The notes under the pieces were generated by a model. That model was not told the DNA's origin and did not search any database. It saw only the letters and a program-made list of their open reading frames with translations. Positions 1-64,000 of a DNA stretch of 64,000 bases are shown here, piece after piece. The position numbers and the translations under genes were made by a program. Origin of the DNA: Cherax quadricarinatus (Eukaryota; Arthropoda; Malacostraca; Decapoda; Parastacidae); NCBI RefSeq assembly GCF_038502225.1, contig NC_091378.1, positions 5,905,669 to 5,969,668 on the forward strand, read 5' to 3'. Positions within the stretch are counted from its first letter, which is position 1. Each line of letters opens with the position of its first letter.

Positions 1-822
1 ATACAGGATGTACAGGTGTTAATACAGGATGTACAGGTGTTAATACAGGATGTACAGGTGTTAGTACAGGATGTACAAGTGTTAATACAGGATGTACAGG
101 TGTTAATACAGGATGTACAGGTGTTAATACAGGATGTACAGGTGTTAGTACAGGATGTACAAGTGTTAATACAGGATGTACAAGTGTTAATACAGGATGT
201 ACAGGTGTTAATACAGGATGTACAGGTGTTAATACAGGATGTACAGGTGTTAGTACAGGATGTACAAGTGTTAGTACAGGATGTACAGGTGTTAGTACAA
301 GATGTACAGGTGTTAGTACAGGATGTACAAGTGTTAATACAGGATGTACAAGTGTTAATACAGGATGTACAGGTGTTAATACAGGATGTACAGGTGTTAA
401 TACAGGATGTACAGGTGTTAGTACAAGATGTACAGGTGTTAGTACAGGATGTACAAGTGTTAATACAGGATGTACAAGTGTTAATACAGGATGTACAGGT
501 GTTAATACAGGATGTACAGGTGTTAATACAGGATGTACAGGTGTTAGTACAGGATGTACAAGTGTTAGTACAGGATGTACAAGTGTTAATACAGGATGTA
601 CAGGTGTTAGTGCAGGATGTACAGGTGTTAGTGCAGGATGTACAGGTGTTAGTGCAGGATGTACAGGTGTTAGTGCAGGATGTACAGGTGTTAGTACAGG
701 ATGTACAGGTGTTAGTACAGGATGTACAGGTGTTAGTACAGGATGTACAGGTGTTACTACAGGATGTACAGGTGTTACTACAGGATGTACAGGTGTTAGT
801 GCAGGATGTACTGGTGTTAATT
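1..822. repeat. Minisatellite, 21-bp unit, about 39 copies
   Basis: Unit is close to ATACAGGATGTACAGGTGTTA. Variants alternate at GGTGTTA/AAGTGTTA and at ATAC/GTAC/GTGC. The array runs off the left edge. The unit length keeps a plus-strand frame open for 270 or more codons; there is no other sign of coding. Confidence 0.95.
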
Positions 823-878
823 AAAGCAGGTGTTAATGGTGTTAAGGCAGAACATATGTTAACGACAGAGGCTGTGAC

Positions 879-915
<37 letters not shown>

Positions 916-928
916 TTATTATTATTAC
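879..928. repeat. AAT/ATT microsatellite
   Basis: (AAT)n followed directly by (ATT)n, so the tract can fold back on itself. Confidence 0.95.
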
Positions 929-982
929 ATTTACCTCATGCGAGGTAAACAGGTTTGATCCAAGGGGAAGGAACAAGACTGT

Positions 983-1289
983 ATTTGAACAAAATGTCGT
1001 TGTGTGAACAAAAGGTCGTACTGAAATGAACAAAAAGTGGTATTTGAATAAAGGATTGCATTTAAACAAGGTCGTACTTGAAAAAAGGTCTTACTTGGAC
1101 AATAGGTCGTATTTGGATAATAGGTCGTACTTGGACAATAGGTCGTACTTGGACAATAGGTCGTACTTGGACAAAAGGTTGTACTTGGACAAAAGGTCGT
1201 ACTTGAACAAAATGTATTTGGATAATAGGTCGTACTTGGACAATAGGTCGTACTTGGACAAAAGGTCGTACTTGAACAAAAGGTCGTAC
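983..1289. repeat. Minisatellite, 18-bp unit, adjoining neuroligin exon B
   Basis: Unit GGTCGTACTTGGACAATA, about 12 clear copies from about 1084 and more decayed ones to the left. On the minus strand each unit contains CCAAGTACGACC, the same sequence as the end of exon B plus its donor. Confidence 0.93.
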
Positions 1290-1519
1290 TTGTAAGTGTT
1301 CCTGATGAACGTTCTGAGGATCTTGTTTCTCTTGTCCGTCTCAAAGCCGAACTTGACGTCATCGTCGTTGAACGTAAAGAATGCGTCGGACGGGGTGACG
1401 CCGAAGATGAGGTCGTAGGTGGCCAGGCGGTTGACGTACGACTGTCGGTCCGTGTCGTAGTCCGTGTCGATCACCACTCCGTCGACCGTGGGTCCGAACG
1501 CGTAGTAGTACTCCGGTAC
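1290..1519 (-). CDS. Nlg: Neuroligin-like protein, internal exon B
   Basis: Next coding exon after 42146-42339. It encodes 76 codons plus two bases: VPEYYYAFGPTVDGVVID, then RLATYDLIFGVTPSDAFFTF, then a charged stretch ending KILRTFIRNTY. The AFGP-VDG-VID block and the YDL-FGVT block are typical of neuroligins, and LRT-x-RNTY matches the insect forms. The acceptor is ctatcttgcag (cag at 1520-1522) and the exon opens in phase 0, matching the phase-0 end of exon A. The probable donor is ACAA/gtacga (gt at 1288-1289), which would leave a 230-nt exon ending in phase 2. The reading frame stays open beyond the donor only because it runs into an 18-bp minisatellite whose units repeat the same CAAGTACGACC sequence. 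The donor is therefore less certain than the acceptor. The 28-bp array starts about 15 nt upstream of the acceptor. Confidence 0.82.
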
Positions 1520-3109
1520 CTGCAAGATAGATGGTTTGAGGGACTGACTACCTACTATCAAGGCTGAGGGACTGACTACCTACTATCAAGGCTGAGGGAC
1601 TGACTACCTACTATCAAGGCTGAGGGACTGACTACCTACTATCAAGGCTGAGGGACTGACTACCTACTATCAAGGCTGAGGGACTGACTACCTACTATCA
1701 AGGCTGAGGGACTGACTACCTACTATCAAGGCTGAGGGACTGACTACCTACTATCAAGGCTGAGGGACTGACTACCTACTATCAAGGCTGAGGGACTGAC
1801 TACCTACTATCAAGAATGAGGGACTGACCACCTATCAAGGCTGAGGGACTGACTACCTATCAAGGCTGAGGGAGTGACCACCTACTATCAAGGCTGAGGG
1901 ACTGACTACATACTATCAAGGCTGAGGGTCTGACTACCTACTATCAAGGCTGAGGGACTGACCACCTACTATCAAGGCTGAGAGACTGACCACCTACTAT
2001 CAAGGCTGAGGGACTAACTACCTACTATCAAGGCTGAGGGAGTGACCACCTACTATCAAGGCTGAGGGACTGACTACCTACTATCAAGGCTGAGGGACTG
2101 ACTACCTACTATCAAGGCTGAGGGACTGACTACCTACTATCAAGGCTGAGGGACTGACTACCTACTATCAAGGCTGAGGGACTGACTACCTACTATCAAG
2201 GCTGAGGGACTGACCACCTACTATCAAGGGTGAGGGACTAACCACCTACTATCAAGACTGAGGGACTGACTACCTACTATCAAGGCTGAGGGTCTGACTA
2301 CCTACTATCAAGGTTGAGGGACTGACTACCTACTATCAAGGCTGAGGGACTAACTACCTACTATCAAGACTGAGGGACTGACTACCTACTATCAAGGCTG
2401 AGGGGACTACCTACTATCAAGAATGAGGGACTACTATCAAGGCTGAGGGACTGACTACCTACTATCAAGGCTGAGGGACTGACTACCTACTATCAAGGCT
2501 GAGGGACTGACTACCTACTATCAAGGCTGAGGGACTGACTACCTACTATCAAGGATGAGGGACTGACCACCTACTATCAAGGCTGAGGGAGTGACCACCT
2601 ACTATCAAGGCTGAGGGACTGACTACCTACTATCAAGGCTGAGGGAGTGACCACCTACTATCAAGGCTGAGGGACTGACTACCTACTATCAAGGCTGAGG
2701 GACTGACTACCTACTATCAAGGCTGAGGGACTGACTACCTACTATCAAGGATGAGGGACTGACTACCTACTATCAAGGTTGAGGGACTGACCACCTACTA
2801 TCAAGGCTGAGGGACTAACCACCTACTATCAAGACTGAGGGACTGACTACCTACTATCAAGGATAATGGACTGACTACCTACTATCAAGGATGAGGGACT
2901 GACCACCTATCAAGGCTGAGGGACTGACTACCTACTATCAAGGCTGAGGGAATGACGACCTACTATCAAGGCTGAGGGAATGACGACCTACTATCAAGGC
3001 TGAGGGACTGACTACCTACTATCAAGGCTGAGGGACGAACTACCTACTATCAAGGCTGAGGGACTGACCACCTACTATCATGGCTGAGGGACTGACTACC
3101 TACTAATAA

Positions 3110-6100
3110 GGCTGAGGGAATGACCACCTACTATCAAGGCTGAGGGACTGACTACCTACTATCAAGGCTGAGGGAATGACCACCTACTATCAAGGCTGAG
3201 GGACTGACTACCTACTATCAAGGCTGAGGGAATGACCACCTACTATCAAGTGACCACCTATTATCAAGGCTGAGGGACTGACTACCTACTATCAAGGCTG
3301 AGGGTCTGACTACCTACTATCAAGGCTGAGGGACTAACTACCTACTATCAAGACTGAGGGACTGACTACCTACTATCAAGGCTGAGGGAGGGGCTACCTA
3401 CTACCAAGGGTGAGGGACTGACCACCTACTATCAAGGCTGAGGGAGGGGCTACCTACTATCAAGGCTGAGGGAGTGACTACCTACTATCAAGAATGAGGG
3501 ACTGACTACCTACTATCAAGAATGAGGGACTGACTACCTACTACCAAGGCTGAGGGACTGACTACCTACTATCAAGAATGAGGGACTGACTACCTACTAT
3601 CAAGGATGAGGGACTGACTACCTACTATCAAGGATGAGGGACTGACTACCTACTATCAAGGATGAGGGACTGACTACCTACTATAAAGGCTGAGGGATTG
3701 ACTACCTACTATCAAGGCTGAGGGAATGACTACCAACTATCAAGGCTGAGGGAGGGACTACCTACTACCAAGGGTGAAGGACTGACTCCCTACTATCAAG
3801 GCTGAGGGACTGACTCCCTACTATCAAAGCTGAGGGACTGACTACCTACTATCAAGGCTGAGGGACTGACCACCTACTATCAAGGCTGAGGGACTGACTA
3901 CCTACTATCAAGGCTGAGGGAGTGATCACCTACTATCAAGGCTGAGGGACTGACTACCTACAATCAAGGCTGAGGGACTGACTACCTACCACCAAGGGTG
4001 ACGGACTGACTCCCTACTATCAAGGCTGAGGGATTGACTACTTACTATCAAGGCTGAGGGATTGACAACCAACTATCAAGGCTGAGGGACTGACTCCCTA
4101 CTATCAAGGCTGAGGGACTGACTACCTACTATCAAGGCTGAGGGACTGACTACCTACTATCAAGGCTGAGAGATTGACTACCAACCATCAAGGCTGAGGG
4201 AGGGACTACCTACTACCAAGGTGAGGGACTGACTACCTACAATCAAGGCTGAGGGACTGACTACCTACTATCAAGGCTTAGGGACTGACTACCTACTATC
4301 AAGGCTGAGGGACTAACCACCTACTATCAAGGCTGAGGGACTAACAACCTACTATCAAGACTGAGGGACTGACTACCTACTATCAAGGCTGAGGGACTGA
4401 CTACTTACTATCAAGGATGCGGGACTGACCACCTACTATCATGGCTGAGGGACTGACTACCTACTATCAAGGCTGAGGGAGTGACCATCTACTATCAAGG
4501 CTGAGGGAGTGACTATTATCAAGGCTGAGGGAGGGACTACCTACTACCAAGGGTGAGGGACTGACTCCCTACTATCAAGGGTGAGGGACTGACTCCCTAC
4601 TATCAAGGCTGAGGGACTGACTACCTACTATCAAGGCTGAGGGACTAACCACCTACTATCAAGGCTGAAGGACTAACCACCTACTATCAAGGATGAGGGA
4701 CTGACTACCTAGTATCAAGGATGAGGGACTGACCACCTATCAAGGCTGAGGGACTGACTATCTAATATCAAGGCTGAGGGACTGATCACCTACTATCAAG
4801 GCTGAGGGGCTGACTACCTATTATCAAGGCTGAGGGACTGACTACTTACTATCAAGGATGAGGGACTGACCACCTATCAAGGCAGAGGGACTGACTATCT
4901 ACTATCAAGGCTGAGGGAATGACCACCTCCTATCAAGGCTGAGGGACTGTCTACCTACTGTCAAGGCTGAGAGAGTGACCACCTACTATCAAGGCTGAGG
5001 GACTGACCACCTACTATCAAGGCTGAGGGACTGACTACCTACTATCAAGGCTGAGGGACTGACCACCTAATATCAAGGCTGAGGGACTGATCACCTACTA
5101 TCAAGGCTGAGGGAATAATTACCTACTATCAAGGCTGAGGGAGTGACCACCTACTATCAAGGCTGAGGGACTTACTACCTACTAACAAGGCTGAGGGACT
5201 GACTACCTACTACCAAGGCTGAGGGAGACTACCTACTATCAAGGCTGAAAGACTGACTACCTACTATCAAGGCTGAGGGACTGACTACCTACTATCAAGG
5301 CTGAGGGAATGACTACCAACTATCAAGGCTGAGGGAGGGACTACCTACTATCAAGGCTGAGGGACTGACTCCCTACTATCAAGGCTGAGGGACTGACTCC
5401 CTACTATCAAAGCTGAGGGACTGACTACCTAAATCAAGGCTGAGGGAATGACCACCTACTATCAAGGCTGAGGGACTGACTACCTACTATCAAGGCTGAG
5501 GGAATGACCACCTACTATCAAGGCTGAGGGACTGACTACCTACTATCAAGGCTGAGGGAATGACCACCTACTATCAAGTGACCACCTATTATCAAGGCTG
5601 AGGGACTGACTACCTACTATCAAGGCTGAGGGTCTGACTACCTACTATCAAGGCTGAGGGACTGACTACCTACTATCAAGGCTGAGGGACTGACTACATA
5701 CTATCAAGGCTGAGGGTCTGACTACCTACTATCAAGGCTGAGGGACTGACCACCTACTATCAAGGCTGAGGGACTAACTACCTACTATCAAGGCTGAGGG
5801 AGTGACCACCTACTATCAAGACTGAGGGACTGACTACCTACTATCAAGGCTGAGGGAGGGGCTACCTACTATCAAGGCTGAGGGACTAACCACCTACTAT
5901 CAAGAATGAGGGACTGACTACCTACTATCAAGGCTGAGAGACTGACTACCTACTACCAAGGCTGAGGGACTGACTACCTACTATCAAGGCTGAGGGACTG
6001 ACTACCTACTATAAAGGCTGAGGGAGTGACTACCTACTATCAAGGCTGAGGGAATGACTACCAACTATCAAGGCTGAGGGAGGGACTACCTACTACCAAG

Positions 6101-7770
6101 GGTGAAGGACTGACTCCCTACTATCAAGGCTGAGGGACTGACTCCCTACTATCAAAGCTGAGGGACTGACTACCTACTATCAAGGCTGAGGGACTGACCA
6201 CCTACTATCAAGGCTGAGGGACTGACTACCTACTATCAAGGCTGAGGGAGTGATCACCTACTATCAAGGCTGAGGGACTGACTACCTACAATCAAGGCTG
6301 AGGGACTGACTACCTACCACCAAGGGTGACGGACTGACTCCCTACTATCAAGGCTGAGGGAGTGACCACCTACTATCAAGGCTGAGGGATTGACTACCTA
6401 CTACCAAGGGTGAGGGACTGACTCCCTACTATCAAGGCTGAGGGACTGACTACCTACTATCAAGGCTGAGGGACTGACTACCTACTATCAAGGCTGAGAG
6501 ATTGACTACCAACCATCAAGGCTGAGGGAGGGACTACCTACTACCAAGGGTGAGGGACTGACTACCTACAATCAAGGCTGAGGGACTGACTACCTACTAT
6601 CAAGGCTTAGGGACTGACTACCTACTATCAAGGCTGAGGGACTAACCACCTACTATCAAGGCTGAGGGACTAACAACCTACTATCAAGACTGAGGGACTG
6701 ACTACCTACTATCAAGGCTGAGGGACTGACTACTTACTATCAAGGATGCGGGACTGACCACCTACTATCATGGCTGAGGGACTGACTACCTACTATCAAG
6801 GCTGAGGGAGTGACCATCTACTATCAAGGCTGAGGGAGTGACTATTATCAAGGCTGAGGGAGGGACTACCTACTACCAAGGGTGAGGGACTGACTCCCTA
6901 CTATCAAGGGTGAGGGACTGACTCCCTACTATCAAGGCTGAGGGACTGACTACCTACTATCAAGGCTGAGGGACTAACCACCTACTATCAAGGCTGAAGG
7001 ACTAACCACCTACTATCAAGGATGAGGGACTGACTACCTAGTATCAAGGATGAGGGACTGACCACCTATCAAGGCTGAGGGACTGACTATCTAATATCAA
7101 GGCTGAGGGACTGACCACCTACTATCAAGGCTGAGGGGCTGACTACCTATTATCAAGGCTGAGGGACTGACTACTTACTATCAAGGATGAGGGACTGACC
7201 ACCTATCAAGGCAGAGGGACTGACTATCTACTATCAAGGCTGAGGGAATGACCACCTCCTATCAAGGCTGAGGGACTGTCTACCTACTGTCAAGGCTGAG
7301 AGAGTGACCACCTACTATCAAGGCTGAGGGACTGACCACCTACTATCAAGGCTGAGGGACTGACTACCTACTATCAAGGCTGAGGGACTGACCACCTAAT
7401 ATCAAGGCTGAGGGACTGATCACCTACTATCAAGGCTGAGGGAATAATTACCTACTATCAAGGCTGAGGGAGTGACCACCTACTATCAAGGCTGAGGGAC
7501 TGACTACCTACTAACAAGGCTGAGGGACTGACTACCTACTACCAAGGCTGAGGGAGACTACCTACTATCAAGGCTGAAAGACTGACTACCTACTATCAAG
7601 GCTGAGGGACTGACTACCTACTATCAAGGCTGAGGGAATGACTACCAACTATCAAGGCTGAGGGAGGGACTACCTACTATCAAGGCTGAGGGACTGACTC
7701 CCTACTATCAAGGCTGAGGGACTGACTCCCTACTATCAAAGCTGAGGGACTGACTACCTAAATCAAGGCT
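3110..7770. repeat. Higher-order duplication inside the 28-bp array, period about 2,328 bp
   Basis: Blocks of about 3110-5440 and 5440-7770 share the same order of rare variant units: the truncated ATCAAGTGACCACC at 3248 and 5576, the CACCAAGGGTGACGG unit near 3990 and 6319, GAATAATTACC at 5111 and 7440, and the TAAATCAAGG unit at 5430 and 7757. Some stretches in the middle (about 3300-3700 against 5630-6030) differ. Confidence 0.85.
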
Positions 7771-7988
7771 GAGGGACGGACTACCTACTATCAAGGCTGA
7801 GGGATTGACAACCAACTATCAAGGCTGAGAAACTGACTACCTACTATCAAGGCTGGGGGACTGACTACCTACTATCAAGGCTGAGGGACTGACTACCTAC
7901 TATCAAGGCTGAGGGACTGACTACCTACTATCAAAGCTGAGGGAGTGACCACCTACTATGAAGGCTGAGTGACTGACTACCTACTATC

Positions 7989-8107
7989 AACCATACCCCC
8001 GGCCGGGATTGAACCCGCGGTCATAGAGTCTCTATGACCGCGGGTTCAATCCCGGCCGGGGGTATGGTTTATTTGCAATCGTGTCATTACGATTTCTTGA
8101 GTCAAGT
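7989..8107 (+). mobile_element. tRNA-derived SINE 3' part with palindromic head
   Basis: Arms 7989-8028 and 8030-8069 are perfect 40-bp inverted repeats around one base. The right arm contains a B-box-like GGTTCAATCCC, followed by the tail TTTGCAATCGTGTCATTACG that is also found at 20940-20975 and, diverged, at 26120-26155. It sits between two 28-bp repeat units. Confidence 0.8.
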
Positions 8108-10196
8108 TACCTACTATCAAGGCTGAGGGACTGACCACCTATTATCAAGGCTTAGGGACTGACTACCTACTATCAAGGCTGAGGGAGGGACTACCTACCA
8201 CCAAGGGTGAGGGACTGACTACCTACTATCAAGGCTGAAGGAGTGACCACCTACTATCAAGTCTGTGGGAGTGACAACCTACTATCAAGGCTGAGGGACT
8301 GACCACCTACTATCAAGGCTGAGGGACTGACTACCTATTATCAAGGCTGATGGAGTGACTACCTACTATCAAGGCTGAGGAACTGACTACCTACTATCAA
8401 GGCTGAGGGATTGACTACCTACTACCAAGGGTGAGGGACTGACTCCCTACTATCAAGGTTGAGGGACTGACTACCTACTATCAAGGCTGAGGGACTGACT
8501 GCCTACTATCAAGGTAGAGGGACTGACTACCTACTATCAAGGCTGAGAGATTGACTACCAACTATCAAGGCTGAGGGAGGGACTACCTACTACCAAGGGT
8601 GAGGGACTGACTACCTACTATCAAGACTGAACGACTGACTACCTACTATCAAGGCTTAGGGACTGACTACCTACTATCAAGGCTGAGGGACTGACCACCT
8701 ACTATCAAGACTGAGGGACTGACTACCTACTATCAAGGCTGAGGGAATGACCACCTACTATCAAGGCTCAGGGACTGACTACCTACTATCAAGGCTGAGG
8801 GACTGACTACCTACTATCAAGGATGAGGGACTGACCACCTACTATCATGGCTGAGGAACTGACTACCTACTATCAAGGCTGAGGGAGTGACCATCTAATA
8901 TCAAGGCTGAAGGACCGACTACCTACTATGAAGGCTGAGGGAATGACCACCTACTATCAAGGCTCAGGGACTGACTACCTACTATCAAGGCTGAGGGACT
9001 GACTACCTACTATCAAGGATGAGGGACTGACCACCTACTATCATGGCTGAGGAACTGACTACCTACTATCAAGGCTGAGGGAGTGCCCATCTAATATCAA
9101 GGCTGAAGGACCGACTACCTACTATGAAGGCTGAGGGCGTCACCACCTACTATCAAGGCTGAAAGACTGACTACTACCAAGGCTAAGGGAGGGACTACCC
9201 ACTATCAAGGGTGAGGGACTGACTCCCTACTATCAAGGCTGAGGGACTAACCACCTACTATCAAGACTGAGGGACTGACTACCTACTATCAAGGACGAGG
9301 GACTGACTACCTACTATCAAGGATGAGGGATTGACTACCTACTATCAAGGATGAGGGACTGACCACATATCAAGGCTGAGGGACTGACTACCTACTATCA
9401 AGGCTGAGGGACTGACTACCTACTATCAAGGATGAGGGACTGACCACCTATCAAGGCTGAGGGACTGACTATCTACTATCAAGGCTGAGGGAATGACCAC
9501 CTACTATCAAGGCTGAGGGACTGACTACCTACTATCAAGGATGAGGGACTGACCACCTACTATCAAGGCTGAAGGACTGACTACCTACTATCAAGGATGA
9601 GGGACTGACCACCTACTATCAAGGCTGAAGGACTGACTACCTACTATCAAGGCTGATGGACTGACTACCTACTATCAAGGCTGAGGGACTGACTACGTAC
9701 TGTCAAGGCTGAGGGACTGACTACCTACTATCAAGGCTGAGGGACTGACTACCTACTGTCAAGGCTGAGGGACTGACTACCTACTATCAAGGCTGAGGGA
9801 CTGACTACCTACTGTCAAGGCTGAGGGACTGACTACCTACTATCAAGGCTGAGGGAGTGACCGCGTACTATCATGGCTGAGGGACTGACTACCTACTATC
9901 AAGGCTGAGGGAGGGACTACCTACCCCCAAGTGTGAGGGACTGACTACCTACTATCAAGGCTGAGGGAGATACTACCTACCACCAAGTGTGAGGGACTGA
10001 CTCCCTACTATCAACGCTGAGGGAGTGACCACCTACTATCAAGGCTGAGGGACTGACTACCTGTTATCAAGGCTGAGGGAGGGACTACCTACTACCAAGG
10101 GTGAGGGACTGACTACCTATTATCAAGGCTGAGGGACTGACTACCTACTATCAAGGCTGAGGGACTGACTACCTACTATCAAGGCTGGGGGACTGA

Positions 10197-10519
10197 TCAC
10201 GTTCCTCTGTCTCATATCTTGACTCGTTTCAAAGCCCAGATCTATGATCTACTACTAATAATCTACTCCTAGTAGACTTTAGAGGTAGCACTCTACTACT
10301 CTCCCAGGATGCGACCCACAATAGTCTGCTAACACCCAGGCACTTACTGTTAGGTGAACAGGGGTAACAGGTGTACGGTGACTTATACCTGTTGACCCAC
10401 AATATTAGACCAAAACATCAAAATCCAAAATATTAGAAGGAAAATCTACAAAATTGGCTAAGTTACAAAATCCATAAAATCAGGTTGTGTGGTGGTGTGA
10501 TCCAGCCTGACGAAGGTGA
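10197..10519. other. Unique stretch with a SINE fragment
   Basis: Nothing coding seen. Bases 10303-10392 match the body of the tRNA-related SINE at 30216-30522 (CCAGGATGCGACCCACA, then CTAACACCCAGGC, then AGGTGAACAGG). The rest is AT-rich unique sequence. Confidence 0.65.
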
Positions 10520-11166
10520 TTGCTCTTCCTTCCTTCCTTCTGTCTTCCTTGCTCTTCCTTCTGTCTTCCTTGCTCTTCCTTCCTTCCTTCTGTCTTCCTT
10601 GCTCTTCCTTCCTTCCTTCTGTCTTCCTTGCTCTTCCTTCCTTCCTTTGCTCTTCCTCCCTTCCTTCTGTCTTCCTTGCTCTTCCTTCCTTCCTTCTGTC
10701 TTCCTTGCTCTTCCTTCCTTCCTTCTGTCTTCCTTGCTCTTCCTTCCTTCCTTCTGTCTTCCTTGCTCTTCCTTCCTTCCTTCTGTCTTCCTTGCTCTTC
10801 CTTCCTTCTGTCTTCCTTGCTCTTCCTTCCTCCTGCCTTCTCTGTCATCCTCCCGTTATGCTTTATCCTCCTCCTCCTCCTCCGCCTCCTCCTGCTACTA
10901 CTGCTGCTTTCCCTGCCCTCCTCCTCCTGTTCATGTGATGCCTTCCCTGCCCTCCTCCTCCTGTTCCTGTGATGCATTCCCTGCCCTCCTCCTGCCTTCC
11001 TCCCCTGCCTTTCTCCTCCTCCTGCCTTCCTCCCGTCCTTCCCTGCATTCCTCCTCCTGCCTTCCTCCCGTCTTTCCCTGCCTTCCTCCTCCTCCTGCCT
11101 TCCTCCCGTCTTTCCCTGCCTTCCTCCCGTCTTTCCCTGTCTTCCTCCTCCTGCCTTCCTCGCCAG
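10520..11166. repeat. Polypyrimidine tract of TTCC/TGTC units
   Basis: Repeats of about 25 bp built from TTCCTTCCTTCTGTC and TTCCTTGCTC, grading into CCTCCTCCTGCC. Nearly pure pyrimidine on the plus strand, so purine-rich on the neuroligin coding strand. Confidence 0.93.
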
Positions 11167-11228
11167 ATGATCCCTTATGTAAATCACCTTCTCAACTTTC
11201 GTTGACTTTCGGCTGATTTTTAGCAATG

Positions 11229-14200
11229 TTGATGGTGACCACCTGCCACTCTCTGGTTGACGCCTCCCACAACCCACCACCTGCCACTCTCTGGTTGACG
11301 CCTCCCACAACCCACCACCTGCCACTCTCTGGCTGACGCCTCCCACAACCCACCACCTGCCACTCTCTGGTTGACGCCTCCCACAACCCACCACCTGCCA
11401 CTCTCTGGTTGACGCCTCCCACAACCCACCACCTGCCACTCTCTGGTTGACGCCTCCCACAACCCACCACCTGCCACTCTCTGGTTGACGCCTCCCACAA
11501 CCCACCACCTGCCACTCTCTGGTTGACGCCTCCCACAACCCACCACCTGTTGACGCCTCCCACAACCCACCACCTGCCACTCTCTGGTTGACGCCTCCCA
11601 CAACCCACCACCTGCCACTCTCTGGTTGACGCCTCCCACAACCCACCACCTGCCACTCTCTGGTTGACGCCTCCCACAACCCACCACCTGCCACTCTCTG
11701 CCTCCCACAACCCACCACCTCCCACTCTCTTGCTGACGCCTCCCACAACCCACCACCTGCCACTCTCTGGCTGACGCCTCCCACAACCCACCACCTGCCA
11801 CTCTCTGGTTGACGCCTCCCACAACCCACCACCTGCCACTCTCTGGTTGACGCCTCCCACAACCCACCACCTGCCACTCTCTGGCTGACGCCTCCCACAA
11901 CCCACCACCTGCCACTCTCTGGTTGACGCCTCCCACAACCCACCACCTGCCACTCTCTGGTTGACGCCTCCCACAACCCACCACCTGCCACTCTCTGGTT
12001 GACGCCTCCCACAACCCACCACCTGCCACTCTCTGGTTGACGCCTCCCACAACCCACCACCTGCCACTCTCTGGTTGACGCCTCCCACAACCCACCACCT
12101 GCCACTCTCTGGTTGACGCCTCCCACAACCCACCACCTGCCACTCTCTGGTTGACGCCTCCCACAACCCACCACCTGCCACTCTCTGGTTGACGCCTCCC
12201 ACAACCCACCACCTGCCACTCTCTGGTTGACGCCTCCCACAACCCACCACCTGCCACTCTCTGACGTTGACGCCTCCCACAACCCACCACCTGCCACTCT
12301 CTGGCTGACGCCTCCCACAACCCACCACCTGCCACTCTCTGGTTGACGCCTCCCACAACCCACCACCTGCCACTCTCTGGCTGACGCCTCCCACAACCCA
12401 CCACCTGCCACTCTCTGGTTGACGCCTCCCACAACCCACCACCTGCCACTCTCTGGTTGACGCCTCCCACAACCCACCACCTGCCACTCTCTGGCTGACG
12501 CCTCCCACAACCCACCACCTGCCACTCTCTGGTTGACGCCTCCCACAACCCACCACCTGCCACTCTCTGGTTGACGCCTCCCACAACCCACCACCTGCCA
12601 CTCTCTGGTTGACGCCTCCCACAACCCACCACCTGCCACTCTCTGGTTGACGCCTCCCACAACCCACCACCTGCCACTCTCTGGTTGACGCCTCCCACAA
12701 CCCACCACCTGCCACTCTCTGGCTGACGCCTCCCACAACCCACCACCTGCCACTCTCTGGCTGACGCCTCCCACAACCCACCACCTGCCACTCTCTGGCT
12801 GACGCCTCCCACAACCCACCACCTGCCACTCTCTGGCTGACGCCTCCCACAACCCACCACCTGCCACTCTCTGGCTGACGCCTCCCACAACCCACCACCT
12901 GCCACTCTCTGGCTGACGCCTCCCACAACCCACCACCTGCCACTCTGGCTCCCACAACCCACCACCTCTCTGGTTGACGCCTCCCACAACCCACCACCTG
13001 CCACTCTCTGGCTGACGCCTCCCACAACCCACCACCTGCCACTCTCTGGCTGACGCCTCCCACAACCCACCACCTGCCACTCTCTGGCTGACGCCTCCCA
13101 CAACCCACCACCTGCCACTCTCTGGCTGACGCCTCCCACAACCCACCACCTGCCACTCTCTGGCTGACGCCTCCCACAACCCACCACCTGCCACTCTCTG
13201 GCTGACGCCTCCCACAACCCACCACCTGCCACTCTCTGGTTGACGCCTCCCACAACCCACCACCTGCCACTCTCTGGCTGACGCCTCCCACAACCCACCA
13301 CCTGCCACTCTCTGGCTGACGCCTCCCACAACCCACCACCTGCCACTCTCTGGCTGACGCCTCCCACAACCCACCACCTGCCACTCTCTGGCTGACGCCT
13401 CCCACAACCCACCACCTGCCACTCTCTGGTTGACGCCTCCCACAACCCACCACCTGCCACTCTCTGGTTGACGCCTCCCACAACCCACCACCTGCCACTC
13501 TCTGGCTGACGCCTCCCACAACCCACCACCTGCCACTCTCTGGCTGACGCCTCCCACAACCCACCACCTGCCACTCTCTGGCTGACGCCTCCCACAACCC
13601 ACCACCTGCCACTCTCTGGTTGACGCCTCCCACAACCCACCACCTGCCACACTCTGGTTGACGCCTCCCACAACCCACCACCTGCCACACTCTGGTTGAC
13701 GCCTCCCACAACCCACCACCTGCCACTCTCTGGTTGACGCCTCCCACAACCCACCACCTGCCACTCTCTGGTTGACGCCTCCCACAACCCACCACCTGCC
13801 ACTCTCTGGTTGACGCCTCCCACAACCCACCACCTGCCACACTCTGGTTGACGCCTCCCACAACCCACCACCTGCCACTCTCTGGTTGACGCCTCCCACA
13901 ACCCACCACCTGCCACTCTCTGGTTGACGCCTCCCACAACCCACCACCTGCCACTCTCTGGTTGACGCCTCCCACAACCCACCACCTGCCACTCTCTGGT
14001 TGACGCCTCCCACAACCCACCACCTGCCACTCTCTGGTTGACGCCTCCCACAACCCACCACCTGCCACTCTCTGGCTGACGCCTCCCACAACCCACCACC
14101 TGCCACTCTCTGGCTGACGCCTCCCACAACCCACCACCTGCCACTCTCTGGCTGACGCCTCCCACAACCCACCACCTGCCACTCTCTGGTTGACGCCTCC

Positions 14201-15862
14201 CACAACCCACCACCTGCCACTCTCTGGTTGACGCCTCCCACAACCCACCACCTGCCACTCTCTGGTTGACGCCTCCCACAACCCACCACCTGCCACTCTC
14301 TGGTTGACGCCTCCCACAACCCACCACCTGCCACTCTCTGGTTGACGCCTCCCACAACCCACCACCTGCCACTCTCTGGTTGACGCCTCCCACAACCCAC
14401 CACCTGCCACTCTCTGGTTGACGCCTCCCACAACCCACCACCTGCCACTCTCTGGCTGACGCCTCCCACAACCCACCACCTGCCACTCTCTGGCTGACGC
14501 CTCCCACAACCCACCACCTGCCACTCTCTGGCTGACGCCTCCCACAACCCACCACCTGCCACTCTCTGGCTGACGCCTCCCACAACCCACCACCTGCCAC
14601 TCTCTGGCTGACGCCTCCCACAACCCACCACCTGCCACTCTCTGGCTGACGCCTCACAAATCCCACCAGATCACACTCTCTGGCTGACGCCTCCCACAAC
14701 CCACCACCTGCCACTCTCTGGCTGACGCCTCCCACAACCCACCACCTGCCACTCTCTGGCTGACGCCTCCCACAACCCACCACCTGCCACTCTCTGGCTG
14801 ACGCCTCCCACAACCCACCACCTGCCACTCTCTGGCTGACGCCTCCCACAACCCACCACCTGCCACTCTCTGGCTGACGCCTCCCACAACCCACCACCTG
14901 CCACTCTCTGGCTGACGCCTCCCACAACCCACCACCTGCCACTCTCTGGCTGACGCCTCCCACAACCCACCACCTGCCACACACTGGCTGACGCCTCCCA
15001 CAACCCACCACCTGCCACTCTCTGGTTGACGCCTCCCACAACCCACCACCTGCCACCTGCCTCCCACAACCCACCACTGCCACTCTCTGGCTGACGCCTC
15101 CCACAACCCACCACCTGCCACTGGCTGACGCCTCCCACAACCCACCACCTGCCACTGGCTGACGCCTCCCACAACCCACCACCTGCCACACACTGGCTGA
15201 CGCCACCCACAACCCACCACATGCCACACACTGGCTGACGCCACCCACAACCCACCACCTGCCACACACTGGCTGACGCCACCCACAACCCACCACATGC
15301 CACACACTGGCTGACGCCTCCCACAACCCACCACCTGCCACACACTGGCTGACGCCTCCCACAACCCACCACCTGCCACACACTGGCTGACGCCTCCCAC
15401 AACCCACCACCTGCCACACACTGGCTGACGCCACCCACAACCCACCACCTGCCACACATTGGCTGACGCCTCCCACAACCCACCACCTGCCACACACTGG
15501 CTGACGCCACCCACAACCCACCACCTGCCACACACTGGCTGACGCCACCCACAACCCACCACCTGCCACACACTGGCTGACGCCTCCCACAACCCACCAC
15601 CTGCCACACACTGGCTGACGCCTCCCACAACCCACCACCTGCCACACACTGGCTGACGCCTCCCACAACCCACCACCTGCCACACACTGGCTGACGCCTC
15701 CCACAACCCACCACCTGCCACACACTGGCTGACGCCTCCCACAACCCACCACCTGCCACACACTGGCTGACGCCTCCCACAACCCACCACCTGCCACACA
15801 CTGGCTGACGCCACCCACAACCCACCACCTGCCACACACTGGCTGACGCCTCCCACAACCAT
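11229..15862. repeat. Minisatellite, 38-bp unit, about 122 copies
   Basis: Unit CTCTGGTTGACGCCTCCCAC plus AACCCACCACCTGCCACT. Two interleaved subtypes (GGTTGACG and GGCTGACG) occur in blocks. Right of about 15150 the units switch to ACACACTGGCTGACGCC. Several deletions restart the frame. The unit is not a multiple of three, so all three minus-strand frames stay open for over 1,000 codons with cycling reading; this is a repeat artefact. Confidence 0.96.
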
Positions 15863-15966
15863 CGTTATAATCTAACTTTAATGGGACTTCTAAGGTTCAG
15901 TAATATAAGAGAGAATTTGTGTCTAGGTGGAAGCAATGGGTCGGAGATCAACTTTGTTATAAAGGC

Positions 15967-16436
15967 TATGGGACTGATCACCCTCAAGCTAGAGTAAGAG
16001 ACTGATCACCCTCAAGCTTGAGTAAGGGACTGATCACCCTCAAGCTTGAGTAAGGGACTGATCACCCTCAATCTTGAGTAAGGGACTGATCACCCTCAAG
16101 CTTGAGTAAGGGACTGATCACCCTCAAGCTTGAGTAAGGGACTGATCACCCTCAATCTTGAGTAAGGGACTGATCACCCTCAAGCTTGAGTAAGGGACTG
16201 ATCACCCTCAATCTTGAGTAAGGGACTGATCACCCTCAAGCTAGAGTAAGGGACTGATCACCCTCAAGCTTGAGTAAGGGACTGATCACCCTCAATCTTG
16301 AGTAAGGGACTGATCACCCTCAATCTTGAGTAAGGGACTGATCACCCTCAAGCTTGAGTAAGGGACTGATCACCCTCAAGCTAGAGTAAGGGACTGATCA
16401 CCCTCAAGCTAGAGTAAGGGACTGATCACCCTCAAT
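15967..16436. repeat. Minisatellite, 28-bp unit (second family), about 17 copies
   Basis: Unit AAGGGACTGATCACCCTCAA plus GCTTGAGT. It shares GGGACTGATCACC with the 1535-10196 array and with the Penelope-type long repeats, but the rest of the unit differs. Confidence 0.94.
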
Positions 16437-16593
16437 CAAGACTATGGGACTGATGACCTGAATATTACCGCTCCAATTCTTCCACCGTCTCCAGTGGACT
16501 TGCCGGTCAACCCCAGTAATAATAAAAAAATTAATTATATCATATAATGATTCCAAACTCCTAACAACCGCCAGAATCCCGAGGATTGCCACC
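16437..16593. other. Unique spacer
   Basis: AT-rich sequence between two arrays; nothing recognisable. Confidence 0.6.
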
Positions 16594-17992
16594 ACTCTCT
16601 ACCAGTGCGTCAGTGTGGCCATCAAGAGGGACCACACACAACCTCTCTACCAGTGCGTCAGTGTGGCCATCAAGAGGGACCACACACAACCTCTCTACCA
16701 GTGCGTCAGTGAGGCCATCAAGAGGGACCACACAACCTCTCTACCAGTGCGTCAGTGTGGCCATCAAGAGGGACCACACACAACCTCTCTACCAGTGCGT
16801 CAGTGTGGCCATCAAGAGGGACCACACACAACCTCTCTACCAGTGCGTCAGTGTGGCCATCAAGAGGGACCACACACAACCTCTCTACCAGTGCGTCAGT
16901 GTGGCCATCAAGAGGGACCACACACAACCTCTCTACCAGTGCGTCAGTGTGGCCATCAAGAGGGACCACACACAACCTCTCTACCAGTGCGTCAGTGTGG
17001 CCATCAACAAGAGGGAAAACACACAACGTCTCTACCAGTGCGTCAGTGTGGCCATCAAGAGGGACCACACACAACCTCTCTACCAGTGCGTCAGTGTGGC
17101 CATCAAGAGGGACCACACACAACCTCTCTACCAGTGCGTCAGTGTGGCCATCAAGAGGGACCACACACAACCTCTCTACCAGTGCGTCAGTGTGGCCATC
17201 AAGAGGGACCGCACACAACCTCTCTACCAGTGCGTCAGTGTGGCCATCAAGAGGGACCACACACAACCTCTCTACCAGTGCGTCAGTGTGGCCATCAAGA
17301 GGGACCACACACAACCTCTCTACCAGTGCGTCAGTGTGGCCATCAAGAGGGACCACACACAACCTCTCTACCAGTGCGTCAGTGTGGCCATCAAGAGGGA
17401 CCGCACACAACCTCTCTACCAGTGCGTCAGTGTGGCCATCAAGAGGGACCACACACAACCTCTCTACCAGTGCGTCAGTGTGGCCATCAAGAGGGACCGC
17501 ACACAACCTCTCTACCAGTGCGTCAGTGTGGCCATCAAGAGGGACCACACACAACCTCTCTACCAGTGCGTCAGTGTGGCCATCAAGAGGGACCACACAC
17601 AACCTCTCTACCAGTGCGTCAGTGTGGCCATCAAGAGGGACCGTCCGCACACAACCTCTCTACCAGTGCGTCAGTGTGGCCATCAAGAGGGACCGCACAC
17701 AACCTCTCTACCAGTGCGTCAGTGTGGCCATCAAGAGGGACCGCACACAACCTCTCTACCAGTGCGTCAGTGTGGCCATCAAGAGGGACCACACACAACC
17801 TCTCTACCAGTGCGTCAGTGTGGCCATCAAGAGGGACCACACACAACCTCTCTACCAGTGCGTCAGTGTGGCCATCAAGAGGGACCGCACACAACCTCTC
17901 TACCAGTGCGTCAGTGTGGCCATCAAGAGGGACCACACACAACCTCTCTACCAGTGCGTCAGTGTGGCCATCAAGAGGGACCGCACACAATG
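16594..17992. repeat. Minisatellite, 48-bp unit, about 29 copies
   Basis: Unit CTCTCTACCAGTGCGTCAGT plus GTGGCCATCAAGAGGG plus ACCACACACAAC. Copies are near-identical; most differences are ACCACAC versus ACCGCAC. All three plus frames and one minus frame are open; no coding signature. Confidence 0.96.
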
Positions 17993-18140
17993 TCTCCCTA
18001 TACATTTTATGGTACATGTGTCAAGTTAGAATAATATTTACTGTTTAATATTGCCATTTGATTAACACCGGTAAACTAAGAGTAACTCTTCCGATAGGTT
18101 TGAAACTTTGTGATGTTGAATATTGGTGATAGTTGATAGC

Positions 18141-20044
18141 GTGACGGTAGGAAGGATAGCATCATGGTAGACAGGGCAGTATTATGGTAGACAGGATAGC
18201 ATCACGGCAGACAGGATAGCATCACGGCAGATAGGATAGCATCACGGCAGACAGGACAGCATCACGGCAGACAGGACAGCATCATGGCAGACAGGACAGC
18301 ATCACGGCAGACAGGACAGCATCACGGCAGATAGGATAGCATCACGGCAGACAGGACAGCATCATGGCAGACAGGACAGCATCATGGCAGACAGGACAGC
18401 ATCACGGCAGACAGGACAGCATCATGGTAGACAGCGCAGCATCATGGTAGACAGGACAGCATCATGGTAGACAGGACAGCATCACGGCAGACAGGACAGC
18501 ATCATGGTAGACAGCGCAGCATCATGGTAGACAGGACAGCATCATGGCAGACAGGACAGCATCATGGTAGACAGGGCAGCATCACGGCAGACAGGACAGC
18601 ATCACGGCAGACAGGACAGCATCACGGCAGACAGGACAGCATCATGACAGACAGGACAGCATCATGGTAGACAGGACAGCATCACGGCAGACAGGACAGC
18701 ATCACGGTAGACAGGACAGCATCATGGTAGACAGGACAGCATCATGGTAGACAGGACAGCATCATGGTAGACAGGACAGCATCATGGCAGACAGGACAGC
18801 ATCACGGCAGACAGGACAGCATCATGGCAGACAGGACAGCATCATGGTAGACAGGACAGCATCATGGCAGACAGGACAGCATCACGGCAGACAGGACAGC
18901 ATCATGGCAGACAGGACAGCATCATGGCAGACAGGACAGCATCATGGCAGACAGGACAGCATCATGGCAGACAGGACAGCATCACGGCAGACAGGACAGC
19001 ATCATGGCAGACAGGACAGCATCACGGCAGACAGGGCAGCATCATGGCAGACAGGACAGCATCACGGCAGACAGGACAGCATCACGGCAGACAGGACAGC
19101 ATCATGGCAGACAGGACAGCATCACGGCAGACAGGACAGCATCACGGCAGACAGGACAGCATCATGGCAGACAGGACAGCATCACGGCAGACAGGACAGC
19201 ATCATGGCAGACAGGATAGCATCACGGCAGACAGGATAGCATCACTGCAGACAGGACAGTATCACGGCAGACAGGACAGCATCACGGCAGACAGGACAGC
19301 ATCACGGCAGACAGGACAGCATCATGGCAGACAGGACAGCATCATGGCAGACAGGATAGCATCACGGCAGACAGGACAGTATCACGGCAGACAGGACAGC
19401 ATCATGGCAGACAGGACAGCATCATGGCAGACAGGACAGCATCACGGCAGACAGGACAGCATCATGGCAGACAGAACAGCTTCACGGCAGACAGGACAGC
19501 ATCACGGCAGACAGGACAGCATCATGGCAGACAGGACAGCATCATGGCAGACAGGATAGCATCACGGCAGACAGGACAGTATCACGGCAGACAGGACAGC
19601 ATCATGGCAGACAGGACAGCATCATGGCAGACAGGACAGCATCATGGCAGACAGGACAGCATCACGGCAGACAGGACAGCATCATGGCAGACAGGACAGC
19701 ATCATGGTAGACAGGACAGCATCATGGCAGACAGGACAGCATCATGGCAGACAGGACAGCATCATGGCAGACAGGACAGCATCACGGCAGACAGGACAGC
19801 ATCATGGCAGACAGGACAGCATCATGGCAGACAGGACAGCATCATGGCAGACAGGACAGCATCATGGCAGACAGGACAGCATCATGGCAGACAGGACAGC
19901 ATCATGGCAGACAGGACAGCATCATGGCAGACAGGGCAGCATCATGGCAGACAGGGCAGCATCATGGCAGACAGGGCAGCATCATGGCAGACAGGGCAGC
20001 ATCATGGCAGACAGGGCAGCATCATGGCAGACAGGGCAGCATCA
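18141..20044. repeat. Minisatellite, 20-bp unit, about 95 copies without indels
   Basis: Unit ATCATGGCAGACAGGACAGC. Variation is limited to a few sites (ATCACGG/ATCATGG, GGTAG/GGCAG, ACAGG/AGGGC). From 18161 to 20044 every unit is exactly 20 bp. Confidence 0.97.
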
Positions 20045-20174
20045 GTCTTAGTAAAATTCTCCAAGAGGTTTATATCTTATATGGCAAGACTGAATATTTA
20101 CGCCAGGCCAAACTTGGGTAACGAGGGGTTCATGGTTGAAATACAGCTCCTGGTCTCTGCCGTGGGCTGCCTGG

Positions 20175-20418
20175 GAGTAGAGTAACTTGTAGGTCGTGGG
20201 TAGAGTGACTTGTAGATCGTGGGCAGTGTGACTCGTGGGTCGTGGATATAGTGAATTGTGGATCGTGGGTAGAGTGAATTGTGGGTAGAGTGACTTGTGG
20301 GTCGTGGGTAGAGTGACTTGTTTGTCGTGGGTAGAATTTGTGGATCGTGGGTAGAGTGACTTGTGCGTCGTGGGTCGAGCGACTCGTGGTAGAGTGACTT
20401 GTGGGTCGTGGGTGGAAG
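20175..20418. repeat. Degenerate minisatellite, about 23-bp unit
   Basis: Roughly ten imperfect copies of GTAGAGTGACTTGTGGGTCG plus TGG, with internal deletions. It has replaced the 3' end of the endonuclease remnant to its right. Confidence 0.85.
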
Positions 20419-20658
20419 GGTTAAGTTATAGAAGTCGTTGTTTGGGTTGAAATTGTTGGATATACAGATAAGTGATAATTCCAGGAATCTGCGGTATTCA
20501 CTGTCTTCTCTGGCGGTAAGTCTGGAGTTTCTGTAGTTGATTAGATGGTTGTGAGAATTTCGGTGTTGAACGAAGGCGTTCCTTAAATCGTCCGATCTGT
20601 CTGCGTTCTGGTGTTCTGAAATACGTTTTGGAAAAGTGATTGGCGACATCTTTCCCAA
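20419..20658 (-). pseudogene. Penelope-like element, C-terminal half of the GIY-YIG endonuclease domain
   Basis: Minus-strand frame encoding PKRISEHQNADR, then NAFVQHRNSHNHLINYRNS, then SEYRRFLELSLI and NNFNPNNDFYNL. This is the second half of the GIY-YIG nuclease of Penelope-like retroelements (R-x-x-EH helix, H-x-H region, E-SLI helix ending NNFN). The first half (YIIPC...YVGET) is missing here but lies on the opposite strand at 20984-21109, beyond an inverted SINE pair. There is no intact element. Confidence 0.8.
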
Positions 20659-20675
20659 TACCTCATTCTAAAAAA

Positions 20676-20978
20676 AAATCATACCACGGGCGGGGATAGA
20701 ACCCGCGATCAGAGTCTGAAAACTCCAGACCGTCGCGTTAGCCACTGGACCAGCTAGCCACAATAAGATTCGTCCAACTAGGTATATTTCTACACCATAG
20801 GAAGGTTAGCATAGGCACCACTGTGACCACAAATGCAAGTTGGGCGAATCTTATTGTGGCTAGCTGGTCCAGTGGCTAACGCGACGGTCTGGAGTTTTGA
20901 GACTCTGATCGCGGGTTCTATCCCCGCCCGTGGTATGGTTTGTTTGCAATCGTGTCATTACGATTTCGTGAGTCACAT
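20676..20978. mobile_element. Head-to-head inverted pair of tRNA-derived SINEs
   Basis: Left arm about 20678-20790 (minus) and right arm about 20836-20938 (plus) are inverted copies. The plus copy carries an A-box-like TGGTCCAGTGG and a B-box-like GGTTCTATCCC, the two internal RNA polymerase III promoter elements, followed by the tail ending CATTACGATTTCGTGAGTCA. A spacer of about 45 bp separates the arms. Confidence 0.82.
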
Positions 20979-20983
20979 CATTT

Positions 20984-21109
20984 TAAGTGTCTTCCTCCAT
21001 ATCTACCATCAAGAACATCACCAGTAACAGACAGGACAAGGTTCAATCCTCTGCAGGGGTATACATAATCCCTTGCAACGACTGCAGCCAATCATATGTG
21101 GGCGAGACA
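20984..21109 (+). pseudogene. Penelope-like element, N-terminal half of the GIY-YIG endonuclease domain
   Basis: Plus-strand frame reading SSAGVYIIPCNDCSQSYVGE. It holds the GIY (here VYI) and YIG (here YVG) strands with the C-x2-C pair of the Penelope nuclease. The frame stops matching right after GET and runs into a 33-bp minisatellite. Its missing second half is on the minus strand at 20419-20658. Confidence 0.8.
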
Positions 21110-21127
21110 CCCAGTACATTGGTAGAG

Positions 21128-21325
21128 GTAGGGAGGGTTAGCCACCCAGGATAACCCGGGGTCGGGAGGGTTAGCCACCCAGGATAACCTGGGGTAGGGA
21201 GGGTTAGTCACCCAGGATAACCCGGGGTAGGGAGGGCTAGCCACCCAGGATAACCCGGGGTAGGGAGTGTTAGCCACCTAGGATAACCCGGGGTAGGGAG
21301 TGTTAGCCACCCAGGATAACCCAAG
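21128..21325. repeat. Minisatellite, 33-bp unit, 6 copies
   Basis: Unit GGTTAGCCACCCAGGATAAC plus CCGGGGTAGGGAG. Same family as 34716-36694. Confidence 0.93.
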
Positions 21326-21382
21326 AAAGTCAGTGGGTCATCGAGAACTATTATTTTCACTGTGATCCTTTAATCTTGTCCC

Positions 21383-21503
21383 CCAGGATGCCACCCACAC
21401 CAGTCCACTAACACCCGGGTACCTACATACTACTAGGTGATCAGAGACAACAGGTGTAAAGAATCATGCCCAACATTTCCACCAGTACCGGGAATCAAAC
21501 CGC
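21383..21503 (-). mobile_element. tRNA-related SINE fragment
   Basis: Shares CCAGGATGCCACCCACACCA, CTAACACCCGGGTACCTAC and the B-box complement (ACCGGGAATCAAACCGC) with the copy at 30216-30522. It breaks off where the next minisatellite starts. Confidence 0.75.
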
Positions 21504-24500
21504 AGTGGTTGGTGGTGCCTCTCACGTGGTTGGTGGTGCCTCTCACATGGTTGGTGGTGCCTCTCACATGGTTGGTGGTGCCTCTCACATGGTTGGTGGT
21601 GCCTCTCACATGGTTGGTGGTGCCTCTCACATGGTTGGTGGTGCCTCTCACATGGTTGGTGGTGTCTCTCACAAGGTTGGTGGTGTCTCTCACAAGGTTG
21701 GTGGTGTCTCTCACAAGGTTGGTGGTGTCTCTCACAAGGTTGGTGGTGTCTCTCACATGGTTGGTGGTGTCTCTCACAAGGTTGGTGGTGTCTCTCACAA
21801 GGTTGGTGGTGTCTCTCACAAGGTTGGTGGTGTCTCTCACAAGGTTGGTGGTGTCTCTCACAAGGTTGGTGGTGTCTCTCACAAGGTTGGTGGTGTCTCT
21901 CACAAGGTTGGTGGTGTCTCTCACAAGGTTGGTGGTGTCTCTCACAAGGTTGGTGTCTCTCACAAGGTTGGTGGTGTCTCTCACAAGGTTGGTGGTGTCT
22001 CTCACAAGGTTGGTGGTGTCTCTCACAAGGTTGGTGGTGTCTCTCACAAGGTTGGTGTCTCTCACAAGGTTGGTGGTGTCTCTCACAAGGTTGGTGGTGT
22101 CTCTCACAAGGTTGGTGGTGTCTCTCACAAGGTTGGTGGTGTCTCTCACAAGGTTGGTGGTGTCTCTCACATGGTCTCTCACAAGGTTGGTGTCTCTCAC
22201 AAGGTTGGTGTCTCTCACAAGGTTGGTGTCTCTCACAAGGTTGGTGGTGTCTCTCACAAGGTTGGTGGTGTCTCTCACAAGGTTGGTGGTGTCTCTCACA
22301 AGGTTGGTGGTGTCTCTCACAAGGTTGGTGGTGTCTCTCACAAGGTTGATGGTGTCTCTCACAAGGTTGGTGGTGTCTCTCACAAGGTTGGTGGTGTCTC
22401 TCACAAGGTTGGTGGTGTCTCTCACAAGGTTGGTGGTGTCTCTCACAAGGTTGGTGGTGTCTCTCACAAGGTTGGTGGTGTCTCTCACAAGGTTGGTGGT
22501 GTCTCTCACAAGGTTGGTGGTGTCTCTCACAAGGTTGGTGGTGTCTCTCACAAGGTTGATGGTGTCTCTCACAAGGTTGGTGGTGTCTCTCACAAGGTTG
22601 GTGGTGTCTCTCACAAGGTTGATGGTGGCTCTCACAAGGTTGGTGGTGTCTCTCACAAGGTTGGTGGTGTCTCTCACAAGGTTGGTGGTGTCTCTCACAA
22701 GGTTGGTGGTGTCTCTCACAAGGTTGGTGGTGTCTCTCACAAGGTTGGTGGTGTCTCTCACAAGGTTGGTGTCTCTCACAAGGTTGGTGTCTCTCACAAG
22801 GTTGGTGGTGTCTCTCACAAGGTTGGTGTCTCTCACAAGGTTGGTGTCTCTCACAAGGTTGGTGGTGTCTCTCACAAGGTTGATGGTGTCTCTCACAAGG
22901 TTGGTGGTGTCTCTCACAAGGTTGGTGGTGTCTCTCACAAGGTTGGTGGTGTCTCTCACAAGGTTGGTGGTGTCTCTCACAAGGTTGGTGGTGTCTCTCA
23001 CAAGGTTGGTGTCTCTCACAAGGTTGGTGGTGTCTCTCACAAGGTTGATGTCTCTCACAAGGTTGGTGTCTCTCACAAGGTTGGTGGTGTCTCTTGGTGG
23101 TGTCTCTCACAAGGTTGGTGTCTCTCACAAGGTTGGTGTCTCTCACAAGGTTGGTGTCTCTCACAAGGTTGGTGGTGTCTCTCACAAGGTTGGTGTCTCT
23201 CACAAGGTTGGTGGTGTCTCTCACAAGGTTGGTGGTGTCTCTCACAAGGTTGATGGTGTCTCTCACAAGGTTGGTGGTGTCTCTCACAAGGTTGGTGGTG
23301 TCTCTCACAAGGTTGGTGTCTCTCACAAGGTTGGTGGTGTCTCTCACAAGGTTGGTGGTGTCTCTCACAAGGTTGGTGGTGTCTCTCACAAGGTTGGTGG
23401 TGTCTCTCACAAGTGTCTCTTGGTTGGTGTCTCTCACAAGGTTGGTGGGTCTCTCACAAGGTTGATGGTGTCTCTCACAAGGTCTCTCACAAGGTTGGTG
23501 TCTCTCACAAGGTTGGTGGTGTCTCTCACAAGGTTGGTGGTGTCTCTCACAAGGTTGGTGGTGTCTCTCACAAGGTTGGTGGTGTCTCTCACAAGGTTGG
23601 TGGTGTCTCTCACAAGGTTGGTGGTGTCTCTCACAAGGTTGGTGGTGTCTCTCACAAGGTTGGTGTCTCTCACAAGGTTGGTGTCTCTCACAAGGTTGGT
23701 GTCTCTCACAAGGTTGATGGTGTCTCTCACAAGGTTGGTGTCTCTCACAAGGTTGATGGTGTCTCTCACAAGGTTGATGGTGTCTCTCACAAGGTTGGTG
23801 TCTCTCACAAGGTTGGTGTCTCTCACAAGGTTGGTGGTGTCTCTCACAAGGTTGGTGGTGTCTCTCACAAGGTTGGTGGTGTCTCTCACAAGGTTGGTGG
23901 TGTCTCTCACAAGGTTGGTGGTGTCTCTCACAAGGTTGATGGTGTCTCTCACAAGGTTGGTGTCTCTCACAAGGTTGGTGTCTCTCACAAGGTTGGTGTC
24001 TCTCACAAGGTTGGTGGTGTCTCTCACAAGGTTGGTGGTGTCTCTCACAAGGTTGGTGGTGTCTCTCACAAGGTTGGTGGTGTCTCTCACAAGGTTGGTG
24101 GTGTCTCTCACAAGGTTGGTGTCTCTCACAAGGTTGATGGTGTCTCTCACAAGGTTGATGGTGTCTCTCACAAGGTTGGTGGTGTCTCTCACAAGGTTGG
24201 TGGTGTCTCTCACAAGGTTGGTGGTGTCTCTCACAAGGTTGGTGTCTCTCACAAGGTTGGTGGTGTCTCTCACAAGGTTGGTGTCTCTCACAAGGTTGAT
24301 GGTGTCTCTCACAAGGTTGGTGTCTCTCACAAGGTTGATGGTGTCTCTCACAAGGTTGGTGTCTCTCACAAGGTTGGTGTCTCTCACAAGGTTGATGGTG
24401 TCTCTCACAAGGTTGGTGGTGTCTCTCACAAGGTTGGTGTCTCTCACAAGGTTGGTGTCTCTCACAAGGTTGGTGTCTCTCACAATGGTGTCTCTCACAA

Positions 24501-25741
24501 GGTTGGTGTCTCTCACAAGGTTTGGTGTCTCTCACAAGGTTGGTGGTGTCTCTCACAAGGTTGGTGTCTCTCACAAGGTTGGTGTCTCTCACAAGGTTGG
24601 TGGTGTCTCTCACAAGGTTGGTGGTGTCTCTCACAAGGTTGGTGTCTCTCACAAGGTTGGTGGTGTCTCTCACAAGGTTGGTGTCTCTCACAAGGTTGGT
24701 GTCTCTCACAAGGTTGGTGGTGTCTCTCACAAGGTTGGTGGTGTCTCTCACAAGGTTGATGGTGTCTCTCACAAGGTTGATGGTGTCTCTCACAAGGTTG
24801 ATGGTGTCTCTCACAAGGTTGGTGGTGTCTCTCACAAGGTTGGTGTCTCTCACAAGGTTGGTGGTGTCTCTCACAAGGTTGGTGGTGTCTCTCACAAGGT
24901 TGGTGGTGTCTCTCACAAGGTTGATGGTGTCTCTCACAAGGTTGGTGGTGTCTCTCACAAGGTTGGTGGTGTCTCTCACAAGGTTGATGGTGTCTCTCAC
25001 AAGGTTGTCTTTCACATGGTTGGTGGTGTCTCTCACAAGGTTGATGGTGTCTCTCACAAGGTTGATGGTGTCTCTCACAAGGTTGATGGTGTCTCTCACA
25101 AGGTTGGTGGTGTCTCTCACAAGGTTGATGGTGTCTCTCACAAGGTTGGTGGTGTCTCTCACAAGGTTGATGGTGTCTCTCACAAGGTTGGTGTCTCTCA
25201 CAAGGTTGGTGGTGTCTCTCACAAGGTTGGTGGTGTCTCTCACAAGGTTGGTGGTGTCTCTCACAAGGTTGGTGGTGTCTCTCACAAGGTTGATGGTGTC
25301 TCTCACAAGGTTGATGGTGTCTCTCACAAGGTTGATGGTGTCTCTCACAAGGTTGGTGGTGTCTCTCACAAGGTTGGTGGTGTCTCTCACAAGGTTGATG
25401 GTGTCTCTCACAAGGTTGATGGTGTCTCTCACAAGGTTGATGGTGTCTCTCACAAGGTTGGTGGTGTCTCTCACAAGGTTGGTGGTGTCTCTCACAAGGT
25501 TGATGGTGTCTCTCACAAGGTTGGTGGTGTCTCTCACAAGGTTGGTGGTGTCTCTCACAAAGTGTCTTCACAAGGTTGGTGGTGTCTCTCACAAGGTTGG
25601 TGGTGTCTCTCACAAGGTTGGTGGTGTCTCTCACAAGGTTGGTGGTGTCTCTCACAAGGTTGGTGGTGTCTCTCACAAGGTTGGTGGTGTCTCTCACAAG
25701 GTTGGTGGTGTCTCTCACAAGGTTGATGGTCTCTCTCACAT
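21504..25741. repeat. Minisatellite, mixed 21/18-bp units, about 208 copies
   Basis: Units GGTTGGTGGTGTCTCTCACAA (21) and GGTTGGTGTCTCTCACAA (18), with GGTTGATGGT variants increasing to the right. The first seven or eight copies differ (GCCTCTCACATG). Both lengths are multiples of three, so both strands show frames of over 1,300 codons; these are artefacts. Confidence 0.96.
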
Positions 25742-25807
25742 CGTGAACACATCCATTCCTGACTCAGGGACTGATTATCTCATACTACTCCTCTCCTTAC
25801 ACTGTTC

Positions 25808-25855
25808 TTTGTATTGGACCGATGAAGCCACTGTGTGGCGAAACGTTTCCTCAAA
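25808..25855 (+). ncRNA. Candidate hammerhead ribozyme, 3' strand interrupted
   Basis: Core CCGATGA at 25819-25825 (U4 changed to C), extra A, stem II GCCAC/GTGGC at 25827-25839, GAAAC, then GTT. The 3' strand of stem I is cut by the SINE at 25856. Confidence 0.5.
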
Positions 25856-26014
25856 TTATTTTTATTATTAAAATCAGAGGGAAGCGCTAAACCCGTAGGA
25901 TTATACAGCGCATGTGAGGGGGGAGGATGGAAGGTAATTAGGCTCAATGCAGGGAACCGGAGCACAGATCCAATTCCCTAGATCAAGAGCCCCTCACCCG
26001 CGTCCCATGAGAGG
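25856..26014 (-). mobile_element. SINE insertion with 13-bp target-site duplication
   Basis: The body contains GGGAAGCGCTAAACCCGTAG and GGATTATACAGCGC and has an AT-rich tail on the left, so it is inserted in minus orientation. It is flanked by identical ACGTTTCCTCAAA at 25843-25855 and 26015-26027. Confidence 0.82.
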
Positions 26015-26087
26015 ACGTTTCCTCAAAGACTACCGTATGCTGCTCAAGTGTCCCATTCACACTGGCCTTGAGTTTTGCGACTCATTC

Positions 26088-26160
26088 GCCACTGGTCCAA
26101 ACCCCACCCGTTCCCTGGTTTGTTTACAATCGTTTTATTACGATTTCGAGAGTCACAGGA
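26088..26160 (+). mobile_element. Fragment of the tRNA-derived SINE tail
   Basis: TTTGTTTACAATCG then TTTTATTACGATTTCGAGAG matches the tail of the copies at 7989-8107 and 20836-20978. The tRNA head is decayed. Confidence 0.7.
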
Positions 26161-26417
26161 GAAAGAAACTTATCAAGACCAGTTAACGGTCCAGATCGGA
26201 CCGAAACGTCGTGTTTCGTTCCCCGATATCCGAGTTTTTTGTGTATTTCAGGAATGGTTACTGTGCCTTATTCAGAATGTATTACTGTGCACTTGGCCTG
26301 GTTGAAAGTCATGTTGCACGTCCCGACCACAGTGCCAACCTGTCCGGAACACACTCAGTCATCAAATCTACTACGAATCTTGTTTTTAGAAGGGGTGGAG
26401 AGGCAAGCCAGTGGAAA

Positions 26418-26800
26418 GTCTCATTGCAGGGGAGTCCCAGCAGTGAGAGGAACCCGTACATCACTGTACCGGAGTCCCAGCAGTGAGAGGAACCCGTACA
26501 TCACTGTACCGGAGTCCCAACAGTGAGAGGAACCCGTACATCACTGTACCGGAGTCCCAGCAGTGAGAGGAACCCGTACATCACTGTACCGGAGTCCCAA
26601 CAGTGAGAGGAACCCGTACATCACTGTACCGAGTCTCAACAGTGAGAGGAACCCGTACATCACTGTACAGGAGACCCAACAGTGAGAAGAACCCGTACAT
26701 CACTGTACCGGAGTCCCTATAGTGAGAGGAACCCGTACATCACCGTACCGAGTCCCAACAATGAGAGGAACCCGTACATCACTGTACAAGAGTCTCCCAG
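26418..26800. repeat. Minisatellite, 40-bp unit, about 10 copies
   Basis: Unit GGAGTCCCAGCAGTGAGAGG plus AACCCGTACATCACTGTACC, with small deletions in later copies. Confidence 0.94.
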
Positions 26801-26990
26801 GAGACACAGGAACCCATACATCATTCACTGCATACAACGCGGGAAACCATACATAATTACAAGGTAAGTGAACAATCATCAGTGACCGGAAGAGCAGGTA
26901 TAATTACGCTAAACAGGCCAGACACAGCTGCAAATAAAAGCCATTATAATATAGAATAAAAAGGCACAATACCGTGTCTGGAACAATACA
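26801..26990. other. Unique stretch
   Basis: AT-rich; no gene, repeat or RNA recognised. Confidence 0.5.
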
Positions 26991-27033
26991 CAAATATGTT
27001 GGGTAAAAGGACACAAGTGCAACTAATGTGAGA

Positions 27034-27085
27034 TTTTATTGTGGCAACGTTTCGCTCTCCATGAGCTTTGTCAAGCTGTACGGCT
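27034..27085 (-). ncRNA. Candidate hammerhead-like motif (U3-A8 variant)
   Basis: Minus strand: TTGACAA core, extra A, stem II GCTC/GAGC with loop ATGGA, then GAAAC GTT. Stem I is weak here. Confidence 0.5.
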
Positions 27086-27507
27086 TGTCGGTAATTCTAC
27101 CAACGTTAATAGAATACACAAATAACCCAAACACAGGAGAATGACACTTATAACGACGTTTCGGTCCGATTTGGATAATTAACTAGTTAGTTAGACTTGT
27201 CTAGCATGGGCCAGTAGGCCTGAGGGACTGACCACCTCAAATACTTTTTCTCCAAGGTTGGACTGCTAACATTATTTCACTACTACACCTGCTGCCTATG
27301 TATTTGACTGACGAAGCCTTCGTTCTTAAGTGGATGTGACTTGGCTTAGTATGGGCCAGTAGTGCAAAAAGACACTAATGTACTGTTCAGGACAGTTACT
27401 GAAGGAAACGTTTTGCCACGAGTGACTTTAGTCCTAATACAGAGAAAACTAAGAAAACGGGTATATGTATATATAGTGGCAGCAGTCAGGTGGAGTGTCG
27501 CGTGGGT

Positions 27508-27697
27508 GGTAGTAGTAGCAGTGGTAGTAGTAGTAGTAGTAGCAGTGGTAGTAGTAGTAGTAGTAGCAGTGGTAGTAGTAGTAGTAGTAGCAGTGGTAGT
27601 AGTAGTAGTAGCAGTGGTAGTAGTAGTAGCAGTGGTAGTAGTAGTAGCAGTAGTAGTAGCAGTAGTAGTAGCAGTAGTAGTAGCAGTAGTAGTAGTA
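27508..27697. repeat. AGT-type trinucleotide microsatellite
   Basis: (AGT)n interrupted regularly by CAGTGG, inside the Penelope remnant. Confidence 0.95.
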
Positions 27698-27759
27698 ATG
27701 TGAGACGGGTTGGGTTAGAAAAGGACCTGTTGACATCATGTTACAGCAGTCTCCAGAAT

Positions 27760-28172
27760 GGATAATATCCTGTTTAATAGCAATTTTGAGATACTGTAAC
27801 TACCGGACTTCTGATGGATAGTGTTACCGAGAGCAATTTGGGCAGCTTGTATACACTTCTGCCGTCTTAAATCACTAGTTTAGCCTCAATGAATTTCATG
27901 ACGTGTCCAACATCGTCCCTATGTTGAACACACCCGTTTTTACGGTCATCATTTCTGCAAGCATTTTTGTGTTCGGTGACCCTAATGTCTAGAGATCTGA
28001 CGGTTTCCCCCACATATGCTTTGTCACATCCCCCACATGGTATAGTGTATATTTCTGCACTTGTGCCAGAATCATGGTTGGGTTTTTGTATTGGGTTCCT
28101 AATAGTAGTTGAGCCGAAATATATTTTAGCCAGTTTTCTGTCAAACATTTTTGAAACGTTAGTTACAACGTT
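27760..28172 (-). pseudogene. Penelope-like element GIY-YIG endonuclease domain (decayed)
   Basis: Minus-strand frame with FDRKLAKIYFGSTTIRNP, then SAEIYTIPCGGCDKAYVGET, then R-x-TEHKNACR and HRDDVGHVMKF. This is the GIY-YIG domain with YTIPC and YVGET strands and the EHK helix. A stop follows EAKLVI; the rest (DGRSVYK... to about 27760) continues past it with a frame change. This nuclease nicks target DNA during retrotransposition. Confidence 0.85.
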
Positions 28173-28202
28173 GAAGATTGGGACACTTACGCAACATATG
28201 GG

Positions 28203-28257
28203 AATCTTTATCGAGGAAACGTTTCGCCACACAGTGGCTTCATTAGTCCAATACAAA
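28203..28257 (-). ncRNA. Candidate hammerhead motif (G5 changed)
   Basis: Minus strand: GGA, CTAATGA, extra A, GCCAC-TGT-GTGGC, GAAAC GTT, TCCTCGATAAAGAT. The G5-to-A change should abolish activity. Inverted partner at 28310-28368. Confidence 0.55.
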
Positions 28258-28309
28258 GCAGGAAGGTGTAAGGAGAGGAGTAGTTTGAGGTAATCAGTCC
28301 CTCAGCCTA

Positions 28310-28368
28310 CTTTGTATTGGACTGATGAAGCCACTGTGTGACGAAACCGTTTCCTCAATAAAGATTCC
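28310..28368 (+). ncRNA. Candidate hammerhead motif (degraded)
   Basis: TATTGGA, CTGATGA, extra A, GCCAC-TGT-GTGAC, GAAACC GTT, TCCTCAATAAAG. One stem II change and one extra C in stem III. It sits about 50 bp from its inverted copy. Confidence 0.55.
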
Positions 28369-28576
28369 CATATGCTGCATAAGTCTCTCAATCTTCAACT
28401 AGTCGATTTTTAAACCATTTATCACACATTTACAACGTTGCTGACCGGTAAAACGACATAACTTGGAGGCTTTTCTTCAACTTAATAGGTGTTGCTCTTA
28501 CTGAGGATTCGTGTCGCACGTTTCCTGTAGTCACGTATAAAGTGTAGGGGAAAGTGTAGAGAACGAAAAGAATGGG

Positions 28577-28930
28577 TCATATATGTTTAATTGTGCATTC
28601 TTCGAGGAACTGTGGAATAGAAATTCTGTAGGCTCTCAGAAAGAAGCCTATAACTACCTCTCTTAGTTCTGGTGTCATGGTGAGAGAAGAAATGTAGATC
28701 GTTCTTGTAGGTAGATTTACGGAACACTTTAAAAGAAAGTCTGTTTTCACCAGTGAGTAGGAGAAAGTCGAGAAAAGGTAACTGGTTGTCCTTCTCCTTC
28801 TCTTGTGTAAATACAATAGTAAGTTCCAGTGTTGAGGATGCCACGTACTTCTAGATTTATGGGTACAATGACCAATATATTATCAACGGAGATTCTGCTG
28901 TAAGTTGGCGGTGGTAACTTTGCTTATGTG
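28577..28930 (-). pseudogene. Penelope-like element reverse transcriptase fragment
   Basis: Minus-strand pieces: a catalytic YVDD-like block decayed to SVDN (28879-28890), then KEKDNQLPFLDFLL, VFRKSTYKNDLH and SHHDTRTKRG, followed after a frameshift by FFLRAYRISIPQFLEE. These are the end of the palm and the thumb of a Penelope-type reverse transcriptase. Frameshifts and loss of the catalytic aspartate pair make it inactive. The endonuclease piece at 27760-28172 lies downstream; the linker is replaced by a long-repeat fragment. Confidence 0.82.
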
Positions 28931-29355
28931 TTCGGCAGTGCGTCTGTCAGGAACGGGAAGTGAGAATTAGGTTAGCACTATGACAAAAATCTGTACATAA
29001 GTCTTTTTCCACTACTGGCCCATACTAGGCACGTCCAAGTCGCACCCACTTAAGGAAGGCTTCTTCAGTCAAATACAGGAGAGCAGGTGTAGTAGTGAAA
29101 TAATGATGTAATCAGTCCAACCTTGGAGAAAAAGCGTTTGAGGTGGTCAGTCTCTCAGGCCTACTGGCCCATCCATGCTAAATAGATCCAACTAACTAGT
29201 TAATGATCCGAGTCGGACCGAAACGTCGTCATAAGTCATTCTCCTGTGTTTGGGTTATTTGTGTATTGTATTAACCTTGGTAGATTTACCGCCAATATGT
29301 TAGGTAAAAGGACACAAGAGCAACTAATGTGACATTTTGTGGCAACGTTTCGTGC

Positions 29356-29461
<106 letters not shown>

Positions 29462-29464
29462 ACA

Positions 29465-29924
29465 CCTTGAGTATGCTCCACTTTCTTGGTTTGCCTGCCC
29501 CCCCTCTCATCTGCGACTGCTTGACAGAGTAGAGAACAGAGCAAGACGTCTCATCTCTCGCCTGGACCCATCCTGGATAGATCTGTCATTTCAGCAGAGT
29601 CTTCAACACAGGAGGGATGTGGGTGGCCTTACTGTTATGTACAAGGCCAATATTGTCAAAGTACCACACTTGGATCCACTTCGAGGACAGCGTGAAGCAA
29701 GCTTCTATACCACAAGACGGGCAGAAAGCAGCAACTTCACTCTGGCTGTACCCTTCTCCAGAACATCACTCCATCTGAGATCATACATACCCAGGATGAC
29801 TCGAGTATGGAACACATTCGTACAACATAATGATGTCAACGAGATAAAGTCAGTTGATCAAATGAAAATGCTGGCCCACAGATGGCCCCAACTTCATCCT
29901 GTTCCTTACTTGTATGTCTCATAA
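29465..29924 (+). pseudogene. Non-LTR retrotransposon (jockey/CR1-like) C-terminal ORF2 fragment
   Basis: Plus frame [15 protein letters not shown], then HRRDVGGLTVMYKA, PHLDPLRG, and a tail with SYIPRMTRVWNTF. This Arg-rich block followed by HRR-x-V...YK and a WN tail is the standard end of LINE ORF2 after the reverse transcriptase. The frame ends at a stop followed by AATAAAAATG, a likely polyadenylation region. The 5' part is absent: the copy starts at the AG microsatellite. Confidence 0.75.
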
Positions 29925-30093
29925 CAATAAAAATGCTTGCAAATGAGCTGATGTAGGTAACAGCTCTTAGCTTGCCAATAAAGTTAGGGATCCTTAACCT
30001 GTAATATAGCTTGTCAATAAAGTTAGGAATCCTTAACCTGTAATATAGCTTGTCAATAAAGCTAGGGATCCTTAACCTTGTCAAACCCTGTGT

Positions 30094-30097
<4 letters not shown>

Positions 30098-30151
<54 letters not shown>

Positions 30152-30179
30152 ACTGCTAGTCCAAGAGGATTTGTTCCAC

Positions 30180-30218
<39 letters not shown>
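30098..30218. repeat. GA and ATA microsatellites
   Basis: (GA)n at 30098-30146 and (ATA)n at 30179-30218; the latter is the tail of the SINE to the right. Confidence 0.95.
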
Positions 30219-30522
30219 CTTTATTTCTACAAGTACATGATACCACTTACACAGACCATAGTTACAACAGTGACATACTATATAGAAAGCCCCTTGTTAT
30301 GTGGAGCATTTCGGGCAACTTAGGTCATTTCTGTTCTCAGGATGTGACCCATACCAGTCGACTAACACCCAGGTACCTACTTACTGCTAAGTGAATAGGG
30401 ACAGCAGGTGTCTTAAGGAAACACGCTCCAATGCTTCCACCCGTACCGGGGGTCGAACCACGGACACTCAATATGTGTGAACCAAGTGCGCTACCAACGG
30501 AGCTACAGGAAACCAAGGTGAA
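30216..30522 (-). mobile_element. Full-length tRNA-derived SINE
   Basis: Read on the minus strand it starts with a tRNA-like head: A-box-like TAGCTCCGTTGGTAGCG and B-box GGTTCGACCCC (about 30445-30515). The body includes CCTGGGTGTTAGTCGACTGG and ends in TTTATTTCTACAAG reversed next to (ATA)n. Fragments of the same family lie at 10303-10392, 21383-21503 and 41545-41755. Confidence 0.82.
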
Positions 30523-30814
30523 TCATGGTACATAATAATGTTTACCAAAGTACACAGTAAATAGGCACACCGAGGTACCTAATTACAAAGAACAAAGAAC
30601 TGAAGAGAGTTGCAAATTATTTTATCTGAAGCTATGAATGTTTTTTTTAGACTCAAGTCTTCAACCACTGACAATTTCCTCCCAAAATAAAAAATAGTTA
30701 TAATTATAACCATGGTTTTTTAAAGGGGTGGAGGGGTAAGCCAGCAGAAGGCCTCTGTCAGTTGACCAAAAGCTCTAGAGGCGGGTCATCATATAACTGT
30801 TTCCTGACAAACCT
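30523..30814. other. Unique stretch
   Basis: No gene seen. Bases 30715-30790 (AAGGGGTGGAGGGGTAAGCC) resemble 26388-26420 and look like another dispersed repeat. Confidence 0.5.
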
Positions 30815-31349
30815 TACTAACCTAACCTAAGCTAAGGTAACCTAACCTAACCTAAGGTAACCTAACCTAACCTAACCTAAGCTAAGGTAACCTAACCTAA
30901 CCTAACCTAAGGTAACCTAACCTAACCTAACCTAAGCTAAGGTAACCTAACCTAACCTAAGCTAAGGTAACCTAACCTAACCTAAGCTAAGGTAACCTAA
31001 CCTAACCTAACCTAACCTAAGCTAAGGTAACCTAACCTAACCTAACCTAAGCTAAGGTAAGGTAACCTAACCTAACCTAAGCTAAGGTAACCTAACCTAA
31101 GCTAAGGTAACCTAACCTAAGCTAAGGTAACCTAACCTAACCTAAGCTAAGGTAACCTAACCTAACCTAAGCTAAGGTAACCTAACCTAACCTAACCTAA
31201 GCTAAGGTAACCTAACCTAACCTAAGCTAAGGTAACCTAACCTAACCTAACCTAAGCTAAGGTAACCTAACCTAACCTAAACTAACCTAAGCTAAGGTAA
31301 CCTAACCTAACCTAACTTTACCTAACCTAACTTTACCTAACCTAACCTT
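30815..31349. repeat. Interstitial telomere-like array, CCTAA with GCTAA/GGTAA variants
   Basis: Pentamer array of CCTAA, the complement of the arthropod telomere unit TTAGG. Every two to five CCTAA units are followed by GCTAA then GGTAA, giving a regular 20-35 bp superunit. Confidence 0.93.
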
Positions 31350-31413
31350 CTCCCAAGACTGAGGGACTGATCACCCCAAAACGATCACAACTTGTCTAAA
31401 GTGTTAAATTCTC

Positions 31414-31470
31414 GTCTATTAGACTGAAGAAGCATGTTGTGCGGGCGAAACGTTTCGGCAATAAAGATAC
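31414..31470 (+). ncRNA. Candidate hammerhead motif (N7 = A)
   Basis: ATTAGA, core CTGAAGA at 31424-31430, extra A, weak stem II starting GC and ending GC, GAAAC GTT, then TCGGCAATAAAGAT. It lies about 60 bp after GACTGAGGGACTGATCACC. Confidence 0.55.
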
Positions 31471-31499
31471 CCAAGTGTTGTACATGCGTCTTATTCCTC

Positions 31500-32028
31500 G
31501 AAACGTTGTCCTGAGAGACAACATACTACACGAACAACCCGCACGACGTTTTGGACCGACTTGCACCGAATTTTTATATATAAAACCCGAACATATAATT
31601 TCATGATAAAATACACAGAAAATAATAATTTTAGACATAACACCTCAAATCTGACTCAACAAAAACATCTAAGAACTTGGCTGAAAACTTAGGTCAAGTT
31701 AGGGACTTGGTCTTATGAATGACTTGCCACTGACCTTTTGGTCACCTGGTTGGTTGGTTAATGAGGTTTGAAGCCTATCGGCTACACGGTGACATTTTTT
31801 CATCACCAGATATGTATATTTTAATAGTGGAAATAGTGATTAAAGTCTCAGCGTGTATACACTGAGAAATACATCTCTCAGTGGAGGGTTGTGGATGGAA
31901 GGAAAGGTGGGGAGAGAGCCTTTTGCTATACCATTCTAATGTAGACTGTCTAAAGATAGATAGCTAGAAGATATGAAGTCGTTTCCAGCAGATAGCTTGT
32001 GTATGGAGCCTGGAGGTTCCAACTATAT

Positions 32029-32030
<2 letters not shown>
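31500..32030. other. Unique AT-rich stretch
   Basis: No coding block, splice-flanked exon or repeat was recognised. Confidence 0.5.

Positions 32031-32031
<1 letters not shown>

Positions 32032-32106
<75 letters not shown>
32032..32106. repeat. CT dinucleotide microsatellite
   Basis: About 37 uninterrupted CT units. Confidence 0.98.
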
Positions 32107-32108
<2 letters not shown>

Positions 32109-32860
32109 CCAGGACACACTACTTATCCTGTGTCCCCGTTACACGTATTCGTAAAGCACTGTGTTCCGTGTCGACGTTCATTTCCTCGTGTATGTTCCGT
32201 AGCCTGGCTGGGGGAGCAGCTTACGTCTCGTGATTAGCGAACGGAGGATCGAGCCTTCAACTTCCTTGTATTGTTGAGCCACATGGGTTTAGTGTTTTAC
32301 AAAGGTTCTATGAATTGTGTATATTCGTGCCTAGTAATATGAGCGGCATTTAAATAAATATATTTCTTAGAGTATGCTGCCGTGTATTATGTATATGCAA
32401 GTATATGGCCTTGTATGGTGTATGTAAATATATGGCTATTACGTATACAGCCATATACATATGTATACGTTTGATCTTATTGGCCATCTGCAAGTATGTC
32501 GGGATTACATGTCTTCTAGATGTATATTTATAATCTTGTATGCCTTGTATGCACATATGTATGTTTTGTAATGCCTCGTATGTCCTCTGTACATGTATGA
32601 TCTTGAGTACCGAAATGGTTTTGGATGTAATCAACATGTATTTGTTGTATCTTGTATACTATCTATTATCTTCTTTGTATGCCAGGTGTATTTCTCTAGG
32701 CTTGTATAGAGTATGAATGCGTGGTGTATGCTCTTCTTGTGTGTATGTATTGGTGGCTGTCAGCTACGATATACACAGTCTGATGAGAAAATCTTATCAG
32801 TCGCAGCCTTTTGCTTGTAAGGTGATGAGATGCTTGCGTTCTCTCCCATCTATCTGCCTG
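32107..32860. other. Unique stretch rich in TGTAT
   Basis: No gene recognised. Bases 32340-32720 are rich in irregular TATGTAT/TTGTATG motifs, probably an old decayed repeat. Confidence 0.5.
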
Positions 32861-32861
32861 C

Positions 32862-33070
32862 CTGCCTGCCTGTCTGTCTGTCTGTCTGTCTGTCAGTTAT
32901 TCTGCCCGCCTATTAGTTTGTCTGCGCATTTCTGTCTACCCTGCCTGCCTGCCTATCTAGCCAAATTTCTACCAGCTCAGTCTGTCTGCCTCCCTGCTTG
33001 CCTGTCGTTCCTGCCTGCCTGCTAGATGATTCTGCCTGTCTGCTTCCTGCTTTTCCACATTCACTGCCTG
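32862..33070. repeat. Degenerate CTGC/CTGT tetranucleotide repeat
   Basis: Clean (CTGC)n(CTGT)n at 32862-32895, then scattered TGCCTGCC and TCTGTCTG. Confidence 0.85.
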
Positions 33071-33339
33071 CCTGCTTGCTTGCCGGCCCGAACCGTGTTT
33101 TAGTAACTTCACAATACCAGCAGTTGTCTCCGAGTTGTCCCACTTTACCACTGGGTAATGCATTTGGACCCTGTGCTCCAAGACCCAGTGGCAGAGGTTG
33201 GAGAATGGGATGAAGGAGAATGGGGTGAGAGGGAGAGGGGCGAGAGGGATGGGGTAGTATAGGGAGAGTCGACTCAAAACCAGGAGATTTTCTGGCTAGA
33301 TAGACGTGAGCATCACACGGACGAGATCCCGGCGAGATA

Positions 33340-33495
33340 AACAAGAGGCAGCATCCAGCTCTTCTCAGTGCAGACAAGACACAGCATCCAGCTCCTCTCA
33401 GAGCAGAAAACAAGACACAGCATCCAGCTCTCAGTGCAGACAAGACACAGCATCCAGCTCCTCTTAGTGCAGAACACAAGACAACATCTAGCTCT
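33340..33495. repeat. Minisatellite, about 35-bp unit, 4-5 copies
   Basis: Unit GACAAGACACAGCATCCAGC plus TCCTCTCAGTGCA, variable in length. Confidence 0.88.
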
Positions 33496-33794
33496 TATCT
33501 GCGATTGAAATAGTGCAGAGTGCGGCACAAATTAATAATGCAGTTAAATATTAGCTTTGAAGACTAGAAGGAAATTTAACATTCTCAGATCATATGAAAG
33601 CTAATATTGAAATTCCTTCAATTAAAATGGTAAATCAGGAAATACAAAGAGCAAATATAATTCAAATCTTCCCGAGAGACCAATATCCTCAAGCACACAA
33701 GCACATCAAGCTCGAAGTCACTCAGACGTTCCACTATCAGCATGAAACAGTCGAAGCTAATCAGATGCGACACTCAGAAATTATAATATTTCAA
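33496..33794. other. Unique stretch
   Basis: AT-rich; nothing recognised. Confidence 0.5.
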
Positions 33795-34366
33795 TTTGTC
33801 AGTGTTTTGTTAATCAGTCTTTTATCAGTCTTCTGCTTATCAGTCTTTTGTTTACCAGTCTTTTATTTATCAGTCTTTTGTTTACCAGTCTTTTATTTAT
33901 CAGTCTTTTGTTTACCAGTCTTTTGTTAAACAGTCTTTTGTTAAACAGTCTTGTTTTTCAGTCATTTGTTAATCAGTCTTTTATTTATCAGTCTTTTGTT
34001 TACCAGTCTTTTCTTAATCAGTCTTTTGTTAATCAGTCTTTTGTTAAACAGTCTTTTGTTTTTCAGTCATTTGTTAATCGGTCTTTTGTTTACCAGTCTT
34101 TTGTTTACCAGTCTTTTGTTTATCAGTCTTTTGTTTATCAGTCTTTTGTTTATCAGTCTTTTGTTTATCAGTCTTTTGTTTATCAGTCTTTTGTTAATCA
34201 GTCTTTTGTTTATCAGTCTTTTGTTAATCAGTCTTTTGCTAATCAGTCTTTTGTTTATCAGTCTTTTGTTTATCAGTCTTTTGTTTACCAGTCTTTTGTT
34301 TACCAGTCTTTTGTTTACCAGTCTTTTGTTTATCAGTCTTTTGTTTATCAGTCTTTTGTTAATTAG
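33795..34366. repeat. Minisatellite, 15-bp unit, about 38 copies
   Basis: Unit CAGTCTTTTGTTTAT with TAC, AAT and AAA variants at the end. Confidence 0.96.
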
Positions 34367-34567
34367 TGTTGTTTGAGAAGTCATTGACAGTCAGGCAGAG
34401 GAATCTGATATTCAATCCTCTATCCCTTTTCTCAATGGGATCCCTTTTTATATATCTGACTTTGATCCCTTTTTGTCTCTATGATTTTCCATACTGGAAG
34501 TTTGTTTACTCTGTTGGAAGAACAAAAGCCAGTGCCAGGGGCGGAAAACTGCCAGACAGTGGGCAGT

Positions 34568-34632
34568 TGAGGGGAGCTGAGGGGAGCTGAGGGGAGCTGA
34601 GGGGAGCTGAGGGCAGTTGAGGGCAGTTGAAG
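34568..34632. repeat. 10-bp repeat, about 6 copies
   Basis: GGGGAGCTGA repeated, last copies GGGCAGTTGA. Confidence 0.93.
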
Positions 34633-34715
34633 GGCACATATTGGTTGGGGAGTTGAATAGCTAAATGCTAGTAGAGATATATCGGTAAGTGGTTAAGATT
34701 TTTAAAGTGCGTGAG

Positions 34716-36694
34716 TGTTAGCCGCCCAGGATAACCCGGGGGAGGGAGGGTTAGCCACCCAGGATAACCCGGGGGAGGGAGTGTTAGCCACCCAGGATAA
34801 CCCGGGGGAGGGAGTGTTAGCCACCCAGGATAACCCGGGGGAGGGAGGGTTAGCCACCCAGGATAACCCGGGGGAGGGAGTGTTAGCCACCCAGGATAAC
34901 CCGGGGGAGGGAGTGTTAGCCGCCCAGGATAACCCGGGGGAGGGAGTGTTAGCCGCCCAGGATAACCCGGGGGAGGGAGTGTTAGCCGCCCAGGATAACC
35001 CGGGGGAGGGAGTGTTAGCCGCCCAGGATAACCCGGGGGAGGGAGTGTTAGCCACCCAGGATAACCCGGGGTCGGGAGGGTTAGCCACCCAGGATAACCC
35101 GGGGGAGGGAGGGTTAGCCACCCAGGATAACCCGGGGTAGGGAGGGTTAGCCGCCCAGGATAACCCGGGGTAGGGAGGGTTAGCCACCCAGGATAACCCG
35201 GGGTAGGGAGGGTTAGCCACCCAGGATAACCCGGGGTAGGGAGGATTAGCCACCCAGGATAACCCGGGGTAGGGAGGGTTAGCCACCCAGGATAACCCGG
35301 GGTAGGGAGGGTTAGCCACCCAGGATAACCCGGGGTAGGGAGGGTTAGCCACCCAGGATAACCAGGGGTAGGGAGGATTAGCCACCCAGGATAACCCGGG
35401 GTAGGGAGGGTTAGCCACCCAGGATAACCCGGAGCAGGGAGGGTTAGCCACCCAGGATAACCCGTGGTAGAGAGGGTTAGCCACCCAGGATAATGCGGGG
35501 TAGGGAGGGTTAGCCACCCAGAATAACCCTTGGTAGGGAGAGACAGCCTCCCAGGATTACTAGGGGTAGGGAGTAATATCCTCCCAGGATAACCAGGGGT
35601 AGGGAGTAATATCCTCCCAGGATAACCAGGGGTAGGGAGTAATATCCTCCCAGGATAACCCGGGGTAGGGAGGGATATCCTCCCAGGATAACCAGGGGTA
35701 GGGAGGGATATCCTCCCAGGATAACCAGGGGTAGGGAGGGATATCCTCCCAGGATAACCAGGGGTAGGGAGGGATATCCTCCCAGGATAACCAGGGGTAG
35801 GGAGGGATATCCTCCCAGGATAACCAGGGGTAGGGAGGGATATCCTCCCAGGATAACCAGGGGTAGGGAGGGATATCCTCCCAGGATAACCAGGGGTAGG
35901 GAGGGATATCCTCCCAGGATAACCAGGGGTAGGGAGGGATATCCTCCCAGGATAACCAGGGGTAGGGAGGGATATCCTCCCAGGATAACCAGGGGTAGGG
36001 AGGGATATCCTCCCAGGATAACCAGGGGTAGGGAGGGATATCCTCCCAGGATAACCAGGGGTAGGGAGGGATATCCTCCCAGGATAACCAGGGGTAGGGA
36101 GGGATATCCTCCCAGGATAACCAGGGGTAGGGAGTAATATCCTCCCAGGATAACCAGGGGTAGGGAGGGATATCCTCCCAGGATAACCAGGGGTAGGGAG
36201 GGATATCCTCCCAGGATAACCAGGGGTAGGGAGGGATATCCTCCCAGGATAACCAGGGGTAGGGAGGGATATCCTCCCAGGATAACCAGGGGTAGGGAGG
36301 GATATCCTCCCAGGATAACCAGGGGTAGGGAGTAATATCCTCCCAGGATAACCAGGGGTAGGGAGGGATATCCTCCCAGGATAACCAGGGGTAGGGAGGG
36401 ATATCCTCCCAGGATAACCAGGGGTAGGGAGGGATATCCTCCCAGGATAACCAGGGGTAGGGAGGGATATCCTCCCAGGATAACCAGGGGTAGGGAGTAA
36501 TATCCTCCCAGGATAACCAGGGGTAGGGAGTAATATCCTCCCAGGATAACCAGGGGTAGGGAGTAATATCCTCCCAGGATAACCAGGGGTAGGGAGGGAT
36601 ATCCTCCCAGGATAACCAGGGGTAGGGAGGGATATCCTCCCAGGATAACCAGGGGTAGGGAGGGATATCCTCCCAGGATAACCAGGGGTAGGGA
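34716..36694. repeat. Minisatellite, 33-bp unit, about 60 copies, two subfamilies
   Basis: Left part: GTTAGCCACCCAGGATAACC plus CGGGGGAGGGA. Right of about 35530: GATATCCTCCCAGGATAACC plus AGGGGTAGGGAG, almost uniform. Same family as 21128-21325. Confidence 0.96.
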
Positions 36695-36697
36695 AGG

Positions 36698-36756
36698 TAG
36701 ACTTATTGTCGAAATGTTTCGTCTGCACAACAGCTTTCTTCAGTCGAATACAGAAG
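36698..36756 (-). ncRNA. Candidate hammerhead-like motif
   Basis: Minus strand: TATTCGA, CTGAAGA, extra A, weak stem AGCTG...CAGAC, GAAAC ATT, TCGACAATAAG. Stem III is altered (ACAU). Confidence 0.4.
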
Positions 36757-36772
36757 TGGATAGGTACATTTG

Positions 36773-36846
36773 ATGTAATCAGCCCCTCAGTCGTAACAGA
36801 AGGTAATCAGTCCCTCAATTTTAATAGGTGATCAGTCCCGTAGAGT
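36773..36846 (-). repeat. Three-copy repeat of the GGGACTGATTACC segment
   Basis: On the minus strand the segment occurs three times in a row: CTACGGGACTGATCACC, TTGAGGGACTGATTACC, CTGAGGGGCTGATTACATC. It lies next to the ribozyme-like motif at 36698-36756. Confidence 0.8.
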
Positions 36847-36868
36847 GAGAGGCATGGAGCCTTGGGGG

Positions 36869-36869
<1 letters not shown>

Positions 36870-36957
<88 letters not shown>
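36870..36957. repeat. GA dinucleotide microsatellite
   Basis: About 43 GA units with one AA interruption near the right end. Confidence 0.98.
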
Positions 36958-36959
<2 letters not shown>

Positions 36960-37025
36960 CACATGGCAATACATGAAACAGACATAACAGAAGACTTTTC
37001 AGTCCCCGGCGAAGCTATCTTCATG

Positions 37026-37200
37026 GTCTATCTATCTTCAGGGTCTACCATCTATCTTCAGGGTCTACCATCTATCTTCAGGGTCTACCATCTATCTTCA
37101 GGGTCTACCATCTATCTTCAGGGTCTACCATCTATCTTCAGGGTCTACCATCTATCTTCAGGGTCTACCATCTATCTTCAGGGTCTATCTATCTATCTTC
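37026..37200. repeat. 20-bp repeat, about 8 copies
   Basis: Unit CTACCATCTATCTTCAGGGT, with ends running into (CTAT)n. Confidence 0.95.
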
Positions 37201-37489
37201 AGGTAGGGGTACCAGGGATGACTGGAACCATACAATCAGAAGTGAGAGAGCACAAACAAATAATAATAACATTATCGTATACTACGTTGTCTATCAGGTT
37301 AAGTCTATCGACCATTGTATTAAGATTAAGAAAGTCTATCTACTACGTCATAAAAGCGTCATCATTAACACTTTCTTTTAACAAAAGGGTATAAAGAAAA
37401 TGAGAACGTACACTTTCAAGAAAGCAGATAAGTGGAGAAGAGTCACTTTCTCTCCCGCGCTAAAGTGGCGACCAAGAACCTAAGGAAGA

Positions 37490-38029
37490 AAGCCACTTTC
37501 CCTAAAGTGGCGACTATTAGGCAAAAGGAAATCGAGAGCCACTTTACCCTAAAGTGGCTAAAGTGGCCACTAGTGGGGAAGAGGATATCGAGAGCCACTT
37601 TCCCCTAAAGTGGCCACCAGTGGGGAAGAGAGGATATCGAGAGCCACTTTCCCCTAAAGTGGCCACCAGTGGGGAAGAGAGGATATCGAGAGCCACTTTC
37701 CCCTAAAGTGGCCACCAGTGGGGAAGAGAGGATATCGAGAGCCACTTTCCCCTAAAGTGGCCACCAGTGGGGAAGAGAGGATATCGAGAGCCAATTTCCC
37801 CTAAAGTGGCCACCAGTGGGGAAGAGGGGATATCGAGAGCCACTTTCCCCTAAAGTAGCCACCAGTGGGGAAGAGAGGATATCGAGAGCCACTTTCCCCT
37901 AAAGTGGCCACCAGTGGGGAAGAGAGGATATCGAGAGCCACTTTCCCCTAAAGTGGCCACCAGTGGAGAAGAGAGGATATCGAGAGCCACTTTCCCCTAA
38001 AGTGGCCACCAGTGGAGAAGAGAGGATAT
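37490..38029. repeat. Minisatellite, 49-bp unit, left part
   Basis: Unit GGCCACCAGTGGGGAAGAGA plus GGATATCGAGAGCC plus ACTTTCCCCTAAAGT, about 10 copies. It is interrupted at 38030 and resumes at 41207. Confidence 0.95.
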
Positions 38030-39649
38030 GAAAGTTAAGACACATGTGCAACATCTGGATATCTTTATTGTAGACGTTTCGCCATCCAGTGGCTTTATCA
38101 ATACAGATTCTAGGACATAATAGGAAGACAGTAGAACTATATACAAAAGATGAGGTAATCAGTCCCTCGGCCTTGGAGTTAGTGTTCACAGCATCGTGGT
38201 GGAGGAGAGTCTGGAGCAAAGGCAAGAAGACTGGCGTTTTTATAGGCGTCAGTGGATGGGACGGGCAGCAGACGAGGGCAGTCACTGGTAGGCGGGATTC
38301 CCCAGTGGAAGTAGGTCCTTCCCAAAGAGATGGGTTAGTTGCAGCAGCCGTGAAGAAGGTCTTGTAGATGTCCTCCGAACCAAGATTCCATGATGTTGCA
38401 GTGTCTGACAAGTTGTGCAAGAAAGGTATAAAATACCGACAATATGAAAGTTAAGACACATGTGCAACATCTGGATATCTTTATTGTAGACGTTTCGCCA
38501 TCCAGTGGCTTTATCAATACAGATTCTAGGACATAATAGGAAGACAGTAGAACTATATACAAAAGATGAGGTAATCAGTCCCTCGGCCTTGGAGTTAGTG
38601 TTCACAGCATCGTGGTGGAGGAGAGTCTGGAGCAAAGGCAAGAAGACTGGCGTTTTTATAGGCGTCAGTGGATGGGACGGGCAGCAGACGAGGGCAGTCA
38701 CTGGTAGGCGGGATTCCCCAGTGGAAGTAGGTCCTTCCAAAAGAGATGGGTTAGTTGCAGCAGCCGTGAAGAAGGTCTTGTAGATGTCCTCCGAACCAAG
38801 ATTCCATGATGTTGCAGTGTCTGACAAGTTGTGCAAGAAAGGTATAAAATACCGACAATATGAAAGTTAAGACACATGTGCAACATCTGGATATCTTTAT
38901 TGTAGACGTTTCGCCATCCAGTGGCTTTATCAATACAGATTCTAGGACATAATAGGAAGACAGTAGAACTATATACAAAAGATGAGGTAATCAGTCCCTC
39001 GGCCTTGGAGTTAGTGTTCACAGCATCGTGGTGGAGGAGAGTCTGGAGCAAAGGCAAGAAGACTGGCGTTTTTATAGGCGTCAGTGGATGGGACGGGCAG
39101 CAGACGAGGGCAGTCACTGGTAGGCGGGATTCCCCAGTGGAAGTAGGTCCTTCCCAAAGAGATGGGTTAGTTGCAGCAGCCGTGAAGAAGGTCTTGTAGA
39201 TGTCCTCCGAACCAAGATTCCATGATGTTGCAGTGTCTGACAAGTTGTGCAAGAAAGGTATAAAATACCGACAATATGAAAGTTAAGACACATGTGCAAC
39301 ATCTGGATATCTTTATTAGTAGACGTTTCGCCATCCAGTGGCTTTATCAATACAGATTCTAGGACATAATAGGAAGACAGTAGAACTATATACAAAAGAT
39401 GAGGTAATCAGTCCCTCGGCCTTGGAGTTAGTGTTCACAGCATCGTGGTGGAGGAGAGTCTGGAGCAAAGGCAAGAAGACTGGCGTTTTTATAGGCGTCA
39501 GTGGATGGGACGGGCAGCAGACGAGGGCAGTCACTGGTAGGCGGGATTCCCCAGTGGAAGTAGGTCCTTCCCAAAGAGATGGGTTAGTTGCAGCAGCCGT
39601 GAAGAAGGTCTTGTAGATGTCCTCCGAACCAAGATTCCATGATGTTGCA
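38030..39649 (-). mobile_element. 416-bp retrozyme-like monomers, four direct copies (left half of palindrome)
   Basis: Units start at 38030, 38446, 38862 and 39278; the last is truncated at 39649. Read on the minus strand each carries a TATAAAA box, the GAGGGACTGATTACCTCA segment and a hammerhead-like motif (near 38057-38114, 38473-38530, 38889-38946 and 39305-39363). Copies are almost identical: I see one substitution in unit 2 and one inserted base in unit 4. Minus-strand frames of up to 184 codons span each unit but shift at the unit boundary, because 416 is not a multiple of three, and match nothing I recognise. Metazoan retrozymes are known as tandem repeats of a few hundred bases with type I hammerheads; this is the closest fit. 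Confidence 0.72.
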
Positions 39650-39840
39650 TGGGGAATCCCGCCTACCAGTGACTGCCCTCGTCTGCTGCCCGTCCCATCC
39701 ACTGACGCCTATAAAAACGCCAGTCTTCTTGCCTTTGCTCCAGACTCTCCTCCACCACGATGCTGTGAACACTAACTCCAAGGCCGAGGGACTGATTACC
39801 TCATCTTTTGTATATAGTTCTACTGTCTTCCTATTATGTC

Positions 39841-39897
39841 CTAGAATCTGTATTGATAAAGCCACTGGATGGCGAAACGTCTACAATAAAGATATCC
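39841..39897 (+). ncRNA. Candidate type I hammerhead ribozyme, U3-A8 variant (array monomer)
   Basis: Stem I TGTA (39849-39852) with TACA (39882-39885). Core TTGATAA (39853-39859), extra A, stem II GCCA/TGGC with loop CTGGA (39861-39873), GAAA (39874-39877), stem III C-G-T, cleavage base C at 39881. Core bases U4, G5, A6 and A9 are kept; C3 and G8 are both changed to give a U-A pair. The other seven copies in the array carry the same motif. Confidence 0.65.
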
Positions 39898-40125
39898 AGA
39901 TGTTGCACATGTGTCTTAACTTTCATATTGTCGGTATTTTATACCTTTCTTGCACAACTTGTCAGACACTGCAACATCATGGAATCTTGGTTCGGAGGAC
40001 ATCTACAAGACCTTCTTCACGGCTGCTGCAACTAACCCATCTCTTTGGGAAGGACCTACTTCCACTGGGGAATCCCGCCTACCAGTGACTGCCCTCGTCT
40101 GCTGCCCGTCCCATCCACTGACGCC

Positions 40126-40132
40126 TATAAAA
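40126..40132 (+). promoter_or_regulatory. TATA-box-like element of the 416-bp monomer
   Basis: TATAAAA preceded by CTGACGCC. The same spot in the diverged long copy reads TATATAAG (46208-46215), so a TATA function is kept although the bases differ. It occurs in every monomer. Confidence 0.5.
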
Positions 40133-41206
40133 ACGCCAGTCTTCTTGCCTTTGCTCCAGACTCTCCTCCACCACGATGCTGTGAACACTAACTCCAAGGC
40201 CGAGGGACTGATTACCTCATCTTTTGTATATAGTTCTACTGTCTTCCTATTATGTCCTAGAATCTGTATTGATAAAGCCACTGGATGGCGAAACGTCTAC
40301 AATAAAGATATCCAGATGTTGCACATGTGTCTTAACTTTCATATTGTCGGTATTTTATACCTTTCTTGCACAACTTGTCAGACACTGCAACATCATGGAA
40401 TCTTGGTTCGGAGGACATCTACAAGACCTTCTTCACGGCTGCTGCAACTAACCCATCTCTTTGGGAAGGACCTACTTCCACTGGGGAATCCCGCCTACCA
40501 GTGACTGCCCTCGTCTGCTGCCCGTCCCATCCACTGACGCCTATAAAAAACGCCAGTCTTCTTGCCTTTGCTCCAGACTCTCCTCCACCACGATGCTGTG
40601 AACACTAACTCCAAGGCCGAGGGACTGATTACCTCATCTTTTGTATATAGTTCTACTGTCTTCCTATTATGTCCTAGAATCTGTATTGATAAAGCCACTG
40701 GATGGCGAAACGTCCACAATAAAGATATCCAGATGTTGCACATGTGTCTTAACTTTCATATTGTCGGTATTTTATACCTTTCTTGCACAACTTGTCAGAC
40801 ACTGCAACATCATGGAATCTTGGTTCAGAGGACATCTACAAGACCTTCTTCACGGCTGCTGCAACTAACCCATCTCTTTGGGAAGGACCTACTTCCACTG
40901 GGGAATCCCGCCTACCAGTGACTGCCCTCGTCTGCTGCCCGTCCCATCCACTGACGCCTATAAAAACGCCAGTCTTCTTGCCTTTGCTCCAGACTCTCCT
41001 CCACCACGATGCTGTGAACACTAACTCCAAGGCCGAGGGACTGATTACCTCATCTTTTGTATATAGTTCTACTGTCTTCCTATTATGTCCTAGAATCTGT
41101 ATTGATAAAGCCACTGGATGGCGAAACGTCTACAATAAAGATATCCAGATGTTGCACATGTGTCTTAACTTTCATATTGTCGGTATTTTATACCTTTCTT
41201 GCACAA

Positions 41207-41310
41207 GAGAGGATATCGAGAGCCACTTTCCCCTAAAGTGGCCACCAGTGGAGAAGAGAGGATATCGAGAGCCACTTTACCTTAAAGTGGCTCAAGTGGC
41301 GACTGTTTAG
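41207..41310. repeat. Minisatellite, 49-bp unit, right part
   Basis: Two copies continuing 37490-38029 after the inserted palindromic array. Confidence 0.93.
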
Positions 41311-41544
41311 GGGTAATTCTTATTTGGTGAGAAATTCAATCCCACTGATCGATAAGCAATCCCGAGCAATTTTCACTAAATTACGGCGGACGTTTCAACT
41401 TCCCTTCAAGATGACATTCTTTTTTTTCCCCAAGAATTTCTGCCAAAGACGATTTGATTTTGAGAAAGATGGTCCTGAGCTCTTAATTTCTCAAAATTGT
41501 TCATTGTTCTGATACATTAACAATAACATTAATTCTAATTATTA

Positions 41545-41755
41545 TTATTTCTACAAGTACATGATGCAACTTATACAGACCATAGCTGACATCAGTGACA
41601 TACTATATAAAACCCCTGGTTATGTAGAGCAATTCGGGCAACTTAGGTTAACTCTGTCCCCAGGATGCGACCCACACCAGTCGACTAACATCCAGGTACC
41701 TACTTACTGCTAGGTGAACAGGACATTACTGTTTTTGTACAGGTGTCCTATATTA
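41545..41755 (-). mobile_element. tRNA-derived SINE, body without tRNA head
   Basis: Matches 30216-30522 (TTCTACAAGTACATGA, CAATTCGGGCAACTTAGG, GTCGACTAACATCCAGGTAC), but the head is missing. Confidence 0.8.
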
Positions 41756-41756
41756 T

Positions 41757-41767
41757 TATCATTATTA

Positions 41768-41802
<35 letters not shown>

Positions 41803-41840
41803 ACACTGGGCGTCTCGCGCCCCGTGTGTGTTAATAACAG
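41757..41840. repeat. TTA microsatellite and short hairpin
   Basis: (TTA)n to about 41799, then TTAACACACTGGGCG / CGCCCCGTGTGTGTTAA, a stem-loop with loop TCTCG. Confidence 0.8.
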
Positions 41841-42018
41841 AGATCTGAGATATACTCAGACCTCAACACAATTGTCCTCAAATTTTTGTTAAGTTATACC
41901 GTGAATTAAGTAAAGATCCTGGACTTGACCTTACGAAACAGACAAAACAAATGTGATAGTAATTATATACAAGATAGATTACAGTGGAAAAATGAAGATG
42001 TTATTAGAAGACTGGGGA

Positions 42019-42071
42019 ACTTAAGTGCCTCTTAAGCTCCACTCACAGTGGAGCTTCAAGAGGCACTAAGT
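42019..42071. other. 53-nt imperfect hairpin
   Basis: Arms ACTTAAGTGCCTCTTAAGCT... and ...AGCTTCAAGAGGCACTAAGT pair with few mismatches around a loop of a few bases. No family recognised. Confidence 0.6.
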
Positions 42072-42145
42072 GAGTAATTAACACAGCTCTACTCCCGTAA
42101 CCGCTAAGAGGTAACTTACACGTACAAACAAAAATGTCATCTTAC

Positions 42146-42339
42146 CTCGACCTGCGCCTTCATGATCAAGTGTAAACTCTTGGTTCTGAGACACTTCTTG
42201 AGTTCGTCTCCCAGGGGAGTATGTGAGCAGTTGAGTGCCTTGGCCAGCTGACGTGTGTACTTCATAGGCTCTCTGACCAGTGACCAGGGTGCCAGCGACG
42301 ACCCACTCATTAGGATGGCGCGGTGGAAGAGACGTGGAC
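42146..42339 (-). CDS. Nlg: Neuroligin-like protein, internal exon A (cholinesterase-like domain)
   Basis: Internal exon of a neuroligin, a postsynaptic membrane adhesion protein with a catalytically dead alpha/beta-hydrolase ectodomain that binds neurexin. Read on the minus strand in the frame with two leading bases, it gives 64 codons containing LFHRAILMSGS, the block that follows the nucleophile elbow in carboxylesterase-family proteins, then SLAPWSLV, a helix ending LAKALNC, and CLRTKSL. The acceptor is ...cttcaccgtcag (cag at 42340-42342), with a CTGAC branch-point-like site about 20 nt upstream. The donor is CGAG/gtaaga (gt at 42144-42145). Length is 194 nt and the exon ends in phase 0. 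A longer open frame over the same bases in another phase is a shadow. The next exon downstream is 1290-1519, also phase 0. Other cholinesterase-like adhesion proteins such as gliotactin are less likely, because exon B carries the neuroligin FGP-x-VDG-x-VI motif. Confidence 0.85.
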
Positions 42340-42366
42340 CTGACGGTGAAGAAATGTGTCAGTCTG

Positions 42367-42375
42367 TGTTTGTGT

Positions 42376-42452
<77 letters not shown>
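42367..42452. repeat. GT then GA microsatellite, 30-110 nt upstream of the exon A acceptor
   Basis: Read on the minus (gene) strand it is (CT)n about 32 units followed by (CA)n, ahead of the CTGAC branch-like site and the exon A acceptor. It may act as an extended pyrimidine tract. Confidence 0.95.
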
Positions 42453-42455
<3 letters not shown>

Positions 42456-42822
42456 AAAAATCAATGTAACTGCTGGGTCTAAAGTAACATTATATACTGC
42501 ATCATACATGAAAGACATATTTTGAGTGAGGGGTTGGATCTGAGTAGGACTTGTGCTCGAGTCAATAGGGTTATCAAAACTGATTCCTTTGGTAACACTG
42601 ATAATGGGTTGGGCGAATATTTTTTACCGGGTTTGGGTTTGACATGGACCTGCCAAGTATGGGCCAGTAGGCCTGCTGCAGTGTTCCTCCTTTCTCCTGC
42701 TCTTACACTGTGTGGGACGAACCTCAAAATAAAGGAGCAACGGTGAACCGAACCAGGTGAACTAAATGAACAGGGAACATTGGTGTTCAAAGTTATATAC
42801 ACATTAACAAGTTATTGACAAC

Positions 42823-43015
42823 GTGTCTCAGTCCACAGCAGGATTCGAACCTACACACACTGCATTAAAGTACGTAGTACCGGATCTGGCCGAGTGGAGA
42901 AGGTACTACGTATTTTATGTACTGTGTATTTACCTGGAGAGACTTCCGGGGGTCAGCGCCCCCGCGGCCCGGTCTGTGACCAGGCCTCAGGTTCGAATCC
43001 TGCTGTGGACAGAAA
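42823..43015. mobile_element. tRNA-like SINE heads in inverted arrangement
   Basis: Plus strand: A-box-like TGGCCGAGTGG (42887-42897) and B-box GGTTCGAATCC (42990-43000), separated by a piece of another dispersed repeat (CCTGGAGAGACTTCCGGGGG). Minus strand: B-box complement GGATTCGAACC at 42841-42851. Confidence 0.65.
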
Positions 43016-43163
43016 TAATGCTTGTAAATAATTTCGCCTGTTTGCAAATTGTTAAACGTGTGAACAATGTTGAACCCTAAACACAAATGAGAGTATGTTA
43101 CGATGGAAATAAATGGTATAAAATACCGACACAATGGAAATATAAACACATATGCAGTATAAT

Positions 43164-43230
43164 GTGATCCTTTATTGACTACGTTTCGCCCACACAGTGG
43201 GCTTTTTCAAGTCACAAACAGAACTACCTG
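43164..43230 (-). ncRNA. Candidate hammerhead motif, U3-A8 variant (left arm)
   Basis: Exact inverted copy of 43258-43331: stem II GCCCAC/GTGGGC, GAAAC GTA, stem I TGAC/GTCA. Confidence 0.6.
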
Positions 43231-43257
43231 GGGTAGAAGGAAAGCGAGTATATATAG

Positions 43258-43331
43258 TCAGGTAGTTCTGTTTGTGACTTGAAAAAGCCCACTGTGTGGG
43301 CGAAACGTAGTCAATAAAGGATCACATTATA
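43258..43331 (+). ncRNA. Candidate hammerhead motif, U3-A8 variant (right arm)
   Basis: TGAC (43275-43278), core TTGAAAA (43279-43285), extra A, GCCCAC-TGT-GTGGGC (43287-43301), GAAA, C-G-T, cleavage base A43109-type site at 43309, then GTCA (43310-43313) pairing with TGAC. The two arms could also pair with each other into a long hairpin. Confidence 0.62.
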
Positions 43332-43413
43332 CTACAAGATTGATGGACTGAACACATCGACTCCAGGTTGAGGGACTGATTACCTCATTCTCCTCCTCTC
43401 CTTACGCCTTCCT

Positions 43414-43466
43414 CTTTGTATTGGACTGATGAAGCCACTGTGTGGCGAAACGTTTCCTGAATAAAG
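43414..43466 (+). ncRNA. Candidate hammerhead ribozyme with canonical core
   Basis: Stem I CTTTGTATTGGA with TCC-TG-AATA-AAG. Core CTGATGA (43426-43432), extra A, stem II GCCAC-TGT-GTGGC (43434-43446), GAAA (43447-43450), C-G-T, cleavage base T43454. All core positions of a hammerhead are present. This and 43822-43875 are the best-conserved copies. Confidence 0.68.
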
Positions 43467-43821
43467 ATTTCCATATGCTGCATAAGTGTCTCAATCTTCA
43501 ACTTGTCGGTTTTTCAAACCATTCATCACTACTGCATATGTGTTTATATTTCCCTCGAGAGTATGTTACGTTGAACTCTGTGTTGAACTTTAGTGAGAGA
43601 CTAAGTTTCGCAAACGTTCGGAACTTAGTCTCGCATTTTTTTTAAGTTAGTGTAAGTTACGTAAGTGGCAACATTAATAACCATAATAATGGTAGAATTA
43701 CCGTCAAAATGTTAGGTAAATGTACACAGATGCAACTGATGTGGCATTTTATTGCTGCAACGTTTCGCTCTTGATAACATGAATAGGGACTGATTACTTC
43801 AAACACCTTCTGACCTTCATT

Positions 43822-43875
43822 TCTCTGTATTGGACTGATGAAGCCACTGTGTGGCGAAACGTTTCCACAAGAAAG
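43822..43875 (+). ncRNA. Candidate hammerhead ribozyme with canonical core
   Basis: TATTGGA, CTGATGA (43834-43840), extra A, GCCAC-TGT-GTGGC, GAAAC GTT, TCCACAAGAAAGAT. The distal part of stem I is weaker than in 43414-43466. Confidence 0.66.
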
Positions 43876-44208
43876 ATACCCAAGTATCGTACACGAGTCA
43901 AAGTTACAAACTCGTCGATTCTCTGAATCATTTATCAACGTAACAGCCTTTGTTCACTTATGATAACGTAAATGTTGCTCTGGTCGCCTCTCACAATTAG
44001 TATTCGCATTCAGGGAGTTTCGTGTGAGGTGTCTGTGTAATCTAACTAATGTATACTCTGTTACGGCCACTTCAGAGACTTCTACAGTCGCCGCTTTCAT
44101 AACTGGTTATGGCTGCGTGCAGCAGAGCTAGTTATATATTATAGCGAGGTGGATGAATGGTTCAGACAACCGACACGTTGATAAATTAGACACATGTGTA
44201 ACTCTTGG

Positions 44209-44262
44209 GTATCTTTATTGAGGAAACGTTTCACCACACAGTGGCTTCATCAGTCTATACGA
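44209..44262 (-). ncRNA. Candidate hammerhead ribozyme with canonical core
   Basis: Minus strand: TATAGA, CTGATGA, extra A, GCCAC-TGT-GTGGT (G-U closing pair), GAAAC GTT, TCCTCAATAAAGAT. Confidence 0.62.
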
Positions 44263-44381
44263 AGGAGAATCGTGAAGAACAGGAGGAGAATTAGGTAATC
44301 AGTCCCTACATATATTATAGTAAGTTTATTCAGGTATACACAGATACAGTTGAAACTAAGACACATGTGCAACATCTGGTT

Positions 44382-44435
44382 ATCTTTATTGTAGACGTTT
44401 CGCCATCCAGTGGCTTTATCAATACAAATTCCAGG
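44382..44435 (-). ncRNA. Hammerhead-like motif of the 416-bp family
   Basis: Minus strand copy of the array motif (TTGATAA core, GCCACTGGATGGC, GAAAC GTC). A partial sense copy, lacking the core, lies at 44500-44545. Confidence 0.6.
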
Positions 44436-44823
44436 ACATAATTTGAAGACATTAGAACTATATACAGAAGATGAGGTAATCAGTCCCTCAACCTTGGAGT
44501 TGGCGCCACTGGATGGCGAAACGTCTACACTAAAGATACCAAGATGTTGCACATGTGTCTTAACTTTCATCTTGTCGGTATTGTATACCATTCTTGTACA
44601 ACAAATACAGTTACATAGATTATCATACATAGCAGCATATGTGTCAAGAACCCGGGATAATCCATAAAAGTCGGACACAACTGCAGTGTTGATGTCATTC
44701 TAGAGGCAAGAATCTGTGGAATGGGACTGATCTTGCCACAAGTAGGAAGGATGAGTATGCAAGTCTGATTAGTACGGGTATCTTTATTGTTGGTTTAGAA
44801 AGACACGTAAGCAAACACTATAA

Positions 44824-44873
44824 CATATTTATTAGAAAACGTTTCGGTCCTGGGACCTTGATCACTTCTAACA
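44824..44873 (-). ncRNA. Candidate hammerhead ribozyme, G3-C8 variant (left arm)
   Basis: Inverted copy of 45450-45500 in the left arm of the Penelope remnant. Confidence 0.66.
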
Positions 44874-45084
44874 TACAGAGGTAGAAAGACATTATATATA
44901 TAGGCGGAGAGTGAGATGTGACGCACGTGACCTGAGGAAAGTCATAAGAACATAAGAATGGAGGAACACTGTAGAAGGCCTACCATGCGAGGCAGGTCCT
45001 TATCAAAACAACCTCTGCCTATGATGAGGACCAGTAGACGATGAAATCATGTGACTCCTGTGTTGTTGGGTTGGTGCTGCTTAA

Positions 45085-45350
45085 GTATCATGTATGCCAA
45101 TGTTTTTGAAATTTTGTAGTTTCCAGTGTTGCGTTCTATAGTGTCGGTGACGGTGATTAGTGAGGCTTCTAGGCACCGTCGGCATCTGAGGTCTGGTTCG
45201 GTGAGAACGAGTTGTGCCTAGTTCCAGTTCATCAAATGCCCCGTGGAGTCTCTGTGGAGGACACAGGCGTACCTTACATCGTCTCTGTTAGAGGCATTTC
45301 GATGCTCATTCAGGCGGACTGCAAGATCTCTGCCTGTCTCGCCTACACTA
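45085..45350 (-). pseudogene. Penelope-like GIY-YIG endonuclease fragment
   Basis: Minus-strand frame: SVGETGRDLAVRLNEHRNA, then YACVLHRDSTGHLMNWN, a stop, then LVLTEPDLRCRRCLEASLI. It starts at the YIG strand, so the GIY strand is missing; one internal stop. Confidence 0.82.
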
Positions 45351-45449
45351 CAGTGTTCCTCCATTCTTATGTTCTTATGACTTTCCTCAGGTCACGTGCG
45401 TCACATCTCACTCTCCGCCTATATATATAATGTCTTTCTACCTCTGTAT

Positions 45450-45500
45450 GTTAGAAGTGATCAAGGTCCCAGGACCGAAACGTTTTCTAATAAATATGTT
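45450..45500 (+). ncRNA. Candidate hammerhead ribozyme, G3-C8 variant (right arm)
   Basis: Stem I TTAGAA (45451-45456) with TTCTAA (45485-45490), six perfect pairs. Core GTGATCA (45457-45463), extra A, stem II GGTCC/GGACC (45465-45469, 45472-45476), GAAA (45477-45480), C-G-T, cleavage base T45484. Confidence 0.7.
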
Positions 45501-45561
45501 ATAGTGTTTGCTTACGTGTCTTTCTAAACCAACTTGTCGGTATTTATTACCAAGGTTTATA

Positions 45562-45620
45562 CCATCTTTATTTTGAAACGTTTCGCCTACACAGTAGACT
45601 TCTTCAGTCAGATACAGAGG
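45562..45620 (-). ncRNA. Candidate hammerhead ribozyme (N7 = A)
   Basis: Minus strand: ATCTGA, CTGAAGA, extra A, GTCTAC-TGT-GTAGGC (one G-U pair), GAAAC GTT, TCAAAATAAAGAT. Confidence 0.62.
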
Positions 45621-45959
45621 CAGCAGGTGTAGTAGAGAAGTCAAGTACAATAATATTGATAAAACTATGGTGAAGGGTGTGAGAAATGTGTCTGGTCTCC
45701 CCACAAGACTGTAAAACTGGGATCCCAGTTTTACAGTCTTGCATCAGTGAGTTCCCTGAAGTCTTGACCTAACATTTGATATGCAAAGGTTATTTGTCTC
45801 GCGTCTCCACAGACGATTTACCACAGTGTTTACCACTTGTACTGATTTTACCAGATCATATAAACATCCTTCCCGACCCTTAAGGTCGATGTGATGGATT
45901 TAAAGCCTATCTACTACACGAGGGCCATAAGGCTTCATGTCACCTGTAGTGCAAGACAG

Positions 45960-46800
45960 GTGTAAAATACCGACAAGATGTAAGTTAAGACACTTGTGCA
46001 ACATCTGGTTATCTTTATTGTAGACGTTTCGCCATCCAACTTGTCAGACGCTGCAACATCATGGAATCTTGGTTCAGAGGACATCTACATGACCTTCACG
46101 GCTGCTACAACTAACCCATCAATTTGGGAAGGACCTACTTCCACTGGTGAATCCCGCCTACCACTGACTATGCCCTCGTCTGCTACACGTCCCTACTCAC
46201 TGACACCTATATAAGCGCCAGTCTCCTTGCCTCCTTGCATGATCCTGCTCCTAACCCTATTTACAAATAACCTTGGATTCTCCGAGAGGTACCTTCTATG
46301 ACAGGTACCATTCTCTGATCCACGTTCGCCTTACCCTTTGGGTTAAGACATGGCTCAGTTCTACACTCCTCTCTAGCTCTAAACGTCGCATGTCCCTTAT
46401 TCCCGCTCACCCCACCGGAGTCCCAACAGAAGAGCCTGAATTTCTCTTCTCAATATCTGTCCCACGATCGCCTCGCTGCTGGGTTAAGCCCTGGCTCTAT
46501 TTCTACGACTAAGAACACTCCTCTCCAGCACTATTCTTCGTCTGTCCCGTGTTCCCCGCTCATCCCATTTGGGATCTTACCTGAACTTTCGTTCTTTCGT
46601 TCGCCTCTGCTTCAGAATCTCTACAACCACGGTGCTCTAAACACCACCTCCAAGGCTGAGGGACTGATTACCTCATCTTTTGTATATAGTTCTTCAGTTT
46701 TCTTATGTCCAAAGAATCTGTATAAAGCCACTGGATGGCGAAACGTCTACAATAAAGATACCCAGATGTTGCACATGTGTCTCAACTTTCATCTTCATGT
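45960..46800 (+). mobile_element. Diverged long copy related to the 416-bp monomer
   Basis: Bases 46031-46220 and 46640-46795 match the two ends of the monomer (AACATCATGGAATCTTGG, TGGGAAGGACCTACTTCCAC, GGCTGAGGGACTGATTACC, GGATGGCGAAACGTCTAC). About 420 bp in between is absent from the monomer and contains internally repetitive TGGGTTAAG...CTGGCTC blocks. The hammerhead at 46713-46770 has lost part of its core. A minus-strand stub lies at 45960-46033. The 416-bp unit looks like an internally deleted derivative. Confidence 0.68.
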
Positions 46801-47739
46801 CACCTGTACACCACCAGTCAATAATAATACCAAAAAAAGGGGGACTAAAGTAAGCTGTTAAAACATATACACAGTGATATACATCAGTGTATATACTCTT
46901 GCACAATTATACAGTTAGAATTAAATGGAATTATTTTCTGTTTTGCGAGCTTTATGATGATATATTGCCCGGGAGAATTTAAACAAAAAAAAAAAAAAAA
47001 CAAAAAAATACAATATTATCAGGATTATATTCTATAATGTTATATAATGGAGTGTGGATGCTTTAAGCGGTATATGCGGGTTGGTGAGATTTATCAAAAT
47101 TATGCGGTGTTGCGTGCGGTGTTGCGTGCAGTGTTGGGTGGAGTTTATTCATTACTGTGCTCAGAGATACCACCATGTATGAAGTCCTGGGCGAAGGACT
47201 TGTGAAAATTGTAATGTGTAGTAAATATTTATGTATGGAGTCCCCATAAACTAGGAGACAAGGGTTGTCTACACTTACGTTTCCGCATGATTTATCAGGT
47301 TCTGTTCCCGCATTATCTACCAGGTTGTGGCATGCAATTTATTCGGCATATGTCACACCCCCATATAGGCTGCCTCCCAACCAGCGAACCGGGTGCTAAG
47401 GGTTTAACGATCAATAGGGTACCCGTCGTTAAATCAGTACCTTGGTTCATTGACCAATCACAGGCAAGCCCGCTAAAGCAACGTGGTTCACTTGTGTTAA
47501 GCATTGGCAGACTTGCTTACCTACTGGTTGAGCACGGTGCACTCTATCTGGCTTCTGCTTTGCCATCTGTCACCGTGGTGTACACTTATTCTATCTGTAC
47601 ATACTTGTATATATACATCATTTGGCGAAGGCAAATATATTTAATAGTCTACTGCTGAGTTTGTTTGGTCTAATTCCCATTACAACCAGGTCTCGCAGGT
47701 CTGTGTTCGTAATACAGGTTCTGTTATGACCTGGGTCAT
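46800..47739. other. Mostly unique stretch, unidentified
   Basis: A-rich tract at 46981-47010. Bases 47310-47650 look non-random (CCAATCA, then a TATATATA about 140 bp further, then TTTGGCGAAGGC) and could be an LTR or promoter-bearing repeat, but I cannot identify ends. No exon recognised. Confidence 0.4.
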
Positions 47740-47928
47740 CCACTACTACCTGACTCCATTACCACCTGGCTCCATTACCACCTGGCTCCATTACCACCTG
47801 GCTCCATTATCACCTGGCTCCATTATCACCTGGCTCCATTATCACCTGGCTCCATTATCACCTGGCTCCATTACTACCTGGCTCCATTACCACCTGGCTC
47901 CATTACCACCTGGCTCCATTACCACCTC
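47740..47928. repeat. 17-bp repeat, about 11 copies
   Basis: Unit CCTGGCTCCATTACCAC with TATCAC and TACTAC variants. Confidence 0.94.
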
Positions 47929-48420
47929 CACTCTACAGAGAAGAATGGTGAAGATCGCAAGGAGTTTGAGGAAATCGGTAATTCAGCCTGGAGTCATGTA
48001 ATCAGGGAGAAGGGTTGGATTCCAGAGGGACCTGCCTTCTTTCTTTCACTAGTGAATCCCGTCCTCTACAAGGTGTTGGAGATTATGCACCTCACCTTCG
48101 ACATTATTTAAGATTCCATCATCATTCTTCAGCTTCATATCCTTCCAGACCATGAAGCTGAACTCTTCTCCAGGCTGAGGGACTGACCACCTCAAATACC
48201 GTTTCTCCAAGGTTAATGGACTGATTACATCATTTTCATTTCACTACTGAAGAAGCCTACTGTGAAGGCGATACGTTTCATCAATACAGATACTCAACTG
48301 CTGCACATATGTGCTGGAGCAAGAGTAGAAGTGTTCCAGAAAAAAACTGGACAAGTATCCTCAATAGGTGCCAGATCAACCACCCAGTGATGAGTATGTC
48401 TTCAAGCAGGCGCTGGACAG
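47929..48420. other. Unique stretch with long-repeat fragment
   Basis: Bases 48175-48320 carry GGCTGAGGGACTGACCACC, a second diverged copy (TTAATGGACTGATTACATC) and a decayed hammerhead-like block (CTGAAGAAGCC... GATACGTTTC). Nothing coding seen. Confidence 0.55.
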
Positions 48421-48690
48421 TCACATAAAGTTAGTATCTGACCAGCCGGGCTGTGGTTCGTACGTTGGATTACGTGTAACCAGCAGTAACAGCCTGGCTG
48501 ATCGGGCCCTGTTATACCATGAGGCCTGGTCACAGACTAGGTGTTGACTCCCGGAACTCTCTCCAGGTATACTCCAAGTATGTGGGGCAGCGGGCCTCCA
48601 GCGGCAACAGCCTGACTGACCAGGCTAGCACCAGACAAGCCTGGCCAATGGCTGGGCTCCGAGAATAGTAAGACTCTGGAAACTCATCAA
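48421..48690 (+). mobile_element. Dispersed repeat (SINE-like) fragment
   Basis: CATGAGGCCTGGTCACAGAC and TTGACTCCCGGAACTCTCTC match, in the other orientation, the piece inside 42928-42990. A second diverged half follows (GCGGGCCTCCAGCGGCAACA). Confidence 0.65.
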
Positions 48691-48924
48691 AGGTATGTAT
48701 TAAATCTAACACTATAAAAGACGGTGCTGGATTTTAACAAGATTACTGACATCCCTTAGACAGTGTCTTGCTTACCAGGGCTAATGTTACACTTTGTCGA
48801 AGTTCACCTTTGAGGAGAAACACGTTACTACAAATGTTTCACAGACGTTTCGCTCTAACCATATAGAAACGTAGTTTAAAATGAAGATTTGTTAGGCACT
48901 AAGTTCCTGTCTACCTTGCTTGAT
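48691..48924. other. Unique stretch
   Basis: Nothing recognised apart from a short AGACGTTTCGCTC block at 48842. Confidence 0.5.
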
Positions 48925-49034
48925 GGGTCTATGGTGTTCTATGGTGTTCATGGTGATCCATGGGTCCATGGTGTTCCACGGTGATCCATGGTGATCCATG
49001 GTGTTCCATGGTGATCCATGGTGTTCCATAATGA
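48925..49034. repeat. 20-bp repeat ATGGTGTTCC/ATGGTGATCC, about 5 copies
   Basis: Alternating decamers ATGGTGTTCC and ATGGTGATCC with small deletions. Confidence 0.92.
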
Positions 49035-49084
49035 ACTCTGTTTCAATCTGCCTCGCCTGTTGTGCACTATTGTACCTGTACAAC

Positions 49085-52000
49085 AGTTCCCTGTTGTTCC
49101 CAAGTGTTACAACTGTGTCTCACTGTTGTTCCCAAGTGGTACAACTGTGTCTCACTGTTGCTCCCAAGTGTTACATCTGTCTCTCACTGTTGTTCCCAAG
49201 TGTTACAACTGTGTCTCACTGTTGCTCCCAAGTGTTACAACTGTCTCACTGTTGTTCCCAAGTGTTACAACTGTCTCACTGTTGTTCCCAAGTGTTACAA
49301 CTGTGTCTCACTGTTGCTCCCAAGTGTTACATCTGTCTCTCACTGTTGTTCCCAAGTGTTACATCTGTCTCACTGTTGTTCCCAAGTGTTACACCTGTGT
49401 CTCACTGTTGCTCCCAAGTGTTACATCTGTCTCTCACTGTTGTTCCCAAGTGGTACAACTGTGTCTCACTGTTGTTCCCAAGTGGTACAACTGTGTCTCA
49501 CTGTTGCTCCCAAGTGTTACATCTGTCTCTCACTGTTGTTCCCAAGTGTTACATCTGTCTCACTGTTGTTCCCAAGTGTTACACCTGTGTCTCACTGTTG
49601 CTCCCAAGTGTTACATCTGTGTCTCACTGTTGTTCCCAAGTGTTACATCTGTCTCACTGTTGTTCCCAAGTGTTACATCTGTCTCACTGCTCTTCCCAAG
49701 TGTTACAACTGTGTCTCACTGTTGTTTCCAAGTGTTACATCTGTCTCACTGTTGTTCCCAAGTGTTACAACTGTGTCTCACTGTTGTTCCCAAGTGTTAC
49801 AACTGTGTCTCACTGTTGTTTCCAAGTGTTACAACTGTGTCTCACTCTTGTTCCCAAGTGTTACAACTGTCTCACTGTTGTTCCCAAGTGTTACAACTGT
49901 GTCTCACTGTTGTTCCCAAGTGTTACATCTGTCTCACTGTTGCTCCCAAGTGTTACATCTGTGTCTCACTGTTGTTCCCAAGTGTTACATCTGTCTCACT
50001 GTTGTTCCCAAGTGTTACATCTGTCTCACTGCTCTTCCCAAGTGTTACAACTGTGTCTCACTGTTGTTTCCAAGTGTTACATCTGTCTCACTGTTGTTCC
50101 CAAGTGTTACAACTGTGTCTCACTGTTGTTCCCAAGTGTTACATCTGTCTCACTGTTGTTCCCAAGTGTTACAACTGTGTCTCACTGTTGTTCCCAAGTG
50201 TTACATCTGTCTCACTGTTGTTCCCAAGTGTTACAACTGTGTCTCACTGTTGTTCCCAAGTGTTACATCTGTCTCACTGTTGTTCCCAAGTGTTACAACT
50301 GTGTCACACTGTTGTTCCCAAGTGTTACATCTGTCTCACTGTTGTTCCCAAGTGTTACAACTGTGTCTCACTGTTGTTTCCAAGTGTTACAACTGTGTCT
50401 CACTGTTGTTCCCAAGTGTTACAACTGTGTCTCACTGTTGTTCCCAAGTGTTACATCTGTCTCACTGTTGTTCCCAAGTGTTACAACTGTGTCTCACTGT
50501 TGTTCCCAAGTGTTACATCTGTCTCACTGTTGTTCCCAAGTGTTACAACTGTGTCTCACTGTTGTTCCCAAGTGTTACAACTGTGTCTCACTGTTGTTTC
50601 CAAGTGTTACAACTGTGTCTCACTCTTGTTCCCAAGTGTTACAACTGTCTCACTCTTGTTCCCAAGTGTTACAACTGTCTCACTCTTGTTCCCAAGTGTT
50701 ACAACTGTGTCTCACTGTTGTTCCCAAGTGTTACAACTGTGTCTCACTGTTGTTCCCAAGTGTTACAACTGTGTCTCACTGTTGTTCCCAAGTGTTACAA
50801 CTGTGTCTCACTGTTGTTCCCAAGTGTTACAACTGTGTCTCACTGTTGTTCCCAAGTGTTACATCTGTCTCACTGTTGTTCCCAAGTGTTACATCTGTCT
50901 CACTGTTGTTCCCAAGTGTTACATCTGTCTCACTGTTGTTCCCAAGTGTTACATCTGTCTCACTGTTGTTCCCAAGTGTTACATCTGTCTCTCTGTTGTT
51001 CCCAAGTGTTACATCTGTCTCACTGTTGTTCCCAAGTATTACATCTGTCTCACTGTTGTTCCCACGTGTTACATCTGTCTCACTGTTGTTCCCAAGTGTT
51101 ACAACTGTGTCTCACTGTTGTTCCCAAGTGTTACATCTGTCTCACTGTTGTTCCCAAGTGTTACATCTGTCTCACTGTTGTTCCCAAGTGTTACAACTGT
51201 CTCACTGTTGATCCCAAGTGTTACGTCTGTCTCACTGTTGTTCCCAAGTGTTACGTCTGTCTCCCTGTTGTTCCCAAGTGTTACATCTGTCTAACTGTTG
51301 TTCCCAAGTGTTACAACTGTCTCACTGTTGATCCCAAGTGTTACATCTGTCTCACTGTTGTTCCCAAGTGTTACATCTGTCTCACTGTTGTTCCAAAGTG
51401 TTACATCTGTCTCACTGTTGTTCCCAAGTGTTACAACTGTGTCTCACTGTTGTTCCCAAGTGTTACATCTGTCTCACTGTTGTTCCCAAGTGTTACATCT
51501 GTCTCACCGTTCCCAAGTGTTACATCTGTCTCACTGTTGTTCTCAAGTGTTACAACTGTCTCACTGTTGATCCCAAGTGTTACATCTGTCTGACTGTTGT
51601 TCCCAAGTGTTACATCTGTCTCACTGTTGTTCCCAAGTGTTACATCTGTCTGACTGTTGTTCCCAAGTGTTACATCTGTCTCACTGTTGTTCCCAAGTGT
51701 TACATCTGTCTCACTGTTGTTCCCAAGTGTTACATCTGTCTCACTGTTGTTCCCAAGTGTTACATCTGTCTCACTGTTGTTCCCAAGTGTTACATCTGTC
51801 TGACTGTTGTTCCCAAGTGTTACATCTGTCTGACTGTTGTTCCCACGTGTTACATCTGTCTCACTGTTGTTCCCAAGTGTTACATCTGTCTCACTGATGT
51901 TCCCAAGTGTTACATCTGTCTGACTGTTGTTCCCAAGTGTTACATCTGTCTCACTGTTGTTCCCAAGTGTTACATCTGTCTCACTGTTGTTCCCAAGTGT

Positions 52001-55000
52001 TACAACTGTGTCTCACTGTTGTTCCGAAGTGTTACATCTGTCTCACTGTTGTTCCCAAGTGTTACATCTGTCTCACTGTTGTTCCCAAGTGTTACAACTG
52101 TGTCTCACTGTTGTTCCCAAGTGTTACATCTGTCTCACTGTTGTTCCCAAGTGTTACAACAGTCTCACTGTTGATCCCAAGTGTTACATCTGTCTCACTG
52201 TTGATCCCAAGTGTTACATCTGCCTCACTGTTGTTCCCAAGTGTTACATCTGTCTCACTGTTGTTCCCAAGTGTTACAACAGTCTCACTGTTGATCCCAA
52301 GTGTTACATCTGTCTCACTGTTGTTCCCAAGTGTTACATCTGTCTCACTGTTGATCCCAAGTGTTACATCTGTCTCACTGTTGTTCCCAAGTGTTACATC
52401 TGTCTCACTGTTGTTCCCAAGTGTTACATCTGTCTCACTGTTGTTCCCAAGTGTTACATCTGTCTCACTGTTGTTCCCAAGTGTTACATCTGTCTCACTG
52501 TTGTTCCCACGTGTTACATCTGTCTCACTGTTGTTCCCAAGTGTTACATCTGTCTCACTGTTGTTCCCAAGTGTTACATCTGTCTCACTGTTGTTCCCAA
52601 GTGTTACATCTGTCTCACTGTTGTTCCCAAGTGTTACATCTGTCTCACTGTTGTTCCCAAGTGTTACAACTGTGTCTCACTGTTGTTCCCAAGTGTTACA
52701 ACTGTGTCTCACTGTTGTTCCCAAGTGTTACAACTGTGTCTCACTGTTGTTCCCAAGTGTTACAACTGTGTCTCACTGTTGTTCCCAAGTGTTACAACTG
52801 TCTCACTCTTGTTCCCAAGTGTTACAACTGTCTCACTCTTGTTCCCAAGTGTTACATCTGTCTCACTGTTGTTCCCAAGTGTTACAACTGTGTCTCACTG
52901 TTGCTCCCAAGTGTTACATCTGTGTCTCACTGTTGTTCCCGTGTTACAACTGTGTCTCACTGTTGTTTCCAAGTGTTACATCTGTCTCACTGTTGTTTCC
53001 AAGTGTTACATCTGTCTCACTGTTGATCCCAAGTGTTACAACTGTGTCTCACTGTTGTTCCCAGGTGTTACAACTGTGTCTCACTGTTGTTCCAACTGTG
53101 TCTCACTGTTGTTTCCAAGTGTTACATCTGTCTCACTGTTGTTCCCAAGTGTTACATCTGTCTCACTGTTGTTCCCAAGTGCTACATCTGTCTCACTGTT
53201 GTTCCCAAGTGTTACATCTGTCTCACTGTTGATCCCAAGTGTTACAACTGTGTCTCACTGTTGTTCCCAGGTGTTACAACTGTGTCTCACTGTTGTTCCA
53301 ACTGTGTCTCACTGTTGTTTCCAAGTGTTACATCTGTCTCACTGTTGTTCCCAAGTGTTACATCTGTCTCACTGTTGTTCCCAAGTGTTACATCTGTCTC
53401 ACTGTTGTTCCCAAGTGTTACATCTGTCTCACTGTTGATCCCAAGTGTTACAACTGTGTCTCACTGTTCCCAGGTGTTACAACTGTGTCTCACTGTTGTT
53501 CCCAGGTGTTACATCTGTCTCACTGTTGTTCCCAAGTGTTACATCTGTCTCACTGTTGTTCCCAAGTGTTACATCTGTCTCACTGTTGTTCCCAAGTGTT
53601 ACATCTGTCTCACTGTTGTTCCCAAGTGTTACATCTGTCTCACTGTTGTTCCCAAGTGTTACATCTGTCTCACTGTTGTTCCCAAGTGTTACATCTATCT
53701 CACTGTTGTTCCCAAGTGTTACATCTGTCTCACTGTTGTTCCCAAGTGTTACATCTGTCTCACTGTTGTTCCCAAGTGTTACATCTGTCTCACTGTTGTT
53801 CCCAAGTGTTACATCTGTCTCTCTGTTGTTCCCAAGTGTTACATCTGTCTCACTGTTGTTCCCAAGTGTTACATCTGTCTCACTGTTGTTCCCACGTGTT
53901 ACATCTGTCTCACTGTTGTTCCCAAGTGTTACAACTGTGTCTCACTGTTGTTCCCAAGTGTTACATCTGTCTCACTGTTGTTCCCAAGTGTTACATCTGT
54001 CTCACTGTTGTTCCCAAGTGTTACAACTGTCTCACTGTTGATCCCAAGTGTTACGTCTGTCTCACTGTTGTTCCCAAGTGTTACGTCTGTCTCAATGTTG
54101 TTCCCAAGTGTTACATCTGTCTCACTGTTGTTCCCAAGTGTTACAACTGTCTCACTGTTGATCCCAAGTGTTACATCTGTCTCACTGTTGTTCCCAAGTG
54201 TTACATCTGTCTCACTGTTGTTCCCAAGTGTTACATCTGTCTCACTGTTGTTCCCAAGTGTTACAACTGTGTCTCACTGTTGTTCCCAAGTGTTACATCT
54301 GTCTCACTGTTGTTCCCAAGTGTTACATCTGTCTCACTGTTGTTCCCAAGTGTTACATCTGTCTCACTGTTGTTCTCAAGTGTTACAACTGTCTCACTGT
54401 TGATCCCAAGTGTTACATCTGTCTGACTGTTGTTCCCAAGTGTTACATCTGTCTCACTGTTGTTCCCAAGTGTTACATCTGTCTGACTGTTGTTCCCAAG
54501 TGTTACATCTGTCTCACTGTTGTTCCCAAGTGTTACATCTGTCTCACTGTTGTTCCCAAGTGTTACATCTGTCTCACTGTTGTTCCCAAGTGTTACATCT
54601 GTCTGACTGTTGTTCCCACGTGTTACATCTGTCTGACTGTTGTTCCCAAGTGTTACATCTGTCTCACTGTTGTTCCCAAGTGTTACATCTGTCTGACTGT
54701 TGTTCCCAAGTGTTACATCTGTCTCACTGTTGTTCCCAAGTGTTACATCTGTCTCACTGTTGTTCCCAAGTGTTACAACTGTGTCTCACTGTTGTTCCGA
54801 AGTGTTACATCTGTCTCACTGTTGTTCCCAAGTGTTACATCTGTCTCACTGTTGTTCCCAAGTGTTACAACTGTGTCTCACTGTTGTTCCCAAGTGTTAC
54901 ATCTGTCTCACTGTTGTTCCCAAGTGTTACAACAGTCTCACTGTTGATCCCAAGTGTTACATCTGTCTCACTGTTGATCCCAAGTGTTACATCTGTCTCA

Positions 55001-58000
55001 CTGTTGTTCCCAAGTGTTACATCTGTCTCACTGTTGTTCCCAAGTGTTACATCTGTCTCACTGTTGTTCCCAAGTGTTACATCTGTCTCACTGTTGTTCC
55101 CAAGTGTTACATCTGTCTCACTGTTGTTCCCAAGTGTTACAACTGTGTCTCACTGTTGTTCCCAAGTGTTACATCTGTCTCACTGTTGTTCCCAAGTGTT
55201 ACAACAGTCTCACTGTTGATCCCAAGTGTTACATCTGTCTCACTGTTGTTCCCAAGTGTTACATCTGTCTCACTGTTGATCCCAAGTGTTACATCTGTCT
55301 CACTGTTGTTCCCAAGTGTTACATCTGTCTCACTGTTGTTCCCAAGTGTTACATCTGTCTCACTGTTGTTCCCAAGTGTTACATCTGTCTCACTGTTGTT
55401 CCCACGTGTTACATTTGTCTCACTGTTGTTCCCAAGTGTTACATCTGTCTCACTGTTGTTCCCAAGTGTTACATCTGTCTCACTGTTGTTCCCAAGTGTT
55501 ACATCTGTCTCACTGTTGTTCCCAAGTGTTACATCTGTCTCACTGTTGTTCCCAAGTGTTACAACTGTGTCTCACTGTTGTTTCCAAGTGTTACAACTGT
55601 GTCTCACTGTTGTTTCCAAGTGTTACAACTGTGTCTCACTCTTGTTCCCAAGTGTTACAACTGTGTCTCACTCTTGTTCCCAAGTGTTACAACTGTCTCA
55701 CTCTTGTTCCCAAGTGTTACAACTGTCTCACTCTTGTTCCCAAGTGTTACATCTGTCTCACTGTTGTTCCCAAGTGTTACAACTGTGTCTCACTGTTGCT
55801 CCCAAGTGTTACATCTGTGTCTCACTGTTGTTCCCGTGTTACAACTGTGTCTCACTGTTGTTTCCAAGTGTTACATCTGTCTCACTGTTGTTTCCAAGTG
55901 TTACATCTGTCTCACTGTTGATCCCAAGTGTTACAACTGTGTCTCACTGTTGTTCCCAGGTGTTACAACTGTGTCTCACTGTTGTTCCAACTGTGTCTCA
56001 CTGTTGTTTCCAAGTGTTACATCTGTCTCACTGTTGTTCCCAAGTGTTACATCTGTCTCACTGTTGTTCCCAAGTGTTACATCTGTCTCACTGTTGTTCC
56101 CAAGTGTTACATCTGTCTCACTGTTGTTCCCAAGTGTTACATCTGTCTCACTGTTGATCCCAAGTGTTACAACTGTGTCTCACTGTTGTTCCCAGGTGTT
56201 ACAACTGTGTCTCACTGTTGTTCCCAGGTGTTACATCTGTCTCACTGTTGTTCCCAAGTGTTACATCTGTCTCACTGTTGTTCCCAAGTGTTACATCTGT
56301 CTCACTGTTGTTCCCAAGTGTTACATCTGTCTCACTGTTGTTCCCAAGTGTTACATCTGTCTCACTGTTGTTCCCAAGTGTTACATCTGTCTCACTGTTG
56401 TTCCCAAGTGTTACATCTGTCTCACTGTTGTTCCCAAGTGTTACATCTGTCTCACTGTTGTTCCCAAGTGTTACATCTGTCTCTCTGTTGTTCCCAAGTG
56501 TTACATCTGTCTCACTGTGGTTCCCAAGTGTTACATCTGTCTCACTGTTGTTCCCACGTGTTACATCTGTCTCACTGTTGTTCCCAAGTGTTACAACTGT
56601 GTCTCACTGTTGTTCCCAAGTGTTACATCTGTCTCACTGTTGTTCCCAAGTGTTACATCTGTCTCACTGTTGTTCCCAAGTGTTACATCTGTCTCACTGT
56701 TGTTCCCAAGTGTTACAACTGTCTCACTGTTGATCCCAAGTGTTACGTCTGTCTCACTGTTGTTCCCAAGTGTTACATCTGTCTCACTGTTGTTCCCAAG
56801 TGTTACAACTGTCTCACTGTTGATCCCAAGTGTTACATCTGTCTCACTGTTGTTCCCAAGTGTTACATCTGTCTCACTGTTGTTCCCAAGTGTTACATCT
56901 GTCTCACTGTTGTTCCCAAGTGTTACAACTGTGTCTCACTGTTGTTCCCAAGTGTTACATCTGTCTCACTGTTGTTCCCAAGTGTTACATCTGTCTCACT
57001 GTTTTCCCCAAGTGTTACATCTGTCTCACTGTTGTTCCCAAGTGTTACAACTGTCTCACTGTTGATCCCAAGTGTTACATCTGTCTGACTGTTGTTCCCA
57101 AGTGTTACATCTGTCTCACTGTTGTTCCCAAGTGTTACATCTGTCTGACTGTTGTTCCCAAGTGTTACATCTGTCTCACTGTTGTTCCCAAGTGTTACAT
57201 CTGTCTCACTGTTGTTCCCAAGTGTTACATCTGTCTCACTGTTGTTCCCAAGTGTTACATCTGTCTCACTGTTGTTCCCAAGTGTTACATCTGTCTGACT
57301 GTTGTTCCCAAGTGTTACATCTGTCTGACTGTTGTTCCCACGTGTTACATCTGTCTGACTGTTGTTCCCAAGTGTTACATCTGTCTCACTGTTGTTCCCA
57401 AGTGTTACATCTGTCTGACTGTTGTTCCCAAGTGTTACATCTGTCTCACTGTTGTTCCCAAGTGTTACATCTGTCTCACTGTTGTTCCCAAGTGTTACAT
57501 CTATCTCACTGTTGTTCCCAAGTGTTACAACTGTGTCTCACTGTTGTTCCCAAGTGTTACATCTATCTCACTGTTGTTCCCAAGTGTTACAACTGTGTCT
57601 CACTGTTGTTCCCAAGTGTTACATCTGTCTCACTGTTGTTCCCAAGTGTTACAACAGTCTCACTGTTGATCCCAAGTGTTACATCTGTCTCACTGTTGTT
57701 CCCAAGTGTTACATCTGTCTCACTGTTGATCCCAAGTGTTACATCTGTCTCACTGTTGTTCCCAAGTGTTACATCTGTCTCACTGTTGTTCCCAAGTGTT
57801 ACATCTGTCTCACTGTTGTTCCCAAGTGTTACATCTGTCTCACTGTTGTTCCCAAGTGTTACATCTGTCTCACTGTTGTTCCCAAGTGTTACAACTGTGT
57901 CTCACTGTTGTTCCCAAGTGTTACATCTGTCTCACTGTTGTTCCCAAGTGTTACAACAGTCTCACTGTTGATCCCAAGTGTTACATCTGTCTCACTGTTG

Positions 58001-59457
58001 TTCCCAAGTGTTACATCTGTCTCACTGTTGATCCCAAGTGTTACATCTGTCTCACTGTTGTTCCCAAGTGTTACATCTGTCTCACTGTTGTTCCCAAGTG
58101 TTACATCTGTCTCACTGTTGTTCCCAAGTGTTACATCTGTCTCACTGTTGTTCCCACGTGTTACATCTGTCTCACTGTTGTTCCCAAGTGTTACATCTGT
58201 CTCACTGTTGTTCCCAAGTGTTACATCTGTCTCACTGTTGTTCCCAAGTGTTACATCTGTCTCACTGTTGTTCCCAAGTGTTACATCTGTCTCACTGTTG
58301 TTCCCAAGTGTTACATCTGTCTCACTGTTGTTCCCAAGTGTTACATCTGTCTCACTGTTGTTCCCAAGTGTTACAACTGTGTCTCACTGTTGTTCCCAAG
58401 TGTTACATCTGTCTCACTGTTGTTCCCAAGTGTTACATCTGTCTCACTGTTGTTCCCAAGTGTTACATCTGTCTCACTGTTGTTCCCAAGTGTTACATCT
58501 GTCTCACTGTTGTTCCCAAGTGTTACATCTGTCTCACTGTTGTTCCCAAGTGTTACAACTGTGTCTCACTGTTGTTCCCAAGTGTTACATCTGTCTCACT
58601 GTTGTTCCCAAGTGTTACATCTGTCTCACTGTTGTTCCCAAGTGTTACATCTGTCTCACTGTTGATCCCAAGTGTTACATCTGTCTGACTGTTGTTCCCA
58701 AGTGTTACATCTGTCTGACTGTTGTTCACAAGTGTTACATCTGTCTCACTGTTGTTCCCAAGTGTTACATCTGTCTCACTGTTGTTCCCAAGTGTTACAT
58801 CTGTCTCACTGTTGTTCCCAAGTGTTACATCTGTCTCACTGTTGTTCCCAAGTGTTACATCTGTCTCACTGTTGTTCCCAAGTGTTACATCTGTCTCACT
58901 GTTGTTCCCAAGTGTTACATCTGTCTCACTGTTGTTCCCAAGTGTTACATCTGTCTCACTGTTGTTCCCAAGTGTTACATCTCTCTCACTGTTGTTCCCA
59001 AGTGTTACATCTGTCTCACTGTTGTTCCCAAGTGTTACATCTCTCTCACTGTTGTTCCCAAGTGTTACATCTGTCTCACTGTTGTTCCCAAGTGTTACAT
59101 CTGTCTCACTGTTGTTCAAGTGTTACATCTGTCTCACTGTTGTTCAAGTGTTACATCTGTCTCACTGTTGTTCCCAAGTGTTACAACTGTGTCTCACTGT
59201 TGTTCCCAAGTGTTACATCTGTCTCACTCTTGTTCCCAAGTGTTACATCTGTCTCACTGTTGTTCAAGTGTTACATCTGTCTCACTGTTGTTCAAGTGTT
59301 ACATCTGTCTCACTGTTGTTCAAGTGTTACATCTGTCTCACTGTTGTTCAAGTGTTACATCTGTCTCACTGTTGTTCAAGTGTTACATCTGTCTCACTGT
59401 TGTTCAAGTGTTACATCTGTCTCACTGTTGTTCAAGTGTTACATCTGTCTCACTGTT
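49085..59457. repeat. Minisatellite, 30/32-bp unit, about 345 copies (10.4 kb)
   Basis: Units TGTTGTTCCCAAGTGTTACA plus TCTGTCTCAC (30) or ACTGTGTCTCAC (32). Near the right end a deleted 27-bp form (GTTGTTCAAGTG) takes over. The 30-bp form keeps each frame open; the 32-bp form shifts it, but no frame contains a stop in most units, hence very long spurious frames. Confidence 0.97.
50900..59000. repeat. Higher-order repeat inside the 30-bp array, period about 2.7-2.9 kb
   Basis: Rare variants recur in order: CTGTCTCTCTGTTG at about 50990, 53819 and 56480; GTTCTCAAGTG at about 51540 and 54371; GTTCCGAAGTG at about 52021 and 54795; the CCCGTGTTACAACTG unit at about 52938 and 55832. Confidence 0.82.
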
Positions 59458-59744
59458 CTCTCTCATTATACTCATAACAAAAGTTCTCACAACTCTCCTT
59501 CCCAAACTTCTAACTTTTCTATCACTCTTAAAGATCTTTCTCACCCTCACATTAAACACTAATTTATTATATACTTTTTTAATGTTTTTTGTTTGTATTT
59601 TTTTTATTCCGGTTATAAAGTATCACGGATAATTGGTTCTCCAATTAACCGTATTTTTTTTATTTCAGTTATAGATTTTAGAGGATTTTTTTCCGGTTAA
59701 TTCAACTACGTTTATTTTAATTACAGATGCAACTCAAGACAATG
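59458..59744. other. Unique AT-rich spacer
   Basis: No gene or repeat recognised. Confidence 0.55.
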
Positions 59745-61150
59745 GGACTGATCCCCTGAAAACTACTACGTCAAGTTTGTGGGACTGACCCCCCCTCAAA
59801 ACTACGTCAAGTTTGTGGGACTGATCCCCTCAAAACTACGTCAAGTTTGTGGGACTGATACCCTCAAAACTACTACGTCATGTTTGTGTGACTGATCCCC
59901 TCAAAACTACTACGTCAAGTTTGTGGGACTGACCCCCTCAAAACTACTACGTCAAGTTTGTGGGACTGACCCCCCTCAAAACTACGTCAAGTATGTGGGA
60001 CTGATCCCCCTTAAAACTACGTCAAGTTTGTGGGACTGATCACCCTCAAAACTACGTCAAGTTTGTGGGACTGATCCCCTCAAAACTACTACGTCAAGTT
60101 TGTGGGACTGATCCCCTCAAAACTACTACGTCAGGTTTGTGGGACTGACCCCCCTCAAAACTACGTCACGTTTGTGGGACTGACCCCCCTCAAAACTACG
60201 TCAAGTTTGTGGGACTGACCCCCCTCAAAACTACTACGTCAAGTTTGTGGGACTGACCCCCTCAAAACTACGTCAAGTTTGTGGGACTGTTCCCCTCAAA
60301 ACTACTACGCCAAGTTTGTGGGACTGATCCCCTCAAAACTACTACGTCAAGTTTGTGGGACTGACCTCCCTCAAAACTACTACGTCAAGTTTGTGGGACT
60401 GACCCCCCTCAAAACTACGTCAAGTTTGTGGGACTCATCCCCTCAAAACTACTACGTCAGGTTTGTGGAACTGACCCCCCTCAAAACTAAGTCAAGTTTG
60501 TGGGACTGACCCCCCTCAAAACTACTACGTCAAGTTTGTGGGACTGACCCCCCTCAAAACTACTACGTCAAGTTTGTGGGACTGATCCCCTCAAAACTAC
60601 TACGTCAAGTTTGTGGGACTGATCCCCTCAAAACTACTACGTCAAGTTTGTGGGACTGATCCCCCTCAAAACTACTACGTCAAGTTTGTGGGACTGATCC
60701 CCTCAAAACTACTACGTCAAGTTTGTGGGACTGACCCCCCTCAAAACTACGTCAAGTTTGTGGGACTGATCCCCTCAAAACTACTACGTCAAGTTTGTGG
60801 GACTGACCCCCCTCAAAACTACGTCAAGTTTGTTTGACTGGTCCCCCTCAAAACTACTACGTCAAGTTTGTGGGACTGACCCCCTCAAAACTACTACGTC
60901 AAGTTTGTGGGACTGACCCCCTCAAAACTACTACGTCAAGTTTGTGGGACTGACCTCCTCAAAACTACTACGTCAAGTTTGTGGGACTGACCTCCTCAAA
61001 ACTACTACGTCAAGTTTGTGGGACTGACCTCCTCAAAACTACTACGTCAAGTTTGTGGGACTGACCCCCTCAAAACTACTACGTCAGGTTTGTGGGACTG
61101 ACCCCCTCAAAACTACTACGTCAAGTTTGTGGGACTGACCCCCTCAAAAA
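59745..61150. repeat. Minisatellite, 33-37-bp unit, about 39 copies
   Basis: Unit GGGACTGATCCCCTCAAAAC plus TACTACGTCAAGTTTGT, variable in CTACTACG/CTACG. It ends at a last unit reading AGACTGAGGGACTGATCACA, directly upstream of a hammerhead-like block. Confidence 0.95.
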
Positions 61151-61214
61151 TACCACATCAAGACTGAGGGACTGATCACATAATCTTAACTTCAACATTA
61201 CGTCTCCCTCAATT

Positions 61215-61275
61215 TTAGTAACCTGTGAATTCGACTGAAGAATCCTAGTGTGTAGGTGAAAGGCTTCAGTAATAC
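61215..61275 (+). ncRNA. Decayed hammerhead-like motif
   Basis: TTCGA, CTGAAGA, extra A, TCCTA...TAGGT, GAAAG, GC, TTCAGTAATACAGAT. Core kept, stem III lost. Confidence 0.4.
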
Positions 61276-61690
61276 AGATATCAAAGTGTTGCACACGTCT
61301 TATTTATCAACTTGTCATTATTGTATCCCATTATTGCAGCGATAATTACCATGGATACCATGCAAGAAGCCTGGATAATCAATGGTGAGTCGGCTGTGAG
61401 CGGCTGTGGGCGGCGCACCAGCCTCAGTCTTGCAAATTTGTCGAGTATAATGTAATCGGAGTTCTCCATCGTGCCTTTCAACCAAAGCAAGGGCCATGCA
61501 ATGTTGCATTCTCCTACCACGAGAGTGGGAGCTTCAAAGAGTAACTGTGCAGTCTCCTCAGCAGGGAAATGAACGGCAAAATTCACTGTATCAAGTTGAA
61601 TCTTCTAACCCTTCCAGAGTAGTTGACTGCTTTCTTGGTTCCTGATTAAAGGAACTGAAGCTGTTCTCACATTCCTTATACCCATACGTA
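61276..61690. other. Unique stretch
   Basis: A minus-strand frame of 101 codons (61281-61586) is open but matches nothing I recognise and lacks clear splice sites; probably chance. Confidence 0.45.
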
Positions 61691-61693
61691 ATT

Positions 61694-61713
61694 ACACACA
61701 CACACACACACAA

Positions 61714-61792
<79 letters not shown>

Positions 61793-61796
61793 TAGG
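61694..61796. repeat. CA and TA microsatellites
   Basis: (CA)n at 61694-61711 and (TA)n with one TATT break to 61796. Confidence 0.97.
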
Positions 61797-62204
61797 TAGG
61801 GTGTAGGTAGTAGGTTGGTAGACAGCAACCACCCAGGGAAGTACTACCGTCCTGCCAGATGACTGTGAAACAAACCTGTAACTGTTTTGCATGATGGTAG
61901 GATTGCTGGCTTCTTTTTCTGTCTCATAAACACGCTAGATAACAGGGATATCTTGCTACTCCTACTTACACTTTGGTCACACTTCACAGACACGCACATG
62001 CATATATATATACATACATCTAGGTTTTTCTCCTTTTTCTAAATAGCTCTTGTTCCTCTTTATTTCTTCTATTGTCCATGGGGAAGTGGAAAAGAATCTT
62101 TCCTCCGTAAGCCATGCGTGTCGTATGAGGCGACTAAAATGCCGGGAGCAATGGGCTAGTAACCCCTTCTCCTGTAGACATTTACTAAAAAAGAGAAGAA
62201 GAAA

Positions 62205-62654
62205 AACTTTATAAAACTGGGATGCTTAAATGTGCGTGGATGTAGTGCGGATGACAAGAAACAGATGATTGCTGATGTTATGAATGAAGAGAAGTTGGAT
62301 GTCCTGGCCCTAAGCGAAACAAAGCTGAAGGGGGTGGGGGAGTTTCGGTGGGGGGAAATAAATGGGATTAAATCTGGAGTATCTGAGAGAGTTAGAGCAA
62401 AGGAAGGGATAGCAGTAATGTTGAATGATCAGTTATGGAAGGAGAAAAGAGAATATGAATGTGTAAATGCAAGAATTATGTGGATTAAAGTAAAGGTTGG
62501 ATGCGAGAAGTGGGTCATAATAAGCGTGTATGCACCTGGAGAAGAAAGGAATGCAGAGGAGAGAGAGATATTTTGGGAGATGTTAAGTGAATGTATAGGA
62601 GCCTTTGAACCAAGTGAGAGAGTAATTGTGGTAGGGGATCTGAATGCTAAATGA
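62205..62654 (+). pseudogene. RTE-type LINE AP-endonuclease domain, premature stop
   Basis: Frame opens at KLGCLNVRG and runs through LDVLALSETKLKG (the catalytic ET), EGIAVML, WVIISVYAP and VVGDLNAK, the standard motifs of LINE apurinic endonucleases that nick target DNA. A stop (TGA, 62652-62654) replaces the residue after NAK, where family members continue. The same frame then stays readable to about 62740. Confidence 0.83.
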
Positions 62655-62814
62655 GGAGAAACTTTTAGAGAGGGTGTGGTAGGTAAGTTTGGGGTGCCAG
62701 GTGTAAATGATAATGGGAGCCCTTTGAACTTTGTATAGAAAGGGGTTTAGTTATAGGTAATACATATTTTAAGAAAAAGAGGATAAGTATACAAGACATG
62801 ATGTAGGGCGAAAC

Positions 62815-63318
62815 GACAGTAGTTTGTTGGATTATGTATTGGTAGATAAAAGACTGTTGAGTACACTTCAGGATGTACATGTTTATAGAGGGGCCACAGA
62901 TATATCAGATCACTTTCTAGTTGTAGCTACACTGAGAGTAAAAGGTAGATGGGATACAAGGAGAATAGAAGCATCAGGGAAGAGAGAGGTGAAGGTTTAT
63001 AAACTAAAAGAGGAGGCAGTTAGGGTAAGATATAAACAGCTATTGGAGGATAGATGGGCTAATGAGAGCATAGGCAATGGGGTCAAAGAGGTATGGGGTA
63101 GGTTTAAAAATGTAGTGTTAGAGTGTTCAGCAGAAGTTTGTGGTTACAGGAAAGTGGGTGCGGGAGGGAAGAGGAGCGATTGGTGGAATGATGATGTGAA
63201 GAGAGTAGTAAGGGACAAAAAGTTAGCATATGAAAAGTTTTTACAAAGTAGAAGTGATGCAAGGAGGGAAGAGTATATGGAGAAAAAGAGAGAGGTTAAG
63301 AGTGGTGAAGCAATGTAA
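62815..63318 (+). pseudogene. RTE-type LINE, end of endonuclease domain and linker
   Basis: A new frame after a shift: SLLDYVLVDKRLL, then DISDHFLVVATLRVKG (the catalytic SDH of the endonuclease), then a basic linker with RWANESIGNG and WWNDDVKRVVRDKKLAYEKF, the W-W-N-x-x-V block that precedes the reverse transcriptase. Ends at TAA (63316-63318). Confidence 0.82.
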
Positions 63319-63833
63319 AAAGAGCAAATGAGAGAGTGGGTGAGATGTTATCAACAAATTTTGTTGAAAATAAGAAAAAGTTTTGGAGTGAGATTAACAA
63401 GTTAAGAAAGCCTAGAGAACAAATGGATTTGTCAGTTAAAAATAGGAGAGGAGAGTTATTAAATGGAGAATTAGAGGTATTGGGAAGATGGAGGGAATAT
63501 TTTGAGGAATTGTTAAATGTTGATGAAGATAGGGAAGCTGTGATTTCGTGTATAGGGCAAGGAGGAACAACATCTTGTAGGAGTGAGGAGGAGCCAGTTG
63601 TGAGTGTGGGGGAAGTTCGTGAGGCAGTAGGTAAAATGAAAGGGGGTAAGGCAGCCGGGATTGATGGGATAAAGATAGAAATGTTAAAAGCAGGTGGGGA
63701 TATAGTTTTGGAGTGGTTGGTGCAATTATTTAATAAATGTATGGAAGAGGGTAAGGTACCTAGGGATTGGCAGAGAAGATGCATAGTTCCTTTGTATAAA
63801 GGCAAAGGGGATAAAAGAGTGCAAAAATTATAG
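63319..63833 (+). pseudogene. RTE-type LINE, start of reverse transcriptase domain
   Basis: A third frame: NKKKFWSEINKLRKP, GRWREYFEELLN, then VREAVGKMKGGKAAGIDGI and PRDWQRRCIVPLYKGKGDK, the first motifs of the reverse transcriptase. It stops at 63833 after another frameshift; the following motif (GFRKGRG region, about 63930) is readable in a different frame. The domain continues beyond 64000. Confidence 0.83.
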
Positions 63834-64000
63834 AGGGATAAGTCTGTTGAGTATACCTGGCAAAGTGTATGGTAGAGTTATTATTGAAAGAATTAAGAGT
63901 AAGACGGAGAATAGGATAGCAGATGAACAAGGAGGCTTTAGGAAAGGTAGGGGGTGTGTGGACCAGGTGTTTACAGTGAAACATAAGTGAACAGTATTTA

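Follow-up and report, generated by a model that had tools for sequence, protein, structure and literature searches.

Minimal hammerhead ribozymes are already known from Penelope-like elements (PLEs) (PMC6155905, PMC7229834). As the work of Cervera and de la Pena (2014) is cited in those papers and in PMC11167929, these hammerheads are of the minimal type I and are borne by the pseudo-LTRs (pLTRs) of the elements, and as they have no usable stem III they are presumed to act as dimers. Core bases 3 and 8 pair with each other in the active hammerhead structure (PMC2837043, PMC3088659), and the pair is familiar from structures as well as from mutants. For a PLE hammerhead, PMC11167929 describes that C3G or G8C alone kills cleavage and that both changes together restore it partly, that cleavage occurs only with protein added, and that in the one PLE tested insertion in vitro is independent of the ribozyme. 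Natural hammerheads in which C3 and G8 are jointly replaced by U3 and A8 were reported in 2011 (Perreault, PMC3088659).

The window analyzed here, a stretch of 64,000 nucleotides from Cherax quadricarinatus, contains many copies of a motif that resembles the PLE hammerheads in its pLTR-like setting, its minimal type I layout and its apparent want of a usable stem III. A strict descriptor (stem I of at least three pairs, N3-UGA-N7-N8-A9, zero or one extra base, stem II, and GAAACGUH) found 15 copies in the window vs none in 100 dinucleotide shuffles, and all 15 have stems I and II, GAAA and H17. A relaxed descriptor gave 22 rows and, after removal of the row at 46030 on the minus strand, which has a broken core and not a single stem I pair, 21 copies. 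All 21 carry GAAACGU and an additional A ahead of stem II, a count to be read with the descriptor's own demand for either CGU or a complete stem I. Near 61235, the outermost copy is degraded and has no GAAACGU. Stem III consists of ACGU only, which is self-complementary and could pair between two copies. The copies are as follows.

45449..45492, plus strand: hammerhead-like motif, G3-C8, stem I TGTTAGAA/TTCTAATA, in the inverted pLTR copy (strict descriptor)
44830..44873, minus strand: hammerhead-like motif, G3-C8, in the pLTR copy downstream of the GIY-YIG piece (strict)
43275..43313, plus strand: motif, U3-A8, stem I TGAC/GTCA (strict)
43176..43214, minus strand: motif, U3-A8, stem I TGAC/GTCA, inverted partner of 43275..43313 (strict)
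44389..44427, minus strand: motif, U3-A8, stem I TTGTA/TACAA (strict)
27044..27076, minus strand: motif, U3-A8, weak stem I (relaxed descriptor)
38026..39649, minus strand: 416-bp tandem array with four U3-A8 motifs, at 38069-38105, 38485-38521, 38901-38937 and 39319-39353
39650..41206, plus strand: opposite 416-bp tandem array with four U3-A8 motifs, at 39849-39885, 40265-40301, about 40682-40718 and 41098-41134
43423..43457, plus strand: motif, C3-G8, stem I GGA/TCC (strict)
43831..43867, plus strand: motif, C3-G8, stem I TGGA/TCCA (strict)
45574..45610, minus strand: motif, C3-G8, stem I TGA/TCA (strict)
44222..44256, minus strand: motif, C3-G8, stem I partly mismatched (relaxed)
31421..31457, plus strand: motif, C3-G8, irregular stem II (relaxed)
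25816..25850, plus strand: motif, C3-G8, base 4 changed, CCGATGA (relaxed)
28215..28249, minus strand: motif, C3-G8, base 5 changed, CTAATGA (relaxed)

The initial annotation had proposed a dispersed family of candidate type I hammerheads, with more than twenty copies sharing CUGANGA, and had likened their need for a dimer or tandem transcript to that of Penelope-type hammerheads. The four copies that it named by their stem I pairs, the stem II pairings that it listed, the extra A and ACGU are indeed present in the sequence at the positions given. The shared core is not: exact CUGANGA occurs in only five of the 21 copies (31447, 43447, 43856, 44232 and 45584), two further copies have C3/G8 with a damaged UGA (25840 and 28225), twelve have U3/A8 and two have G3/C8. 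The sequence held to be invariant is not common to the window set as a whole and is present in the C3-G8 families, genome-wide too. The search with Rfam models that had been suggested as a check gave no match reaching threshold over the whole window at gathering score, and the hammerhead models were absent among the matches up to E 10 between 25000 and 62000. Assignment to the PLE hammerheads of minimal type I is nonetheless the best reading, supported by the covariation of stem I and of bases 3 and 8 and by the PLE host described below.

What the initial annotation overlooked is the most telling covariation, that between bases 3 and 8. These bases form a Watson-Crick pair in all 21 window copies (one broken row dropped), which is C-G in seven, U-A in twelve and G-C in two; eight of the twelve U-A copies are near-identical units of the two 416-bp arrays, and the two G-C copies are both ends of one element. 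A wider sample combined the window with eight loci that a search for the G3-C8 pattern had retrieved, 20 segments of 10 kb each taken at round coordinates on contigs 2-21, and 40 short loci hand-picked among 100 listed matches for stem II and for variety rather than for bases 3 and 8; two overlapping loci and 13 viral loci were excluded. The pattern behind the 40 loci had 2,398 matches vs 672 for its reversed control, cannot match A3, and is biased to copies in which the extra A is missing or replaced by G. The scan yielded 69 copies with 47 distinct sequences, and bases 3 and 8 are paired in 60 of the 69 and in 39 of the 47 (U-A 17, C-G 16, G-C 6), the eight unpaired distinct sequences being C-A (three), U-U (two), C-C, G-G and U-C (one each). 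When base 8 was redealt 20,000 times among the 47, the mean number paired was 16.9 and the maximum 32, vs 39 observed, figures that give no probability of independent events because the sequences are related. Among 14 columns the mutual information is highest for 3-8 (0.90 bit), followed by 2.2-1.2 (0.83) and 10.2-11.2 (0.82), the latter belonging to stem II, whose pairing was demanded by the scan. Stem I pairing was left free in the scan, and its covariation, which had been claimed from fewer copies, is borne out: 2.1-1.1 and 2.2-1.2 are each paired in 36 of the 47 sequences. The 20 pre-chosen stretches alone contributed five rows, namely two U3-A8, two G3-C8 and one, in L015, that by its appearance is a chance match. 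The least number of pair changes needed to explain the families is two, and the covariation at 3-8 could go back to no more than these two, passed on to many copies by descent. The U3-U8 copies occur in two stem II variants (L060, L061 and L076) and are perhaps a family without the 3-8 pair.

Patterns that required the extra A, G10.1 and GAAACGU, with stem pairing left free, were then counted in the genome assembly (3.95 Gb, 7,334 contigs). C3-G8 was found 121,917 times (reversed-pattern control 1), U3-A8 66,264 times (control 10), G3-C8 8,756 times (control 9), and G3 with A, G or U at base 8 1,430 times (control 24); the counts cover these four classes only and so yield no genome-wide paired fraction. 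One hundred listed copies of the G3-not-C8 class were sorted by stem II similarity, one C-G group being assigned from the C3-G8 genome-wide matches: 22 combine a G3-C8 family stem II with an altered base 8, 50 combine the stem II of a C-G or U-A family with that family's own base 8, and 28 are other. An exact search for the 28-base G3-C8 motif gave 6,658 occurrences, and a pattern in which 12 core positions could vary gave 6,562; among 100 listed matches of the latter, all have G at base 3 and 98 have C at base 8, and eight copies vary at the free core positions, two of them at base 8. On viral contigs two scans gave no match and two others gave 13 pattern matches, all without stems; the one mismatched row each from L032 and L033 in the scan of these matches was read as chance.

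The C-G families fit the known PLE hammerhead kind. By a strict reading of the core the U-A and G-C families do not qualify, yet they retain the pair that the core needs, and because of this combination we class them as a new hammerhead variant. Two of the three 3-8 pair types here deviate from CUGANGA, and one extra base precedes stem II, features that would set these copies apart from the PLE hammerheads described before. The U3-A8 families share with the hammerheads of Perreault 2011 the joint replacement of C3 and G8. Here, however, the PLE copies number in the tens of thousands, and G3-C8, of which section 8 of that paper makes no mention, occurs as well. A limited search of the open-licence literature, with blunt search terms, found no natural G3-C8 hammerhead, and we provisionally regard the natural G3-C8 family as new.

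Every unit of the 416-bp tandem arrays holds a single type I motif, as in retrozymes. The two arrays stand head to head at 39649/39650, and the same 49-bp repeat flanks both sides of 38026-41206. In contrast to the metazoan retrozymes as described in PMC7229834, the unit here is a PLE pLTR-like sequence with a tail hairpin, a U3-A8 core and a minimal motif. About 46-50 nt past the motif, (U)UGUC is followed by a short hairpin whose arms differ by family (GGUAU/AUACC, GGUUU/AAACC, GGUA/UACC and GGUU/AACC), as in these examples.

45539..45551, plus strand: tail hairpin GGTA/TACC, preceded by TTGTC, 46 nt beyond the G3-C8 motif
43508..43520, plus strand: tail hairpin GGTTT/AAACC, 50 nt past a C3-G8 motif
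43115..43127, minus strand: tail hairpin GGTAT/ATACC, 48 nt past a U3-A8 motif

The hairpin appears to resemble the stem-loop in which a PLE begins reverse transcription according to PMC11167929; it is by itself weak evidence, because 102 of the 138 TGTCGG places, phage loci included, can form a hairpin of at least three pairs. Two other arrays lie further along the window, one of 10.4 kb at 49091-59457 (about 342 copies of a 30-bp unit, open over long distances in several reading frames) and one of 1.4 kb at 59743-61175 (37-bp unit, about 39 copies). A separate repeat at 26161-26234 and 29178-29251 on the plus strand and at 27131-27204 on the minus strand has a GGTCC-like hairpin with GAAACGTCG / GAAACGUCG; the hairpin and GAAACGTCG are as in the hammerhead families. 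These three places (26203, 29220 and 27162) were excluded from the copies, as they have the hairpin and GAAACGUCG but no UGA core. The repeat is perhaps a family whose core was lost; one genomic relative, at locus L042, has CTGAAGA ahead of the same hairpin.

The host of the G3-C8 family is best seen at locus L083. There an open frame of 492 aa (361-1839, minus strand), perhaps short of full length, matches RVT_1 at E 7.3e-11 and GIY-YIG at E 0.0025, the latter under Pfam's curated cut-off, so that a reverse transcriptase and a GIY-YIG domain lie in one frame beside the repeat, for this family only. A G3-C8 motif (139-182, minus strand) lies 179 nt beyond the stop of the frame, and next to the frame is a partial copy in inverted orientation that bears a motif too. 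Inverted motif pairs at element ends are found in the window and in L082, L083 and L084, as in the repeats of PLEs. The window element has the order of L083 in broken form, with a motif at 44830-44873 (minus), an inverted motif at 45449-45492 (plus) and, between them, the following piece.

45050..45358, minus strand: end of a PLE frame (GIY-YIG region) with one stop, 96% identical to an uncharacterized Cherax quadricarinatus protein

The piece alone has no Pfam match, and its Cherax homologue has a GIY-YIG match under Pfam's curated cut-off. PLE domains were absent from Pfam searches of ten window frames; comparison with solved structures gave weak reverse-transcriptase matches and, for protein P0001, no sensible match. 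By their shared layout only, the C-G and U-A families would also belong to PLEs, a coding copy having been found for neither. In L082 (966-2555, plus strand) and L084 (515-4862, minus strand), long open frames lie between inverted G3-C8 motifs; by eye these perhaps encode gag-like zinc-knuckle and LINE-like proteins in nested insertions.

Chance matches of a short motif within repetitive DNA can be dismissed almost entirely. Taken by itself, CTGANGA shows no enrichment in the window (36 observed vs 48.9 expected), as such an origin would have it, but the shuffle result and the genome-wide reversed-pattern controls (1 to 10 vs 8,756 to 121,917 for the three paired classes) already rule it out, and the 13 viral pattern matches have no stems. 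We also think it very improbable that the hairpin, GAAACGU and flanks are a binding or priming signal for the PLE reverse transcriptase and no ribozyme at all. The tail hairpin with its varying arms, the initiation of PLE reverse transcription in such a stem-loop (PMC11167929) and the lack of an Rfam hammerhead match would fit such a signal, which would however predict neither pairing at 3-8 nor the CUGANGA core of the C-G families.

A weightier alternative, though still an unlikely one, is that the G3-C8 and perhaps the U3-A8 hammerheads are weak or dead, that the elements spread because insertion can do without cleavage, and that the 3-8 pairing descends from a few founders. In the PLE work of PMC11167929 the C3G/G8C double mutant recovers cleavage only in part and hammerhead mutations do not affect insertion in vitro, and in the listed G3-C8 copies base 8 is not visibly tighter than its neighbours, since it accounts for two of the eight that differ. 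A dead core would nevertheless not be expected to hold the 3-8 pair across the three families while stems I and II stay paired as well, and G3 without C8 is rare and resembles single changes of the paired families.

Because stem I and bases 3 and 8 covary and the host is a PLE, we consider the copies to be probably hammerhead ribozymes of minimal type I, borne by the pseudo-LTRs of several PLE families of a decapod genome, and from their sequences we infer that they cleave. Each has an open stem I, the core N3-UGA-N7-N8-A9, one extra base, stem II, GAAA, ACGU and H17, with cleavage expected 3′ of H17 in PLE or array transcripts. A single copy is at a disadvantage through its extra base, its open stem I and a stem III that has no loop. 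Since ACGU is self-complementary and loop-less, stem III would form between two copies, within a tandem transcript or across two RNAs, or a PLE protein would help; cleavage would most likely take place in such a dimer or with that protein. The 3-8 position is kept as a pair rather than as a sequence, with C-G, U-A and G-C families coexisting in one genome, and selection on cleavage presumably caused the covariation. A further step, which is a serious possibility just short of what we would call probable, is that the G3-C8 hammerhead, with its core pair fully swapped, is naturally active in a recently spreading PLE, that the three families form a natural compensatory series for the tertiary core pair, and that family-specific stem I keeps the dimers of co-resident families apart.

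The joint change of bases 3 and 8 between families suggests, on sequence grounds, that the fold matters in nature, which has seemingly run the compensatory 3-8 experiment in very many copies, the G-C swap included. If the families cleave, the 'invariant' CUGANGA should be loosened in search models, which overlook these copies. Should cleavage fail, a PLE would be spreading with no functional ribozyme, and this would bear on the purpose of the PLE hammerhead.
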